A stretch of 64,000 bases of DNA from an uncultured Eubacteriales bacterium (GTDB taxonomy: Bacteria > Bacillota > Clostridia > Lachnospirales > Lachnospiraceae): positions 120,738-184,737 of the forward strand of contig CATOIK010000002.1 of NCBI GenBank assembly GCA_951800645.1. Direction: 5' to 3'. The position numbers and the translations under genes were made by a program. The notes beneath the pieces are model-generated. The model saw nothing but the letters and a program-made list of their open reading frames with translations, made no database searches and had not been told where the DNA came from. This document shows positions 1 to 64,000 of this stretch, piece by piece (within the stretch, counting starts at the first letter, position 1; each line of letters opens with the position of its first letter).

Positions 1-2
1 GG

Positions 3-2723
3 CAGCAGGCTTCGGATCATTTGGACAATTATAATGAAGCTGCTTACCGCATCAATGCTTCGGAAGAATTGGGGGACGGAAAAGAACTGCAGGAGAGCCA
101 GAACTGCAGTTTGTTGTATCATCGCCTGGGAGAAAACTATGTTCTGGAAAACACCTGGATTACCTCTGAAAAAACGGTTAATGATCCATTCCATATAGAA
201 ATGACAGACGGCCAGCCGGATATTTTAAAGCGGGTTTCGGCTGGATGCTATATTATGGAGGAGCTAAAAAGCCCGGACGGATACAGCAAAGGAATGCCAG
301 TGGCAGTTCCGATTGCAGAGACTGAAAAACTGCAGAAAACGGCAATGACAGATCGAACCACAAAGGTAGAAATTCTAAAAACAGACAGCCCTGGGGATTT
401 CTCAAATAGTCAAGAGCGAGAACCAAAGCTGGCTTTCAGCTATAAGGGGCTCAAAGGAGCAACCCTGGCCTTGTTTCCGGCAAAGCGGGTATACACCAGT
501 GATACGCTCCGCTATCCGGCCGGCTATTATTTGGAAAAAACAAGCCGGGAACCTTTGAAATATCATTCTACAGAAAGTACAGAAAGCAAGCCTGAAATAC
601 TGACTGCCAAATGGACGACAACAGGAGCCGGAATTTATCTGGAAGGCGTCCCAAAAGGAGAGTATCTGTTGGAAGAACTGGAAACGCCGGAAGGCTATGT
701 AACCAGCAAGCCATTGGAAGTGGTAATTACTGATGGGCCAGAGGTGCAGATTTTTGAAATGGCAGATAATCATACCCGCATCGAAATTGAAAAGTACACG
801 ATGGATGGGCAGAACCACAGGCCGGTAAAGGGAGCCGGATTTACCCTCTATGAAGCCAACACAGACGAACAGGGGAATCCTGTTTATAAAAATGGGAAAA
901 TCATATATCGGGAAGACCACCCGGCAGCTTCCTGGGTAACCGGTGACAGTGCAGTTTACCGGGACTTTATTCCTGCATTTGAGGCCATGTACCGCCGGTA
1001 CGGAACTGCAGGCAGCACAAGTGTGTCCTGGGATTCCGGGGGCAAGCTGTACCAGGCCAAACAGATTTCCTGTGAGCAGATGGATGCGTCTATTGGCGGA
1101 GGCAGGGCCGGCATCTGGCCCACCAGTGCAGTTATGGTATTTCGGATGGAAGATGGCCGGGCTATCCGGATCGGAATTTACGGAGAACAGGATGGGGCAG
1201 ATGGCCGGGATTTTACATTTGAGTATCAGTTTGATTATCAAACTCTGCCAGGGATCAATGGCAGAGCAAACCAGTATCAGACAGTGGAAGGACGCCGGCG
1301 CCTGGAATATCTTCCTGCAGGAAGCTGGTATGTGCTGGTGGAAACCACAGTTCCAGACGGTTTTAGAGCAGCAGAACCGATGGCTGTCCATGTGAAAAAT
1401 CAGGCGGAGGTACAGTATTATCAGGTGGAGAATGAAACTGCCAGGCTGCTGATTTCCAAAGTGACAAAAGACGGAGAAAACGGGGAGTTGGCAGGCGCCC
1501 ATCTGGGCCTTTACAGGCCGGGAAAAAACGGAGAGCTGATACAGGATGCAGCGCATCTGGTAACCCGGTGGGTAACTGGAGAGGACGGCGTTTATTCTGA
1601 GCTGGATTACATAAATGGACGGATTCCGGAAGGCTATAAAATAGGGGATTTAAAACCTCATAGAATTCAGGAGCTGCTGGAGGGCCAGTATTGGCTGGCA
1701 GAGATTAAAAGCCCGGATTATTACACCCTGTTTGCACCGGTGCAGATTACCCACAGCCAGGAGCAACTGCTTCAGGTGGTTCGGGTAAAGGACGAACCGG
1801 CAGTTGGAAAACTGACTGTAAAGAAAACAGAGAAAGGCGGCAGTCTGCTTCCTGGAGCAGTGTTTGTGCTGCAGGCCTTTGAGCAGGGAAATTCTCAAAA
1901 ACCGATATGGGAACAGACCTTGCAAGGCAAAGACGGCATAATCTGTGTGGAAGATCTGCCGGTGGGAAAAACTCTGCCGCACGGACAGATTGAACCCTAC
2001 ACCTACAGGCTGTTTGAAACAGTGCCGCCGGAGGGCTATGCAGTCAACAGGCAGATTTTCTCCTGGGAGTTTTCTCCGGATAAAGATGGGGTGTCCTATG
2101 CAGCCGGGGAGGCGGCGCAGCAGGAAATTGTGATTTCAGATGAAAAGACCCGGATTCTCATTAACAAAGTAGATGAGAAAACAGGAAAGCCTTTGGCTGG
2201 GGCCAAATTCCAGATTCTGGACAAATCTGGAAAGAAAGCGGCGGCCTGGGAGTCTGATGGAAGTCCGTGGAGTCTGGAAGGAGTTTTGCTTGCTGGGGAG
2301 ACCTATACCCTGCGGGAGATTACCTCGCCGGCTGGTTATCAGAGCATGAAAGATCATATTTTTACAGTGCCTGAAGATGCAGAAATTCTCATCATAACCT
2401 GCAAAAATGCACAGATACCAGAAGAACCGGAGGAGCCGGAAATTCCGGAGATACCGGAGAAACCAGAGGAACCGGAAAAACCAGATAAGCCGGAGCAGCC
2501 GGAAGAAACCTTCCGGATTGGAACCATTACGGCGTCTTACAGGCCAGGACAGCCGCGGGCAGCCGGATGGCTGTATCTGGGGCGGAACGGCCAAATCCGT
2601 ATTCCCCTTCCGGGAACCGGTCAAGCCCCGGATGGTTGGTGGTACAAAACAGGCTTTTTGCTGTCTTTGAGTTTGTTGTTGGGAATGAGCTTGTTCCGGA
2701 AAAAAGGCAGGAAAAAAGAATAA
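3..2723 (+). CDS. LPXTG-anchored SpaA/Cna-B repeat surface protein (5' end outside window)
   Basis: The frame is open to the left edge, so the N-terminus is missing. At least five prealbumin-like SpaA/Cna-B units are visible from repeated starts such as RIEIEKYTMDG, LLISKVTKDGENG, KLTVKKTEKGG and ILINKVDEKTGKPLAGAKF, each ending in an E-x-P-x-GY segment. Such domains usually self-crosslink by Lys-Asn isopeptide bonds. The C-terminus has a Pro/Glu-rich wall-spanning stretch, then LPGTG about 38 residues from the end, a hydrophobic helix and the tail FRKKGRKKE: a standard sortase signal. Role: covalently wall-linked adhesin or pilin-like protein; the ligand cannot be told. No sortase gene lies in this window. 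Confidence 0.85.
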   Translation, partial: QQASDHLDNYNEAAYRINASEELGDGKELQESQNCSLLYHRLGENYVLENTWITSEKTVNDPFHIEMTDGQPDILKRVSAGCYIMEELKSPDGYSKGMPVAVPIAETEKLQKTAMTDRTTKVEILKTDSPGDFSNSQEREPKLAFSYKGLKGATLALFPAKRVYTSDTLRYPAGYYLEKTSREPLKYHSTESTESKPEILTAKWTTTGAGIYLEGVPKGEYLLEELETPEGYVTSKPLEVVITDGPEVQIFEMADNHTRIEIEKYTMDGQNHRPVKGAGFTLYEANTDEQGNPVYKNGKIIYREDHPAASWVTGDSAVYRDFIPAFEAMYRRYGTAGSTSVSWDSGGKLYQAKQISCEQMDASIGGGRAGIWPTSAVMVFRMEDGRAIRIGIYGEQDGADGRDFTFEYQFDYQTLPGINGRANQYQTVEGRRRLEYLPAGSWYVLVETTVPDGFRAAEPMAVHVKNQAEVQYYQVENETARLLISKVTKDGENGELAGAHLGLYRPGKNGELIQDAAHLVTRWVTGEDGVYSELDYINGRIPEGYKIGDLKPHRIQELLEGQYWLAEIKSPDYYTLFAPVQITHSQEQLLQVVRVKDEPAVGKLTVKKTEKGGSLLPGAVFVLQAFEQGNSQKPIWEQTLQGKDGIICVEDLPVGKTLPHGQIEPYTYRLFETVPPEGYAVNRQIFSWEFSPDKDGVSYAAGEAAQQEIVISDEKTRILINKVDEKTGKPLAGAKFQILDKSGKKAAAWESDGSPWSLEGVLLAGETYTLREITSPAGYQSMKDHIFTVPEDAEILIITCKNAQIPEEPEEPEIPEIPEKPEEPEKPDKPEQPEETFRIGTITASYRPGQPRAAGWLYLGRNGQIRIPLPGTGQAPDGWWYKTGFLLSLSLLLGMSLFRKKGRKKE

Positions 2724-2767
2724 TGGAATCCCCCTCTCGGTGTGTTTGTATCAAAGCCAAAAACATA

Positions 2768-2812
2768 CCGAAGGGGTGGAACGATACGGTAAAAATCGTT
2801 CAACCCCTTCGG
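2768..2812 (+). other. 18-bp inverted repeat downstream of the surface protein gene
   Basis: Arms 2768-2785 and 2795-2812 pair almost perfectly (CCGAAGGGG near one end, CCCCTTCGG at the other) around a 9-nt loop. No T-run follows, so it is not a typical intrinsic terminator. It may be an mRNA 3' end stabiliser or a weak terminator. A second, shorter hairpin (CCGGGC / GCCCGG) lies at 2860-2881. Nothing else recognisable lies between 2724 and 3030. Confidence 0.45.
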
Positions 2813-3036
2813 CTTGGGAATGGTAGGTATACAAATAAAGAAAATGGTTTTTAGGGGGGCCGGGCAGTTTTCACCGCCCGGTATGAGTATGAAAAAGCTC
2901 TGTTATTCCAAGTTCGCACTTGAAATACAATTCATTACCCTTTTGGATAATGTACTTAGAGTATAAAAAATAATTGTGTCAAAAATGTGTCTGCCTGATA
3001 AAATATATATAAACAAAATAAAAATTAAAAAAACCC

Positions 3037-3065
3037 TTTCAAAAAATGCTGTCATTGTATATAAT
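3037..3065 (+). promoter_or_regulatory. Probable sigma-A promoter of mreB-like gene
   Basis: A perfect TATAAT lies at 3060-3065, 17 nt downstream of a weak -35 (TTTCAA, 3037-3042). The upstream 60 bases are very AT-rich. The leader to the start codon is about 95 nt. Confidence 0.5.
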
Positions 3066-3164
3066 ATAGAAGAATGGGAGTTCTGTAATTATAGAGGAAC
3101 GGAACAGATATAAGATATTTTTCCCGAAGAATGGTAATGTAAGGGACAAGCAGGAGGAAATAGA

Positions 3165-4175
3165 ATGTCAATGTTAGTGTCCAATGACATCGGTATCGAT
3201 TTAGGTACTGCCAGCATTTTGGTATATATCAAAGGAAAGGGCGTTGTTCTGAAGGAGCCGTCTGTAGTGGCAATCAACCGTGATGATAATAAAATCATGG
3301 CTATTGGTGAAGAAGCTCGTCTGATGATCGGACGAACTCCTGGAAATATTATTGCAGTGAGGCCTCTGCGTCAGGGTGTAATCTCAGATTATACTGTTAC
3401 AGAGAAAATGCTGAAATACTTCATCAATAAGGCAGTGGGCAAGCGTACCCTGCGGAAACCCCGGATTGCAGTCTGCATCCCCAGCGGAGCAACAGAAGTA
3501 GAGAAAAAGGCTGTAGAGGACGCTACCTACCAGGCAGGCGCAAGAGATGTATCTATCATTGAGGAGCCGGTAGCAGCAGCCATCGGCGCAGGCATCGACA
3601 TTTCCAAGGCATGTGGAAACATGATTGTAGATATTGGAGGCGGTACTGCAGATATTGCAGTAATTTCCCTGGGCGGAACCGTAGTCAGCACCTCCATCAA
3701 GGTGGCTGGAGATGACTTTGACGAAGCTTTGGTTCGCTACATGAGAAAGAAGCACAATCTTCTGATCGGTGAGAGAACGGCAGAGGAAATAAAAATCAAT
3801 ATCGGTTCTGCATACCGCAGACCGGAGGTTCTGACTATGGAGGTGCGGGGACGGAACCTGGTAACTGGACTTCCCAAGACCATTGTGGTGACTTCTGAGG
3901 AAACTCTGGAAGCGTTGCGGGAGCCGGCTATGCAGATTGTAGACGCAGTACACAATGTACTGGAGCGCACACCGCCGGAGCTGGCAGCAGATATTTTTGA
4001 CCGGGGCATCGTAATGACCGGTGGCGGCTCTCTGTTAAACGGCCTGGATCAGCTAATTGAGGAAAAAACCGGCATCACCACCATGGTAGCAGAGGATCCG
4101 CTGACTGCCGTAGCTATCGGAACCGGACGCTTTATCGAGTTCCAGCATGGAGACGGAAAGCCGGAGGAGTATTAA
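3165..4175 (+). CDS. mreB: MreB/Mbl-type actin-like cell shape protein
   Basis: Bacterial actin that polymerises on the inner face of the membrane and organises the elongation machinery. The 336-aa length matches the family. Visible actin-fold motifs are phosphate 1 (DIGIDLGTASI, near residue 8), the conserved EEPVAAAIGAG segment, phosphate 2 (DIGGGTADIAVI, about 155-166) and the adenosine motif MTGGGSLLNGLD near residue 285. The ATG at 3165 follows AGGAGG with good spacing. No mreC or mreD follows; the gene stands alone between a promoter and a terminator, as extra MreB/Mbl paralogues often do. Which paralogue it is cannot be decided here. Confidence 0.9.
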   Translation: MSMLVSNDIGIDLGTASILVYIKGKGVVLKEPSVVAINRDDNKIMAIGEEARLMIGRTPGNIIAVRPLRQGVISDYTVTEKMLKYFINKAVGKRTLRKPRIAVCIPSGATEVEKKAVEDATYQAGARDVSIIEEPVAAAIGAGIDISKACGNMIVDIGGGTADIAVISLGGTVVSTSIKVAGDDFDEALVRYMRKKHNLLIGERTAEEIKINIGSAYRRPEVLTMEVRGRNLVTGLPKTIVVTSEETLEALREPAMQIVDAVHNVLERTPPELAADIFDRGIVMTGGGSLLNGLDQLIEEKTGITTMVAEDPLTAVAIGTGRFIEFQHGDGKPEEY

Positions 4176-4203
4176 GTATAAATTAAATAACAGCGTATTA
4201 AGA

Positions 4204-4237
4204 AAGTCTCGTGTCCAGGACTGGCACGGGACTTTTT
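4204..4237 (+). terminator. Intrinsic terminator after mreB-like gene
   Basis: Hairpin AAGTCTCGTG / CACGGGACTT followed by a T-run, 30 bases after the stop codon. Confidence 0.75.
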
Positions 4238-4286
4238 CGCCTTTTCGTAAGCGGGCTGTTTACGAAAAAGACATCAGAAGGGTTAT

Positions 4287-6524
4287 ATGGATATGGCAAC
4301 AGTAAACGGATATGTGGAGAAAATAAAATACCGCAATGAGGAAAACGGCTATTCCATTTTAAGCGTCAATGCAAATGATGAGGAATATGTGCTGGTAGGG
4401 ACATTTCCCTATATCAATGAGGGAGATTTCATCGAGGCTTCCGGGCGGACGGTGGAGCATCCCATTTATGGGGAGCAGATTCAGGTGGAATCCTACGAGG
4501 TAAAAGTGCCGGAGGATTCGGCGTCCATGGAGCGGTATCTGGGTTCCGGCGCCATCAAAGGGGTAGGGACTGCCCTGGCGGCCCGGATTGTCCGGCGGTT
4601 TAAGGCGGATACCTTCCGCATTATTGAGGAGGAGCCGGAACGGCTGGCAGAGGTAAAAGGCATCAGCGAGAAGATGGCTATGGCTATTTCCGAGCAGATG
4701 GAGTCCAAAAAGGAACTGCGCCAGGCCATGATGTTTCTTCAGGAGTACGGCATTTCCATGAATCTGGCCTTGAAGATCTACAATGAATACGGCCCCCGCA
4801 TGTATGGCATCATTAAGGAAAATCCCTATCGTCTGGCCGATGACATCCAGGGCGTAGGCTTTAAGATGGCGGACGAGATTGCTCAGCGTGTGGGGATTTT
4901 TACAGATTCCGACTATCGGATTCGCAGCGGACTGTTTTATACATTGCTTCAGTCTGTGGCTAACGGACATACCTTTCTGTCCAAAGAGGAGCTTTTGCGG
5001 GGGGCGTCGGAGCTGCTTCATGTAGAGCCGGAGGCAATGGAAAAGCATCTGATGGATCTGCAGATGGAGAAAAAGATTGTGGTAAAGGGCGAGGAAATCT
5101 ATGCTTCCCAGTATTACTACATGGAGCTGAATACGGCCCGGATGCTTCACGACTTAAATATCCGCGGTTCTGAACCGGAGGCGGAGATTCGCAGAAAGCT
5201 GGACCGGATTTGTGCAGAGGAGCAGATTGAGCCGGACGAGCTGCAGATTCAGGCGGTGATTGAGGCGGTCAACAGTGGTCTGCTTATTATTACCGGCGGC
5301 CCAGGTACAGGAAAAACCACAACGATCAACACCATCATCCGCTACTTTGAACAGGAAGAAATGGAGATTCTTCTGGCGGCTCCCACCGGCAGGGCAGCCA
5401 AGCGGATGACAGAGGCCACTGGCTACGAGGCCCGTACCGTACATCGGCTGCTGGAGCTGACCGGCGTGCCGTCTGAGGACGGAAATACAGCCGGAATGCA
5501 TTTTGAGCGGAACGAGGAGAATCCCCTGGACGCAGATGCCATCATCATTGACGAGACCTCCATGGTGGATATTTATCTGATGCACGCCCTTTTGCGTGCG
5601 GTTAATCCTGGCACAAGGCTGATTCTGGTGGGAGATGTGAACCAGCTTCCCAGCGTAGGGCCAGGCAATGTGCTGCGGGATATGATTGATTCCGGCAGTT
5701 TTAATGTGGTGCGGCTGACCCGTATTTTCCGTCAGGCAGCCCAGAGCGATATTATCGTAAATGCCCACCGAATCAATGGAGGCGAGGAGATTCCCCTGGG
5801 AAAGCGAAGTGAGGATTTTCTGTTTATCCGCAGGGAACAGCCGGACATGATCATCAGCGCCATGATTACGCTGATTAAAGAGAAGCTGCCTAATTATGTG
5901 CATGCAGACCCGCTGGACATCCAGATTATGACGCCGATGCGGAAAGGCGCTTTAGGGGTGGAACGGCTGAATACCATTCTCCAGGAGCATTTAAATCCCA
6001 AGGCGCCGGATAAACCGGAAAAAGAGGCAGGAGGCATGATCTACCGGGTTGGCGATAAGGTCATGCAGATAAAAAACAATTACCAGATTGAGTGGGAAAT
6101 CCGAAACCGCTACGGAATTCCGGTGGATTCCGGTATGGGAGTGTTTAACGGCGATATTGGTATTATCCGGCAGATTAACCAGTTTGCAGAGCAGCTGACG
6201 GTGGAATTTGACGAGGGGAAAATGGTGGATTACAGTTTCCGGCAGTTGGAAGAACTGGAGCTGGCCTATGCCATCACCATTCACAAATCCCAGGGAAGCG
6301 AATACCCGGCTGTGATCATTCCGGTTCATTCCGGCCCCCGGATGCTGATGACCAGGAACCTGATTTATACGGCGGTAACCAGAGCCAGAACCTGCGTCTG
6401 TCTGGTGGGACTGCCGGAGGTATTTCAGGCCATGGTGGATAATGAAGTGGAGCAGCGCCGCTGCACCGGCTTAAAGACAAGGTTAAAGGAAATTATGAGC
6501 GGGGATCAGGAGGTGGAGGTCTGA
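4287..6524 (+). CDS. recD2: ATP-dependent RecD2-like DNA helicase
   Basis: SF1B 5'-3' helicase of the RecD2 type, found without RecBC and linked to DNA repair and fork maintenance. The 745 aa comprise an N-terminal OB-like and helix-hairpin-helix region (about 1-200) followed by the helicase core. Walker A is GGPGTGKTTT from residue 337, Walker B is IIIDETSMVD, motif III is GDVNQLPSVGPGN, and the C-terminal motif is ITIHKSQGSEYPAVI. The next gene, comF, starts inside or at its stop codon, so the two are translationally coupled. The pair recD2-comF is common in Lachnospiraceae. Confidence 0.93.
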   Translation: MDMATVNGYVEKIKYRNEENGYSILSVNANDEEYVLVGTFPYINEGDFIEASGRTVEHPIYGEQIQVESYEVKVPEDSASMERYLGSGAIKGVGTALAARIVRRFKADTFRIIEEEPERLAEVKGISEKMAMAISEQMESKKELRQAMMFLQEYGISMNLALKIYNEYGPRMYGIIKENPYRLADDIQGVGFKMADEIAQRVGIFTDSDYRIRSGLFYTLLQSVANGHTFLSKEELLRGASELLHVEPEAMEKHLMDLQMEKKIVVKGEEIYASQYYYMELNTARMLHDLNIRGSEPEAEIRRKLDRICAEEQIEPDELQIQAVIEAVNSGLLIITGGPGTGKTTTINTIIRYFEQEEMEILLAAPTGRAAKRMTEATGYEARTVHRLLELTGVPSEDGNTAGMHFERNEENPLDADAIIIDETSMVDIYLMHALLRAVNPGTRLILVGDVNQLPSVGPGNVLRDMIDSGSFNVVRLTRIFRQAAQSDIIVNAHRINGGEEIPLGKRSEDFLFIRREQPDMIISAMITLIKEKLPNYVHADPLDIQIMTPMRKGALGVERLNTILQEHLNPKAPDKPEKEAGGMIYRVGDKVMQIKNNYQIEWEIRNRYGIPVDSGMGVFNGDIGIIRQINQFAEQLTVEFDEGKMVDYSFRQLEELELAYAITIHKSQGSEYPAVIIPVHSGPRMLMTRNLIYTAVTRARTCVCLVGLPEVFQAMVDNEVEQRRCTGLKTRLKEIMSGDQEVEV

Positions 6525-7249
6525 AAGGAAACTGGAGAGAAGAACTTATCAGCCTTTTATTTCCCCGGCGATGTCCGGTCTGCGGAGAGATTGTGATGCC
6601 GAAGGGAGGGCTTATCTGCCCGGATTGTATGAAAAAACTGTCGCCCATCCGGCAGCCGGCTTGTAAAAAGTGCGGCAAGGAGGTAAGCAGCCAGCAGGCG
6701 GAATATTGCCCGGAGTGTATGCGGCGTCCAAAAAGCTTTGCGTCCGGCGTGTCCCTGCTTCAGTATAATGAGGCGGCCCGCTGTTCCATGGCAGCCATCA
6801 AATACAAAAACCGCCGGGAGTATCTGGATTTTTACAGCCGGGCCCTGGCGTATCGCTACGGTTGGTGGCTGGCTTTTATTGGTGCGGATGCCTTGATTCC
6901 AGTACCGGTTCATCCGGCCCGCCGAAGAACCCGCGGATTTAATCAGGCGGAGGAGCTGGCGGTCCGGATCAGCCGTCTGTCCGGGATTCCGGTATGTTCG
7001 GATTGCCTGGTCCGCACCCGGAAAACTGTGGCCCAGAAGAATCTGAATGCTGCACAGCGGTTGAAAAATCTTCAGTCTGCTTTTGGAATTTCCGTTTATT
7101 ACCGGACATATCCGGAAAAAATCCCCAAAACGGCAGTTCTGATTGACGATATTTATACTACAGGCAGTACGGCGGAGGCATGTACCCGGATTCTTCTGGC
7201 TGCCGGAGCAGAGCGGGTGCATGTGCTGACTATCTGCATTGTGCAGTGA
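6521..7249 (+). CDS. comF: ComF-family phosphoribosyltransferase-like protein
   Basis: ComF proteins pair an N-terminal Cys4 zinc finger with a phosphoribosyltransferase fold and act in uptake or processing of single-stranded DNA during transformation. The finger here is CPVC ... CPDC ... CKKC ... CPEC, and the PRPP-binding motif is VLIDDIYTTGST. The first in-frame ATG (6593) would delete the first zinc-finger cysteine pair. An in-frame CTG at 6521 overlaps the recD2 stop (CTGA) and sits 7 nt after a perfect AGGAGG (6508-6513). I therefore choose CTG, giving 242 aa, the usual family length. The start codon is inferred; the product is clear. Confidence 0.85.
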   Translation: MKGNWREELISLLFPRRCPVCGEIVMPKGGLICPDCMKKLSPIRQPACKKCGKEVSSQQAEYCPECMRRPKSFASGVSLLQYNEAARCSMAAIKYKNRREYLDFYSRALAYRYGWWLAFIGADALIPVPVHPARRRTRGFNQAEELAVRISRLSGIPVCSDCLVRTRKTVAQKNLNAAQRLKNLQSAFGISVYYRTYPEKIPKTAVLIDDIYTTGSTAEACTRILLAAGAERVHVLTICIVQ

Positions 7250-7253
7250 ATGC

Positions 7254-7282
7254 TTGTCATGGTCATTGAAATAGGGTATACT
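7254..7282 (+). promoter_or_regulatory. Sigma-A promoter before DUF5711-like gene
   Basis: TTGTCA (7254-7259), 17-nt spacer, TATACT (7277-7282), placed just after comF. Confidence 0.65.
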
Positions 7283-7343
7283 GATACTGTATGTTTTTTC
7301 GCTGATGCAAATTTTTTTAGAACAGCAGGTTGGAGATAGGTTT

Positions 7344-8612
7344 ATGAGTGATTTTGGCTCTATGGGCAGAGAATATAAAAAAAGGCAGATGCGCAGGCAG
7401 ATTGTGCGCCCGCAGCAGCCTCAGAACCGGCCTGGCAGACAGCCAGACGGAGAGGAAGCGGCCCTGCTTGAATTAAAACGGGCAAGGCGGCGCAGACTGA
7501 TTGTTATCCTGGTGATGCTGATTCTGGTTGCCGGCATCGCAGGCTACTGGTTTTATTATCAGCGGAATTATCAGTATGACAGCTATGAGACTGCATGGCA
7601 GATTGACATCAACGAAGGCAGCCTGGTCGGGTACGAAAGTTTCGGCATCAATGTGCTGAAATACACCAAGGACGGCGCTTCTTATATGGATAATAAAGGC
7701 GCCAATATCTGGACGGAAAGCTATGAGATGAAGTCTCCTATTGTAGACATAAACGGAGATTACGCAGCCATTGCAGACCGCCAGGGCAACAGCATTTATA
7801 TCTGCAATACAGACGGCTGCCAGGGCCAGGCCACTACGGTTCTGCCTATCAGCAAGGTTTCTGTGTCGGAAACCGGCGTGGTAGCAGCAGTGTTGGAGGA
7901 CAGCGCTTCCAGTTGGATTGTGTTTTTCAAAAAGGATGGAACCCAGTTGGATGTAACCGTAAAAACCACCATGGGCGGAGACGGCTATCCGTTGGATATT
8001 TCTCTTTCCCAGGACGGAACCCAGCTAATGTGCTCCTATGCTCATCTGGAAAACGGAGAGCTGAAAAACCGGGTGGTGTTCTACGATTTCTCCGAAGTGG
8101 GAAAAAATGTGCCGAATCGTCTGGTAGGCGGTTTTGACGATGAGTTTGCAGGAACTATGGTGCCGGAGGTGGCTTATCTGGCAGAGCCTTATTCCTGCGC
8201 GTTTTCCGGAAACGGCCTGACCTTCTTTACCTCCAAAAACCTGGCTTCCCCGGCACTGGTAACTCAGGTGGTTATTGAGGAGGAAATTCAGAGTGTGTTT
8301 CATTCTGATGAATATGTGGCGGTGGTTGTCCGCAATTCCATCGGAGAGTTTGCAAATCGGCTGGAAGTGTACGAAAAAGACGGCGCGCCGGTGATGAAAA
8401 AGGAATTTACCTATGAATATAGCCAGGCAGATATTGACGGAGATTTGATTATTCTGTATAATGAGGATTCGTGTAGAATCTTTAATACAGCAGGTGTGGA
8501 AAAGCTTTACGCCACCTTCGATTTTGCTATTTCCCAGATTAGAAAAGGCCGGATGCCGGATACGCTGATTGTCACCGGGCCTCAACAGATGCGGGAGATC
8601 AAGCTTAGATAG
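7344..8612 (+). CDS. DUF5711-type membrane-anchored beta-propeller-like protein
   Basis: The ATG at 7344 follows GGAGATAGG and gives 422 aa; an upstream in-frame ATG at 7305 lacks a good ribosome site. The protein has a basic cytoplasmic N-terminus rich in Arg/Gln, one transmembrane helix (about residues 45-65: LIVILVMLILVAGIAGYWF), then a long extracellular region of repeated beta strands (for example PIVDINGDYAAIADRQGNSIYI) resembling a WD40-like propeller. It resembles the clostridial DUF5711 family, whose function I do not know. It has its own promoter and precedes tkt; nothing suggests a shared pathway. Confidence 0.75.
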   Translation: MSDFGSMGREYKKRQMRRQIVRPQQPQNRPGRQPDGEEAALLELKRARRRRLIVILVMLILVAGIAGYWFYYQRNYQYDSYETAWQIDINEGSLVGYESFGINVLKYTKDGASYMDNKGANIWTESYEMKSPIVDINGDYAAIADRQGNSIYICNTDGCQGQATTVLPISKVSVSETGVVAAVLEDSASSWIVFFKKDGTQLDVTVKTTMGGDGYPLDISLSQDGTQLMCSYAHLENGELKNRVVFYDFSEVGKNVPNRLVGGFDDEFAGTMVPEVAYLAEPYSCAFSGNGLTFFTSKNLASPALVTQVVIEEEIQSVFHSDEYVAVVVRNSIGEFANRLEVYEKDGAPVMKKEFTYEYSQADIDGDLIILYNEDSCRIFNTAGVEKLYATFDFAISQIRKGRMPDTLIVTGPQQMREIKLR

Positions 8613-8675
8613 TAATAATAAGAAATATATAATACCTTTGATGACAAGCAAAGCTTCTTACAGGAGGTTGTACCC

Positions 8676-10664
8676 ATGAATTCAATCGATAATTTATCTG
8701 TCAATGCCATCCGTGTGTTGTCTGCAGACGCTATTCAGAAGGCCAATTCCGGACATCCGGGCCTGCCGCTTGGCTGCGCTCCCATGGCTTATGAGCTGTG
8801 GATGAAGCATATGAACCACAATCCGGCGGACCCTGACTGGGCAAACCGGGACCGCTTCATCCTTTCAGGCGGTCACGGCTCTATGCTGCTTTATTCCCTG
8901 CTTCATCTGTTCGGCTACGGAAATCTTTCCAAGGAGGATTTGACGAAGTTTCGTCAGCTGGGTTCCATGACTCCGGGCCATCCGGAGTACGGTCATACCG
9001 TAGGCGTGGAAGCTACCACCGGCCCGTTAGGCGCAGGCATGGGTATGGCAGTTGGTATGGCTATCGCAGAGGCCCATATGGCGTCTGTGTTCAATAAAGA
9101 AAATTATCCGGTTGTAGACCACTACACCTATGCGTTAGGCGGAGACGGCTGCATGATGGAGGGCATTTCCTCTGAGGCATTCTCTCTGGCAGGCACCTTA
9201 GGTCTGGGCAAGCTGATTATCCTGTACGATTCCAACCGTATTTCCATTGAGGGAAGCACGGATCTGGCCTTTACGGAGAATGTAGAAAAACGCATGGAGG
9301 CCTTTGGTTTCCAGACCCTTTTGGTAGAAGACGGAAATGATCTGGAGGCTATTGGCCGAGCCATTGAGGAGGCAAAGGCAGATACCTCCCGTCCGTCCTT
9401 TATTACCATCCGCACGGAGATTGGCTATGGCTGCCCGGCTAAGCAGGGCAAGGCCAGCGCTCACGGCGAGCCTCTGGGCGCAGAGAATGTAGACGCTTTA
9501 AAGGAGAACTTAGGATGGTCCTCCAAGGAGCCCTTCTATGTTCCACAGGAAGTCTATGACCATTTTGAGAAGGCAGCAGCAGACCTGGCAGAAACGGAAG
9601 CTGCCTGGAATGTAATGTTTGCCGCATACTGCGAAGAATATCCGGAGATGGAGACTTTATGGAACCAGTATTACGGAGGAACTGCAGAGGTGCTGAAAGC
9701 GCTGGATGCAGATGAAAGCTTCTGGGCTGCAGGCGAGAAGGCAGACGCTACCAGAAGTCTGTCCGGGAAAATCATCAATAAGGTAAAGGAGCTGATGCCG
9801 AACCTGATTGGCGGTTCCGCGGATTTAGGCCCCTCCAATAAGACGGTTATGAATGGGGAAGGAGATTTCTCTCTGGAAAACCGGAATGCCCGGAATCTGC
9901 ATTTCGGCGTCCGTGAGCTTGCCATGACAGCCATCGGAAACGGTATTATGCTGCACGGTGGTCTGCGCGCTTTTGTGGCAACCTTCTTCGTATTCAGCGA
10001 TTATGTAAAGCCTATGGCACGGTTATCTTCTTTGATGCAGGTGCCGCTGACCTTTGTGTTTACCCATGACAGCATTGGCGTAGGCGAGGATGGCCCCACC
10101 CATGAGCCGGTGGAGCAGTTGGCCATGTTCCGTGCTATGCCCAACTTCCATGTGATCCGTCCCTGCGATGCAGTGGAGACTGCAGCAGCCTGGTACAGTG
10201 CTCTGGCTTCTGAGAAGACGCCGACGGCTCTGATCTTATCCAGACAGAACTTAGCTCCCATGACCGGCAGCAGCCGGGACGCCTTAAAGGGCGGCTATGT
10301 GCTGGATGACTGTGAGGGTACGCCGGATCTGATTCTGATGGCGTCTGGTTCCGAGGTAGAAGTGGCTGTAAAGGCAAAGGAAATTCTGACTTCTGAAGGC
10401 AGAAAGGTGCGGGTGGTTTCCATGCCGTCTACAGATTTGTTTGAGGAGCAGTCTGCTGAGTATCGAGAGTCTGTGCTTCCAAAGGCTGTAAGAAAGCGGG
10501 TAGCCGTAGAGGCATTATCCGGATTTGGTTGGGACCGCTATGTAGGTCTGGACGGAGCAACCGTAACCATGACCGGATTTGGCGCCAGTGGCCCGGCAGC
10601 CCAGCTGTTTGAGTATTTTGGATTTACCGCAGAGCATGTGGCTGAGGTAGCCAGAAGTCTGTAA
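8676..10664 (+). CDS. tkt: Transketolase
   Basis: Thiamine-diphosphate enzyme that moves two-carbon units between ketose and aldose phosphates in the non-oxidative pentose phosphate pathway. The 662-aa length is normal for a full-length enzyme. Visible motifs are the substrate His in SGGHGSMLLYSLLHLFGYG, the TPP/Mg motif GDGCMMEGISSEA (about 155-167), and the pyrimidine-domain signature THDSIGVGEDGPTHEPVEQL near residue 463. Starts at ATG 8676 after AGGAGG. It is followed by a strong terminator and is probably transcribed with or just after the DUF5711-like gene. Confidence 0.96.
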   Translation: MNSIDNLSVNAIRVLSADAIQKANSGHPGLPLGCAPMAYELWMKHMNHNPADPDWANRDRFILSGGHGSMLLYSLLHLFGYGNLSKEDLTKFRQLGSMTPGHPEYGHTVGVEATTGPLGAGMGMAVGMAIAEAHMASVFNKENYPVVDHYTYALGGDGCMMEGISSEAFSLAGTLGLGKLIILYDSNRISIEGSTDLAFTENVEKRMEAFGFQTLLVEDGNDLEAIGRAIEEAKADTSRPSFITIRTEIGYGCPAKQGKASAHGEPLGAENVDALKENLGWSSKEPFYVPQEVYDHFEKAAADLAETEAAWNVMFAAYCEEYPEMETLWNQYYGGTAEVLKALDADESFWAAGEKADATRSLSGKIINKVKELMPNLIGGSADLGPSNKTVMNGEGDFSLENRNARNLHFGVRELAMTAIGNGIMLHGGLRAFVATFFVFSDYVKPMARLSSLMQVPLTFVFTHDSIGVGEDGPTHEPVEQLAMFRAMPNFHVIRPCDAVETAAAWYSALASEKTPTALILSRQNLAPMTGSSRDALKGGYVLDDCEGTPDLILMASGSEVEVAVKAKEILTSEGRKVRVVSMPSTDLFEEQSAEYRESVLPKAVRKRVAVEALSGFGWDRYVGLDGATVTMTGFGASGPAAQLFEYFGFTAEHVAEVARSL

Positions 10665-10686
10665 TAAGTAAGCCTTAACAGGGAAA

Positions 10687-10735
10687 GGGGCTGGCAGAAT
10701 ATCTGAAAATTTCAGATATTCTGCCAGCCCCTTTT
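10687..10735 (+). terminator. Strong intrinsic terminator after tkt
   Basis: Near-perfect 22-bp hairpin (GGGGCTGGCAGAATATCTG and its complement) followed by TTTT. Confidence 0.9.
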
Positions 10736-10739
10736 AGGA

Positions 10740-11050
10740 GGTAAGTATGATACGGTACTGCTAAACTTTATGTAAACGCTTTCCTGCAGGAAATCCCTGC
10801 AAAGGGAAGCGGTTTTTGTTGGTCGACCTGGCAGCGGTTGCGCGCTGGGTGCTGCCGGCCATTTTGTATAAGGAAATAACGAACATCCATGTTCATTACT
10901 TATGATGCGCTTGCTGTCGTTCCTAAGCTGTCCTGCATCATGGTATTATCATACTGGAAAAATGTGTATAAAGTTTGATGGAATTCTAAAGTGTTTGGGA
11001 ATTTTAGAAAGAAATTATGACGGCATTCTTACGGAAATGGTGAAATCGGC
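10740..11050. other. Non-coding interval with short inverted repeats
   Basis: No convincing ORF. It contains small palindromes such as GGCAGC...GCTGCC (10830-10856) and GAACATCCATGTTC (10881-10894), and an AGTATGATAC-like sequence near 10744 that recurs inverted near 10943-10956. It could be a decayed repeat element or an untranslated RNA; I cannot classify it. Confidence 0.3.
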
Positions 11051-11079
11051 TTTTCATTGACAGGGGAATCCAGTATAAT
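11051..11079 (+). promoter_or_regulatory. Probable promoter of rlmD
   Basis: TTTTCA (11051-11056), 17-nt spacer, TATAAT (11074-11079). The nearer TTGACA (11057) would leave only 11 nt and is not used in this reading. Confidence 0.5.
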
Positions 11080-11113
11080 AAAGAAAATGAATCTGTAAAC
11101 AGGAGTAAAAAGC

Positions 11114-12832
11114 GTGAATTGGAAGAAAAATGATGTATTTCAGGCGTTAATAGAAGATATGAGCGATGCCGGAGAAGGTATTGGAAAGGTGGACGGCTTT
11201 ACCTGGTTTATTAAGGATGCTGTAATCGGAGATAAGGTAGAGGCAAAAGCCATGAAGGTGAAAAAATCCTATGGCTTTGCAAGGCTGCTGCAGGTGTTGG
11301 AGCCGTCTCCCAGCCGGGTAACACCCTTATGCCCATCTGCCCGCCAGTGCGGAGGCTGTCAGATTCAGGCCCTGGCATATCCGGAACAACTTCGCTTCAA
11401 AGAGAAAAAGGTGTGCAATAATCTGCGGCGGATAGGCGGACTGGAAAACCTGGTGTTGGTGGACGAGGCAGGCAGGCTGCGGGATGCAGACGGCATGGCA
11501 GAACCGGTGGAGGGCATTCCGGTTTATCCCATCATCGGTATGGAGCGTCCCTGGCGTTACCGCAACAAGGCTCAGTTTCCCTTTGGTATGAGTAAGGACG
11601 GCAGGATTATTGCCGGTTTTTATGCTGGCCGCACCCATTCCATCATTGAAACGGAAGACTGCCTTCTGGGAGTGGAGGAAAACAGAGAAATTCTGTCCTG
11701 CATCCGAAACCATATGGAGAGACATCACATCGCTTCCTATCATGAAGAATCCCACAGCGGGCTGGTGCGGCATGTGCTGATCCGCAAAGGCTTTCAGACC
11801 GGGGAACTGATGGTGTGCCTGGTGCTGAATGGCCCGGTAAACGCTTTTACAGCATCGGAGGAGCTGGTGGAGGAGCTGCGGAGCCTGTTTGGCCCATCCA
11901 TGGCCAGCATTTCCTGCAGTATCAACCGGGAACGAACCAATGTGATTATGGGCGCCGAGATTGTGAATCTGTATGGCCCCGGCTATATCACAGATTATAT
12001 TGGCAATGTCAAGTATCGCATTTCCCCCCTGTCCTTTTATCAGGTGAATCCGGTGCAGACGGAAAAATTATACGATACAGCGCTGAAGTATGCTGGATTG
12101 ACTGGAAAAGAGACGGTATGGGATCTGTACTGTGGAATTGGAACTATTTCTCTGTTCCTGGCCCAGAAGGCGAAGATGGTATACGGCGTGGAAATTATTC
12201 CTGAGGCCATCGGGGATGCCCGTGCCAACGCCCGGCTAAACGGCATCCAAAATGCAGAATTCTTTGTGGGAAAAGCGGAGGAAGTGCTGCCGGAGCAGTT
12301 TGAAAAGAACCACATTTACGCAGATGTAGTTGTGGTAGACCCGCCCCGTAAAGGCTGCGACCAGGTGTGTTTAGATACTATTGTCAAAATGGCTCCTCAG
12401 CGGGTTGTGTATGTTAGCTGCGATTCCGCTACCCTGGCCCGTGATGTGAAGTATTTAGGCGAGAATGGGTATCAGGTGGAGAAGGTGCGGTGCTGCGATA
12501 TGTTCGGGCATAGTGGACATGTGGAGACAGTTGTCAAGTTGGTTAGAAAAACTCCAGACACATATATCGACATTACTGTTGATATGGACGAGCTGGATTT
12601 GACTGCTTCTGAAGCAAAAACAACTTATCAGAAAATTAAGGATTATATTGAGGAAAAATATGATGTGAAAGTGTCTTCGCTGTATATTGCACAGGTAAAG
12701 CAAAAGTATGGAATTATCGAACGAGAAAATTACAATACAGCTAAGCCGGAAAATGTAAGGCAGCCGCAGTGTCCGCCGGAGAAAGAGAAGCTGATTGAGG
12801 AAGCGCTGCGGCATTTTAAGATGATTTCATAG
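11114..12832 (+). CDS. rlmD: 23S rRNA m5U methyltransferase, RlmD/RumA family, with C-terminal extension
   Basis: SAM-dependent enzyme that forms 5-methyluridine in 23S rRNA. It has an N-terminal TRAM-like domain (about 1-60), a Cys-rich Fe-S motif (CPSARQCGGCQIQ), the SAM motif DLYCGIGTISLFLAQKA, DPPRKGCD, and the catalytic loop YVSCDSATLARD. Starts at GTG 11114 after AGGAG. At 572 aa it is about 130 longer than E. coli RlmD; part of the excess is an 80-90 residue tail after the catalytic domain (from ITVDMDELDLTASEAK to EEALRHFKMIS). I recall this tail in many Firmicutes homologues; its role is unknown. The exact target uridine cannot be assigned from sequence. Confidence 0.88.
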   Translation: MNWKKNDVFQALIEDMSDAGEGIGKVDGFTWFIKDAVIGDKVEAKAMKVKKSYGFARLLQVLEPSPSRVTPLCPSARQCGGCQIQALAYPEQLRFKEKKVCNNLRRIGGLENLVLVDEAGRLRDADGMAEPVEGIPVYPIIGMERPWRYRNKAQFPFGMSKDGRIIAGFYAGRTHSIIETEDCLLGVEENREILSCIRNHMERHHIASYHEESHSGLVRHVLIRKGFQTGELMVCLVLNGPVNAFTASEELVEELRSLFGPSMASISCSINRERTNVIMGAEIVNLYGPGYITDYIGNVKYRISPLSFYQVNPVQTEKLYDTALKYAGLTGKETVWDLYCGIGTISLFLAQKAKMVYGVEIIPEAIGDARANARLNGIQNAEFFVGKAEEVLPEQFEKNHIYADVVVVDPPRKGCDQVCLDTIVKMAPQRVVYVSCDSATLARDVKYLGENGYQVEKVRCCDMFGHSGHVETVVKLVRKTPDTYIDITVDMDELDLTASEAKTTYQKIKDYIEEKYDVKVSSLYIAQVKQKYGIIERENYNTAKPENVRQPQCPPEKEKLIEEALRHFKMIS

Positions 12833-12854
12833 TTAGCCAAACACGAGGTTAATC

Positions 12855-12959
12855 ATGGCAAAAGATTTGACAAATTCAAGATTGGATAGGCAAAATATAT
12901 TAAACAACGAGATTCCATATAGACAAAATTGGTTTTTTATATCTTTTGATTTCTTATAA
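12855..12959 (+). pseudogene. Short AT-rich ORF, possible N-terminal gene remnant
   Basis: A 34-codon ORF (begins MAKDLTNSRLDRQN, ends SFDFL) sits just after rlmD where base composition drops sharply. It reads like the start of a protein cut short by deletion. No function is recognised. It marks the left edge of the AT-rich patch. Confidence 0.2.
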
Positions 12960-13038
12960 GATAATGGCATTGTGCGACAAGCTATATAAAAAATTCTCAT
13001 GTATACTTTGATTATAAATTATACAAGGAGGTACTGAT

Positions 13039-13950
13039 ATGTACGCATATGAAAATATTGAAATGTCATTAAACTATATTGAACAACATTTAAGTGAGAA
13101 AATCGAAACAGAGAAACTGGCGGAAATTGCCTGTCTTTCTACATTTTATTACCAACGCTTGTTTAAAAGGTTAGTTAAGAAATCAGTTCAAGAGTATATC
13201 AAACTTCGCCGTTTAGCAATGGTAATAGCAGAATTGAATAATTCAGAGGAAAGAATATTAGACATAGCTTTAAAATATGGATTTTCAGACCATGCTAACT
13301 TCACAAGAGCATTTAAAGAAGTTTACCATATTACTCCCGATGAATACAGAAAGAATGTTCCTATGTTAAATACATTTGACAAGCCAGAACTTTCTTCACG
13401 TTATATCATGATTGATGAAAATGTCCCATTGATTGTAGGAAATATTGTTTTGGAAATTCAAAGAAAAACATTAAGAACAAAGGAAACATATTTTGGTTTT
13501 GAAAAAACAGTAACTATTGCTGAACAAATTCCTGCTGGAGAAAGTACAGGAATTGATGTTCCAGGTCAGCTATGGCGCGAATTCCATGCAAAGAAACTGC
13601 AAACTGAAGATGCCATTTTTAACAATGATATTGAACTTGGTGTATCTCACTTAGCAAGTCCAGATAAAGGAACATTCCTTTACTTTGCAGGAGGTATAGT
13701 TTCATCAACAGATGTATGTCCTAAAAATATGGTACAACATACATTACCAGCAGGTGAGTATATTGTATGCAAAATTGAGGCAGAATCTTTTGAAGAACTT
13801 GTTACTATTGCTTTAAATCAAGCAAATAAGTATCTGTTTGAAACTTGGCTTCCAAATCATAATTTGGTTACAAAGCCATTCATGGCAGAAAAATATTACA
13901 AAGGAAATGCAGAGATTAATTATATGGAAATATGGGTAATTCCTGTGTAA
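13039..13950 (+). CDS. AraC-family regulator with GyrI-like effector-binding domain
   Basis: Residues 1-110 are a two-helix-turn-helix AraC DNA-binding domain (IETEKLAEIACLSTFYYQR, then ILDIALKYGFSDHANFTRAF and HITPDEYRKN). Residues about 125-303 resemble the GyrI/Rob-type effector-binding fold that senses small lipophilic compounds. This head-first order with a C-terminal ligand domain is typical of Rob/SoxS-like regulators of efflux or stress genes. ATG 13039 follows AAGGAGG. Codons are clearly more AT-rich than in the neighbours, which suggests transfer. No obvious target gene is adjacent. Confidence 0.8.
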   Translation: MYAYENIEMSLNYIEQHLSEKIETEKLAEIACLSTFYYQRLFKRLVKKSVQEYIKLRRLAMVIAELNNSEERILDIALKYGFSDHANFTRAFKEVYHITPDEYRKNVPMLNTFDKPELSSRYIMIDENVPLIVGNIVLEIQRKTLRTKETYFGFEKTVTIAEQIPAGESTGIDVPGQLWREFHAKKLQTEDAIFNNDIELGVSHLASPDKGTFLYFAGGIVSSTDVCPKNMVQHTLPAGEYIVCKIEAESFEELVTIALNQANKYLFETWLPNHNLVTKPFMAEKYYKGNAEINYMEIWVIPV

Positions 13951-13964
13951 ACAGTAAATGCTAA

Positions 13965-14559
13965 ATAGGAATTGAAACGACAAAAAGAAAAGAAAATTTC
14001 ATTCTGAAAGAAGGAGAGTATGAGATTGATGATAGCGAGTTTGATTCCAGCGTGCCTGGTGAATATGAGATCAAGGTATCTTACGACTTTGAAACTCCGG
14101 AGGGAGAAGTAGAAACCTTCCAGGATAGCTTCTATGTAGAAGTTCTGGATGAGTGGCTTGTAGATGAAGAAGCTTATGTAACCGGTATTAAGATCAAAGC
14201 ACTTCCGGAGAAAAAGACATACCGTGTAGATGATGATATTGATCTGGAAGGCCTTGTAGTAGTAGCAAAACTCAGAGGAATGGATACCGGCTGGTATCTG
14301 GCTGCTGACGGAAACTGGTATTACCTGGAAGTATCTGAGTGAGCAGAGCGGTTCCATGGCGATTGGCTGGAAGCAGATAGGCGGGAACTGGTATTACCTG
14401 AATGCTGTTTCCAACGGAGAAACCGGATGGAGTTATCAGAAAGAGTCTGACTCCTGGAATTATGGGGCAGGAAAAACACTTCCTTTAGGTGCTTTGTTTG
14501 TGTCAACGGTAACGCCGGATGGCTACAATGTTGATGAAAATGGAGTATGGCTCCCATAA
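13965..14559 (+). pseudogene. Frameshifted fragment of a cell-wall-binding-repeat protein
   Basis: The first part (13965-14342) reads as a bacterial Ig-like segment (DSSVPGEYEIKVSYDFETP) followed by the start of a choline-binding-type repeat (GWYLAADGNWYYL), then hits a stop. The next repeat (MAIGWKQIGGNWYYLNAV, ending GVWLP) continues in another frame from about 14332 to 14559. No start codon with a ribosome site or signal peptide is seen. It is the 3' remnant of a secreted wall-binding protein with a frameshift near 14335. Confidence 0.65.
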
Positions 14560-14606
14560 ATGAAGTTGTCAACAGGCTTTGAACAGTCCATGATCTAAAC
14601 TCCTAG

Positions 14607-14664
14607 AAGACACCTTGCAGCAATGTCTATATGAAAATGACATTGTTCTGCAGGGTGTCTTTTT
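14607..14664 (+). terminator. Intrinsic terminator after pseudogene
   Basis: Long hairpin AAGACACCTTGCAG...CTGCAGGGTGTCTT followed by TTTTT. Confidence 0.8.
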
Positions 14665-14777
14665 GATGTTCTTATGTGGGAAAAGAAGTGGTTTACAGTG
14701 CTGTAAAATATTATGAATAGGATATATAAAAAGAGTAAAAATATAATCATAAGAGAGGAAACGAGGGAGATATTAAA

Positions 14778-15671
14778 ATGTACGATATAATTATTATTGG
14801 TGCAGGACCGGCTGGTATTAGTGCGGCTATTTATGGGAAAAGCAGAGGGAAAAAGGTTTTGGTGCTGGAAAAAAAACAGGTGGGCGGTTTGATTGGAACG
14901 GTATCTACAGTCACACACTATACAGCAATCCTGCAGGCGGAATCTGGAAATACATTTGCTGAGAGAATGAAAGAGCAGGCACTGGGCGCCGGTGTGGAAA
15001 TTCGTTATGAAAATGTGACGGAGACAAAGCTTACAGGCAAAATAAAGAAGGTCGTTACGGATAAAGGAAGTTATGAATCCAAAACCTTAATTTTGGCAAA
15101 TGGCGGTTCTGGCCGTATGCTGGGTATTCCTGGGGAAAGTCTGAAGGGTGTCAGATTAAATGCACCAAAAGATGGTCTGGATTATAAAGGAAAGAATGTT
15201 TATGTGATCGGCGGAGCAGATGGAGCAGCAAAGGAAGCTCTATATCTGGCTGAAATAGCGAGAAAGGTAGTGATTGTATGTGTGGAAGATGAACTTGCAT
15301 GTATACAGGAATTCAGAGATAAGATCGTTACCTGTGATAATATTGAAATCATGCCCCATTCAAGCCTTACTGCAGTATATGGCAGCGAAGCAGTGGAAGA
15401 ACTTGAATTTACAGATAACAAAACGGGAAAGAAGCAGATTGTAAAAGATGCAGAGTGTGGAGTATTTGTATATGCGGGGATTGTTCCGAATACACAGATG
15501 TATACAGAATTGAGGCTAGATGGCGGCTATATTCCTGTTGATGGGTCTATGCAGACGGAAATTCCGGGAGTATTTGCGGCAGGAGATATTTGTGTGAAAA
15601 AAGTGAGACAGGTGGCCACAGCAGTTGCCGACGGCGCAATCGCAGGGATTCAGGCAGCAGCGATGTGCTGA
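14778..15671 (+). CDS. Thioredoxin-reductase-like FAD/NAD(P) flavoprotein lacking the CxxC
   Basis: 297 aa with the layout of low-Mr thioredoxin reductases: FAD motif IIIGAGPAGISAAIYGKSRG at residue 4, a second nucleotide-binding segment VYVIGGADGAAKEALYL (about 143-159), and the FAD-closing motif IPGVFAAGDICVKKVRQVATAVADGA. The redox-active CxxC that precedes the second motif in true TrxB is absent; the aligned segment reads VRLNAPKDGLDYKGK. The NAD(P) motif is GGADGA rather than GGGDSA. It therefore cannot reduce thioredoxin by the usual route. It may be a ferredoxin- or NAD(P)H-linked reductase of another partner. No partner gene is adjacent. Confidence 0.75.
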   Translation: MYDIIIIGAGPAGISAAIYGKSRGKKVLVLEKKQVGGLIGTVSTVTHYTAILQAESGNTFAERMKEQALGAGVEIRYENVTETKLTGKIKKVVTDKGSYESKTLILANGGSGRMLGIPGESLKGVRLNAPKDGLDYKGKNVYVIGGADGAAKEALYLAEIARKVVIVCVEDELACIQEFRDKIVTCDNIEIMPHSSLTAVYGSEAVEELEFTDNKTGKKQIVKDAECGVFVYAGIVPNTQMYTELRLDGGYIPVDGSMQTEIPGVFAAGDICVKKVRQVATAVADGAIAGIQAAAMC

Positions 15672-15871
15672 TATAGTCGAAAGTTTGTAATTTTTTGTTA
15701 TAAAGTTCTGAAAAAAAGTTAGTAGATTTGTTTGGCCCATCGGTTCTCTTGCCGACTATATTCGGGCTGAATTGTGTGGAAGACGACCATGAGCCAAACA
15801 TATAAAAAATACTCATATGCCTCCATATGCCTTCATAGGATGGTAAAAACCATTCTCAGGGGAATCGACCC

Positions 15872-16147
15872 ATGAAGGATTACATTGAAGAACGAGCCAT
15901 TGCTATTGCCAATTACATCATAGACCACAATGCCACAGTGCGGCAGACTGCGAAGAAGTTTGGAATCAGCAAGTCTACGGTGCATAAGGATGTGACAGAA
16001 CGCCTGGAGGACATCAACCCGTCTCTGGCGGCGCAGGCCAGGGTGGTGCTGGAGGTAAACAAGTCGGAGCGGCACATCCGGGGCGGAATGGCTACCAGGG
16101 AGAAGTATCAGCACCGGCTGGCTATTTGCAGTAAAGAGGAGGATTAA
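15872..16147 (+). CDS. spoIIID: Sporulation transcription factor SpoIIID
   Basis: 91 aa, the normal size. It is a DNA-binding regulator of mother-cell genes under sigma-E. The helix-turn-helix is visible as TVRQTAKKFGISKSTVHKDV (residues 22-41), followed by the conserved basic C-terminus with RHIRGGMATREKY. It stands alone with about 200 bp of upstream non-coding sequence. Its presence shows an endospore former. Confidence 0.95.
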   Translation: MKDYIEERAIAIANYIIDHNATVRQTAKKFGISKSTVHKDVTERLEDINPSLAAQARVVLEVNKSERHIRGGMATREKYQHRLAICSKEED

Positions 16148-16235
16148 GCCGTAAATTTTTCTGCGATGCAGCAGGCATAATGTGCTTCCTGCGGAAATAC
16201 ACTACTAATAATCTAGTGTGTAAGGGGAGGCAGTT

Positions 16236-16667
16236 ATGCGGAATCGTTTGAATGGAAAGATACTTCTGGTTGCAGGCTTGTTCATGTGGGCGTTTGTGGT
16301 GCGGATGCTGACGGGATGCAGCGTGCAGAAGAATGAACAGGATAAGGTGCGGGATTTGGAGTTTGCGGTGGTGGGAGAAGCGGAGCTTCCCCAGGAGCTT
16401 AAGAGTCTGGTGGAGGAAAAAAAGGCGGCGGACTTTCGTCTGACCTACTCCAATGACCAGGGGCTTTACATAGCCGTAGGCTACGGCGAGCAGGCCACAG
16501 GCGGCTACAGTATCGCAGTTCGGGAACTGTATCTGACGGAGAATTCCATTGTTGTGGACACAGAGCTTTTGGGGCCGGAGAAAGGCGAGGAGGTAGGAGT
16601 GGAGAAATCCTATCCCTATATTGTAGTGCGGACCGAGTATCTGGAAAATCCGGTGATTTTCCAGTAA
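16236..16667 (+). CDS. PrcB-like domain lipoprotein
   Basis: 143 aa with a hydrophobic N-terminal segment ending in a lipobox-like LTGC (Cys near residue 28), so probably a membrane lipoprotein. The C-terminal half (ATGGYSIAVRELYLTENSIVVDTELLGP ... SYPYIVVRT, shown here only in part) matches the PrcB C-terminal domain pattern, named for a protease complex subunit of Treponema. ATG 16236 follows GGGGAGG. Function in Clostridia is unknown; a terminator follows directly. Confidence 0.65.
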   Translation: MRNRLNGKILLVAGLFMWAFVVRMLTGCSVQKNEQDKVRDLEFAVVGEAELPQELKSLVEEKKAADFRLTYSNDQGLYIAVGYGEQATGGYSIAVRELYLTENSIVVDTELLGPEKGEEVGVEKSYPYIVVRTEYLENPVIFQ

Positions 16668-16681
16668 CAGGTCAGATTAGT

Positions 16682-16749
16682 GGGGGTGCTGTATAATTCA
16701 GCGCAGAAATGGGCGCAGTGGAATTATACAGCAGCCTCCTTGTTTTTTT
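16682..16749 (+). terminator. Intrinsic terminator after PrcB-like gene
   Basis: Arms GCTGTATAATTC (16688-16699) and GAATTATACAGC (16721-16732), extended by GGGGG/CCTCC, then a T7 run. Confidence 0.8.
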
Positions 16750-16778
16750 ACATGGCAAGTACATCTCTCATATGCTGG

Positions 16779-16917
16779 TTACTGTTCAGAGCCAATCTCC
16801 AAAATGCTGTGCATTTTCTCAGTGTGGCGTATCCGCCAAATAAAATTAAAAAAGCAGCCTTAAAAAAGCAGGCATTTTACGCCTGATTTTTAAATTTTGC
16901 TTGGCTCTGAACAGTAA
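16779..16917. repeat. 139-bp MITE-like element with perfect 17-bp terminal inverted repeats
   Basis: TTACTGTTCAGAGCCAA (16779-16795) is repeated as its exact complement at 16901-16917. The interior is AT-rich and non-coding. Size and ends fit a miniature inverted-repeat element; no clear target duplication is seen. Its right end supplies the -35 box of the next promoter. Confidence 0.5.
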
Positions 16918-16930
16918 TGTATGGTATGAT
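16901..16930 (+). promoter_or_regulatory. Probable promoter of cysE, -35 inside the MITE-like end
   Basis: TTGGCT (16901-16906), 18-nt spacer, TATGAT (16925-16930). The leader is about 65 nt with no obvious riboswitch. Confidence 0.5.
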
Positions 16931-17002
16931 GTAGAACAAAAACAGAAGTCTCATAGTAAAATGATGGCAGAGACATTTCATATTTAAAATGAGGGATGAG
17001 AG

Positions 17003-17641
17003 ATGATATTAAAGGATATTTGGCTTGATGTGAAAGCGGTTCAGGAGCGAGACCCGGCGGCCCGCAGCGCTTTGGAGGTGCTGCTGCTTTACCAGGGGGT
17101 TCACGCCATGATCTGGCATCGGTTTGCCCATTGGTTTTACAGGCATCACATGCTTTTTATTGCCCGGCTGGTTTCCCAGATTGCCCGGTTTTTTACGCTG
17201 ATTGAGATTCATCCTGGCGCCCAGATGGGCCATGGGATCTTGATTGACCACGGCTGCGGCGTAGTCATTGGCGAGACTGCCATCGTGGGCGACAACTGCA
17301 CCATTTACCAGGGGGTCACCTTAGGCGGTGTAGGCCTTAACAAGGGCAAGCGCCATCCTACACTGGGAAAGAATGTGACGGTAGGCGCCGGGGCTAAGAT
17401 TCTGGGAGCCTTTGAGGTAGGCGACAACTGTCGGATTGCCGCCAATGCAGTGCTTTTAAAACCTTTGGAAAACGATACTACGGCTGTAGGTATTCCTGCC
17501 AGACCGGTAAAGGTGGCCGGAGTTCCGGTGGAGAAAAAACCGGCTGTTACCATGGAGCATTACTGCAAAATGGAAGAACGGATAAAAGAGCTGGAGGAAG
17601 AACTGGCCCGGCTGAAGGCCGGTCTGGAAGCGGATCAGTAA
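17003..17641 (+). CDS. cysE: Serine O-acetyltransferase
   Basis: Transfers acetyl from acetyl-CoA to L-serine, the first step of cysteine synthesis, in the cytoplasm. It has an N-terminal helical region, then left-handed beta-helix hexapeptide repeats (IEIHPGAQMGHGILIDHGCG, VVIGETAIVGDN, GVTLGGVGLNKGKRHPTLG). The catalytic His/Asp environment (IDHGCG) and the GKRHP loop are intact. At 212 aa it is the short EpsC-type form usual in Firmicutes. The C-terminus adds an acidic coiled segment. The ttcA-like gene follows 23 nt downstream, probably in the same transcript. Confidence 0.93.
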   Translation: MILKDIWLDVKAVQERDPAARSALEVLLLYQGVHAMIWHRFAHWFYRHHMLFIARLVSQIARFFTLIEIHPGAQMGHGILIDHGCGVVIGETAIVGDNCTIYQGVTLGGVGLNKGKRHPTLGKNVTVGAGAKILGAFEVGDNCRIAANAVLLKPLENDTTAVGIPARPVKVAGVPVEKKPAVTMEHYCKMEERIKELEEELARLKAGLEADQ

Positions 17642-17664
17642 CAGAAGAAGCAAGGAGAGATGAA

Positions 17665-18516
17665 GTGACGGAACAGATAATAAATCCCCGTACTGTGGAG
17701 ATTGAGCGCAGTATCATTAAGCAGTTCCGCAAGGAAATCTGGCGGCCCTTTGTAAAGGCGCTGAACGAATATAATATGATAAGCGAGGGCGATAACATTG
17801 CTGTCTGCATTTCCGGCGGCAAGGATTCCATGCTGCTTGCCAAGTGTATGCAGGAAATCCTGCGCCACGGAAAGATGGAATTTGGCTTGAAATTTTTGGT
17901 AATGGACCCTGGTTACCACCCGGATAACCGCCGTCTTATTGAGGAGAATGCAAAGCTGATGGGTATTCCCATCACCATTTTTGAGTCGGACATTTTTGAG
18001 AGTGTGGTGGATGCGGGGGGCTCTCCCTGCTATCTCTGCGCCCGGATGCGGCGGGGCAATCTTTATGCCAACGCAAAGGAGCTGGGCTGTAATAAAATTG
18101 CTTTGGGTCATCATTTTGACGACATTATCGAGACCATTCTTATGAGCATGCTTTACGGCGCCCAGGTAAATACCATGATGCCCAAGCTTCACAGTACCAA
18201 TTTTGAGGGGATGGAGCTGATTCGGCCTCTGTATCTGGTGAAGGAAAGCGCCATCCTGGCCTGGAAGGAGTTTAATCATCTGCGGTTTTTGCAGTGCGCC
18301 TGCCGGTTTACGGAGCAGATTGCCCAGGAACGGGCTTTGGAGGAGGAGGTTCATACTTCCAAGCGGCAGGAGATGAAGGAGCTGATTGAGCGGTTCCGCA
18401 GGATCAATCCCCACATCGAGACCAATATTTTCAAGAGCGTGGAGAATGTGAATCTGGACGCGTGCATCGGCTATGTAAAAGACGGAGAACGGCACCATTT
18501 CCTGGAAGAATATTAG
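17665..18516 (+). CDS. ttcA: TtcA-like PP-loop tRNA thiolation enzyme
   Basis: ATPase that activates a tRNA base for sulfur insertion (2-thiocytidine in E. coli). The PP-loop SGGKDSMLLA is near residue 50, the Cys pair in SPCYLCARMRRG and the downstream CACRF match the Fe-S/thiolation cysteines, and GHHFDDIIETILM is the second conserved motif. GTG start at 17665 after AAGGAGA. 283 aa. Position after cysE fits sulfur metabolism. Homologues in Firmicutes may act on other substrates, so the exact base is uncertain. Confidence 0.82.
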   Translation: MTEQIINPRTVEIERSIIKQFRKEIWRPFVKALNEYNMISEGDNIAVCISGGKDSMLLAKCMQEILRHGKMEFGLKFLVMDPGYHPDNRRLIEENAKLMGIPITIFESDIFESVVDAGGSPCYLCARMRRGNLYANAKELGCNKIALGHHFDDIIETILMSMLYGAQVNTMMPKLHSTNFEGMELIRPLYLVKESAILAWKEFNHLRFLQCACRFTEQIAQERALEEEVHTSKRQEMKELIERFRRINPHIETNIFKSVENVNLDACIGYVKDGERHHFLEEY

Positions 18517-18672
18517 AGGCTGCTGCAGCCTGGAAGCAGAAAGCTGCGCCAGTACCTTTTCTGACAGCTTTACTACGCATATATTATAAAGCACTCACAT
18601 AAACTTTCGTAAAGATGATTCCGGCGGCAGGCCCGTCCGGGGTCAAATCCGGAAGTAAGGTGGGTGCTTTTT

Positions 18673-20277
18673 ATGTTGGAGCTGGTGAAACAGAATATAC
18701 ATATGAACCGCTGGAAAAATCAGGTAAATACCCAGGTAACCCTGGATGATGATTTCATCGTGCCGGACACTATGAGCGATGTGGCACAGGTGATACTGGA
18801 CTCAGGGGAGATCCAGTTAGAGCCGGTCAGGGTTCAGAATGAGAAGGTGGTCCTGCGGGGTAAGTTGGATTTTCATGTGCTGTATCGGAAGGAAGAAGGG
18901 GGCCTGCAGACCCTGGGCGGCATCATCCCCTTTGAGGAGACCGTTAATGTGCCGGAGCTTCAGGAAAAGGATTATGTGGGCGTCACCTGGCAGTTGGAGG
19001 ATTTAAAGGCAGACATCATCAATTCCCGGAAGCTGAGCATCCGGGGAATTGTGACACTGGAAGTGAAGGTAGAAACTCTTTTTGACACCGAGGCTGCCGT
19101 AGACTTAGGCCAGGCGCCCCAGGAAGAATTTGCATTTGGGGAAAGCGCCGGAATGTCCGGACCGCCTCAGATTCAGGTGCAGCGCCGGGCTCTGGATGTG
19201 GCCGCCATCGCCCTTCGGAGAAAAGATACCTACCGGCTGAAGGAAGAACTGACCCTGTCTGGCAGCAAGCCGGCCATTGACCGGATCCTTTGGACGGAGA
19301 TGCGCCTGTCCGGCATGACTACCCGCCCCTTAGACGGAAAGATCCATCTGGAAGGAATTTTGATGGTTTTCGTCATTTATGAGGGAGAAGGAGAGAACAG
19401 CACGGTTCAGTGGATTGAGGAGAGTATTCCTTTTTCCGGCGAGTTGGAGATGGCAGGGGCCATAGAGGAGATGATTCCGGCTATCGATTTGCGGCTGATC
19501 CATAAGGGCATTGAGGAGAAGCCGGATTACGATGGGGAGATGCGGGAACTGGATGTGGACGCAGTCATTGAGCTGGATATTCGTCTTTACCAGGAGCAGC
19601 CCCTGGAAATTTTAAGCGATATGTATGCCACCAACAGGGAGCTGTCTCTGGAGACAGGGGAAGCCTGTTTCGACCAGATCCTGACCCGGAATTCCGGCAA
19701 ATGCAAAATTGCGGAAAAGGTAGATTTAAGCGGCGGTCAGCGGGTTTTGCAGATTTGTCACAGCACCGGAAATGTGAAGCTGGATGAGGTAGCAGTTGGA
19801 GACGGCGTGCTTTTGATTGACGGCGTATTAGAGGTCAGCATCCTGTACCTGACTGACGATGACAGCCGTCCGGTTCAGGCGGAAACGGAAATGCTTCCAT
19901 TCCACTATGAGGCGGAGGCCCCCGGCATCCGGGAGGACAGCATCTGGTATCTGGAAAACGGTGTAGAGCAGTTGACTGCAGTGATGGCAGGCGGCGGCAC
20001 AGTGGAGGTAAAAGCAGTGCTGGTGCTGGAGCTTTTAGTGCTGCAGCCGGTGCATCTGCCAGTTATTCTGCGGGCGGAGACGATGCCTTTGGATCGGAAA
20101 AAGCTGCAGGAAATGCCTGGAATTGTGGGCTATGTGGTGCAGGAAGGCGACAGCCTGTGGAGCATTGCCAAGCGGTTCCACACGACTCCAGACAACATCA
20201 TGGCATCCAACAACCTTTCCACGGATGTCATCCAACCGGGAGATACCCTTATCCTAGTAAAAGAAATTTTCCGATAG
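18673..20277 (+). CDS. sipL: SPOCS (DUF3794) + LysM spore morphogenesis protein, SipL-like
   Basis: 534 aa with repeated SPOCS/DUF3794 domains (units beginning near residues 30, 190 and 330, for example VPDTMSDVAQVILDSGEIQLE) and a C-terminal LysM (YVVQEGDSLWSIAKRF ... NNLSTDVIQPGDTLIL). This is the layout of clostridial SipL, which binds SpoIVA and is needed for coat assembly around the forespore. ATG 18673 is preferred over the upstream GTG 18664 because AAGGTGG sits 9 nt before it. Not wall-exported: no signal peptide. Confidence 0.85.
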   Translation: MLELVKQNIHMNRWKNQVNTQVTLDDDFIVPDTMSDVAQVILDSGEIQLEPVRVQNEKVVLRGKLDFHVLYRKEEGGLQTLGGIIPFEETVNVPELQEKDYVGVTWQLEDLKADIINSRKLSIRGIVTLEVKVETLFDTEAAVDLGQAPQEEFAFGESAGMSGPPQIQVQRRALDVAAIALRRKDTYRLKEELTLSGSKPAIDRILWTEMRLSGMTTRPLDGKIHLEGILMVFVIYEGEGENSTVQWIEESIPFSGELEMAGAIEEMIPAIDLRLIHKGIEEKPDYDGEMRELDVDAVIELDIRLYQEQPLEILSDMYATNRELSLETGEACFDQILTRNSGKCKIAEKVDLSGGQRVLQICHSTGNVKLDEVAVGDGVLLIDGVLEVSILYLTDDDSRPVQAETEMLPFHYEAEAPGIREDSIWYLENGVEQLTAVMAGGGTVEVKAVLVLELLVLQPVHLPVILRAETMPLDRKKLQEMPGIVGYVVQEGDSLWSIAKRFHTTPDNIMASNNLSTDVIQPGDTLILVKEIFR

Positions 20278-20418
20278 GAACCATAACCCCGGATACGGCA
20301 TAAGATATAGTGTATAAGTTCCGCATTCGGCCGGTGCTTCAATATAAATCAGGGCAGCCTGGGCGGCAGGGCAGAGAACTGCAGAGCTCTGCAGCCGCTT
20401 ACATAACCTGATTGGAAG

Positions 20419-20449
20419 AAGCCCGGCTGAGCGGGGCTTTTCTTTTTTA
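20419..20449 (+). terminator. Intrinsic terminator after sipL-like gene
   Basis: AAGCCCGGCTGAGCGGGGCTT hairpin followed by a T-rich run. Confidence 0.75.
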
Positions 20450-20497
20450 GGGTCTTGTGGTAAGCTGTTTTTCAGAAGGAAGGTGCGAGGCAGAGAA

Positions 20498-20752
20498 ATG
20501 GAAAAGAGTTACACATACCTGCTGGAGTGTGCAGACGGAAGCCTGTACTGCGGCTGGACAAATCATCTGAAAGAGCGGTTGGAGGCCCACAATGGAGGCA
20601 AGGGAGCCAAATACACCAAAAGCCGCCGTCCGGTGACCCTGGTTTACTACGAAGAATTTACCACAAAACAAGAGGCCATGCAGCGGGAGTGGGTCATCAA
20701 GCAGATGACCCGCCCCCAGAAGCTGGCATTGATAAGGGAGAGAGAAACATAA
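20498..20752 (+). CDS. GIY-YIG domain nuclease-like protein (YhbQ/UPF0213 type)
   Basis: 84 aa. The signature YTYLLECADGSLYCGWTNHL holds the GIY-YIG-type Tyr pair, followed by the conserved Arg (LKERL), the KYTKSRRPV segment and Glu of QREWVIKQ. These small stand-alone proteins are putative structure-specific nucleases. The ATG at 20498 is chosen; a GTG at 20483 has too short a spacer. The gene converges with the hemolysin III gene, only 3 nt apart. Confidence 0.85.
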   Translation: MEKSYTYLLECADGSLYCGWTNHLKERLEAHNGGKGAKYTKSRRPVTLVYYEEFTTKQEAMQREWVIKQMTRPQKLALIRERET

Positions 20753-20755
20753 AGG

Positions 20756-21406
20756 TTACGCCACAAAGGCGTACAGCATCACATAATGGCAGAAGCTTCC
20801 GGCCATGACAAACACATGGAACAGCTCGTGAGAGCCGAAATATTTGTGTTTGGCATTGAAAATAGGCAGCTTCAGGGCGTAAATCACGCCGCCTGCAGTG
20901 TAGATGAGGCCTCCTGCCAGCAGCCATAAAAAGGCGCTGGGGGGCAGAGCATTCACAATTTTTCCAAACGCCAGGACGCAGACCCAGCCCATGGCAATGT
21001 AAATAATAGAAGAAAACCACTTAGGGCAGGTAATCCACAATGCGTTGATGATCATGCCAATGACAGCGATGCCCCACACCAGGCCCAGCATCATCCAGCC
21101 GGTCTTATCTCCCAGCACCAGCATGCAGACCGGTGTGTAGGTGCCTGCAATGAGGATGAAGATCATCATGTGGTCTACCTTCCGCAGAATCTGGTTTACT
21201 TTGGGGGAAATATCCAGTGTGTGATAAATGGTGCTGGCTGCATAAAGCAGAATCATGCTGGTTATAAAGAGGCCAAGAGCCAGTACATGGGTATAGCCCG
21301 GCGTTTGAGCCGCTTTGATAATCAGCGGCGCCGATGCGAAAATAGCCAGAATCATGGCGATAAAATGGGTAAGGGCGCTGCCGGGATCTTTGATTTTTAA
21401 TGTCAT
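20756..21406 (-). CDS. Hemolysin III / PAQR-type membrane protein
   Basis: 216 aa with seven predicted transmembrane helices. Family marks are visible: the GSALTHF/I start, TIYHTLDIS (helix 2-3 His), DHMMIFILIAGTYTP, and FGSHELFHVFVMAGS near the C-terminus, whose His residues form the putative zinc site. Despite the name, most members are not proven toxins. The start is placed at the ATG 8 nt after AAGGAG rather than three codons upstream. Divergent from the RluA-type gene across a 110-bp AT-rich region. Confidence 0.88.
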   Translation of the reverse strand: MTLKIKDPGSALTHFIAMILAIFASAPLIIKAAQTPGYTHVLALGLFITSMILLYAASTIYHTLDISPKVNQILRKVDHMMIFILIAGTYTPVCMLVLGDKTGWMMLGLVWGIAVIGMIINALWITCPKWFSSIIYIAMGWVCVLAFGKIVNALPPSAFLWLLAGGLIYTAGGVIYALKLPIFNAKHKYFGSHELFHVFVMAGSFCHYVMLYAFVA

Positions 21407-21437
21407 TCCAATCACTCCTTTTAGAAACTATCACATG

Positions 21438-21452
21438 TAGTTTTGAAAACTA
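21438..21452. promoter_or_regulatory. 15-bp perfect palindrome in divergent promoter region
   Basis: TAGTTTTGAAAACTA lies between the hemolysin III gene and the RluA-type gene, overlapping AT-rich promoter-like sequence (TATATAAT follows at once). It could be an operator for a dimeric regulator. Confidence 0.3.
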
Positions 21453-21517
21453 TATAATATCATTTTATATACTATACAACTGCCTGAGAAAAAATGCAAG
21501 GGTTCGGAGGAAATTTT

Positions 21518-22222
21518 ATGAATCTGGAAGTCCTTTACGAGGATTCGTCGATAATCGTAGTTTGGAAGCCGGTGGGTTTGGAATCTCAATCTTCCAGAGG
21601 CTTCGGAGCAGACATGGTGAGCCAAATCCGGCTTCATATACACAAATTATCCCCAAAATCCGGGGAACCTTATGTGGGAGTTATCCACAGACTGGACAAG
21701 CCAGTAAGCGGAATTATGGTCTACGCCAAAGAAAAAAAGGCCGCAGCTGCGTTATCCAAGCAGGTGACGGAAAGGAAAATGTCCAAAAAGTATTGGGCAA
21801 TTCTCTGTGGACAACCTGTGGATAATGTGGAAAAGTATGTGGATTATTTGTTGAAAAATGAAAAGGAAAATATTTCCAGAATTGTGGATAAGGGGATAAC
21901 TGGGGCAAAGCGGGCGGAGCTGAACTGCCGTACCCTGGAAAGCCGCCGGATTGATCCCTGGGGCGTGCTGACTTTGGCAGAGGTGGAGCTTTTCACGGGC
22001 CGTCATCATCAGATCCGGGTACAGATGGCAGGACATGGTTTTCCCTTGTGGGGAGATAACCGGTATAATCCGGCTTTCGGGGGAAAGGCGTCTGCCCGGG
22101 CCAATGTGGCACTGGCTGCCTGTTATCTTTCCTTCATCCATCCAGTTACAGGAAAACGGCTGGAGTTTACCCGGACTCCGAAAGACGGTATGTTCCGGGA
22201 ATTTTTAAAACAGGAAACCTGA
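21518..22222 (+). CDS. RluA-family RNA pseudouridine synthase
   Basis: 234 aa. Isomerises uridine to pseudouridine in rRNA or tRNA. The catalytic motif VIHRLDKPVSGIMVYAK carries the essential Asp (HRLD), and RHHQIRVQMAGHGFPLWGD matches motif III. There is no N-terminal S4 domain, as in RluA/RluC short forms. ATG 21518 follows GGAGG; an in-frame ATG 24 nt upstream lacks a site. Target position cannot be inferred. Confidence 0.88.
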   Translation: MNLEVLYEDSSIIVVWKPVGLESQSSRGFGADMVSQIRLHIHKLSPKSGEPYVGVIHRLDKPVSGIMVYAKEKKAAAALSKQVTERKMSKKYWAILCGQPVDNVEKYVDYLLKNEKENISRIVDKGITGAKRAELNCRTLESRRIDPWGVLTLAEVELFTGRHHQIRVQMAGHGFPLWGDNRYNPAFGGKASARANVALAACYLSFIHPVTGKRLEFTRTPKDGMFREFLKQET

Positions 22223-22233
22223 TCGATCTGCCG

Positions 22234-22286
22234 GCAGACATTTTCCTTAAGCGCGAAGTGCGCATCCCGCGGAGCGTTTTTGTTTC
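22234..22286 (+). repeat. Dispersed 53-bp repeat, copy 1
   Basis: From GCAGACATTTTCC through GCGGAGCGTTTTTGTTTC. An inverted copy lies at 30216-30267 with one base difference (CATCCCGCGG versus CATCCGCGG). GC-rich hairpin content (GCGCGAAGTGCGC). Confidence 0.7.
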
Positions 22287-22352
22287 TATGAAATAAAAAA
22301 ACTGTTAAGACTATAAAAACCAGTAGCAAAAAAGTGGAATCTCTGATATTCT

Positions 22353-22472
22353 AACAACAGAAAGGGAGTAGTTGGCATCCTGACTGGATGTTTGCGAAGC
22401 CGTCAGTACGATTGAAAGGCATGGTTCCATGTCTGAATCCGGTTCGTAACCAAGCAGCGAGACTTTCGTTGA
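22353..22472 (+). ncRNA. yybP-ykoY-type (Mn2+) riboswitch
   Basis: The 5' strand has AAAGGGAGTAG, the hallmark loop of this class. The 3' strand has CAGCGAGACTTTCGTTG, which closes P1 against CAACAGAAAG. In between are the two coaxial hairpins, including GGATGTTTGCGAAGCCGTC and GAATCCGGTTCG. A terminator follows, then a cation/Ca2+ antiporter gene, a common gene type under this riboswitch. Members bind Mn2+ and usually turn on export genes. Confidence 0.8.
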
Positions 22473-22489
22473 GGCAGATGAAATATGCA

Positions 22490-22537
22490 GCCTGAGGCGC
22501 ATGTTCCATTTGGCTGTCAGCGGAGGCCTCGTTTTTT
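22490..22537 (+). terminator. Expression-platform terminator of the riboswitch
   Basis: GAGGC near 22493 can pair with GCCTC at 22526-22530, followed by GTTTTTTG. It lies between the aptamer and the antiporter start. Confidence 0.55.
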
Positions 22538-22600
22538 GTATTAAAACAGATAAGGCGGGCCTTCCTGAATCGCAGAAAACGAAAACAGGAGGAAACGAGA

Positions 22601-23536
22601 ATGGAAATGTTAATGCAGTTGGGGCTTTTGGCTCTGGGATTTTTGATGTTGGTGAAGGGCGCAGACTGGTTTGTAGACGGTTCTTCCGGAATTGCAGACC
22701 GGATGGGTGTTCCGCAGCTGGTAATCGGCCTGACCATTGTGGCCATGGGCACCAGCGCTCCAGAGGCGGCAGTGAGCATTACCGCAGCCTTGAAAGGAAG
22801 TGCAGAGATTACCATCGGAAATATTGTGGGAAGCAACATTTTAAACATCCTGATTATTTTGGGTGTCACATCTGTGATTGTTCCGGTGGCAGTTGCCCGG
22901 TCTACAGTACGGATTGAAATTCCCTGGATGCTGTTTATTACTGCTGTGCTTCTGGCGGCTGGCTATACCGGAAACCAGGTAACCCTGCTGGAGGGCGTGG
23001 TTCTGTGGATGTTGTTTTTACTGTACTTAGCTTACCTGTTTGTAATGGCGATGTGTGACAGGCAGGAAGTAGTTGAGACTGAGGAGGATAAGCCGGCCTG
23101 GAAGCTGCTGGTGCTGATGATTATAGGTCTGGTGCTGGTTGTCTGGGGCAGCGATGTAACCGTAGACGCAGCCACTGCCATTGCCAAGGCAGCAGACTTA
23201 AGCGAGCGCTTTATCGGTCTGACTATTGTGGCGCTGGGAACCTCTCTGCCGGAGCTGTTTACCTCTGTGTCTGCAGCTATCAAAGGCAAAGCAGACATTG
23301 CTATCGGAAACATTGTGGGAAGCAACATTTTCAATATCCTGTTTGTAGTAGGGACTGCGGCGCTGATTCTTCCGGTAGAATTTGCTCCCAGCTTTGCCAT
23401 TGACACCGTGGTAGCCATCGGCGCAGGTGTGCTTCTGCTGCTGTGTGTATTCCGCAAACAGCTTCTGAAGCGGTCCGCCGGAATCCTGATGCTTATCTGT
23501 TATGGCGGATACTTCGCTTATCTGATGATGCAATAA
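22601..23536 (+). CDS. CaCA-family sodium/calcium (cation) exchanger
   Basis: 311 aa, about ten transmembrane helices, with the duplicated alpha repeats that define the family: GTSAPEAAVSITAALKGS...GNIVGSN (about 50-80) and GTSLPELFTSVSAAIKGK...GNIVGSN (about 212-245). The two acidic residues of the ion site (PE in each repeat) are intact. ATG 22601 after AGGAGG. The upstream Mn-type riboswitch suggests that Mn2+ export, or Ca2+/Mn2+ exchange, is the physiological role here. Confidence 0.9.
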   Translation: MEMLMQLGLLALGFLMLVKGADWFVDGSSGIADRMGVPQLVIGLTIVAMGTSAPEAAVSITAALKGSAEITIGNIVGSNILNILIILGVTSVIVPVAVARSTVRIEIPWMLFITAVLLAAGYTGNQVTLLEGVVLWMLFLLYLAYLFVMAMCDRQEVVETEEDKPAWKLLVLMIIGLVLVVWGSDVTVDAATAIAKAADLSERFIGLTIVALGTSLPELFTSVSAAIKGKADIAIGNIVGSNIFNILFVVGTAALILPVEFAPSFAIDTVVAIGAGVLLLLCVFRKQLLKRSAGILMLICYGGYFAYLMMQ

Positions 23537-23540
23537 AAAA

Positions 23541-23577
23541 GAAGGGATGCTGCTTTGGATTTGGCAGCATCCCTTTT
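23541..23577. terminator. Bidirectional terminator
   Basis: AAGGGATGCTGC / GCAGCATCCCTT with T-runs on both strands, between two convergent genes. Confidence 0.85.
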
Positions 23578-23580
23578 AAA

Positions 23581-25407
23581 TTACTCTGGCGTTTTGCCGT
23601 TTAACAATTTTTCCAGCGTCCCGCACAGGGCGGCAAAGTCAATGGGCTTGGCTGCATGGGCGTCCATACCGGCTTTTTCCGTAGCTGCAATGTCCTCGGC
23701 AAAGGCGTTGGCGGTGACGGCCACAATGGGAATTACGGCGGCATCGGGACGGCTCAGAGAACGGATGGTTCTGGTGGCCGTACAGCCGTCCATAACCGGC
23801 ATCTGCATATCCATAAGAATGGCGTCAAAGTGGCCCGGAGCAGAGCGTTCAAATTGTTCCAGGGCCTCTTTTCCATTCCAGGCCTGGGTAACTTCCACGC
23901 CGTTTAAGGTAAGCAGCTCCGTTGAAATTTCCATATTGATTTCATTGTCCTCTGCCAGAAGGATTTTCTTGCCTTCCAGAGAGAATGGCTTCCGGGCTTT
24001 TGCCGCGTCGCTTTGGCCGGCCCTGGCGCACTGGTCGAAGGCCGCGGCGGCCTCCGCTTCTGGAGTTTCGTTTACAGCCGGAAGCGGCACCACAATGGTA
24101 AAGGCGGTTCCCTGGCCCAGCTTGCTCTTTACCTCAATTTGGCCGCCCATCTGGTTTACCAGGCGTTTTACAATAGAAAGCCCCAGACCGGTGCCGCTGA
24201 TTTGCCGGGATAAAAATTGCACTTCTCTGGAATAGGGCTCAAACAGTTGTTCCAGGAATTCTTCCGACATGCCGATGCCTGTATCGGTGACGGAGATAAT
24301 ATACTTGGAAGCCATGGCTTCGTTTAGCTGCTTTACCGACAGAGTGATGGAATCGCCTCGCTCCGTGTACTTAATGGCATTGGACAGCAGGTTGTTAAGG
24401 ATTTGGGTGATGCGGAACGGGTCGCCGGTAACGATGCTGTTTTGAATGGAAAACTGGATGTGGAACGGTTTGTTTTCTGCCTGGAATACAGGCAGGAAGT
24501 TATCGGTGCATTGTCGGATGATCTGGGTTAAATCGAACTGCTGGTTGGAAATGGACAGATGGCCCTGCTCCAGCCGTGACATGTCTAAAATATCATTGAC
24601 CAGTTCTAAAAGCTGCTGGCTGGCAAACTGAATCCGGGAAACATAGGCCTGGATTTTCTCCGGCTGATCCTTGTACTGCTCCATCAGTCGTGTCAGGCCG
24701 ATGATGGCGTTCAGCGGCGTTCGCATGTCGTGGGACATGTTGCTGAAAAAGGTAAGCTGATTTTTCTCGTTATGCCGGGAATGTTCCAGAGCAACTTCCA
24801 GCATCTGCTTTTCCACCGCTTCGATGTCGCAGAAACAGAGGATTACTTCATCATCCAGCAGTGTGTCGTCGAAAAGGACACGGACATTGACCCGGCAGTA
24901 GGAGCTGTCAAACCACCGCTGGAAATCTTTGCCGGAATCCGGAATCTGGCGGGAAACCAGTTTTTTCAGATTTTCCGGAGAAAAGGTCAGAATGAAATCC
25001 TGGTAGGCGTCGCCTTCAATAATTTCCTTAAAAAGTTTTAAAAGCATATGGTAGTCTCCTGTGGGAGGAAGAACGGAGCTGATATAGTCGGAGTTTTTGA
25101 TGATCTCATAGGTATTCCGGTTTAAATTGATGCGGTAAATGGCATAGTAAGGGTTTCCCAGAACCTGCACCGTCTCGTTAATTCGCGTCATCTTGCTGCT
25201 GAGCCGCCGATTCTGCAGGTTGGTCCAGGCAAAGGCGGTGAAAAACAGGGTATCAAGGCGAACCAGGTTGACCGGAGCCTTCCCCGGATAACCGTAAGTC
25301 AGATAACATGCGCTGCCCAGAAAGATAAGGAGCTCCAGTACAGTAAAATAGCTGTGAGCGGCAGATTGTCTTTTCTTTATCAAAGGGAAACTGTTCTTAT
25401 TTTTCAA
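23581..25407 (-). CDS. Hybrid sensor histidine kinase/response regulator
   Basis: 608 aa. Two short hydrophobic segments near the N-terminus (about 20-65), a PAS-like sensor region, a HisKA domain with phospho-acceptor FFSNMSHDMRTPLNAI (about 217-232), HATPase_c with DTGIGMSEEFLEQLF and GTGLGLSIVKRL, then a receiver domain (KILLAEDNEINMEI, phospho-acceptor Asp in ILMDMQMPVMDG, switch Lys in AAKPID). The output path is unknown: no partner regulator or HPt gene is adjacent. Divergent from ytvI. Confidence 0.9.
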   Translation of the reverse strand: MKNKNSFPLIKKRQSAAHSYFTVLELLIFLGSACYLTYGYPGKAPVNLVRLDTLFFTAFAWTNLQNRRLSSKMTRINETVQVLGNPYYAIYRINLNRNTYEIIKNSDYISSVLPPTGDYHMLLKLFKEIIEGDAYQDFILTFSPENLKKLVSRQIPDSGKDFQRWFDSSYCRVNVRVLFDDTLLDDEVILCFCDIEAVEKQMLEVALEHSRHNEKNQLTFFSNMSHDMRTPLNAIIGLTRLMEQYKDQPEKIQAYVSRIQFASQQLLELVNDILDMSRLEQGHLSISNQQFDLTQIIRQCTDNFLPVFQAENKPFHIQFSIQNSIVTGDPFRITQILNNLLSNAIKYTERGDSITLSVKQLNEAMASKYIISVTDTGIGMSEEFLEQLFEPYSREVQFLSRQISGTGLGLSIVKRLVNQMGGQIEVKSKLGQGTAFTIVVPLPAVNETPEAEAAAAFDQCARAGQSDAAKARKPFSLEGKKILLAEDNEINMEISTELLTLNGVEVTQAWNGKEALEQFERSAPGHFDAILMDMQMPVMDGCTATRTIRSLSRPDAAVIPIVAVTANAFAEDIAATEKAGMDAHAAKPIDFAALCGTLEKLLNGKTPE

Positions 25408-25579
25408 AATTTTTCTCCAATGTGTTTTTTATGAAAAGTTCTTTTATTATGCAGGAACATGTGTGGGTTGTCAAGGAGGGGACGAAATAATAAAAGCTCA
25501 TAAGCTGCTTATAAAATTGAGGAATCCGGTCATACTAGGATTAGTACAAAGGAAGTACAAATCAGAAATAGGTGAGTCC

Positions 25580-26650
25580 ATGGGTAAGCCGGATAAGAAA
25601 CTGAAGAAAATGTTATTGATATTGGGAACCACAGGGGCAGTTTATGGAAGCTTCCGCTTTCTTCTGCCTCTTGTGATTCCCTTTCTGCTGTCCTGGGGCG
25701 CGGCGGTGTGTCTAAGGCCCTCGGCCCGGTGGATTTCGCAGCGCGTCCGGTTCCGGGTACAGTTTAGAAACCGGCAGCGGGAAATTGGGATTCCGGTAGG
25801 AGCGGCAGGAGCGGCAGAACTTTTGGCCCTTTTCATCATTCTGGGCTGGGGCGCATTTTTAGGCGGCAGAAAGATTTTTCAGGAGGCGTCCCTTCTGATG
25901 GAGCAGGTGCCGGAGTGGATTCGTCTTTTGGATGTGTGGCTGACCAGAGCCTGCCACCAGATTGAGGCATCCTTTTGCCTGAAGGAAAACCTGCTGGTAG
26001 TGCTGATGCGGGAGATGTTAAAAGGTCTTCTGGAAACCATGAAAGAAGGCGCCATGTCTTATTTGATGGTAAATTCCGTGACCCTGTTTAAGGTAGGCGT
26101 CGGGCTGTCTGTATCCTTGGTGATTCTTCTCATTGGAACAGGGCTTTGCCTGCAGGAGATGGACTGCTGGAAAAAGCGATGCCGCCGTTCCATTTATCAT
26201 GCCGAAATTCAGTTGATTGCCGGGCGGCTTCATTCGGCTTTGGCGGCCTGGCTGAAAACCCAGGGAGCGATTATGGTATTGACTGCAGTGATCTGTACTA
26301 TCGGCCTGTGGTTGATGAAAAATCCCTATTATGTGTTAGCTGGGATTGGCGTCGGCCTTTTGGACGCTTTGCCGGTTTTCGGCACAGGAACCGTGTTTAT
26401 TCCCTGGGCGGCAGTTCTGTTTTTCCAGGGAAGCTGGGGCCGGGGCTTTTTCCTTCTGGCCCTGTACCTGGTCTGCTATGTGATGCGGGAGGTGTTAGAG
26501 GCAAAGATGATGGGAGACAAGATTGGCCTTTCGCCGCTGGAAACCCTCATTGCTATCTACGCAGGTTTGAAGCTGTTTGGCATTCCCGGCCTGATTTTAG
26601 GCCCCCTGGGACTGCTTCTCATCCAGGACATGGTAGAGGCATTTGAGTAA
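25580..26650 (+). CDS. ytvI: YtvI-type sporulation integral membrane protein (AI-2E transporter-like)
   Basis: 356 aa, about eight transmembrane helices. The C-terminal family signature is clear: VREVLEAKMMGDKIGLSPLE-like, then TLIAIYAGLKLFGIPGLILG. Members of the YtvI group are under sporulation control in Bacillus, with no proven substrate. I take the ATG at 25580 (after AGGTGAG); an in-frame start at 25463 would add a 39-residue tail of no family likeness. Confidence 0.8.
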   Translation: MGKPDKKLKKMLLILGTTGAVYGSFRFLLPLVIPFLLSWGAAVCLRPSARWISQRVRFRVQFRNRQREIGIPVGAAGAAELLALFIILGWGAFLGGRKIFQEASLLMEQVPEWIRLLDVWLTRACHQIEASFCLKENLLVVLMREMLKGLLETMKEGAMSYLMVNSVTLFKVGVGLSVSLVILLIGTGLCLQEMDCWKKRCRRSIYHAEIQLIAGRLHSALAAWLKTQGAIMVLTAVICTIGLWLMKNPYYVLAGIGVGLLDALPVFGTGTVFIPWAAVLFFQGSWGRGFFLLALYLVCYVMREVLEAKMMGDKIGLSPLETLIAIYAGLKLFGIPGLILGPLGLLLIQDMVEAFE

Positions 26651-26670
26651 AACCAACCGGATTTCCCTCG

Positions 26671-26699
26671 TTTACAGAGACGGAAAATTAGCGTATAAT
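26671..26699 (+). promoter_or_regulatory. Sigma-A promoter of rarA
   Basis: TTTACA (26671-26676), 17-nt spacer, TATAAT (26694-26699). Confidence 0.75.
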
Positions 26700-26722
26700 A
26701 TCGGTGAGCGGAAGGAGGAAGC

Positions 26723-28051
26723 ATGATGGGGATGGAGCAAATGTCGCTGTTTGACAGTGGAAATGTATACCAGCCGTTAGCCAGCCGGATGCGGCCGGAG
26801 TCACTGGAAGAATTTGCAGGCCAGAAGCATCTTCTAGGAAAGGGGAAGATTCTGCGGCAGCTGATCGACCAGGATCAGATTCCGTCCATGATTTTCTGGG
26901 GGCCGCCGGGAGTGGGAAAGACCACTCTGGCGTCTATCATCGCCCGCCGCACCCATGCGGAATTTATCAATTTCAGCGCAGTAACCAGCGGCATCAAGGA
27001 GATTCGGGAAGTGATGGAGCAGGCGGAGAACAGCCGCAGAATGGGGCTGAAAACCCTGGTTTTTGTAGACGAGATCCATCGTTTTAACAAGGCGCAGCAG
27101 GATGCTTTTCTGCCCTATGTGGAAAAAGGAAGCATCATTTTAATTGGAGCAACCACGGAAAATCCTTCCTTTGAGATCAATGCGGCGCTTTTATCCCGCT
27201 GCAAGGTGTTTGTGCTGCAGGCGCTGACAGCCCCGGATTTGACAGAGCTTTTGGAGAGGGCGCTGAAAAGCCCTCAGGGATTTGGGTTTCTAAGGGTGGA
27301 GATGGAGCCGGAGCTTCTGGGAATGATTGCAGAGTTTGCCAATGGAGACGCCAGAACGGCCCTTAATACTCTGGAGATGGCGGTAACCAACGGTAATATC
27401 CAGCCGGATAAAACCGTGGTGACAAAAGAAATCCTGGCCCAGTGCATCGGAAAGCGCAGCCTTATGTATGATAAGAAGGGAGAAGAACACTACAATCTGA
27501 TTTCCGCCCTTCACAAATCCATGCGGAACAGCGACCCGGATGCAGCAGTTTACTGGCTGGCACGGATGCTGGAAGCAGGTGAAGACCCTCTTTACATAGC
27601 CAGGCGGCTGGTGCGGTTTGCCAGCGAGGACATCGGTATGGCAGATGTTCATGCGCTGCCTCTTACCATTGCAGCTTATCAGGCCTGTCATTTTCTGGGG
27701 ATGCCGGAGTGTAATGTTCATTTGAGCCATGCGGTCATCTATCTGTCCATGGCGAATAAGACGAATTCTGCCTATATGGCTTATGAGAAGGCTAAGCTGG
27801 ACGCTGTCCGGATGCTGGCGGAGCCGGTGCCTCTCCAGATTCGGAATGCGCCTACAGAACTGATGAAAGAACTCCACTATGGAGAGAACTATGTGTATGC
27901 CCATGATACACAGGAAAAGATGGCCCGGATGCAGTGCCTTCCGGATGCAGTCAGGGACCGGGTGTACTATGAACCCGGCGTCCAGGGGGAAGAAGCAGCA
28001 GTAAAAGAAAAGCTGGAAGCGGTAAAACGCTGGAAGAGCCAGGAAAAATAA
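26723..28051 (+). CDS. rarA: Replication-associated recombination protein RarA (MgsA)
   Basis: 442-aa AAA+ ATPase related to clamp loaders that acts at stalled replication forks. Walker A is GPPGVGKTT (about 58-66), Walker B is VFVDEIHRF, sensor 1 is GATTENPSFEINAALLSR, and the C-terminal tetramerisation region has the typical EDIGMADVHALPLTIAAY. ATG 26723 follows GGAGG; ATG 26726 is an equal alternative. The HicB-like gene follows 20 nt later, probably in the same transcript. Confidence 0.95.
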   Translation: MMGMEQMSLFDSGNVYQPLASRMRPESLEEFAGQKHLLGKGKILRQLIDQDQIPSMIFWGPPGVGKTTLASIIARRTHAEFINFSAVTSGIKEIREVMEQAENSRRMGLKTLVFVDEIHRFNKAQQDAFLPYVEKGSIILIGATTENPSFEINAALLSRCKVFVLQALTAPDLTELLERALKSPQGFGFLRVEMEPELLGMIAEFANGDARTALNTLEMAVTNGNIQPDKTVVTKEILAQCIGKRSLMYDKKGEEHYNLISALHKSMRNSDPDAAVYWLARMLEAGEDPLYIARRLVRFASEDIGMADVHALPLTIAAYQACHFLGMPECNVHLSHAVIYLSMANKTNSAYMAYEKAKLDAVRMLAEPVPLQIRNAPTELMKELHYGENYVYAHDTQEKMARMQCLPDAVRDRVYYEPGVQGEEAAVKEKLEAVKRWKSQEK

Positions 28052-28071
28052 AGTTAAGGAGATTTAAGGAT

Positions 28072-28347
28072 ATGACATTTACTTACCCGGCGGTATTTAC
28101 GCCCCACAAAGACGATAACGGTTATCACGCCTATTTTCCGGATTTAGAGTGCTGCGAGGCAGACGGCCCGGATTTAGAGGACGCTCTGGAAAATGCCAGA
28201 GAGGCAGCTTACAACTGGCTGTGGCTGGAGTATGAGGAAGGGGGAGACTTCCCGGCTCAGACCCACTCCGAGGACATGGAACTGGAAGAAGGAAGCTTTG
28301 TCCGCAATATTATGGTGCGGATTAAGCTGCTGCCGGACTGCGACTAA
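28072..28347 (+). CDS. HicB-like family protein, no HicA partner
   Basis: 91 aa. The N-terminal fold begins with YPAVFTPHKDDNGYHAYFPD and LEDALENAREA, the partial RNase H-like HicB fold. There is no C-terminal DNA-binding domain and no HicA toxin on either side, so it is an orphan and may not be an antitoxin. Short spacing to rarA suggests cotranscription. A terminator follows. Confidence 0.75.
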   Translation: MTFTYPAVFTPHKDDNGYHAYFPDLECCEADGPDLEDALENAREAAYNWLWLEYEEGGDFPAQTHSEDMELEEGSFVRNIMVRIKLLPDCD

Positions 28348-28392
28348 GAAAGTAAGTTGCAAATAAAATTAGGAAATAAAATAGGAAATCAG

Positions 28393-28420
28393 AAAAATCC
28401 CGGGAATCCTCCGGGATTTT
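28393..28420 (+). terminator. Intrinsic terminator after HicB-like gene
   Basis: AAATCCCGGGAATCCTCCGG hairpin (28395 onward) ending in GGGATTTT. Confidence 0.8.
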
Positions 28421-28423
28421 GTC

Positions 28424-28457
28424 TTGACTGCTGATAATATCAGTGATATAATCACTA
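28424..28457 (+). promoter_or_regulatory. Promoter with overlapping palindromic operator
   Basis: TTGACT (28424-28429), 17-nt spacer, TATAAT (28447-28452). The -10 is embedded in AGTGATATAATCACT (28443-28457), a 6-bp inverted repeat around ATA, well placed for a repressor. Confidence 0.7.
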
Positions 28458-28548
28458 ATAAGATTAACGATGCCGAAGGCCATAAAAAGCTTTTGGGGAG
28501 GCATTGGGGATGCAGTTTTAGGACAGATCAACCAAGGAGGAGAAGGAA

Positions 28549-29847
28549 ATGGAGAGAACAGACAACCGTTATACCACTTATGTGCAGATTTTAAAAGAGG
28601 AGCTGGTTCCGGCTATGGGGTGCACAGAGCCAATCGCTATCGCTTATGCGGCGGCCAAGGCAAGAGAGGTTCTGGGGGCGGAACCGGATAAGGTGAACAT
28701 CGGCGTCAGCGACAACATCGTTAAAAATGTAAAAAGCGTAGTGGTGCCAAACACTGATGGCATGAAGGGAATTGAGGCGGCGGCAGTGGCCGGCATTGTA
28801 GGCGGTCAGGCGGATCTGCAGCTGGAAGTGATCTCTCAGGTGACAGCGCAGCAGAAAGCGGAAATGCGGGCCTTTTTAGAGCAGGTCCCTGTAAAGGTAA
28901 AACAGCTGGACACCGGCATTATTTTTGATATTATTGTCACGCTGTTTAAGGGCGGGGATTCTGCCACTGTGCGGATCAGCCAGTATCATACCAACATTAC
29001 ATATGTGGAGAAAAACGGCACGGTTCTGTTTGCGGCCGAGGAGCAGCCGGCAGGCTGCAGCGAAGGCGAGCAGAAGGAAACCGGTCTTGCGGACAAAAAT
29101 CTGCTGAACATTCAGGACATTATTGAATTTGCAGACACCTGCGACCTGGAGGATGTAAAGCCTGTTCTGGATGTGCAGATTCAGTATAATACGCTGATTT
29201 CCGAGGAAGGGCTGTTGGGAGACTATGGCGCCAATGTAGGCTCCACCATGTTAAAGGCCTACGGCAGCAACATCGAAAACCGGGCGGCAGCCAAGGCGGC
29301 TGCCGGTTCCGACGCCCGCATGAGCGGCTGCGAGCTTCCGGTTATCATCAATTCCGGCTCCGGAAACCAGGGCATGACCGTGTCTGTTCCGGTGATTGAG
29401 TATGCCAAGGAACTGAATGTGCCCAAGGAAAAGCTGTATCGGGCGCTGGTAATTTCCAATCTGATCGCAGTCCATGAGAAAGCCGGCATCGGCAGACTGT
29501 CTGCCTACTGCGGAGCTGTCAGCGCCGGATGCGCAGCCGGATGCGGCATTGCCTATTTATACGGCGGAGGCTATGAGGCCATTGCCCATACTCTGGTAAA
29601 TTCTCTGGCGATTGTGTCCGGAATTATCTGCGATGGGGCCAAGCCATCCTGCGCCGCTAAGATCGCTTCCAGCGTTCAGGCGGGAATCATGGGCTACCAT
29701 ATGTACCAGAACGGCCAGGAATTTAAGGCGGGAGACGGCATCGTCAGCAATGGCGTAGAAGCCACCATCAAAAATGTAGGCCGCCTGGGCCGGGACGGCA
29801 TGCGCCTGACAGATAAAGAGATCGTGAAGATCATGATGGCGCAGTGA
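28549..29847 (+). CDS. L-cysteine desulfidase / serine dehydratase-alpha family protein (UPF0597, CyuA-like)
   Basis: 432 aa. Family cysteines are visible: GCTEP near residue 24, SAGCAAGCGIAYLYGG, and the C-terminal ICDGAKPSCAAK, which are expected to bind an Fe-S cluster. Characterised members split L-cysteine to pyruvate, ammonia and sulfide or handle related beta-eliminations. Preceded by a strong promoter with a palindrome over the -10, suggesting substrate-responsive repression. Substrate (cysteine or serine) is not decided by sequence. Confidence 0.85.
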   Translation: MERTDNRYTTYVQILKEELVPAMGCTEPIAIAYAAAKAREVLGAEPDKVNIGVSDNIVKNVKSVVVPNTDGMKGIEAAAVAGIVGGQADLQLEVISQVTAQQKAEMRAFLEQVPVKVKQLDTGIIFDIIVTLFKGGDSATVRISQYHTNITYVEKNGTVLFAAEEQPAGCSEGEQKETGLADKNLLNIQDIIEFADTCDLEDVKPVLDVQIQYNTLISEEGLLGDYGANVGSTMLKAYGSNIENRAAAKAAAGSDARMSGCELPVIINSGSGNQGMTVSVPVIEYAKELNVPKEKLYRALVISNLIAVHEKAGIGRLSAYCGAVSAGCAAGCGIAYLYGGGYEAIAHTLVNSLAIVSGIICDGAKPSCAAKIASSVQAGIMGYHMYQNGQEFKAGDGIVSNGVEATIKNVGRLGRDGMRLTDKEIVKIMMAQ

Positions 29848-29863
29848 CAGGCTTTGAAATGTC

Positions 29864-29892
29864 TTGACAACTTCCTGCAAATGGCGTAGAAT
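29864..29892 (+). promoter_or_regulatory. Consensus promoter of the proS leader
   Basis: TTGACA (29864-29869), 17-nt spacer, TAGAAT (29887-29892). Confidence 0.85.
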
Positions 29893-29899
29893 CTAGCTT

Positions 29900-30197
29900 A
29901 CGGAGTATTTCCGATATAGGAAAAAGACAGTGAACGGGAATAGTAAGCGAACCATACACAGACAGAGAGAGAATCATTTGGTGGAAGATTCTGGGGTGTC
30001 CCTGGCGTCTGAACCGGCCCGGGAGTCCTGCAGCGAACTGCAGCGTAGATTCCGGCGTTAACGGAGAACAAGCGAGTTTTTGCGGGGAAATTCCGGCAGA
30101 AACTAATTAGGGTGGTACCGCCGAATTTATCTGGTCATTCGGTCCCTTGCCGCAATCTGAAAAGGTTGCGGCATGGGATCGGGTGGCCTTTTTTTCA
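29900..30197 (+). ncRNA. T-box leader (proline)
   Basis: Stem I landmarks (GGGAATAGTA near 29937, the AGAGAGA segment), a candidate specifier region TGAACCGG in which CCG would read as proline, and the conserved T-box AGGGTGGTACCGC at 30109-30121. A strong terminator hairpin (GCCGCAAT...GTTGCGGC) with a T7 run closes it at 30140-30197. Uncharged tRNA should stabilise the antiterminator and switch on proS. The specifier call leans on the downstream gene. Confidence 0.9.
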
Positions 30198-30215
30198 TAG
30201 GAAAGTTCGCCCTAT

Positions 30216-30267
30216 GAAACAAAAACGCTCCGCGGATGCGCACTTCGCGCTTAAGGAAAATGTCTGC
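30216..30267 (-). repeat. Dispersed 52-53-bp repeat, copy 2 (inverted)
   Basis: Reverse complement of 22234-22286 with one deletion. Lies between the T-box terminator and proS, in the mRNA leader. Confidence 0.7.
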
Positions 30268-30353
30268 TGACGCAGACGCGCTCCGGCGCGGGAGTCCGGC
30301 GAACCGGACAATTTTTTTAACAAACAATCATTTTAAGAAAAAGGAGAACAATC

Positions 30354-31787
30354 ATGGCAAAGGATAAGAAACTTGTAGAAGCCATCACATCCATGGATGT
30401 GGATTTTGCCCAGTGGTACACGGATGTGGTGAAGAAAGCGGAGCTTTGTGACTACGCCAGCGTAAAAGGCTGTATGGTAATTAAGCCAGACGGCTATGCT
30501 ATCTGGGAGAACATCCAGAGCGAACTGGACCGCCGCTTTAAGGAGACCGGTGTGCAGAATGTATACATGCCTCTGTTTATTCCGGAGAGTCTGCTTCAGA
30601 AGGAGAAGGATCATGTGGAAGGCTTTGCGCCGGAGGTAGCCTGGGTAACCCACGGCGGCCTGGAACCGCTGCAGGAGCGTATGTGCGTGCGCCCCACTTC
30701 CGAAACCCTGTTCTGTGACTTCTATGCAAAGGACATCCATTCTTACCGGGATTTGCCCAAGGTATACAACCAGTGGTGTTCCGTTGTGCGCTGGGAGAAA
30801 ACCACCCGGCCCTTCCTTCGCTCCAGAGAATTTTTGTGGCAGGAGGGCCATACCGCTCATGCGACTGCAGAAGAAGCAGAGGAGCGGACCATCCAGATGC
30901 TGAATCTGTATGCAGATTTCTGTGAAGAAGTGCTGGCTATGCCGGTAGTCCGGGGACAGAAGACCGATAAGGAGAAATTTGCAGGTGCAGAGGCAACCTA
31001 CACCATCGAGGCTCTGATGCATGATGGCAAGGCGCTTCAGTCCGGCACCAGCCACAACTTCGGAGACGGCTTTGCAAAAGCATTTGAGATTCAGTACGCA
31101 GCAAAGGACAATTCCCTTCAGTATGTTCATCAGACTTCCTGGGGTATGACTACTCGTTTGATTGGCGCTATCATCATGGTACATGGCGATGACAACGGCC
31201 TGGTGCTGCCGCCCAGGATCGCGCCTACTCAGGTGGTGATCGTTCCGGTTCAGCAGCAGAAGGAAGGGGTTCTGGATAAGGCTTATGAGCTGCGGGATGT
31301 GCTGTCTGGCTTTAAGGTAAAGGTAGATGATACCGATAAAAGCCCTGGCTGGAAGTTCTCCGAGTCCGAGATGCGGGGAATTCCGGTTCGTATTGAGATT
31401 GGGCCGAGAGACATCGCTAACAATGAGGCTGTGTTAGTGCGCCGTGATACCCACGAGAAGATGACCGTTTCTTTAGATGAGATTGCAGAGAAGACAGGAG
31501 AACTTCTGGATACGATCCAGCACGATATGCTGGAGCGGGCCAGAGCACACCGGGACGCTCACACTTATGTGGCAGCTACCTACGATGAGTTCGTGCAGAC
31601 CATCAACGAGAAGCCAGGCTTTGTAAAGGCCATGTGGTGCGGCTGCAGGGAGTGTGAGGACAAAATTAAAGAAGACACTGCAGCAACCTCCCGCTGCATG
31701 CCGTTTGCTCAGGAGCAGCTTTCCGACAAGTGCGTATGCTGCGGAAAACCGGCCAGGAAAATGGTTTACTGGGGCCGCGCATACTAA
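30354..31787 (+). CDS. proS: Prolyl-tRNA synthetase (short, archaeal/eukaryote-like ProS)
   Basis: 477-aa class II aminoacyl-tRNA synthetase that charges tRNA-Pro. Motif 2 is in [20 protein letters not shown], motif 3 in the [20 protein letters not shown] segment; there is no inserted editing domain, as in the ProS type 3 form. The C-terminus has a zinc-binding-like Cys set (CGCREC ... CVCC). Controlled by the T-box upstream. Followed 18 nt later by cca. Confidence 0.95.
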
Positions 31788-31805
31788 AGAAGGAATGAGC
31801 TTATT

Positions 31806-32987
31806 ATGCAAATTCAGATTCCCACCCAGGTGGAGCATATCATTAAAATATTAAACAGAGACGGCTACGAGGCCTACGCCGTAGGCGGCTGCGTCCGGGA
31901 TACCTTGCTGGGCCGCAGTCCGGAGGACTGGGACATTACCACCTCCGCTAAGCCGGAGCAGGTGAAGGCCCTGTTTCACAGAACCATTGACACCGGAATC
32001 CAGCATGGCACTGTAACGGTTATGATGGGCGGCGTTGGCTACGAGGTAACCACCTATCGCATTGATGGAGAGTACGAGGACGGCCGTCATCCCAAGCAGG
32101 TAGAGTTTACCTCCAATTTGCTGGAAGATTTAAAGCGCCGGGATTTTACCATCAATGCTATGGCTTACAGCCACGAAACCGGCATTGTAGACGCCTTTGG
32201 CGGCATGGAGGATTTGAAAAACCGGATTATTCGATGCGTGGGAGACCCTGTGGAGCGCTTTACCGAGGATGCCCTGCGGATTCTGCGGGCCATTCGCTTT
32301 TCTGCCCAGTTGGATTTTCAGGTGGAGCAGGAAACCTGGAACGCCATCGGAATGATTGGGCCGAATCTTAGAAAGGTCAGCCGGGAGCGGGTGCAGATGG
32401 AGCTGACCAAGCTTCTTTGCTCCGGTCATCCGGAGCGGATCAGCCAGGTTTACGAGACTGGCGTCAGTCCGTATGTGTCGGCGGAGTTTGCCGCCCTGCC
32501 CTGGAAAGAAGCAGAGATTCCGGTATCCCTTTCCCCTATAAAATATGTCCGCTGGGCCGGATTTCTGCGCTGTGGCAGGGACGCCCAGAAGGCGGTGCAG
32601 ATTTTAAAAGATTTAAAACTGGACAACGATACTATCGGCAGAGTGAAAACGCTGGTAGCCTGGTCCGGAAAAGAACTGGAGCCGGAACCGGCCCAGGTGC
32701 GCCGGGCCATGAGCCGGATGGAACCGGAGGTCTGGGACGCACTGATGGATTTAAACGGTTACAGCCTGGAAATCCGGAAGCTGACAGACCAGATCCGCCG
32801 GTCAGGAGACTGTCTGGATTTAAAGCACCTGGCAGTGAAGGGCCAGGATTTGATTGCAGCAGGCGTAAAGCCAGGAAAAATGCTGGGAGAAATCCTGAAC
32901 CGGATGTTGGATGAAGTATTGGAACATCCGGAAAAAAATAAAAAAGAGCTCCTTTTGAAAGAATTTGAAGGACTCTGGCTTTCCTAG
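31806..32987 (+). CDS. cca: CCA tRNA nucleotidyltransferase
   Basis: 393 aa. Adds or repairs the 3' CCA of tRNA. The class II signature is YAVGGCVRDTLLGRSPEDWD (residues 20-39) with the metal-binding DWDITT, then RRDFTINAMAY and the RFTEDALRILRAIRFSAQL segment. Probably cotranscribed with proS, a sensible pairing of two tRNA 3'-end functions. Followed by a terminator. Confidence 0.94.
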   Translation: MQIQIPTQVEHIIKILNRDGYEAYAVGGCVRDTLLGRSPEDWDITTSAKPEQVKALFHRTIDTGIQHGTVTVMMGGVGYEVTTYRIDGEYEDGRHPKQVEFTSNLLEDLKRRDFTINAMAYSHETGIVDAFGGMEDLKNRIIRCVGDPVERFTEDALRILRAIRFSAQLDFQVEQETWNAIGMIGPNLRKVSRERVQMELTKLLCSGHPERISQVYETGVSPYVSAEFAALPWKEAEIPVSLSPIKYVRWAGFLRCGRDAQKAVQILKDLKLDNDTIGRVKTLVAWSGKELEPEPAQVRRAMSRMEPEVWDALMDLNGYSLEIRKLTDQIRRSGDCLDLKHLAVKGQDLIAAGVKPGKMLGEILNRMLDEVLEHPEKNKKELLLKEFEGLWLS

Positions 32988-33021
32988 CTGCAGTATTCCA
33001 TTTTTCATATTATGTAGTTTT

Positions 33022-33062
33022 CAGCGGGGAACCCTTTCTTGTGGTTCCCCGGCCCATTTTTC
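33022..33062 (+). terminator. Intrinsic terminator after cca
   Basis: CGGGGAACC (33025-33033) / GGTTCCCCG (33043-33051) then CCCATTTTT. Confidence 0.8.
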
Positions 33063-33293
33063 GGGCATTCTATGGACTGTGATCCATAATTCATTTTTTC
33101 GGATTCGTTTCCACAACAGCTGCATTTAAAGAGGATGTATTTTTATGGAACAGGTGCAGAGACTAAAGGAACAAGGGGCGAAGGAATTTAGGTGATGGTG
33201 CAGAGTATATCTGTGCATGAAATCAATCTCCCCTTCATACTCTGGAAGTAGCTGACAGCCATGGACTGGCAGACTCAGAGTGGAGGGGATAGG

Positions 33294-34304
33294 GTGAACG
33301 ACAGTTATCTGGAAGTATTGGAGCAGTATGATGGGGAATTTGCAGGCGTCCGGCGGGGCCGGGGAGCCTGGATCTGTGAATGGTCTGACGGAGTAAAGGT
33401 GCTAAAGGAGTACCGGGGCACTTTGAAGCGGCTGGAGTTTGAGGAGCAGGTGCTGGGGCAGCTGCGGGAGAACGGCGGTATTCAGGTGGATCAGTATGTC
33501 CGGAACCGGGAAGGAGAGCTTCTCACTGCTGCGCCGGATGGGACAAAATATATTTTAAAAGACTGGTTTTTAAACCGGGAATGCAGCTTGAAGGACAGTT
33601 GGGAGGTGTTGACTGCAGTAAGCAGGATTGCCGGCCTGCACAAGGCGTTTCGGCAAATTCCCTGGCAGGAGGAATGGGCTATGGGTTCCAGCCTGCCGCC
33701 AAAGCTGGATGAGGAAATGCAGCGCCACAGCCGGGAGATGAAAAGGGCCAGGAACTTCATCCGGGGTAAACGAAAGAAAAATGAGTTTGAACTGTGCGTG
33801 ATAAAGCATTTTGACGATTACTATGAGCAGGCCCTGGCGGCCCAGAGCGGCCTGGCCCAGTTAGCGCCGCAGCAGCCCGGCCTGGCTCACCCGGGCCACG
33901 CCGGACACAGCCAGCAACCTTACTTCCTCTGCCATGGCGACTTGGACCAGCACCATGTGCTGATTGGGGATCAGGACATGGCATTTATTGAGTTCAATCA
34001 GATGCACCTGGGACAGCAGATGACAGATCTGTACCGGTTCATGCGGAAGGTAATGGAAAAGTACGGCTGGAACGAGCGTCTGGGGGCGTCCATGATGGAA
34101 AGCTATGACCGGGTGCTGCCTATTAGCGGGGAAGACAGGAAAACTTTGTACTGCCTGTTTCTCTATCCGGAGAAATACTGGAAACAGCTAAATTACTATT
34201 TTAACGCCAACAAGGCCTGGGTGCCGGATAAAAATGTAGAGAAATTAAAAAGCATGGAAGAACAGGAGGCGGCCAGAAAGCGTTTCCTGGCAGAAATCTG
34301 CTGA
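33294..34304 (+). CDS. cotS: CotS/YutH-type spore coat protein with kinase-like fold
   Basis: 336 aa, related to CotS-family proteins that share the aminoglycoside phosphotransferase fold. The N-lobe begins DGEFAGVRRGRGAWICEW; the catalytic-loop equivalent is LCHGDLDQHHVL and the metal site equivalent is IEFNQ (usually a DF/D motif), so catalysis is doubtful. A Gln/Ala/Pro/His-rich low-complexity insertion (about 193-215) precedes the loop. GTG 33294 follows GGAGGGG; an upstream in-frame ATG (33261) has no site. Coat role is by family resemblance. Confidence 0.75.
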   Translation: MNDSYLEVLEQYDGEFAGVRRGRGAWICEWSDGVKVLKEYRGTLKRLEFEEQVLGQLRENGGIQVDQYVRNREGELLTAAPDGTKYILKDWFLNRECSLKDSWEVLTAVSRIAGLHKAFRQIPWQEEWAMGSSLPPKLDEEMQRHSREMKRARNFIRGKRKKNEFELCVIKHFDDYYEQALAAQSGLAQLAPQQPGLAHPGHAGHSQQPYFLCHGDLDQHHVLIGDQDMAFIEFNQMHLGQQMTDLYRFMRKVMEKYGWNERLGASMMESYDRVLPISGEDRKTLYCLFLYPEKYWKQLNYYFNANKAWVPDKNVEKLKSMEEQEAARKRFLAEIC

Positions 34305-34336
34305 TGTCCCGGCAACTGTATACATGGCCTATATAA

Positions 34337-34365
34337 TTGACAGAGGTTTTAAAAAAGTGTATATT
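34337..34365 (+). promoter_or_regulatory. Promoter of phosphosugar mutase gene
   Basis: TTGACA (34337-34342), 17-nt spacer, TATATT (34360-34365). Confidence 0.8.
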
Positions 34366-34422
34366 TAGAGAAAGAAAAAGCGTGCCTGGCACAGCTTTAA
34401 ATAACGGAAGCGGGGGATTATT

Positions 34423-36105
34423 ATGTATCTGGATGATTACAAACGGTGGCTTTCTGCAGATTTGGAAGATGCAGATTTAAAGCCGGAACTGGCAAGGATT
34501 GAAGGAAACGATGATGAGATCAAAGACCGTTTTGCAGTAGCCTTAAAGTTTGGTACTGCCGGACTGCGGGGCGTGTTAGGCGCAGGAACCAACCGCATGA
34601 ACATTCATGTAGTGCGCCAGGCCACTCAGGGACTGGCTAACTGGGTAAAGACCCAGGGCGGCAATCAGACCGTAGCCATCAGTTACGACAGCCGCTTAAA
34701 GAGTGACGTATTTGCAAAGACTGCAGCCGGTGTGCTGGCCGCCAACGGAATTAAGGTGCGTATTTATGATGCCCTGATGCCGGTGCCCGCCCTTTCCTTT
34801 GCAACCCGTTATTATCAGTGCAATGCGGGCATCATGGTAACGGCGTCCCATAACCCGGCCAAGTATAACGGCTATAAGGCCTACGGCCCGGACGGCTGCC
34901 AGATGACAGATGATGCAGCCGCTATCGTTTACGATGAAATTTTAAAGACAGATGTATTAAACGGTGCAAAGCACATCTCCTTTGCTGAGGGCGTGGAAAA
35001 CGGCCTGATTCGCTTTGTAGGAGACGACTGCAAGAAAGCATTCTATGAGGCTATTGAGGCACGCCAGGTTCGTCCGGGTCTGTGCAGCACCGCAGGACTG
35101 AAGCTGGTCTACAGCCCCTTAAACGGTTCCGGCCTGGTTCCGGTTACCACTGTTTTGAACGATATTGGCATTACGGACATTACCATCGTTCCGGAGCAGG
35201 AGTATCCCAATGGCTACTTTACTACCTGCAGCTACCCCAATCCGGAAATTTTTGAGGCTCTGGAACTGGGGCTTAAGCTGGCAAAGGAGACAGACGCAGA
35301 CCTGATGCTGGCTACAGATCCGGACGCAGACCGGGTAGGCATCGCCATGAAATGCCCGGACGGCTCCTACGAGCTGGTAAGCGGAAACGAGATGGGCGCT
35401 CTGCTGCTGGATTACATCTGTGCAGGCCGCATTGAGAAAGGCACTATGCCGAAAAATCCAGTAGTAGTGAAATCCATTGTTTCCACTCCGCTGGCAGACG
35501 CCATTGCAGAGCACTACGGCGTAGAGATGCGGAATGTGCTGACTGGATTTAAGTGGATTGGAGACCAGATTGCAGGTCTGGAGGCAGCAGGAGAGACAGA
35601 CCGCTTCATCTTCGGCTTTGAGGAAAGCTATGGCTACCTGGCAGGCCCCTATGTGCGGGATAAGGACGCGGTTATCGGCTCTATGCTTATCTGTGAGATG
35701 GCTGCTTACTACCGCAGCATTGGAAGCTCTATCAAGCAGCGTCTGGAAGAGATTTACACTCAGTACGGCCGTTATTTAAATAAGGTAGACAGCTTTGAGT
35801 TCCCCGGCTTAACCGGCATGGACAAGATGGCAGGCATCATGCAGAACCTTCGCCAGAACCCGCCGGCAGAGTTTGCAGGCTATAAAGTGGTAAAGACCAC
35901 AGACTATCAGAAGCCTGAGGAGACCGGGCTTCCGGCTGCTAATGTGCTGATTTACACTCTGGAAGGCGGAGCAACCGTAGTGGTTCGTCCGTCCGGCACA
36001 GAGCCTAAGATTAAAACCTACTTTACCACCCTGGGCAGGGATTTGGCCGAAGCCCAGGCACAGAAAGACAAGCTGGCAGAGGCATTAAAGCCGATTCTGG
36101 CATAA
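34423..36105 (+). CDS. pgcA: Phospho-sugar mutase (phosphoglucomutase/phosphomannomutase)
   Basis: 560-aa alpha-D-phosphohexomutase that interconverts hexose-1- and 6-phosphates, feeding glycan precursors. Catalytic Ser loop TASHNP (about 140-145), metal loop ATDPDADRVG, sugar loop FGFEESYGYL, and phosphate loop RPSGTEPKIK are all intact. N-terminal KFGTAGLRGVLGAGTNRMN is typical of the PgcA type. It sits 15 nt before the O-antigen-ligase-like gene, so the two are likely one transcript for surface glycan supply. Confidence 0.92.
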   Translation: MYLDDYKRWLSADLEDADLKPELARIEGNDDEIKDRFAVALKFGTAGLRGVLGAGTNRMNIHVVRQATQGLANWVKTQGGNQTVAISYDSRLKSDVFAKTAAGVLAANGIKVRIYDALMPVPALSFATRYYQCNAGIMVTASHNPAKYNGYKAYGPDGCQMTDDAAAIVYDEILKTDVLNGAKHISFAEGVENGLIRFVGDDCKKAFYEAIEARQVRPGLCSTAGLKLVYSPLNGSGLVPVTTVLNDIGITDITIVPEQEYPNGYFTTCSYPNPEIFEALELGLKLAKETDADLMLATDPDADRVGIAMKCPDGSYELVSGNEMGALLLDYICAGRIEKGTMPKNPVVVKSIVSTPLADAIAEHYGVEMRNVLTGFKWIGDQIAGLEAAGETDRFIFGFEESYGYLAGPYVRDKDAVIGSMLICEMAAYYRSIGSSIKQRLEEIYTQYGRYLNKVDSFEFPGLTGMDKMAGIMQNLRQNPPAEFAGYKVVKTTDYQKPEETGLPAANVLIYTLEGGATVVVRPSGTEPKIKTYFTTLGRDLAEAQAQKDKLAEALKPILA

Positions 36106-36120
36106 TCAGGAGACAGTTAA

Positions 36121-37725
36121 ATGACAAAAAAGACAGTGACAAAAGGGCAAGACAGCTTTGCAGAATCCTGTTCCGGGATTATAAGCGGCGCAATCAGCGT
36201 ATTTTTGCTGATTTTAGCCGCCGTATTCCCTCTGATTTATCACAATTCCTATTTTGATATATTAGAGACAAAATATAAGTGCTACTATTTGACCGTGATT
36301 GGTATGCTGGCAGTGCTGCTGGTGTTATCCCTGGTCATGCTGGTGGTGGATCTTAATGAGTACGGCGGCAGCCATGCAAAAGCCCTTTTGGAGCAGTTGA
36401 AGCCAAAACACTGGCGGGAGACCTTTTCTGCAGCAGATGCAGGGGTGCTGGTGTTCTGGCTGATGTCCGGCCTCTCTACCCTGTTTTCAGAATACCGGTA
36501 TGAAGCTTTCTGGGGAAACGAGGGGCGTTACAGCGGCTTCTTTCTGATTACCCTGTATGTGGCCTTTTACCTGGTGGTAAGCCGTTTCTGGAAACGGAAA
36601 GACTGGGTCATAGAAGTATTTCTGATCAGCGGAATAATAATGTGTTTTATCGGAATTACAGATTATTTCCAGTTGGACATTCTGAATTTCAGAGAGAACA
36701 TGAAGCCTTCCCAGTCTACTATTTTTACCTCTACGGTGGGAAACATCAACACCTACACGGCCTATGTGGCTTTGCTGATGGGAGTGGCCACAGCCCGGTT
36801 TGCAACCGAAAAAGAGCGGTGGAAAACAGTATGGTACTATCTGTGCATGGTGGTAACCTTTTTTGCCATTATCATGGGTTGCAGTGAAAACGCCTATCTG
36901 GCCCTGGGCGGTATGTTTGCAGTGCTTCCGTTTATACTGCTTCGCAGCAAGCAGGGCACTGTGCGTTACCTGGCGGTGCTGGCAACCTTCGCTACAGTAA
37001 TTCAGTGTGTGGACCTTTTAAATCAGGCATTTGCAGATATGGTAATCGGGCTGGACAGCCTGTTCGGCATACTGGCCGGATTTTCTCTGCTGCCTCTGGC
37101 AGTAGCGCTGTTATGGCTGGCAACTGCAGCCCTGGCGTATATATGGCGCCCCGGCTCCGGTTGTCAAGACGGTTTAGATCCCCTTCCGCTGCGCATTTGG
37201 TGTGGTTTTATTGGTGCGGCAGCGCTGCTTATCTGCTTCCTGCTTTTTGACGCCAATATAGGCGGCCATGGAGAAAGGTACGGCGCTCTTGCGGAATACC
37301 TGGTGTTCAGCGACAGCTGGGGAACTAACCGGGGCTATATCTGGCGGAAATCCGTTGAGCTGTATCAGGAGTTCCCTCTTAAGCACAAGCTGTTTGGCTA
37401 CGGCCCGGACACCTTCGGTATTATGACTGTCAACAGCTTCCAGAGAGAGATGGTAAATACTACAGGCCAGACTTTTGACAGTGCACACAATGAATACCTT
37501 CAGTTCCTTCTGACGGTTGGTCCGGTGGCGCTGGCCGGTTATCTGGTGTTCCAGATTGGTTCCTGTATCCAGATGGTGAAAAACCGGATGAAAAATCCCT
37601 ATGCCTTGGCCTGTATGCTGGGCGTGGTCTGCTATGGCTTTCAGGCTATTGTAAATTTGAATCTGCCTATTGCAACTCCCATGATGTGGTTTTTGATCAG
37701 TATGGGAATGGCGAAAAAGGCATAA
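36121..37725 (+). CDS. O-antigen ligase / Wzy-like polytopic membrane protein
   Basis: 534 aa, about 11-12 transmembrane helices. The large extracytoplasmic loop near the C-terminus has the Wzy_C pattern: WGTNRGYIWRKSVELYQEFP, LFGYGPDTFG and DSAHNEYLQFLLTVG, whose Arg and His residues are conserved in glycan ligases and polymerases. In a Gram-positive it would polymerise or attach a surface polysaccharide rather than LPS. Ends in a terminator, which separates it from the giant operon downstream. Confidence 0.8.
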   Translation: MTKKTVTKGQDSFAESCSGIISGAISVFLLILAAVFPLIYHNSYFDILETKYKCYYLTVIGMLAVLLVLSLVMLVVDLNEYGGSHAKALLEQLKPKHWRETFSAADAGVLVFWLMSGLSTLFSEYRYEAFWGNEGRYSGFFLITLYVAFYLVVSRFWKRKDWVIEVFLISGIIMCFIGITDYFQLDILNFRENMKPSQSTIFTSTVGNINTYTAYVALLMGVATARFATEKERWKTVWYYLCMVVTFFAIIMGCSENAYLALGGMFAVLPFILLRSKQGTVRYLAVLATFATVIQCVDLLNQAFADMVIGLDSLFGILAGFSLLPLAVALLWLATAALAYIWRPGSGCQDGLDPLPLRIWCGFIGAAALLICFLLFDANIGGHGERYGALAEYLVFSDSWGTNRGYIWRKSVELYQEFPLKHKLFGYGPDTFGIMTVNSFQREMVNTTGQTFDSAHNEYLQFLLTVGPVALAGYLVFQIGSCIQMVKNRMKNPYALACMLGVVCYGFQAIVNLNLPIATPMMWFLISMGMAKKA

Positions 37726-37762
37726 ATAAGAAGAAAAATTTTTTACTGGACTTGTGAGAAAA

Positions 37763-37795
37763 GTGGTTTGGAGGGAAATTCCAAACCATTTTTTG
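37763..37795 (+). terminator. Intrinsic terminator before the giant operon
   Basis: GTGGTTTGG (37763-37771) / CCAAACCAT (37781-37789) followed by TTTTTT. Confidence 0.8.
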
Positions 37796-37832
37796 TGCAC
37801 ATTTCCTGAAACTATTTTTTTTCCCTAAATTA

Positions 37833-37862
37833 TTGCCAATTTCCCATTCTTTTTGGTATAAT
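37833..37862 (+). promoter_or_regulatory. Promoter of the rotary-ATPase/giant-protein operon
   Basis: TTGCCA (37833-37838), 18-nt spacer, TATAAT (37857-37862). It is the only good promoter seen for the eleven genes that follow. The leader of about 120 nt holds a small TCGAAA/TTTCGA hairpin (37888-37901) and AAATGAG/CTCATTT arms (37923-37962). Confidence 0.7.
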
Positions 37863-37993
37863 CAAGAGAAAAAGAATATCAAGGCTGTCGAAATTTTTCG
37901 ATAAACATAGAAACAGCATGGCAAATGAGTGGCAAAAATTGAAAAAGATTTGTTCCTCATTTATTTGTGTGAAAAAATAGGAGTGATCGAGTG

Positions 37994-40900
37994 ATGAAGA
38001 ATACAAAAGGGCTAATCGTAATTGTCGGCTTGGTAGTGGCGCTGCTTGGTGTGTCGGCCTGGCTGGGAATAAGTCATACCCAGAAAAGCAGGGCGGTGTT
38101 TGAAGGCTCCGGTTACATATTAGAAGCAGACTCCAGGGCAAATTCTGAGAAGATACTGATTAGTCAGGGAGATTCTTACAATAGAAACGAACTGACAAAG
38201 GAACTTACCTTTGAGGACGCTGCAGGAGAAAAGCAGATTGTGTCTCTGGATACCTTCGTCCATTATGACGATGGCTCCGTTGCAGCCATGTCTGAAGGCG
38301 TTGTACTGGATCTGGAAGATGTTTCCGGAAATCTGGTAAACCATTATCCCATTAAGAGCGGCGTTAAAATGACCAAGAACGGTTCCCGGTTCGATTTCTC
38401 TTATGACGGAGCCAGCCTGGATTTTGGCGAATGCCTCTGGAAAATATCTGATGCCAAGTACATGGTATGCGCACCGGATCTCCAGATTCATTTTGCAGAG
38501 GACGATGTCCGCCCTGCAGGAGACAATCTTCAGATTTGCTATATTGACGGCGGCGTAGTGCAGCTTATTACAGAAGAAAACATCTGGCATACCATTGCGC
38601 CGAATGTATATGTAGAGGCTCCTTCCGGCGCACGGTTCTATCTGGCTTCCCAGATGCTGGAAAAAGACAATAATAAGATGTTTGCGTCCAAGCTGAGCCA
38701 TTCCGCAAATGACCCGGCAACTCTGCCCTATGAGGAGCAGAACAACCTGGCAGTGCCGGAAATCAGCATTGAGGCAGTAGACGGTAAAGACGGAGACGCC
38801 GGTGAGGACGGCGCGGACGGTGTTTCCGGTACTAACGGAACAGGCGGTCAGAGCGGTGAAGACGGCGTAATCGGTGAGGACGGCGCTATTGGCCAGACCG
38901 GTGAAGATGGAGAGGAAGGCGAAGAAGGTTCTGCCGGCGGAAACGGAAACACCGGTACAGCCGGTGCAGCCGGAGCTACCGGCGGTAAAGGCAATGCCGG
39001 CAGCAGCGGAGACATTGGTGATACTGGTTACACAGGTAACCGGGGAAATGCCGGTCTGGGTGTAGAGGGAGACAGCTCCTCCAAAACAGCGCTGCCGGTT
39101 ATGACCTTTACAGACTGGGATGTAACCGGAAGTACCGTAAGAGGTACGATTGTGGTGGCGGATGAGCGGGAGATTTTAACTCCCAATACTGGTTCTGTTA
39201 CTATTTTTGAAGCGAAAAGCGACCAGAACTTTATTGTTGCGTCTACTGTGAATGATGACGGCAGCTCTGCCAATGACCCTTTGTTTAACTTCTCCGGAAT
39301 TTCCGAGGAAGGGGTTCGTTTCATTGCCAGCGGTTTAAAGCCGGATACAGAATACCGGATTACGGTAAGCAGCGACTATGTTATGTCTGACAACAGCGGC
39401 GCAGAGCAGACCTATAAGCGGGACTTTATTGTCCGCACCTTCTACACAGATTCTGCAGGTGCTTATATGGAGGTGGAGGATGTTCGTGAAAACTCCATTA
39501 AGCTGACCGTAAACAGACAAAGCTATTCAGATGAAACTGCAGCTACTGTTTATCTTTTGTCAGAGAATCAGTATATGTCTGGTTTTAATATTGACAATGT
39601 GGAAACCGGTTATGCAAGCCGGAATGCTGACTTAAATAGTGGCAGCGACAGCGTAACCTTTTCTCAGGTGAAAGAAAACGGCCAGGAGATAGATTTAAAA
39701 GCAAATACCCTGTATGCCGCATATCTGCTGTCCGGCACAGAGGTGGCGGAAAACATGATCAGCGACCCGGTTCTGATTAAGACCCTGAAGCGGCCGCTGG
39801 AATTTGACGCAGATAAAAAGGTCAGCGTTTCTGTAAATCGTCAGAAGGGCGGCTTTGAGGTTTACCGTCCCAAGGTGACAGATATTGACGCCGGAATCCA
39901 GGGTTATATTTACGAGTGTCTGGACGGACGGGGAAATGTGGTGCGTACCATTACCATCACCGACCCGGCCATTGAGCTGGCTACCTTTTTTGTAGATAAT
40001 GCAGACATTCGTCCAGGTGTGGAATATACCTTCCGGGTGAAGTGTATTTTTGACGATAACCAGAAAGAGACAGAGATTTCCCTGGGTAAGGACTCAGAAC
40101 CTGTCAAGGCTATGGAAAACAACATCCCGGCTATTGAATGGAAGCCGGTGGAGAGCGAACATGAAGGCGCTGCAGATATAGGAGGCAATATCATTATACA
40201 TACCAGCGGCGGCAGCATTTCAGAGCCTACAGCGGATACGCCCATTACACTCCATATTCTGGCAGACGGCGTCTACGAGAATACGATTCTTTTCCAAAAT
40301 AAGGGCGAGCTTACCTGGGAATCTACAGAGGTAATCCTTCCGGTTAAGTTACAGTACTTAAGCGAGAATACCACCTACCGTGTGGCAGTACGGGCTTATG
40401 TTGGCGGTTCAGAGACTCAGTTGGGCTTTGTTACCTTTTCAACCAGAAGCTTAGTCAAGCTGTCTGCTGAATGGAGTATTACAGACCAGACCGGTTATGC
40501 GGTTGCCAGGGAATTTTACCTAAAGCCGGTTAAGTCTGACAACACAGAGATTACAGATCCGAAAGAACTGGAACGGGCAACGCACGACATCAAATCCATT
40601 GGCCGGATGGAGCTGACCTTATACCGAGGCAGCGGCGCCAATAAATATAAACTGGAAACGGTTGTGCTGGAAAACCAGAGCGGGGATCCTTACAACAGTG
40701 ATATTGCACAAAAATACTTTAATCCGGATGAACCGATGCTTTTAAGTGAGAGCTTCTTCGGATTGTCTTCCGGCCAGTTAAACGACTCCTTTAACTACAC
40801 CCTGGAGGTGACCGGAGTATACGACTATACCTATAATAAGCAGCAGGGTACAAACTTAAGCGGCTATGTAAATGAGTTTGAGGTAAATACAAGGTCAGAG

Positions 40901-43900
40901 AATGTAACCAAGTCGATTATTCCGCCGGAGCTTCCGGCTCCTAACCGGGCGGATCAGAGCTTGCTTGCAGAGCCAATTCCCAATCAGGACGCAGCAAAAT
41001 ACGGCAAGACGGTAAATGAGAATCTGCCAAATAACGCTGTTATTGGTTACCGGCTTACCCCTACCTATGACAACGGCAACTCTCTGGCCCGTAAGATTAC
41101 CTTTTATGCATATGAGGCCCAAATGTATAAGAATTCCGAGATAAATCAGTCAAATGTTGTTTATCAGGATGAGTTGAGCGGCGGGAATAACTACTGCTTT
41201 TCCTATACTTTGGATGTATCTGCCCATACGGCGGAAATACCGGGTCTGATTGTATTCTTTGGTGATGGGGAAGATACCTATTACGAAGGAACCCGTGTGG
41301 CATATGCAGGAGAGGCAAAATATAATTCGGCTCTGAAGACTTTGGTTGGTATGGACCGGGGCTATCAGTATGTGTTTGCCTATACCGTAGGCTATTCGGA
41401 GAACGGTGTAGGAGAGGCCAATAAAGTGTATCCGTTCGATATGGCTGACTTTAAGGATTATCAGGACAATACAGAATATAAAGTATATACTTTAAACTCC
41501 GGTATTAAGAAAGCCCCCAGAAGTAATCCGATTTTCTACGCTTATCCGTTAATGGGCGGAAATGGGCGCGGGTCCAATGGCTCCAGATTAACCATACGCT
41601 ACTATTACACAGATGCAGATAATACCATTGAGCCGGGAAATACCGGAATCAATCTGACAGAAAGCAATGGAACTGTGCTGCCCCATGATCCTGTTGGCCA
41701 GCCTGGGCAGTGGAATGATCTGACCCTTAACCTGAGGAGTACAGGCGGCACAGGAGCCCTTATTTATTCTCCCTGGCTGGACTATAAGAAGTATGAGATT
41801 AAGTATGAGGCGTTTTCGGTACCCGGTATTTTTGACAAGGAGCCTACCTTCTACATAGGGCACTATCCTATAGAGCGGCCCAGCGGGACTGTTTTGGATG
41901 CCATCAGCAAACTTACTATCCAAGTGGACGCCGGCAAGGTTAATCAAAACCAGTTGATATTTATAGTGCAAGGCAAGGGTATGACAAATGACACATTCCA
42001 GGCTGCCCTGAGAAGAGTGGTTGCTTTGAAGGTCATCTTTACCCAGAATGGTAAAAAACTGGAACGGTATCTTCGTGTAGACCCCAACTCCCGTGAAGCC
42101 AGTATGTCCACTGCAGAGCTGGACAGCATGGTGGGAGGCAATGCTATCCATATGACATACGAACTGCTGTACGATACAGGCGTAAGCGGCTGGGATCTTC
42201 TTAAAACGCAGTCTGAGAATGGGGTTGCCAATATTGCTCTTCAGCGGCTGGTAAAGACTTCCATTGACGGAGCTGCAGGAGAAAATGTGGCAGCCTACAC
42301 TCTGGGCAACTATCTTTCCCTGACTACCAGCGGAGCCAACAACCTGGTTGAGACCGTGGCGCCGTCTAACGCTTTGTTACAGTATGATGTGAAAAGAGGC
42401 GGGGTGAGCGGCGACTACAGCGCAGCCAGCTTTGCTCTGAGATATACTGCGCCTACAGCTATTGGCAATCCGTGGACTTTTGACCGTGGATATTCGTTCA
42501 GTATAAATGGTATTGCTCACGGATACTACAACGCAGACGGCACAGCTCCCGGCAACTACGAGATGCCGAAACAGGTGGGTAAGGCAATCGTTAGAGGAGA
42601 CACGGAAGACGATGAATCTTTGCTGATAGATGCGGTTACTCCGTCTGTCACCCTGATGAGAAGTAATCTGTCTATTGGAGTGGAACGGATCACCATCAGA
42701 CAGTTTACTTTAAATGGTTTTGACCAGTTTTTTGAGGCAGGCACAAAACCGCAGGTTCGTTTTGAAATTTATAAAACCTCTGCCGGTGCAGAAACAGGCG
42801 ATCCGGTTGCAATTTCAGATTTTATAAATGTCGAGCAAAACAAAAATGTATATAATGTAAACATCGAAATAGCCGGTTTAGAGAGGAATACGGATTACTG
42901 CATTATTGTCAGATATAGAAGAGACACGGATGACAGTGAAGAGTGGATTAAGCTGATGAGCAGCGTGGATCCTACCGCTACCAATTACCTTCCCTTTACC
43001 ACAAATCAAAATGTTACCGTTACCAAGGGAGATAAGCCCTATGTCATTAAGAATGACGGATACTTTGCAAAGACATTGACATTTGAATACACGATCAGCC
43101 AGTCCTACGCCATCCGGATTGAGTATGAGCTCTGGTCAGGAGACGGAACGACAAAGCTGGCGGATGCAGATGAATTGGATCGTTTAAACATGATTAAAAA
43201 GTATCCTGCAAATTATTCGTATACTAACCGGATGAGCGGTACCATGAACATCGGAAACGGAACTCTGATCCGGCCTGGTAATTCCTATCGGTTCTATATC
43301 CGCATCTATCAGAAAGACGGAGATAGCCTGCTGAATACAGAGACGGATTACATTCTTATTCAACGGCCTATGAACGCAGTTCCTAGCTCTTACATTGAGG
43401 CATTTGCCGGTACAACAACTCTGGATTTCTATGTAACGGTTACGGATACAGACAGTTCCGTTATGGGACGGCGTTACGGCACTACGGAATCCACTGCGGG
43501 AATCTACAAGGTGCGGCTGTTCCGTCACGGGGAAGGAGGCGAATGGGTATATACGCCTACCGAACATGACAATACCCTGTTCTATCTGGGAGGAGGACGG
43601 CAGCAGATCCACTTTGAAAATCTGGCTCCGGAGTCAGAATACAAGATTGCCCTTTATGCAGTTTTGGATGTGGATGAAAGCGGACTGAATGACAACGGCC
43701 CTGACGCAGAGCTTGAGAAACATGACTGGAGCTACTACTACAGGGGGACGGGTCAGAATGACGGAGCTTCTGCAAGCTGCAATATTGCAGATTATGCAGA
43801 CTATGAAATTAACTCCCGTATCCAGAGAACGCTGGATGACCAGGGTATTTACATTGGAGCCATCAGCCTGCAGCAGGAGCCGAACCAGCCTCAGAAGATC

Positions 43901-44161
43901 CGGTTGATGTTAAACGAGGCTTCCGGGCTGGATAGGATTACCAGCATTAACTATAGCATCAGCGGTAATACCGGTTACAATAACTCGGCGGAGATAACCA
44001 ATCAGGGAGGCAGTCTGTTTATGAAAGGAACAAACTACAGCTACTTTACCTTCCCGGATAACTTAAAAGCCGGTTCCGGTACCTATACCGTTGTGGTGCA
44101 GTTAAAGATTGGCAATGATATTTACAGAACCGAAACCTTTACATACAACAAACTAAGTTAG
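37994..44161 (+). CDS. 2055-aa membrane-anchored surface protein with collagen-like stalk and FN3-like repeats
   Basis: First gene of the operon. Order: N-terminal signal-anchor helix (about 5-25), a beta-rich membrane-proximal domain (about 30-235, with CLWKISDAKYMVCAPDLQI and VQLITEENIW), then 31 consecutive G-x-y triplets (residues 264-356, from GKDGDAGED to GNRGNAGLG) without proline, then about 1,700 residues of beta-sandwich domains with FN3-like ends such as ASGLKPDTEYRITV and IAGLERNTDYCIIV. There is no LPXTG motif, no C-terminal helix and no enzyme motif, so the long body is held only by the N-terminal helix and faces outside. GTG 37991 is an alternative start with a slightly better ribosome-site distance. 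Likely a fibre or adhesin subunit; ligand unknown. Confidence 0.85.
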   Translation: MKNTKGLIVIVGLVVALLGVSAWLGISHTQKSRAVFEGSGYILEADSRANSEKILISQGDSYNRNELTKELTFEDAAGEKQIVSLDTFVHYDDGSVAAMSEGVVLDLEDVSGNLVNHYPIKSGVKMTKNGSRFDFSYDGASLDFGECLWKISDAKYMVCAPDLQIHFAEDDVRPAGDNLQICYIDGGVVQLITEENIWHTIAPNVYVEAPSGARFYLASQMLEKDNNKMFASKLSHSANDPATLPYEEQNNLAVPEISIEAVDGKDGDAGEDGADGVSGTNGTGGQSGEDGVIGEDGAIGQTGEDGEEGEEGSAGGNGNTGTAGAAGATGGKGNAGSSGDIGDTGYTGNRGNAGLGVEGDSSSKTALPVMTFTDWDVTGSTVRGTIVVADEREILTPNTGSVTIFEAKSDQNFIVASTVNDDGSSANDPLFNFSGISEEGVRFIASGLKPDTEYRITVSSDYVMSDNSGAEQTYKRDFIVRTFYTDSAGAYMEVEDVRENSIKLTVNRQSYSDETAATVYLLSENQYMSGFNIDNVETGYASRNADLNSGSDSVTFSQVKENGQEIDLKANTLYAAYLLSGTEVAENMISDPVLIKTLKRPLEFDADKKVSVSVNRQKGGFEVYRPKVTDIDAGIQGYIYECLDGRGNVVRTITITDPAIELATFFVDNADIRPGVEYTFRVKCIFDDNQKETEISLGKDSEPVKAMENNIPAIEWKPVESEHEGAADIGGNIIIHTSGGSISEPTADTPITLHILADGVYENTILFQNKGELTWESTEVILPVKLQYLSENTTYRVAVRAYVGGSETQLGFVTFSTRSLVKLSAEWSITDQTGYAVAREFYLKPVKSDNTEITDPKELERATHDIKSIGRMELTLYRGSGANKYKLETVVLENQSGDPYNSDIAQKYFNPDEPMLLSESFFGLSSGQLNDSFNYTLEVTGVYDYTYNKQQGTNLSGYVNEFEVNTRSENVTKSIIPPELPAPNRADQSLLAEPIPNQDAAKYGKTVNENLPNNAVIGYRLTPTYDNGNSLARKITFYAYEAQMYKNSEINQSNVVYQDELSGGNNYCFSYTLDVSAHTAEIPGLIVFFGDGEDTYYEGTRVAYAGEAKYNSALKTLVGMDRGYQYVFAYTVGYSENGVGEANKVYPFDMADFKDYQDNTEYKVYTLNSGIKKAPRSNPIFYAYPLMGGNGRGSNGSRLTIRYYYTDADNTIEPGNTGINLTESNGTVLPHDPVGQPGQWNDLTLNLRSTGGTGALIYSPWLDYKKYEIKYEAFSVPGIFDKEPTFYIGHYPIERPSGTVLDAISKLTIQVDAGKVNQNQLIFIVQGKGMTNDTFQAALRRVVALKVIFTQNGKKLERYLRVDPNSREASMSTAELDSMVGGNAIHMTYELLYDTGVSGWDLLKTQSENGVANIALQRLVKTSIDGAAGENVAAYTLGNYLSLTTSGANNLVETVAPSNALLQYDVKRGGVSGDYSAASFALRYTAPTAIGNPWTFDRGYSFSINGIAHGYYNADGTAPGNYEMPKQVGKAIVRGDTEDDESLLIDAVTPSVTLMRSNLSIGVERITIRQFTLNGFDQFFEAGTKPQVRFEIYKTSAGAETGDPVAISDFINVEQNKNVYNVNIEIAGLERNTDYCIIVRYRRDTDDSEEWIKLMSSVDPTATNYLPFTTNQNVTVTKGDKPYVIKNDGYFAKTLTFEYTISQSYAIRIEYELWSGDGTTKLADADELDRLNMIKKYPANYSYTNRMSGTMNIGNGTLIRPGNSYRFYIRIYQKDGDSLLNTETDYILIQRPMNAVPSSYIEAFAGTTTLDFYVTVTDTDSSVMGRRYGTTESTAGIYKVRLFRHGEGGEWVYTPTEHDNTLFYLGGGRQQIHFENLAPESEYKIALYAVLDVDESGLNDNGPDAELEKHDWSYYYRGTGQNDGASASCNIADYADYEINSRIQRTLDDQGIYIGAISLQQEPNQPQKIRLMLNEASGLDRITSINYSISGNTGYNNSAEITNQGGSLFMKGTNYSYFTFPDNLKAGSGTYTVVVQLKIGNDIYRTETFTYNKLS

Positions 44162-44174
44162 GAGGAAAGGCTTT

Positions 44175-46244
44175 ATGCGAAAAATTGGAGATAAGGCAAA
44201 ATGGACATTCGGAATCTTCGGTTTTCTGGCTCTGTCCATGGCAGGCGGCATTGCCTATGCCTCCATGCGGGAGGTGCAGGCTCAGCCGGAAACATACACT
44301 GTGGGAGAAGGAACTGTTGTGTATGATAAGGACAATATTCCGGTGGAGCTTGGCTCTGCCGCAGCCATTCAGAAGAAATGGACCGGGGATTACTGGATGA
44401 GCGCCGGAGACGGAAGCGGAAGCAGCCTGGGGGAACATACCATTTCCTATGACGGAAACAGCGTTACTATCTATGGCGGCGGCTACCAGATTGAGACCGG
44501 AGGCACCCTGACCAGGTTAGATGAGGTAACAAACCTGGCGGAGCGGAATGAGACTGGGCTTTATAAGCTGGCTGACCGGAAATACCTGATTGTAGCTCCG
44601 GAAATCCGGGAAAAGAACGATACCTTTCAGACGGAACCCTATCTGTACCTGGTAATCGACACGATCGGCAACGCCCAGATTTTGTCTCCGGAGGTGAATC
44701 TCCGGTGTACGGCGCCGACGGTTCTGGAGACAGATGAATTTACCTTTGATATAGCAAACGAAACCCTGACAGCAGGAGAAGAAAGCCTGGATCTGACCCT
44801 GGTTATGGGCACTACCAACACCTTTAACTCCGCAGAGTATAAAACGGCGGATACCCCCAAAAACCCGGAAGTTATTGACCTGACTATCCGGGGCGGAAAC
44901 GGTGGTATGGGCGGTATGGGCGGTATTGGCGGCCGGGGCGGAAACGGCGGAGCCGGCGGAATAGGCGGAATAGGCGGAGCCGGCGGAATAGGCGGAACCG
45001 GCGGAAACGGCGGAGCCGGCGGAGCCGGCGGAGTAGGCGGCCAGGGCGGAAACGGCGGAAACGGCGGAGCCGGCGGAATAGGCGGAGCCGGCGGAATAGG
45101 CGGAACCGGCGGAATAGGCGGCCAGGGCGGCCAGGGCGGTAAAGGCGGCCAGGGCGGAGACGGCGGTAACGCCGGTCTTGGTGAGACAACGGATACGGTA
45201 AAAAGTATTCGTCTGACAGGAGCCGCCGCCAGCACCACCAGCATTGATGTAACCTACAGCATTCTGGATCCCTACGGCCAATACGGTATTATCCAGCTTA
45301 CCTTACATGAGCTGGATAAGGATGGGAATGTGGTGGGTCAGCCACATAAATCGGTTTCCCTGGACCTGTTTGACAACGGATACACCTTCCGCAACTTAAA
45401 GCCGAATACCCGGTACCGGGTGGAGCTGAAGACCATTTACACCGATGAAGACGAGGAACTGATAGAAGAAGTAGCCGATGTAATGAATATTACTACCCGT
45501 CTGGTAAATACCAAACTGGGCATTAAGAAAGTAAACACCACTGCTCTGATTGCCACAGTCAAGGTAGACCGGGGAATTGAAGATGAGTTTGCTTATCTCC
45601 ATCTTTTTGGATACTCTGATGGAGAGCTGAATGAGCTGGGAGACACGGTGAAGTCCATTAAAGTCAGAGATGCAGAAAAAGGCACTGTAAGTGTGGTGAT
45701 TCCCTACAAGAGCTCGGATTCCATTACCCAATATCAGGGCTTTTATCTGCGGCTGACCTCCAGCGAGGATCCGGAGGATGAAAGAGCCATGATATACGGT
45801 TCCTTCCTTGGAAAGAACCAGTACTATATTGATCAGGACGATGGTGGTGATGGTGATATTGAAGGCGGTCTGGATGAGGACGAGGAAGATGGAGTAAAAC
45901 TGGAGGATGACTTAAAACCCAGTAAGCCAGAAAAGGTTCCGGAGAGACCCACTCAGGCTCCTACAGAGCCAGAGACGGAAGTTCCTACAGAGCCAGAGAC
46001 GGAAGCTCCCACAGAGCCAGAGACGGAAGTTCCCACTGAGGAATCCACAGAAGCAGAACCTGTGGCTCCTGAGGAAGAACCGGAAAAGGAGACAAAACCT
46101 TCTCCCAGCGTAGACCCAGGCGCAGAGGGAAGCGGAAAGGTATCAGCGGAAGGCCCGACAGATAAGCAGGAGGTATCTTTAGAGAGTCCTTCGACAAGGG
46201 GCGTTCAGGAACAGGAAACAGAAGCACAGAATACGGAGGTATAA
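44175..46244 (+). CDS. 689-aa membrane-anchored protein with poly-GGX stalk
   Basis: Same plan as the protein before it, but shorter: signal-anchor helix (about 12-30), a similar beta-rich domain (LYKLADRKYLIVAPEI near residue 135, AQILSPEVNL), then 31 uninterrupted G-G-x triplets (residues 240-332) ending, like its neighbour, in GNAGLG. Next come two FN3-like domains (YTFRNLKPNTRYRVELKT), an Asp/Glu-rich linker and a PTEPETE-type repeat tail (about 585-689). No sorting signal. GGX arrays can pack as polyglycine-II helix bundles. The gap to the next gene, the c subunit, is only 3 nt, so it is fully embedded in the ATPase operon. Confidence 0.85.
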   Translation: MRKIGDKAKWTFGIFGFLALSMAGGIAYASMREVQAQPETYTVGEGTVVYDKDNIPVELGSAAAIQKKWTGDYWMSAGDGSGSSLGEHTISYDGNSVTIYGGGYQIETGGTLTRLDEVTNLAERNETGLYKLADRKYLIVAPEIREKNDTFQTEPYLYLVIDTIGNAQILSPEVNLRCTAPTVLETDEFTFDIANETLTAGEESLDLTLVMGTTNTFNSAEYKTADTPKNPEVIDLTIRGGNGGMGGMGGIGGRGGNGGAGGIGGIGGAGGIGGTGGNGGAGGAGGVGGQGGNGGNGGAGGIGGAGGIGGTGGIGGQGGQGGKGGQGGDGGNAGLGETTDTVKSIRLTGAAASTTSIDVTYSILDPYGQYGIIQLTLHELDKDGNVVGQPHKSVSLDLFDNGYTFRNLKPNTRYRVELKTIYTDEDEELIEEVADVMNITTRLVNTKLGIKKVNTTALIATVKVDRGIEDEFAYLHLFGYSDGELNELGDTVKSIKVRDAEKGTVSVVIPYKSSDSITQYQGFYLRLTSSEDPEDERAMIYGSFLGKNQYYIDQDDGGDGDIEGGLDEDEEDGVKLEDDLKPSKPEKVPERPTQAPTEPETEVPTEPETEAPTEPETEVPTEESTEAEPVAPEEEPEKETKPSPSVDPGAEGSGKVSAEGPTDKQEVSLESPSTRGVQEQETEAQNTEV
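44892..45170 (+). repeat. 9-bp-unit minisatellite coding the GGX stalk
   Basis: 279 bp of GGCGGA-N3 units (31 codon triplets). Near-identical subunits (for example GGCGGAATAGGCGGAGCC) are repeated, so length change by slippage is possible. Confidence 0.9.
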
Positions 46245-46493
<249 letters not shown>

Positions 46494-46506
46494 GGGAGGA
46501 AGCGAA

Positions 46507-47283
46507 ATGGCGGCTAGCCTGATTGTAGCATGCGTGGTCATGCTTGCCATGACCGCATTTATGGCTGTGGCAATAAAACAGATTACTGTGACGCTGAAAC
46601 GCCAGCTGCGGGAGGACGCGGCTGTGGTTATGGGAACCTACGACAGCCTGATGGAGAAAAAAAGCAGGCAGCTGCGGGCTTTAAACCGGGAACTGGCCAA
46701 AGCCCGCAAGAATGCGGCTCAGACCGAACCCAAACCGGCTGCGGCGCAAAGCCCGGCTGTTTCTCAGACCAATCCCATTGAGGGAATCGGCATGATGGCG
46801 GGGGTGCGGTGGAAACCCAAAGATCTGGGCAGTATGTACCGCGCTATACACCAGGGATTTCGCCTGGATTATGACCAGATTCTTAACCAGGCAGGCCGCG
46901 GAGCAAAAGAAACTGTGCCGTCTCCGGCACAGCAGCTTTTAGATTCTCTGTCCTTTGATACCTTCTGCAGTCTGGCTACTCTGCCAGGGGAAAAGCAGTA
47001 CGAAATCCTGGACAGTGCCTTAAGCGGAAAACAAAAGCAGCTGCTTTTAGAGTATACAGCCGGGGAACCGTCTGTTCAGAGTGTTGCCTTTTACAGTTAT
47101 CTGAAGGCTTTGGCAAAGGAGCAGGACAGCAGAATTGCAGTCCGGGTAGCCCAGGGCGTAAACCTTGACCGGATCCCAGACGGGGTAACGGCAGAGTTTT
47201 CTCCGGATTTATGCGAGGGAATCCAGATTGTCGCCGGCGGACTGCTTTATGACTACAGCATAACAGAGCGGGAGTTAAATTAA
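46507..47283 (+). CDS. Fused b-delta subunit-like protein of the F-type ATPase
   Basis: 258 aa. Residues 3-23 are a membrane helix followed by a basic, Lys/Arg/Glu-rich helix (about 24-70), as in subunit b. After an Ala/Pro/Gln linker, the C-terminal half (about 140-258) is globular and ends in CEGIQIVAGGLLYDYSITER, which matches the delta/OSCP C-terminal pattern (G-G-hydrophobic ... D-x-S-hydrophobic ... L). I read it as a b and delta fusion forming the peripheral stalk, a fusion known in mycobacteria. The b part aligns only by shape; the delta end is the stronger evidence. Stop and next start abut (TAAATG). Confidence 0.72.
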   Translation: MAASLIVACVVMLAMTAFMAVAIKQITVTLKRQLREDAAVVMGTYDSLMEKKSRQLRALNRELAKARKNAAQTEPKPAAAQSPAVSQTNPIEGIGMMAGVRWKPKDLGSMYRAIHQGFRLDYDQILNQAGRGAKETVPSPAQQLLDSLSFDTFCSLATLPGEKQYEILDSALSGKQKQLLLEYTAGEPSVQSVAFYSYLKALAKEQDSRIAVRVAQGVNLDRIPDGVTAEFSPDLCEGIQIVAGGLLYDYSITERELN

Positions 47284-48597
47284 ATGGAAAACGGAATTGA
47301 TAAGCTCATATCACAGAAAATAGAAGCCATGAAAAACGGAACCAATGTCTACCAGACTGGCCATGTAATTGCTGTACGGGATTACATTGTAGAAATCAGC
47401 GGAATGGAGCAGGTTTCCTACTTTGAGCGGGTCGTGATCGGCTCCGATTCAGAAGGTTATGTGGACGCCATTGGCCGTACCTCGGTTATGGTTGCCCTGA
47501 CAAAGAAAGGCAGCAAGATCCATATTGGAGACGAGGCTGTGGCCATGGGAGAAGAATTCCAACTGACATTCTCAGAGGAATCCATCGGCCATGTGGTTGA
47601 CATCTTCGGCGAGGATAAGCTGATGGGCCAGCGGTTTGCTGATTCTATCCAGCTGCCCATTGAGACGCCGGCTATCCCTATTATGGTAAGAAGCTCCGTA
47701 GTCCGGCCTTTACTTACCGGAATTTCCGGCATCGACATGCTTTACCCCATCGGCCGGGGCCAGCGTCAGTTGATTATTGGCGACAAAAAGACGGGAAAAA
47801 GCCAGATTGCCCTGGATGCCATTGCCAACCAGAAGGATCAGAATATGCTCTGTATCTATGTGGCAGTAGGTAAGACCAAAAAAGAGGTAAAGGATGTTTA
47901 CAACCAGCTGTTAAAGCAGGGAGCTATGGGCTATACCATTATCTTTGCCGCATTCAACGACGAATGCGCTCCTGTGCTGGAGAAAACTCCGTATGCAGCC
48001 ATGACGGTAGCAGAGCACTATATGCGCCAGGGCCGTGATGTGCTGGTGGTAATTGACGACTTAAAACGGCATGCAGATGTACACCGTGAGATCAGCCTGC
48101 TGTCCGGTAAGGTGCCGGGCCGCGACGCTTATCCGCCGGATATTTTCTATGCCCATGCCCGCCTGCTTGAGAAAGGCTGTCAGCATATGGACGGAGGTTC
48201 TATCAGCATCCTTCCCATTTGTGAGACAAAGGGCGGCGATATTACCGATTATATTTCAACCAATATCATCTCCATTACAGACGGCCAGATTGTGCTTTCT
48301 GCCCGCAGCTTTGAGCAGGGACAGAAGCCGGCGATCAACTACGGCCTTTCCGTATCCCGGTTAGGCGGCGCGGTACAGACTCCGGAGATGAAAAAGAGAG
48401 GTTCCGTGGTGCGCCGAGATCTGCTTTCCTATCTGGAGCAGAAAGAGATTTTCGAGCTGGCCAACATGGACGAAATGAGCCAGGATCTGCGGGATCATAT
48501 GCTGAGAGGCGCTAAGATTCTGGAAAACCTGAAACAGTATAAGTTTGCCCTCCGCACACCGGAGGAAATGCTGCGGTCCTTTGAGGGAATGTACTAA
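47284..48597 (+). CDS. F-type ATPase alpha-subunit-like protein (shortened)
   Basis: 437 aa versus about 500-510 in ATP synthases. The N-terminal helix that binds delta is present (NGIDKLISQKIEAM). Walker A is GDKKTGKS (166-173), then VVIDDLKRHADVHREISLL, PPGRDAYP-like GKVPGRDAYPPDIFYAHARL, and the arginine finger in GLSVSRLGGAVQ (Arg359). So it can bind nucleotide and complete the catalytic sites on beta. The C-terminal helical domain is about 60 residues shorter than usual, on the side facing the rotor and membrane. Confidence 0.93.
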   Translation: MENGIDKLISQKIEAMKNGTNVYQTGHVIAVRDYIVEISGMEQVSYFERVVIGSDSEGYVDAIGRTSVMVALTKKGSKIHIGDEAVAMGEEFQLTFSEESIGHVVDIFGEDKLMGQRFADSIQLPIETPAIPIMVRSSVVRPLLTGISGIDMLYPIGRGQRQLIIGDKKTGKSQIALDAIANQKDQNMLCIYVAVGKTKKEVKDVYNQLLKQGAMGYTIIFAAFNDECAPVLEKTPYAAMTVAEHYMRQGRDVLVVIDDLKRHADVHREISLLSGKVPGRDAYPPDIFYAHARLLEKGCQHMDGGSISILPICETKGGDITDYISTNIISITDGQIVLSARSFEQGQKPAINYGLSVSRLGGAVQTPEMKKRGSVVRRDLLSYLEQKEIFELANMDEMSQDLRDHMLRGAKILENLKQYKFALRTPEEMLRSFEGMY

Positions 48598-48615
48598 CCA
48601 GAAGGGGGAACCACT

Positions 48616-50798
<2,183 letters not shown>

Positions 50799-50823
50799 GC
50801 ATTGAGAAAGGGAATGTGATAAC

Positions 50824-51078
50824 ATGAAAGCCAGTATTATGAGCTATGAGCGGGGGCTGGAGCTCTACGACCAGGTAGCTTTGGTTCGTGTTAAGTCCGA
50901 AGATTACACCTTACTGATTATGGAGGATTTTGCACCTACTCTGGGAGAAATCCGGGGAACGGTGACAGTTCTTACAGATGAAGACGAACATCTCTACGAG
51001 AATATCCAGGGATATTTCCAGCAGAGGGACAATGTCTTCTCCCTTCTGATTGGCGAGGAGGGGCGGGCAAATGACTGA
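50824..51078 (+). CDS. Short F-type ATPase epsilon-subunit-like protein
   Basis: 84 aa, the length of the N-terminal beta-sandwich of epsilon alone (RVKSEDYTLLIMEDFAPTLGEIRG resembles, over its middle, the EGEFGILPGHAP-type region). The C-terminal helical hairpin that inhibits ATP hydrolysis in bacterial ATP synthases is missing. If correct, the complex lacks epsilon inhibition and would be free to run as an ATP consumer. Identification rests on position plus weak similarity. Confidence 0.65.
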   Translation: MKASIMSYERGLELYDQVALVRVKSEDYTLLIMEDFAPTLGEIRGTVTVLTDEDEHLYENIQGYFQQRDNVFSLLIGEEGRAND

Positions 51079-51640
51079 GCTTGTTCGTATCTGTATGCTG
51101 CAGTTAAAGCAGCTTCAGGTCTTTTTGTGGCTGAATGTGACAACGGCGATTTTAGGGGTCGTTGTCTGTTTGGTTTTGTGCCGGAAATTGCGGTGGAACA
51201 GCCGCCGCATGAAGTTCCTGGCTTTATTTTCCAACCTGGAAAACCATGTTATTCTGGGACTTTCCGTGGCGTATATTAAGTTTATGCTGGTGCTTAGCGT
51301 AACCGTTACCGGTGGAGCTGCAGTCCTGTCTCATTATGTGATACTGGTACTTTGCACCGTGCTTTTTGTGACAGCATGTCTGGATATGGAAAAAGGCGTC
51401 ATGGTTGTGGTATCCAACCTGTTAATGATGGCAGCCATGGGCGTAAGCAGTCTTCTGCGCCAGTACATCATCCAGGTAAACCCGGAAACCAGTTATTTCA
51501 TTGTTTTAATTTGTTTGAATATCTGCATTGCAGCCTATGACATATATCTTGGGCTGACAGAAGTGCAGCTGATGATGGAGGAAAAGAGGTCAGCATATGA
51601 AGAATCTCAGGATGAGGGGGCAATCGAGGGAGAAAGCTAA
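51071..51640 (+). CDS. Five-helix membrane protein in the position of a missing Fo a subunit
   Basis: 189 aa; ATG 51071 overlaps the epsilon stop (ATGACTGA) and follows GAGGAGGGG. Five hydrophobic segments: about 17-37, 59-82, 87-104, 108-128 and 139-160, then an acidic cytoplasmic tail. It has no likeness to the a subunit and no aligned stator Arg, although single charged residues occur in or near helices (Lys in AYIKFMLVLS, Arg in SSLLRQYII). By place and topology it may be the static membrane partner of the c ring or the link to the surface fibres. Not a family I recognise. Confidence 0.8.
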   Translation: MTELVRICMLQLKQLQVFLWLNVTTAILGVVVCLVLCRKLRWNSRRMKFLALFSNLENHVILGLSVAYIKFMLVLSVTVTGGAAVLSHYVILVLCTVLFVTACLDMEKGVMVVVSNLLMMAAMGVSSLLRQYIIQVNPETSYFIVLICLNICIAAYDIYLGLTEVQLMMEEKRSAYEESQDEGAIEGES

Positions 51641-52364
51641 CGGACGGTCCAGGAGAAAAAACCTTCGCTGGAGGCAGAACGCAGTTGTGATGGCAGTTTC
51701 CCTGGCCGCCATGGCTGTTGTTATTTTCAGCGCCTGGTTTATTATGCGCCAGGACGGCCGTTACAAGATGCCGGTGACCGGTTATCTTTACCAGTACGGC
51801 GGTGAATATAAAATTCCGGCAGGCGAAACCCTTCTGTTTTCTGATGAAGGCGGGCTGGCACATGTGGGTAGAGCAGATTCCTCCCAGGTTTTAGACGGAA
51901 CCCCTGTTTACTTAGAACCGGGCGACCGCTTTTTGCTGGCTGTAGACGCCGTATACCGGGATCCCCGGAAAAATGTTTACGGACGGCTTACTCCAGGCAC
52001 TGTGGTGCAGCAGGTAAAAGGACCGTCTCTGGCTGAAAACAAGACAGGAGAGGCTTCCCTGGATCGGGGGGTTATCTTTGACGGCTCTAATGTCTACATT
52101 TTTCTGGAAAAAGTATTGGTGGAGTTTAACGGCCGGAAGGTGGAGTTTCCCGCGTTCTCCTATGTGCGGGCAGTTCCCGGCGGCATGATCAGCATTTTTA
52201 ATTTTGAAACAAAAGAGTTTGTTCAGGAAGAACTGGTGGGAGAAGCCAGGGCTGACTGTGTTGATTATTTCCTGTCTCTTACAGGCGATACATTGATTTA
52301 TCCTGATGGAAGGCGGGAGATTCTGGCAAACCAGCCGGTAAAGCTGCCGTCACTGATAGAGTAG
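51597..52364 (+). CDS. 255-aa single-span envelope protein of the ATPase operon
   Basis: Very basic N-terminus (about 1-27), one helix (29-49: AVVMAVSLAAMAVVIFSAWF), then an extracellular beta-rich domain of about 200 residues. That domain resembles the membrane-proximal domains of the three large proteins of the operon (compare FNFETKEFVQEELVG here with [14 protein letters not shown] in the 3809-aa protein), but without stalk or fibre. It would be the minimal form of the shared module, perhaps an adaptor ring component. Overlaps the gene before by 44 nt; an ATG at 51612 is an alternative start. Confidence 0.8.
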   Translation: MKNLRMRGQSREKANGRSRRKNLRWRQNAVVMAVSLAAMAVVIFSAWFIMRQDGRYKMPVTGYLYQYGGEYKIPAGETLLFSDEGGLAHVGRADSSQVLDGTPVYLEPGDRFLLAVDAVYRDPRKNVYGRLTPGTVVQQVKGPSLAENKTGEASLDRGVIFDGSNVYIFLEKVLVEFNGRKVEFPAFSYVRAVPGGMISIFNFETKEFVQEELVGEARADCVDYFLSLTGDTLIYPDGRREILANQPVKLPSLIE

Positions 52365-52376
52365 GGAGGTACTGAT

Positions 52377-55300
52377 ATGAAAAAAATAATACCAATCGCT
52401 GTGGCGATTCTTGCAGCGTTGTTATTTTTATTCTTTTATAAATTCACACCGGTATTTGCAGTAATGGATGACGGCTATGCCCTGACAGAGGACATAGGCG
52501 CAGATCTGCTGGAAGCAGAGGGCAAAGACCGGACAGAGCTGTGGACTCTTACGCCTATTAAATACGAAGACACCCTCTATGAGCGGGGCGGCAAGTATTA
52601 CATTGGCGAGGGAAACAGAAAACAGCAGATTTACTTAAACTATCCCTTATATGTGCTGGATGGCGGCGGACTCCGTTTTATGAACGGCCAGTTCTATACC
52701 GTTACGGGGGATTTTGAATTTCTGCCGACCTATGATGGTCTATACCTGATAGACGGCTATACCTATAATCTGGACAAAAGCCAGGCTGACCCGGATGCGT
52801 TTTATTTTGTAACCCTTCCCAACGGCCTGTTTGTCAATGCTCTGCCCATGACGGTGCGGACCAATCTGGAAACCAAGGAATTGACTGCAAACAGTATTCT
52901 GGCTCTGGATGATACAGAGATCCGCCTGTACCGTTATGAGGAGGGCGTTCTTTGCTATGATAAAGTTACTTCTATGAGCCAGGCAAAAGTAGAAATTGAC
53001 GGAGTGACCTATGATTACCGTGAACTTTTGCGTCTTTTACGTCTGGTGCAGGAGTATACGGCCAGAGTGCCGGGAGTACCGGGGGCGCTGCCGCCGGAAG
53101 TGCTGGCCCCCCTGGAATCCGATGCAGGCTCCGGCAGAGGCGGTTCCCGCAGAAATTCTGACCAGGCAGCAGATACAGAGGTTGTTCCAGATCCTGAGGA
53201 GGCAGAATTACAGGCAGGAGACACCGAGGGCGTCAACCAGGGGCTTGTAGAAAACGGGTCTGCAGAAAGAGAAAGAGAAGATGTAAATGTAAATGGCGAG
53301 GATGGAAGGAGTCTGTCTTCCGGCGGCGGCAGCGACGGCGGCGGAGGAGGAGGCAACAGCGAAACCATCAAATCTGAGGGCGGCGGCGGAAGCGCAGGCG
53401 GCGGCAATACGCCTCCTTCTGATATATCTACCCCTTCCGATGTGCCGGATCCTTTGCCGATACGGCGCTATGTCCGTATCAAAAAGGAAAACTCTGCAGG
53501 AGAGCCCTTGCAAGGTGCGGAATTTACCCTGTATAAGTGGGAATCTGAGCGTCCCAATCCGTCTAAGGATCCAGTGCTGGCTACTAAACTGACTACGGAC
53601 AAAGAGGGTGAATTTTACTTAAATGAGCTGGGCTACGGCTCCTACTATCTGAAGGAGACCAAAGCTCCTGCAGGCTATCGTCTGCCTGGCAACAATGTAA
53701 CCTTTAAGGTAGAGGAGGATGTGCCGGAGGTAGATATTACGATCAAAAATTACCGCCCGGATGAGATTGACGATGGCGGCGGAGAGGATCCAGGCGGCCC
53801 TGGAGATGGCGGCGGTATTCTTGACCCGGATGGCGACGGGTCGGGAGAACTTGAGTACGAACCTCCCAGTGTTTCCGTAGAAGAGTGGGAGCCATGGGCT
53901 TATGCGCTCCACAACAGGCTGAAAATTCAGGATCCCAACGGCTACATCAGCCGGGGCGTCCGGTTTACGGTTTACCGGGTGAACACGAATATTCTGGGGC
54001 AGGAGACCTACAGTACCGTGTGCCGGCAGACGATCAATGACGAGGGAGAAATTAACCTGGCGATTGTACCGCCGAATACGGAGCTGGCCATTGAGGGAAC
54101 CTATCGTTACTACTACTACGAGAGGAATGAGGATGGAACCTCCAGTACCCGCTTGGAGACAGCCCGCTTCCTGGAACGGGAGACTACACGGGTAAGATCC
54201 CTTCCCATTGAGGGCAATGTGTATCCGGTGAAGCTGCCTTTTGAGGATCCGGATATGAACGATTTGTACTCCAACCGGGTAGAGGTAAAAGGTCTGACCA
54301 TTCACAACACCGCAGACTATGATCCGGAAAAGAAGGATTACGAGAACTTTAAGAAAAATACCTTGCCTTATGTGTCCAGAGTGGCCATTCAGACCTCTAC
54401 AGACGGCGGAGCCACCTTTACAGACAGCGGCCGGATGGGAAATGCAGCCTTCAGAGAACTGATTGCAGGAAATCCGGTAGACTATATTTCGGATGCAGTG
54501 CTGACTTCTCAGACCAACTATATTTGCCGTCTGGTGGCTTACGATAAATACGGAAACCAGATTCCCGTAGAGGAAACAGGAAGAATGTGGGAAACCAGAA
54601 CCTGTAAAATTACTCCTGCTGTGGAAGGAAGGCTGACAGGAAATACCACCGGTCTGGTGAGCATGGAGCTTACCGTTACAGACCCGGATCATGCCCTTTT
54701 GCCCTCGGCGGAAGGCGTTGCATTCTACATTCTCTATAACGGACAGAAGACCCCAATTTCCGGTACTCTGGACGGAAATGAGTTTAATCGTCAGGAGGAG
54801 ATTGCCCTTACCCTGGGGACGCATCAGCTGACGATCACCAACCTGCTGTTCTCCAGAAAATATGTGTGGGAGGGAGCGGCGGATTATAACCTGAACGACA
54901 AAAGAGGCTCTCAGCAAGACGCAGTAATCAGCACAGGAAACTTTTTGACAGCGCCCATTGTAAACGGCTCCATGTACCTGGAAAATGAGATAACAGATAT
55001 TGCAGGTACCGGCGCAACATCAGTTCTGAGAGTTACGGAGCGGTCCAGCGCAGAAGTGTTACCTATGCTTACCAGCCTGGAAGTCATTGCACGGCCGGAA
55101 TCCGGAGACGGTGAAGCCAGCGTGCGTGTTAACATTGACGACCTGTTGGAGAAGACCCTGGAGGACTACGATGAGACCCGTGGCGGCTGGCTGATTAAAG
55201 AACCTAACGAGGCCACCGGACAGGTGGGAATTGAGATTTTGGGAGAGAAACCGGCGGAGCCCCCGGAGGGCGGCGGAGAAGCCCCTCAGTTTAACCTGTG

Positions 55301-58300
55301 GAATTCCTTCTTAAACGGCCAGTTCAATCTGAAGGTGGTGTTCCCAAAGAATTCCCTGCAGCAGTCCACCAAGTACCTTCTTACAGTCCGCTCTCTGATT
55401 GAGACCAGCGGAGAGGAGTATGAGATTCCCACTTCCGTTAATAACAGTGCTTTCAGCACTTTGAAGCGGGAGCCGGAGGTGGAGATTGGAGATTTGCTTC
55501 TGGTAAATGATTCCATAGATTTTTACGGTCTGCAGATTCTGGATGAGGACGGAGCTATTATAAACCGGAATGTTAGGGTTTATTTAAAAGATCCGGAAGC
55601 AAATGTTACTTTAGGCAGCAAGTCTCTGAAATCAGGGGAGATTTATGATGATCTGACATTTTACAATCTGGTGAAGCATCGGGAATACATCCTGGAGTTT
55701 GTGGCTCTGGAGTACAACCTGGGCTCTACCTTCTCCACTTATGATACAAATGTGGTGATCGATACCTTTGAGTTTGTGGCCGGTTCCAGTCTCAACGGCG
55801 GTTTAAGCCTGATGGATCTGAAACAGGGCGGCGCTGCCGGCGGAGAATACATGGACAACGGTACGGTTCAGGACGGACTCCTGGCAGATAACGGAACCAT
55901 CCAGGCGGACAACGAGTACAAAACTTCTGATTACATGGAATATGATGAGGATGATACCTATCTGTTCAGCGGCCTTGTTGATTCGATAGAAGGACTGCCG
56001 GTTTATGTGGCTTTCTATAATGAAGACCGGGAGTTTATAAGGCATGTTACTTTGCCCTCTCAGAATGAAGACTATGCCTATTCTCCGGTAAAGGGAAATA
56101 AAGTGGATGGCGCAAAATATTTCCGCTATTCTTTTCCGGCATCCAATGGAAACTGGGCACGGATTAAGCACTATACGCAGGTGCAGGATAATGTAATTAC
56201 TGAGGAGATGCTTGCGGAAGGCTATAGTTACTCCTACGATAGCGGAGGCGCGAAGGTGGCTTCCACAGACTTGATTCCGGTACAGGGAGGCGGCGTGTAT
56301 CTCCGGAACGGCGTTACAAGCTGGATCAGCTACTATAACCGGGATAAGGTTTATATGGGGCGGAGCAGCAGCTGTAAACCTGAAGATTTTGTGCGGGTTC
56401 CCAGTGACTGTGCTTATATTGCCATCTCCATCAGCAATGGAAATAGACAGGATATGGAGCTGTACCAGTTGGGAGACGGCCAGCCGGCAACTGGTTATCT
56501 GGCAGATATTAATGTCCATCTGGAGGACTCCGGCAATTTCCTGGAGTCTGAACCGGAGTACCAGCTGCGGCTTTCCTGGTCAGACAGTTACCGCAATATT
56601 AAATATGTCCCTACAGATGAAGATATAAGAGAGGACTTTGACGGAACCGGAGAGCCGGTAAAGATGATGGATAAGGTTCACAGCTTTACCAGCCTGGAGC
56701 CGGACGCAGCCTATCAGCTGGAGCTGATAGTAACTTACCTGGACCGGGAACTGGTGCTGGATACCTTAAGCTTCCAGACCAATGAGATTTACGACATCAT
56801 TCAGAAAGAGGCAGATCTTCAGAAGGTCGTACAGAATCCAGACGGAAACTACCTGGTAACCAATGATATTGAGATTACAAGAACCTGGAACATTTCTCTG
56901 AACGGACGGGTGGATTTTAACGGTCATACCATTACCTCCCAAAGAAGTTATGCCCTTTTTAACTCTATTTCCAGTACGGGCGCAGTGGAAAATCTGTGTG
57001 TGGACATTGTGACGGACGACAGCAGAGCGAATAATAACTTCAGATTGGTATACACCTGTAACGGAGAGATTACAAACCTGATTTACCGCGTGAGTGGAGT
57101 GGAGTCTTCTAAGAGTTCGCTGATTTACACCTGCGGTGCAACCGGAAAGATAAAAAATGTAGCTATCCTGATTGATAAATCGGTTACCATAAATTCGGGC
57201 GGCCTGTTTATTAACAATCACACCGGCCTTCTGGACAGTGTTTACTACCACATTGCTCCCGGTGAGAAGGTGTTGGTTGGCAAGTTTGAATATCCTAATA
57301 ATCCTTCTTATTGCGGACTTCTGACAAACGACGGGTATGGAGGCAGGGTTCAGAACATTTATGGCGTAGGAGATTTTTATTACTGGATCAAGAATACTTG
57401 GAATCCCTCGATTGTGAGAGCCGATGTAGGCCAGGTTAGCAATTTCTATATCCGGGGAGAATTCTGGGGTGTATCGGAGGATGGAAGCGAGGCACTGGGA
57501 AGCAGCCAGCGGATGGTCAGCGGAGGCGGAACAAACATAAAATATGTTTCGGAGAACACCTACAGCGGCGCCGTGCAGGCAGGCTATATTAATCTGTACG
57601 ACATAGCATGGCAGAAGAATATGCTGGGAAAGGGAAACTTTGATATAGAGGAGCCGGTATCCATGGGCTACTATCCCCGTCTGAAGTTCCCGCCCTCTAT
57701 GCAGGGCAAGCAGCCTTATCTGGAACTGCCTCTGGTTGAGCCGGGAAATGCCATCCGTATTATTGAAAGCAAGGTGCTGGAGGAAACCGGAAGCATGGTG
57801 AGGGTGGAGATGACCCTGGAAAATGCCAGAGCCTATCGGATCTCCGGTCTGGAAGTGCAGGATGTAGATGCTACCGTAAGCCCGGAGCAGACCCATCTGA
57901 ATGGGGTTACTACCATCCAGGTAGTCCTGAACAGGCCTCAGACCTATGTGTCTTCCTATACGGTAAACAGGATTAGGTACAATAACGGCAGTACAGAGCA
58001 GACGGCAGTAACCAGCTTCCCGCTGAAGGCCAGGTTCTATAAAGATGTGTCTACAGTGGTGGATTGGGCAGATATGAAGAATAATCCCCACTGGAATTAT
58101 CGCCTGAAGAACGATATAGATTTCACCTATACCAGTAATCCGGATTATATGGAGATCAACAGGAGTTTCAGCGGCACCATTGACGGCGCAGAGTACAGTG
58201 CAGACGGAACCCCTACTGGCAGGCTGTTTACGGTAAGGGGCATGCGGATGGAGAGAAAGGATCCCTGTTTCTTTACCAATATAACTGAAAGCGGCACGAT

Positions 58301-61300
58301 AAAGAACCTGATTATTGAAGATTTAACCCTGGTGGGCAGGGAGGGCAGCCAGTCTGCCGCCTTTATCAGGACTAACAGAGGAACGCTGCAAAACGTCCAT
58401 TTAAGAAACAGCAACATTTCAGGTTCCGGAAATGTAGGAGGCCTGATAGCTAACGCTGCAACATGTACGGTACAGAACTGTTCTGTGGCGGACACGGTGC
58501 TCAGAGACCTGGAAAGGAGCGTTCAGGTACTTTCCATGGGCGCGATTGCAGCGGAGCAAAGTGGCAAACTGAATATTCAGAACTGTTATGTAAGAGGTGT
58601 GGAGCTGAATGCCAACTACAGTCCCTCTGCAAAAGGGATTGGCGGATTGGTAGGCAGTACGGTAAATGCCAACTATGGTATGCAGATAGAGAACTGCTAT
58701 GCAGACGGCACCATCAATAGTACCCTGAACAATGTGGGCGGAATTGTGGGCAGTATGAGCCATCCAAGCATACGGCTTATCCGCTGCTGGAGCCAGGTGG
58801 TTATTAACACAAAAGGCTCTGTTACAGGCGGTATTGCGGGACAGCATATTTCCGGCAGCGTAAATACGGTGCTGGCTTTAGGCGCAATCAACTCCTCCGG
58901 TTCCGACATATACCGGATTTCTGCCACCCAAAGCGAAAAAGCCTACAGTACCCGTGCACATGCCTATGAAAGGCAGATGTTTAACGGTGAGCCAGCAGGA
59001 CGGATGGACGCTACGATGCTGGTAACCACAGAGGAACTGTTAGACCCCATGTACTGGCAGGATAAACTGATTTTCGGCAGCAGCTTTGACTATGAGCCGC
59101 TGGCTGAGAACCTGCTTCCCAAGGTTTACGAGTACGGAAGCGAGACGACTTTGGTATACGGTCAGGAAGATATAATGATTCAGGGCCTGGGATACGATGT
59201 GAGTCTGGAGAGTGCAGTCTACAACCCCAATGAAGGGGGATATAATGCCACTTTTAAGGTAGTCCATGAGAATGTCAGCAGCAGTGATTTGGAATTCCAG
59301 ATAACCATTGACGGAATTGGTGAGGACGGCATTCCCTTTACAGTCGGAAACGGACTGAATGTGGGAAGCCTTGGAGAAAATACCACCAGTTTACAGGTGT
59401 CCACAGAGATGTATTATAAGGCCTTTGACTCCTACCAGGCAACGGTATCTATCCGCAGAAACGGCAGTTCTTCATGGCAGAGGTTTGGTCTGTCTGTGAC
59501 CTATCTTCAGAATGGTGAACCTTATGTTACTTATTGGGATATCAGGAATCTGACAGACTGGAACGAAAAGATGGCAGTTCACGGACTCAACCAGGAAAAC
59601 TATAAGATTCACGGAATGATCAATATTGGCGGAAGACCGGACTATACAGGCCTGCGGGTCAATCGTCTGGAAGGCGTAAATCAGGAGAGCTGCGGTTTTA
59701 CCAATATCCGGCAGACAAGTATGCAGGACGGCAACCAGGTATGGATTGAGATGGCTGGTATTGTAAAGAACTTAAAGTTTACCAATTTTATGTTAAACTT
59801 TTCTAATCCTCAGTCAGCAGCGCGGTCCAGCACCGGCCTGATTGCGTTTGCATTCTCTGTGGAGAATGTAACCATAGGGCCGGAGAATGAAAATAGTCCC
59901 AGTCAGATTATTATCAATCGGGGAGCCACCCAAAATGTAGGCTTTTTCGGCAAGGTACAGGGTAATATTAAGAATGCCCATGTATCCGGCATGCAGATTG
60001 GCTTTACAGGCGTTGCCAGCACGGCGTCTGACATATCCAATGTGGGACTGCTTTGCGGATATTTGGAAGGTGTAGTCACCAACAGTTCTGTAACAGGAAC
60101 TGAGACTCTGCACAACAAGATTACCCTGGTTGGTGAGGGAGACCGGAAAGGCACAAATATTGGCGGCATGATTGGGAATCACAGTCTGGTTTATGCAGAG
60201 ACTGCGGGGCTGAATAATGAAAACCTGACGGTGACCTATACGGATATTATAGGAGGCAGCAGCATAGGCGGCGTTTTCGGGATACGATCTAACGGTTCCA
60301 TTCCCAATAGGAACATAACGGTTGATCATGTGACCCTTAAAGCAAATTCCGGAAGTATGGGCGGCGTTTTTGGTGCCGTTTGGTATGGCGGCAACGCAGA
60401 GGTCTCTGAGGCTGATGTGCGTAACGTTACCATAGACTGTAATCTGTTCTATACGAATAGTAACGGGGGTATAGTTCTTTCTGGCGGCAATCTTGGCGGT
60501 ATTACAGGAAGCTCTTCTTGGACTAGTGTTTTAAATAGTACAGTAAGGTCTGTGACCATCACCGGTCCGGGAGTGACAGGCGGCATAGCCGGATCGTCAG
60601 CACGCGTTGAGAACTGTACGGTACAGGATGTTCAGATTACAGTAAGATCCGGTAATCAAGCTGACGAAGATGCGGGAATAGAAACCAACGGTTCTAATGT
60701 AGGCGGTATTACAGGTACGCTGAGAGTTGACGGTAGTATACGGGGCTGCCGGGTAATAAATAGCCAGATTAAAGGCGTGCGCAGGGTAGGCGGCATAGTT
60801 GGCAGTGTAGGAGATTTGATCTATAACAATACTGGTATTACTAACTGCTATGTGGATGAAGAGACTACCGTTGAAGGAGCGCTTTCCGTAGGAGGCGCAG
60901 CAGGACAGGTGCTGCGGACTCCTATTACCGGATTTGCCTGCGGTGCAGATGTTACTGCAACAAAAGAGGAGGCCGGCGGTATTATCGGAAGCCTTTACAT
61001 GGCGGATATGAACCGAAATAACCAGTCAATCAATAATATCTACTTTGTAGGTAATGTGCAGGCAGCTAACTATGCAGGCGGTATTGTAGGCCGGGTAAGG
61101 GAGTATGCAGAAGCCAAGGAGCCTACCACGGTTATCCTTCCGGATCGAAAGCAGCAGATTATTGTTGCCGGAGACATTTCTGTTACAAACAATCTGGCGC
61201 CTCATGTCAGCATATGGGCGAATGGTGAGAGGGTCACAACCAATATCGGACAGATGGGCCGGCTGAGAATTTTTGCAGACAGCAAGATTATTATTGGCGG

Positions 61301-63806
61301 AGGCACTCCCATTACCGGCGAAGGCTTGAAGGATTACTTCCCCACGGGCTTTAGCCAGACTCAGAAAGATGCGGGTATGGAAGCTATGCTGGTAGATACG
61401 GCTATGCTGAGTGATCCGGAGTTCTACAGAGGAAAAGCTTATACAGACGGGCAGATTGGCTTTACAGCGGCTAACTGGGATTACGCTAAATTGTCTGCAG
61501 GCAAGATGCCGTATGTAATGTATAACAGTATTCCGGTTACGGTAGATCCTGGTATTAGCATTCCTCAGGGAACCACCCAGTTACAGGCAGCTTTTGCGTC
61601 AGAGCTTACTATGTGCCAGATTTATCCCTCCGGAGCAGATACCATTAACCTGGAGCTGGATCCCGTGTTTGGAGATCAGACCGGTTGGAGCCTGTCTGTA
61701 ACGAATGGAACACAGGAACTGGCCAGAACGGAAATCACCCAGGAGACCTATACTCTGGAGTATGATTACAAAACTCCGCTGAGTGTGGCTGTGGAAAACG
61801 GAACAGAGCGGTATGAGATGACTGTTGACCCGACGCCCTTAAGACGGACGGTTATGACCTGGGAGGATGATTATTATTATCTGACCAACACCGGAGTCCG
61901 CTCTGCTGAGGATGCCTGGGAGGGTGAGTACATTCATTTGATGGATGGAAAGGCTCTTAGCGTAAGCGGAGAGCTTGTGGATTTGGCAGACGGCGGAACC
62001 GATACACTGGAATGTGCATTCCAGTTTAAGGAGGAACCGAAGGTCTTTGCTTCCGGATGGGCAGGAGACGCCCTGGTTCAGGCATATGGCACTTACTCCA
62101 CTCTGGAAAATGACCAAAACAGCGTGCGGCGCGATTCCCGCATCCTGATTCAGGACGGTCAGGTGTATTCCCTGCATGTGGGAAATCCGCTGTACGGCGA
62201 CAGCTTTATCCTGGATTCCTATCAGGAGGACGCGTATTTCACCGTTGTTGCGGACGGACGGTTAGAGCACTTCCAGACGCCTCTCAGGGCGCCGGAGGGC
62301 GTAAGGGAAACCGGCATTTCCCATATGACAAACAACTTAAACTGCAATAGGCCGTGGGTACTGATTCGTTATAAGAACGGCAGCGTAACTGGCTTTAACT
62401 ACATCACCGGCGAATCTCTTGGAGAGCTGGAGAGCCTGGATATGGGCGAGGTAGAAAAAGCAGAAGGCTTCCTGGATTATGCAGGCGGCCAGCTAGGCGA
62501 GATTATCGGCGGCTTCCTGGACGGCATCAGAACTGAGACCGAGGGAACCAGCGGATTCTACTCAGCCAACAGCTTTATGGGTACTTTAAAGACTGCAGTT
62601 GCTCAGGACAGCACCCTGCGTGCCCAGTTAAACAACAGCGAATGGACTAATGGAAGCTCTGAACTTGCAGGCAGCGCAGAAGCAGACGGCCTGGACGCCG
62701 AAGCGGCAGACGCTGGTTTCGGTTCCGGAACAGACGCCGGAGAAGAGGCAGACGCCGAGGATGCAGGTGCAGAAGATTCTGCTGAGAGTGGCGGAGCTGG
62801 TGCGGAAGATTCTGCTAAGGCTGGCGGTGAGGCGGCTGATAAGCAGGATGCAGACGCGGAGAAGACTGGCGGAAGCGGAGCTGGTGCTGGTAATAAGAGC
62901 GGCGCAGGTGCAGGCGGAGCTGGTAAAGCAGACGTAGGCGCAGGCGAAGCCGGTAAAGCAGGTGCAGGTGCTGGCGAGGCCGGTAAAGCAGATGCAGGCG
63001 GAGCTGGTGAAGCAGACGCAAGCGCAGGAGCAGGCGGAGCTGGTAAAGCAGACGCAGGCGCAGGTGCAGGCGGAGCTGGTAAAGCAGATGCAGGTGTAGG
63101 TGCAGGCGGAGCTGGTAAAGCAGACGCAGGCGCAGGAGCAGGCGGAGCTGGTAAAGCAGACGCAGGCGCAGGAGCAGGCGGAGCTGGTAAAGCAGACGCA
63201 GGCGCAGGTGCAGGCGGAGTTGGTAAAGCAGACGCAAGCGCAGGAGCAGGCGGAGCTGGTAAAGGAGACGCAGGTGCAGGTGCTGGTGGAGCTGGTAAAG
63301 CAGATGCAGGTGCAGGCGAGGCCGGTAAAGCAGACGCAGGCGGAAGTGCAGCTGAGGCTGGTGGCGTTGGCGGAAACAATCCGGTCGGAGCCAGTGCAGG
63401 CACAGTTTCCGGAACAGCCGGAATAGAAGCTGCAGATTCAGCAGGCAGTGGAAAAGACGGAAAAGAGTCCAAAGGCGAAACCGCTTTGGCGGATAAGTCA
63501 GGCCGCTCTGTTCTGTCTGAGCAGGAAGTGAAGAAGGAAGGTTATATGGTGGCCTACAATAAGGCTGCCGGAGACTACCAGGTGTACAACATGAACGACT
63601 ATCTGGATCCTTCCAAAGACCTTCTTCTGAGTGAAAACCAGAAACTGAAAGAGCTGGAAAACCAGGGAATCAAGATCAATCTGGATTCCGTAGTTCACAG
63701 CCAGGCCGAAACTCAGGAAAGCGGCCGGGGCATGGCCCTGCTGTTAAGCCTGCTGGCTATCGTTTCCGGTTTGAGCTTGGTACTTTACAAAAAAGGGCGA
63801 AAATAG
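52377..63806 (+). CDS. 3809-aa giant surface protein: SpaA domain, three beta-helix/GLUG blocks, Ala-Gly repeat, C-terminal helix
   Basis: Last gene of the operon. N-terminal hydrophobic segment (5-30; possible cleavage after PVFA), a membrane-proximal domain (about 31-230) shared with operon partners, a Ser/Gly linker, one SpaA/Cna-B domain (about 363-460, [20 protein letters not shown] ... [12 protein letters not shown]), then FN3-like domains. Three blocks follow that look like right-handed beta-helices (about 1475-1640, 1900-2200, 2380-2910), each opened by a W/L-x-N-x-Y-LtnDI-like phrase and rich in GLUG motifs (VGGIVGS, GGIAGS). A 12-residue Gly/Ala/Lys/Asp repeat (about 3509-3655) leads to a C-terminal helix plus KKGRK. 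No LPXTG is present, so it stays in the membrane. Probable large adhesin or fibre. Confidence 0.88.
62901..63345 (+). repeat. 36-bp tandem repeat coding [16 protein letters not shown] units
   Basis: About ten near-identical 36-bp units (GGCGGAGCTGGTAAAGCAGA plus a GCAGG-type filler) form the wall-spanning spacer of the giant protein. Unit variants VGAG, ASAG and KGDA show ongoing drift; unit number may vary between strains. Confidence 0.9.
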
Positions 63807-63843
63807 CAGATAGCATTTGCAGCCTTGGATAGATAACAAACCA

Positions 63844-63875
63844 GGAGCCAATCGATACTTGTATCGATTGGCTCC
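63844..63875 (+). other. Perfect 14-15-bp hairpin after the giant operon
   Basis: GGAGCCAATCGATAC / GTATCGATTGGCTCC around a very short loop, 38 nt after the stop. No T-run, so it may protect the 3' end or be bound by a factor. Confidence 0.6.
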
Positions 63876-63893
63876 TCAGACTGTAGACAAAGT

Positions 63894-63915
63894 CCCGGCA
63901 TATGCCGGGCTTTTC
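63894..63915 (+). terminator. Intrinsic terminator of the giant operon
   Basis: CCCGGCATATGCCGGG followed by CTTTTC. Confidence 0.8.
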
Positions 63916-63938
63916 TACATTTATAACCGTTTTTCTGG

Positions 63939-63944
63939 TATAAT
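63939..63944 (+). promoter_or_regulatory. -10 box of the next gene
   Basis: TATAAT preceded by TG-like CTGG; no clear -35. It lies 27 nt before the last start codon. Confidence 0.45.
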
Positions 63945-63971
63945 GGAACTATCAGAAAGGCGGTGTTTTTT

Positions 63972-64000
63972 ATGATGACGAAAAATGCAGATAAGAAACG
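63972..64000 (+). CDS. Start of an unidentified gene (3' end outside window)
   Basis: Only MMTKNADKKR is visible, starting at ATG 63972 behind AAAGGCGG. Too short to identify. Confidence 0.5.

Follow-up and report, generated by a model that had tools for sequence, protein, structure and literature searches.

An F1-like ATPase with a carboxylate-free c subunit encoded beside giant surface proteins: a candidate bacterial surface machine

Introduction

The familiar job of rotary ATPases is to handle ions. Within the window (the whole stretch of DNA analysed, 64,000 nucleotides), an F-type gene set with an unusual membrane part shares a block with genes for giant surface proteins. According to the original prediction, ATP hydrolysis rotates or cycles surface fibres, in a gene set for which no description was known. 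Indeed, no description of it was found in the literature searched, a scope that leaves out preprints and most subscription journals.

Results and Discussion

Organization of the Locus

An ORF check of the window confirmed all eleven open reading frames at 37994–63806, on one strand and with the expected sizes, in the order S1, S2, c, b-delta-like, alpha, gamma, beta, epsilon-like, TM5, SP and S3. All feature coordinates below refer to the plus strand unless indicated. Spacing along this order is 13, 3, 13, 0, 18, 2, 25, −29, −44 and 12 nt, in agreement with the predicted packing of same-strand genes into 25.8 kb with gaps of 0–25 nt or overlaps. The sizes and strand of the three large membrane-anchored surface proteins (2055, 689 and 3809 aa), the 255-aa single-span protein (SP) and the five-helix protein (TM5) were also as described.

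Upstream of S1, a promoter-like site, TTGCCA-18-TATAAT with TG (37833–37862), agrees with the consensus at 11 of 12 positions and is the best in the scanned stretch, as a consensus match only. Terminator-like hairpins lie 3′ of S3 (63843–63909), with hairpin-T sites at 63843–63876 (minus strand) and at 63894–63909, where a run of T's comes after the stem on the plus strand. Further sites of both kinds lie within the eleven-gene region, in numbers slightly above those of shuffled sequence. Judging from the outer sites, the eleven genes probably share one promoter and one terminator, as had been predicted.

Conservation and Distribution

Relatives were selected at E 1e-140, a threshold that preselects the alpha clade of the window, and the counts take in the window's own genome where sampled. 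Beyond the window, 17 loci spread over at least four families carry the gene set in an unchanged order wherever the contig reaches, with S3 alone sometimes missed. Where the contig reaches, S1 is present in 15/15 loci, S2, c, the epsilon-like protein, TM5 and SP in 16/16, the b-delta-like protein in 17/17 and S3 in 12/14, the two loci where it was not seen being G466 and G533. One locus (G214) was located via beta, its alpha lying on a different contig; in another (G834) the contig ends inside gamma and no beta turned up elsewhere in the assembly. The expected co-occurrence of this alpha/beta pair with the giants, TM5 and a c lacking the carboxylate was therefore observed wherever the contig reaches, apart from the two S3 cases. 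Neither a cluster unique to one genome with decayed neighbours, nor relatives with normal a and c subunits at this locus, nor a lack of conservation of the giants beside the ATPase was seen.

Carriers were also examined for a separate F- or V-type pair. All seven from the window's family have one. In family f59, seven of the eight genomes have no second alpha–beta pair of either type. The occurrence of the gene set among genomes is patchy, which, like the two loci where S3 was not seen, counts against a motor function.

Characterization of the F1 Part

Alpha (437 aa, 47284–48597) and beta (454 aa, 49434–50798) match PF00006 with 248 and 213 bits, respectively, and gamma (271 aa, 48616–49431) matches PF00231 with 92.9 bits and a profile match of 98.6%. 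In the NCBIfam model scan, beta exceeded the atpD cut-off (468.4 vs. 462.85 bits) and alpha was below every cut-off. In the tree, the alpha sequences of the loci form their own clade with a support of 99/96.

Beta retains GGAGVGKT and GERSRE, so that its active site is intact as first proposed, and alpha retains GDKKTGKS and VSRLGG. Across loci, Walker A and GERSRE were found in 15/15 beta sequences, the alpha arginine motif in 15/15 and the alpha P-loop pattern in 14/15 (n = 15, leaving out G1084 and G1178). Judged by sequence, the F1 part is competent for catalysis.

The two remaining subunits are less clear. The b-delta-like protein (258 aa, 46507–47283), a single protein of fused type, has one helix, a coiled coil and a delta-like C terminus, with weak profile similarity to canonical delta (56% probability, E 1e-4) and no Pfam or PDB match. 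The epsilon-like protein (84 aa, 50824–51078) reached a profile probability of only 2.6% against canonical epsilon. Family models gave zero matches for these two proteins and likewise for TM5 and SP. The names "b-delta" and "epsilon" are thus tentative, being based on position, size and weak or absent profile similarity, which also counts against a motor. The predicted six-gene F-type set in atp-like order can be recognized on this mixed basis: c, alpha, beta and gamma by family models, and the other two by position and size.

The c Subunit and the Missing a Subunit

The c subunit (81 aa, 46248–46493) has two helices and matches PF00137 with 28.3 bits (cut-off 24). As predicted, its carboxylate is missing. 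The position of the ion-carrying Glu is occupied by Thr in the window and by Ala, Thr or Met throughout the 16 loci (14 aligned and two judged by eye), whereas the canonical controls have Glu in 11/11, and no acid was found in the last 31 residues of the 14 aligned sequences. The ring-packing glycines and the polar loop are retained. The predicted lack of an a subunit was borne out by Pfam: PF00119 has no match anywhere in the locus and is absent from the eight f59 assemblies searched, G1084 and G1178 not being included in this search. Because the f59 genomes have no a subunit (8/8) and, in seven of eight, no other F/V pair, their gene content makes a role as ATP synthase or ordinary ion pump very unlikely.

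A decaying, functionless duplicate of an atp operon might also have lost its carboxylate, and the short epsilon-like protein and the patchy occurrence would fit it. Against this stand the open frames, the fixed order and the intact catalytic residues in several families, as well as an alpha that forms one separate clade. Since the locus is conserved across families, decay is contradicted and we consider it hardly credible.

TM5 and SP

TM5 (189 aa, 51071–51640) has five predicted membrane helices and a long C-terminal helix. Its gene was listed from TTG 51050 (196 aa), but the ATG at 51071 is a better fit to relatives. In four loci (G019, L020, G880 and G860), where BLAST was silent, TM5 was assigned by position and helix count. 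If TM5 were a remote a subunit, ions could take an unusual path through the complex, which would then work as an ion pump or an ATP synthase. TM5 does occur beside c, and the top rows of its Foldseek search are Fo chains (9jc2_A/B/C, with 6n2d_a lower), none of them significant (E 0.34 or worse). These rows leave some chance that TM5 is a degenerate a subunit, which counts against an ion-free motor. The pump or synthase reading is quite improbable in view of the acid-free c, a profile match of 0.5% between TM5 and the canonical a subunit, and f59 hosts devoid of any a subunit.

SP (255 aa, 51597–52364) was modelled as a long N-terminal helix of 49 residues followed by an all-strand outer domain of 24 short strands (pLDDT 86.3, pTM 0.75). 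In two genera (G134 and G713), TM5 and SP form a single fused protein, and there the SP profile and the S3 profile each match a second anchored protein, the same one in both cases.

Giant Surface Proteins

S1 (2055 aa, 37994–44161, starting at GTG 37991 or ATG 37994) comprises an N-terminal membrane anchor, a membrane-proximal domain, a collagen-like stretch and fn3-like repeats. S2 (689 aa, 44175–46244) has an N-terminal hydrophobic segment, a membrane-proximal domain related to that of S1, a Gly-rich stretch and weak fn3 similarity. S3 (3809 aa, 52377–63806) carries hydrophobic segments at both ends, membrane-proximal and SpaA domains, repeats and an Ala/Gly-rich stretch. Profile comparison showed that S1 and S2 have the membrane-proximal domain in common (83%, E 9e-6), with weak matches between S1 and SP (38%) and between SP and S3 (21%). 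A rod fold common to SP, S1, S2 and S3 would be an extrapolation from the SP model, and the weakness of these matches counts against it.

Two other uses of ATP hydrolysis could involve these proteins. It might export, fold or insert S1–S3 into the wall instead of moving them later. The FliI/SctN export ATPases are relatives of alpha and beta, and the operon itself would supply the cargo in the form of its giant proteins. However, alpha and beta are separate here and accompanied by a c and b-delta-like membrane part, unlike FliI, and both are far under the FliI/SctN curated cut-offs (best 180 bits for alpha and 214 for beta, vs. at least 379 for the models shown). In addition, the N-terminal membrane signals of S1–S3 are ordinary. 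Such an assembly engine seems unlikely, though it deserves consideration.

Alternatively, as proposed for MIB-MIP, hydrolysis could reset surface binders through cycles of binding, processing and release, with no sustained rotation of fibres. The antibody-cleaving MIB-MIP system is the closest tested analogue (PMC12994834), and the adhesin-type domains found on S1–S3 by Pfam scans (collagen-like, fn3-like, SpaA and GLUG) also speak for this reading. Since the same scans found no protease in S1–S3, we regard resetting as rather improbable.

Proposed Function

The reading that we favour, by a narrow balance of confidence, is an ATP-consuming motor that turns a c-ring without an ion site and passes the force to the anchored giants. 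In its support are the order conserved in 18 loci, the acid-free c, the intact catalytic residues, the absence of PF00119 and, in seven of eight genomes, of another F/V pair in f59, the TM5–SP fusion, the domain common to S1 and S2, the anchored protein matched by two profiles in G134 and G713, the SP model and the Mycoplasma Type 3 X0 precedent. In such a motor, alpha3-beta3 powered by ATP would turn gamma, the epsilon-like protein and the c-ring, with the b-delta-like protein and TM5 as stator and no ions crossing the membrane. On its predicted structure, SP would be a stiff rod standing on a membrane helix, and by extrapolation so would each membrane-proximal domain of S1–S3. Coupled to the motor, these rods may allow the fibres to be swung, wound or cycled for adhesion, surface movement or transport of bound material. 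Formation of the ring, its rotation and the cargo moved are thus conjectural, and so is the movement of surface fibres by ATP hydrolysis.

A bolder version, to which we give somewhat less than even weight, is a rotary ATPase of a new class, one without ion transport. Its c-ring would be nothing but bearing and drive shaft, with the torque carried through the membrane into stiff beta-rod proteins and giant fibres rotating or winding on the cell surface. If true, it would be a rotary ATPase dedicated to surface mechanics outside the mycoplasmas, with a ring retained but blind to ions. Retention of the packing glycines and the contact loop in a c subunit without an ion site, in genomes lacking an a subunit, suggests a ring kept for mechanics alone. 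The use of F1 torque outside the membrane becomes a testable question, because one alpha of the locus clade comes from a named species, Chakrabartyella piscis of the Lachnospiraceae (P0042, 3.4 Mb contig), the match there being to alpha.

Comparison with Known Systems

The locus resembles the bacterial F1Fo ATP synthase in its catalytic sites, gamma, c fold and atp-like order, but differs in the missing c acid and a subunit, the half-size epsilon-like protein and the giant surface proteins in the operon. N-ATPases have an ion-pumping role. Like the N-ATPase or alternate F1F0, the locus is an extra F-type set beside a housekeeping one, with alpha at 346 of 750.5 bits (TIGR03324) and beta at 417 of 752 (TIGR03305), both under the cut-off.

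Recruitment of F1-like ATPases in Mycoplasma, put forward as precedent, is real: the Type 3 F1-like X0 ATPase is required for the surface MIB-MIP system (PMC12994834). The Type 3 clusters (MSC_0618/0619; MMCAP2_0575-0581) are alike in that alpha, beta, gamma and an epsilon-like protein stand next to membrane proteins of unrelated kinds, an a subunit is not recognised, there is a genetic tie to surface proteins and, in many hosts, the set is a second one beside the housekeeping ATPase (PMC12994834, PMC3369863). The locus differs in having c, in lacking a Pfam protease in S1–S3 and in lacking the 12-helix membrane protein, five helices being the maximum among all window genes. The b-delta-like protein, of weak homology, may be a further difference, Type 2 and 3 clusters having no b or delta homologue (PMC3369863).

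The Type 2 G1-ATPase of Mycoplasma mobile gliding (MMOB1660/1670) likewise couples an F1-like motor to large surface proteins. Unlike it, the locus beta (454 aa) has no N-terminal extension, and the membrane parts differ (PMC12994834). Compared by profile score only, the locus is under the cut-off of all four NCBIfam models of these curated alpha/beta families (Type 3: alpha 293 of 520 bits, beta 398 of 570; Type 2: 378 of 600 and 364 of 850). The locus is functionally most like the Mycoplasma F1-like X0/G1 ATPases, yet it fails their defining parts. With its acid-free c, the ATPase likely spends ATP on moving the giant surface proteins, and it would then be a surface machine of a type new for bacteria.

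Organization of the operon

The window (G000:C2:120738-184737, from a genome of 2.42 Mb, 83% complete) contains eleven same-strand genes at 37994-63806, spaced by 0-25 nt or overlapping, all between a promoter-like site (37833-37862) and terminator-like hairpins (63843-63909). Six resemble an F-type set, running c, b-delta-like, alpha, gamma, beta and epsilon-like, flanked by the surface proteins S1 (2055 aa), S2 (689 aa) and S3 (3809 aa), the five-helix protein TM5 and the single-span protein SP (255 aa). Gene number, strand, tight spacing and the atp-like order of the six agreed with the original prediction.

Directly 5' of the promoter lies an O-antigen-ligase-like membrane protein (PF04932; 36121-37725). 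The region just ahead of the window (L108, G000:C2:105000-121000) has large ORFs that look exported, one frame reaching at least 2941 aa and another ORF of 1134 aa that weakly matches the S3 repeat part (26% over 242 residues, E 1e-4).

Conservation across genomes

Genome samples were probed with alpha at a threshold of E 1e-140 or better. Matches were found in 3 of 391 genomes of the class sample, 3/398 of the phylum sample, 6/397 of the window's family (f1) and 8/117 of a second family (f59), and a beta search of the genus sample gave 2 of 24 genomes at ≥64% identity; the counts take in the window's genome where sampled, and the samples overlap one another. Pooling yielded 17 genomes (f1 7, f59 8, f160 1, f197 1). 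A named contig of a chicken MAG (L020) brought the number of loci to 18, all inspected for gene content.

Presence was counted over the loci whose contig extends to the gene, some copies being truncated by contig ends. The b-delta-like protein, alpha, gamma and beta were each found in 17/17, and the epsilon-like protein and SP each in 16/16. TM5 and c also occurred in 16/16, bearing out the expectation that the five-helix protein and a carboxylate-free c accompany alpha/beta. The same expectation for the giant proteins held for S1 (15/15) and S2 (16/16) but only partly for S3 (12/14); in G466 and G533, more than 2 kb past SP is taken up by small genes of other kinds and by an ORF with an anchor, which runs off the contig and did not match the S3 profile. 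The whole set lies on a single contig in six loci (G000, G692, G019, G134 in fused form, G1084 and G1178), while flanking genes vary from family to family, some being common to close pairs such as G466/G533 and G880/G860. Judged by gene content, the eleven-gene set is a conserved unit, its co-inheritance being evident in these loci.

Three f59 loci (L130, L131 and L133, of G834, G880 and G860) carry extra giant proteins of 1253-1624 aa just upstream of S1, with hydrophobic segments at both ends and no BLAST match to S1-S3.

Catalytic subunits and c

Walker A and GERSRE of beta, as well as the VSRLGG arginine motif of alpha, are kept in 15/15 loci. The arginine motif was also present in 120/120 alpha relatives among the matches listed (of 7982, the window's own included), and the alpha P-loop pattern in 14/15 loci, G713 not being picked up by that pattern. 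An alignment of 14 c subunits of unit-type loci with 11 canonical c subunits showed Ala or Thr in 14/14 at the position occupied by Glu in 11/11 canonical sequences, and two further sequences have Met there by eye. None of the 14 has an acid in its last 31 residues; three c carry one near or in helix 1, whose glycine pattern is retained, as is the polar loop (GRNPETK). The original prediction of an intact beta active site and a missing c carboxylate is extended to these loci: the sequences are intact where the motor is concerned, and on this reading the motor part is intact and the ion part is not.

The epsilon-like protein did not match canonical epsilon by profile (2.6%). Since it has 84-113 aa versus 130-147 aa in canonical operons, the C-terminal inhibitory domain would be missing, if it is an epsilon.

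TM5, SP and surface proteins

TM5 showed no sequence relation to the canonical a profile (0.5%); its last helix matched the canonical b profile at 48%. Its model (pLDDT 73.8, pTM 0.63) has a 49-residue C-terminal helix, and the top Foldseek chains were engineered Fo, at a non-significant level (E 0.34). TM5 is treated as a candidate stator. In G134 and G713, from two genera, TM5 minus its first helix is fused with SP; such a fusion is commonly taken to mean that its two parts act together.

The SP model (pLDDT 86.3) consists of a 49-residue helix followed by a row of 24 short strands. A membrane-proximal domain is common to S1 and S2 (83%, E 9e-6), with weak domain matches for S1-SP (38%) and SP-S3 (21%). 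An extra anchored SP-like protein 3' of the fusion, of 465 aa in G134 (L119, L120) and 504 aa in G713 (L121), is found by both the SP and S3 profiles and matches the S3 domain (97%), which links the membrane-proximal domains of SP and S3. Distal parts of the surface proteins are adhesin-like, with collagen-like, fn3-like, SpaA and GLUG-type regions; Pfam gave no match on two other S3 proteins.

Other ATPases in the host genomes

PF00006 (F/V alpha-beta) and PF00119 (a subunit) were surveyed in 15 host genomes (f1 7, f59 8). The original prediction raised a separate ATPase pair in the same genomes, and the outcome was divided: an F- or V-type pair occurs in 7/7 f1 genomes, an additional V-type pair in G880 (f59) and, beyond these 15 genomes, other F-type pairs, on other contigs, in G1084 and G1178, but in 7/8 f59 genomes PF00006 found no F/V pair besides the present system (in G834, only its alpha). 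Six of these seven gave a weaker match of ~98 bits, taken to be Rho. PF00119 was detected in 5/15 genomes, all f1; it was not found in the f1 genomes G725 (87% complete) and G713 (85% complete) nor in any of the eight f59 genomes, five of them 97-98% or 99% complete. As a control, the search detected it in 9/14 well-known genomes. The f59 hosts would have no a subunit to borrow. Because they show no other F/V pair, G466, G533, G808, G834, G801, G860 and G857 may lack an ATP synthase altogether. These seven genomes are small (1.2-1.8 Mb).

CGG as a possible four-base step

Several operon genes of G801 and G834 are interrupted at CGG codons. In G801 (1.28 Mb examined; L137-L146, L157-L216), CGG is in-frame 10 times in 248,819 codons of long frames, and 50 CGG sites, a few of them overlapping, have a frame end within 40 codons and a +1 frame open for at least 60. 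The f1 control loci gave 704 in-frame CGG of 63,950 codons and 22 frame-moving places. In the contexts inspected, the CGGN step often falls at the glycine position of well-known motifs (GRGT-K-TSS, VTGS-K-TEVY, EPGI-K-ST, DVGQ-DS). This looks like a natural four-base CGGN read as glycine in the G801 lineage, and such a reading would account for the interrupted S1, S2, gamma and TM5 genes in G801 and G834 (L130, L132, L136). G808 (L153, L155) shows hints of the pattern. ARAGORN found 24 tRNA genes on the G801 pieces, an incomplete set, none of them Arg with anticodon CCG. The literature search, in the portions of the sources it covered, found no description of such a reading.

Proposed working and comparison with known ATPases

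Most likely, the unit works as a rotor handing force to fibres. ATP hydrolysis by alpha3-beta3 would drive rotation of an ion-blind c-ring together with gamma and the epsilon-like protein, with b-delta-like protein and TM5 as the stator, and the force would reach SP and the bases of S1-S3, moving the fibres; ring formation, rotation, coupling and the role of the fibres are what we infer here. G000 gave no FliI-like match, so flagella are not implied.

In a tree confined to 30 alphas of the unit clade and 17 canonical alphas, the former make one group beside the latter (support 99/96). The Type 2/3 clusters of Mycoplasma were described as mycoplasma-specific and without b and delta (PMC3369863). 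The present set differs from them in their defining parts, but both share the idea of an F1 motor that serves proteins of the cell surface.
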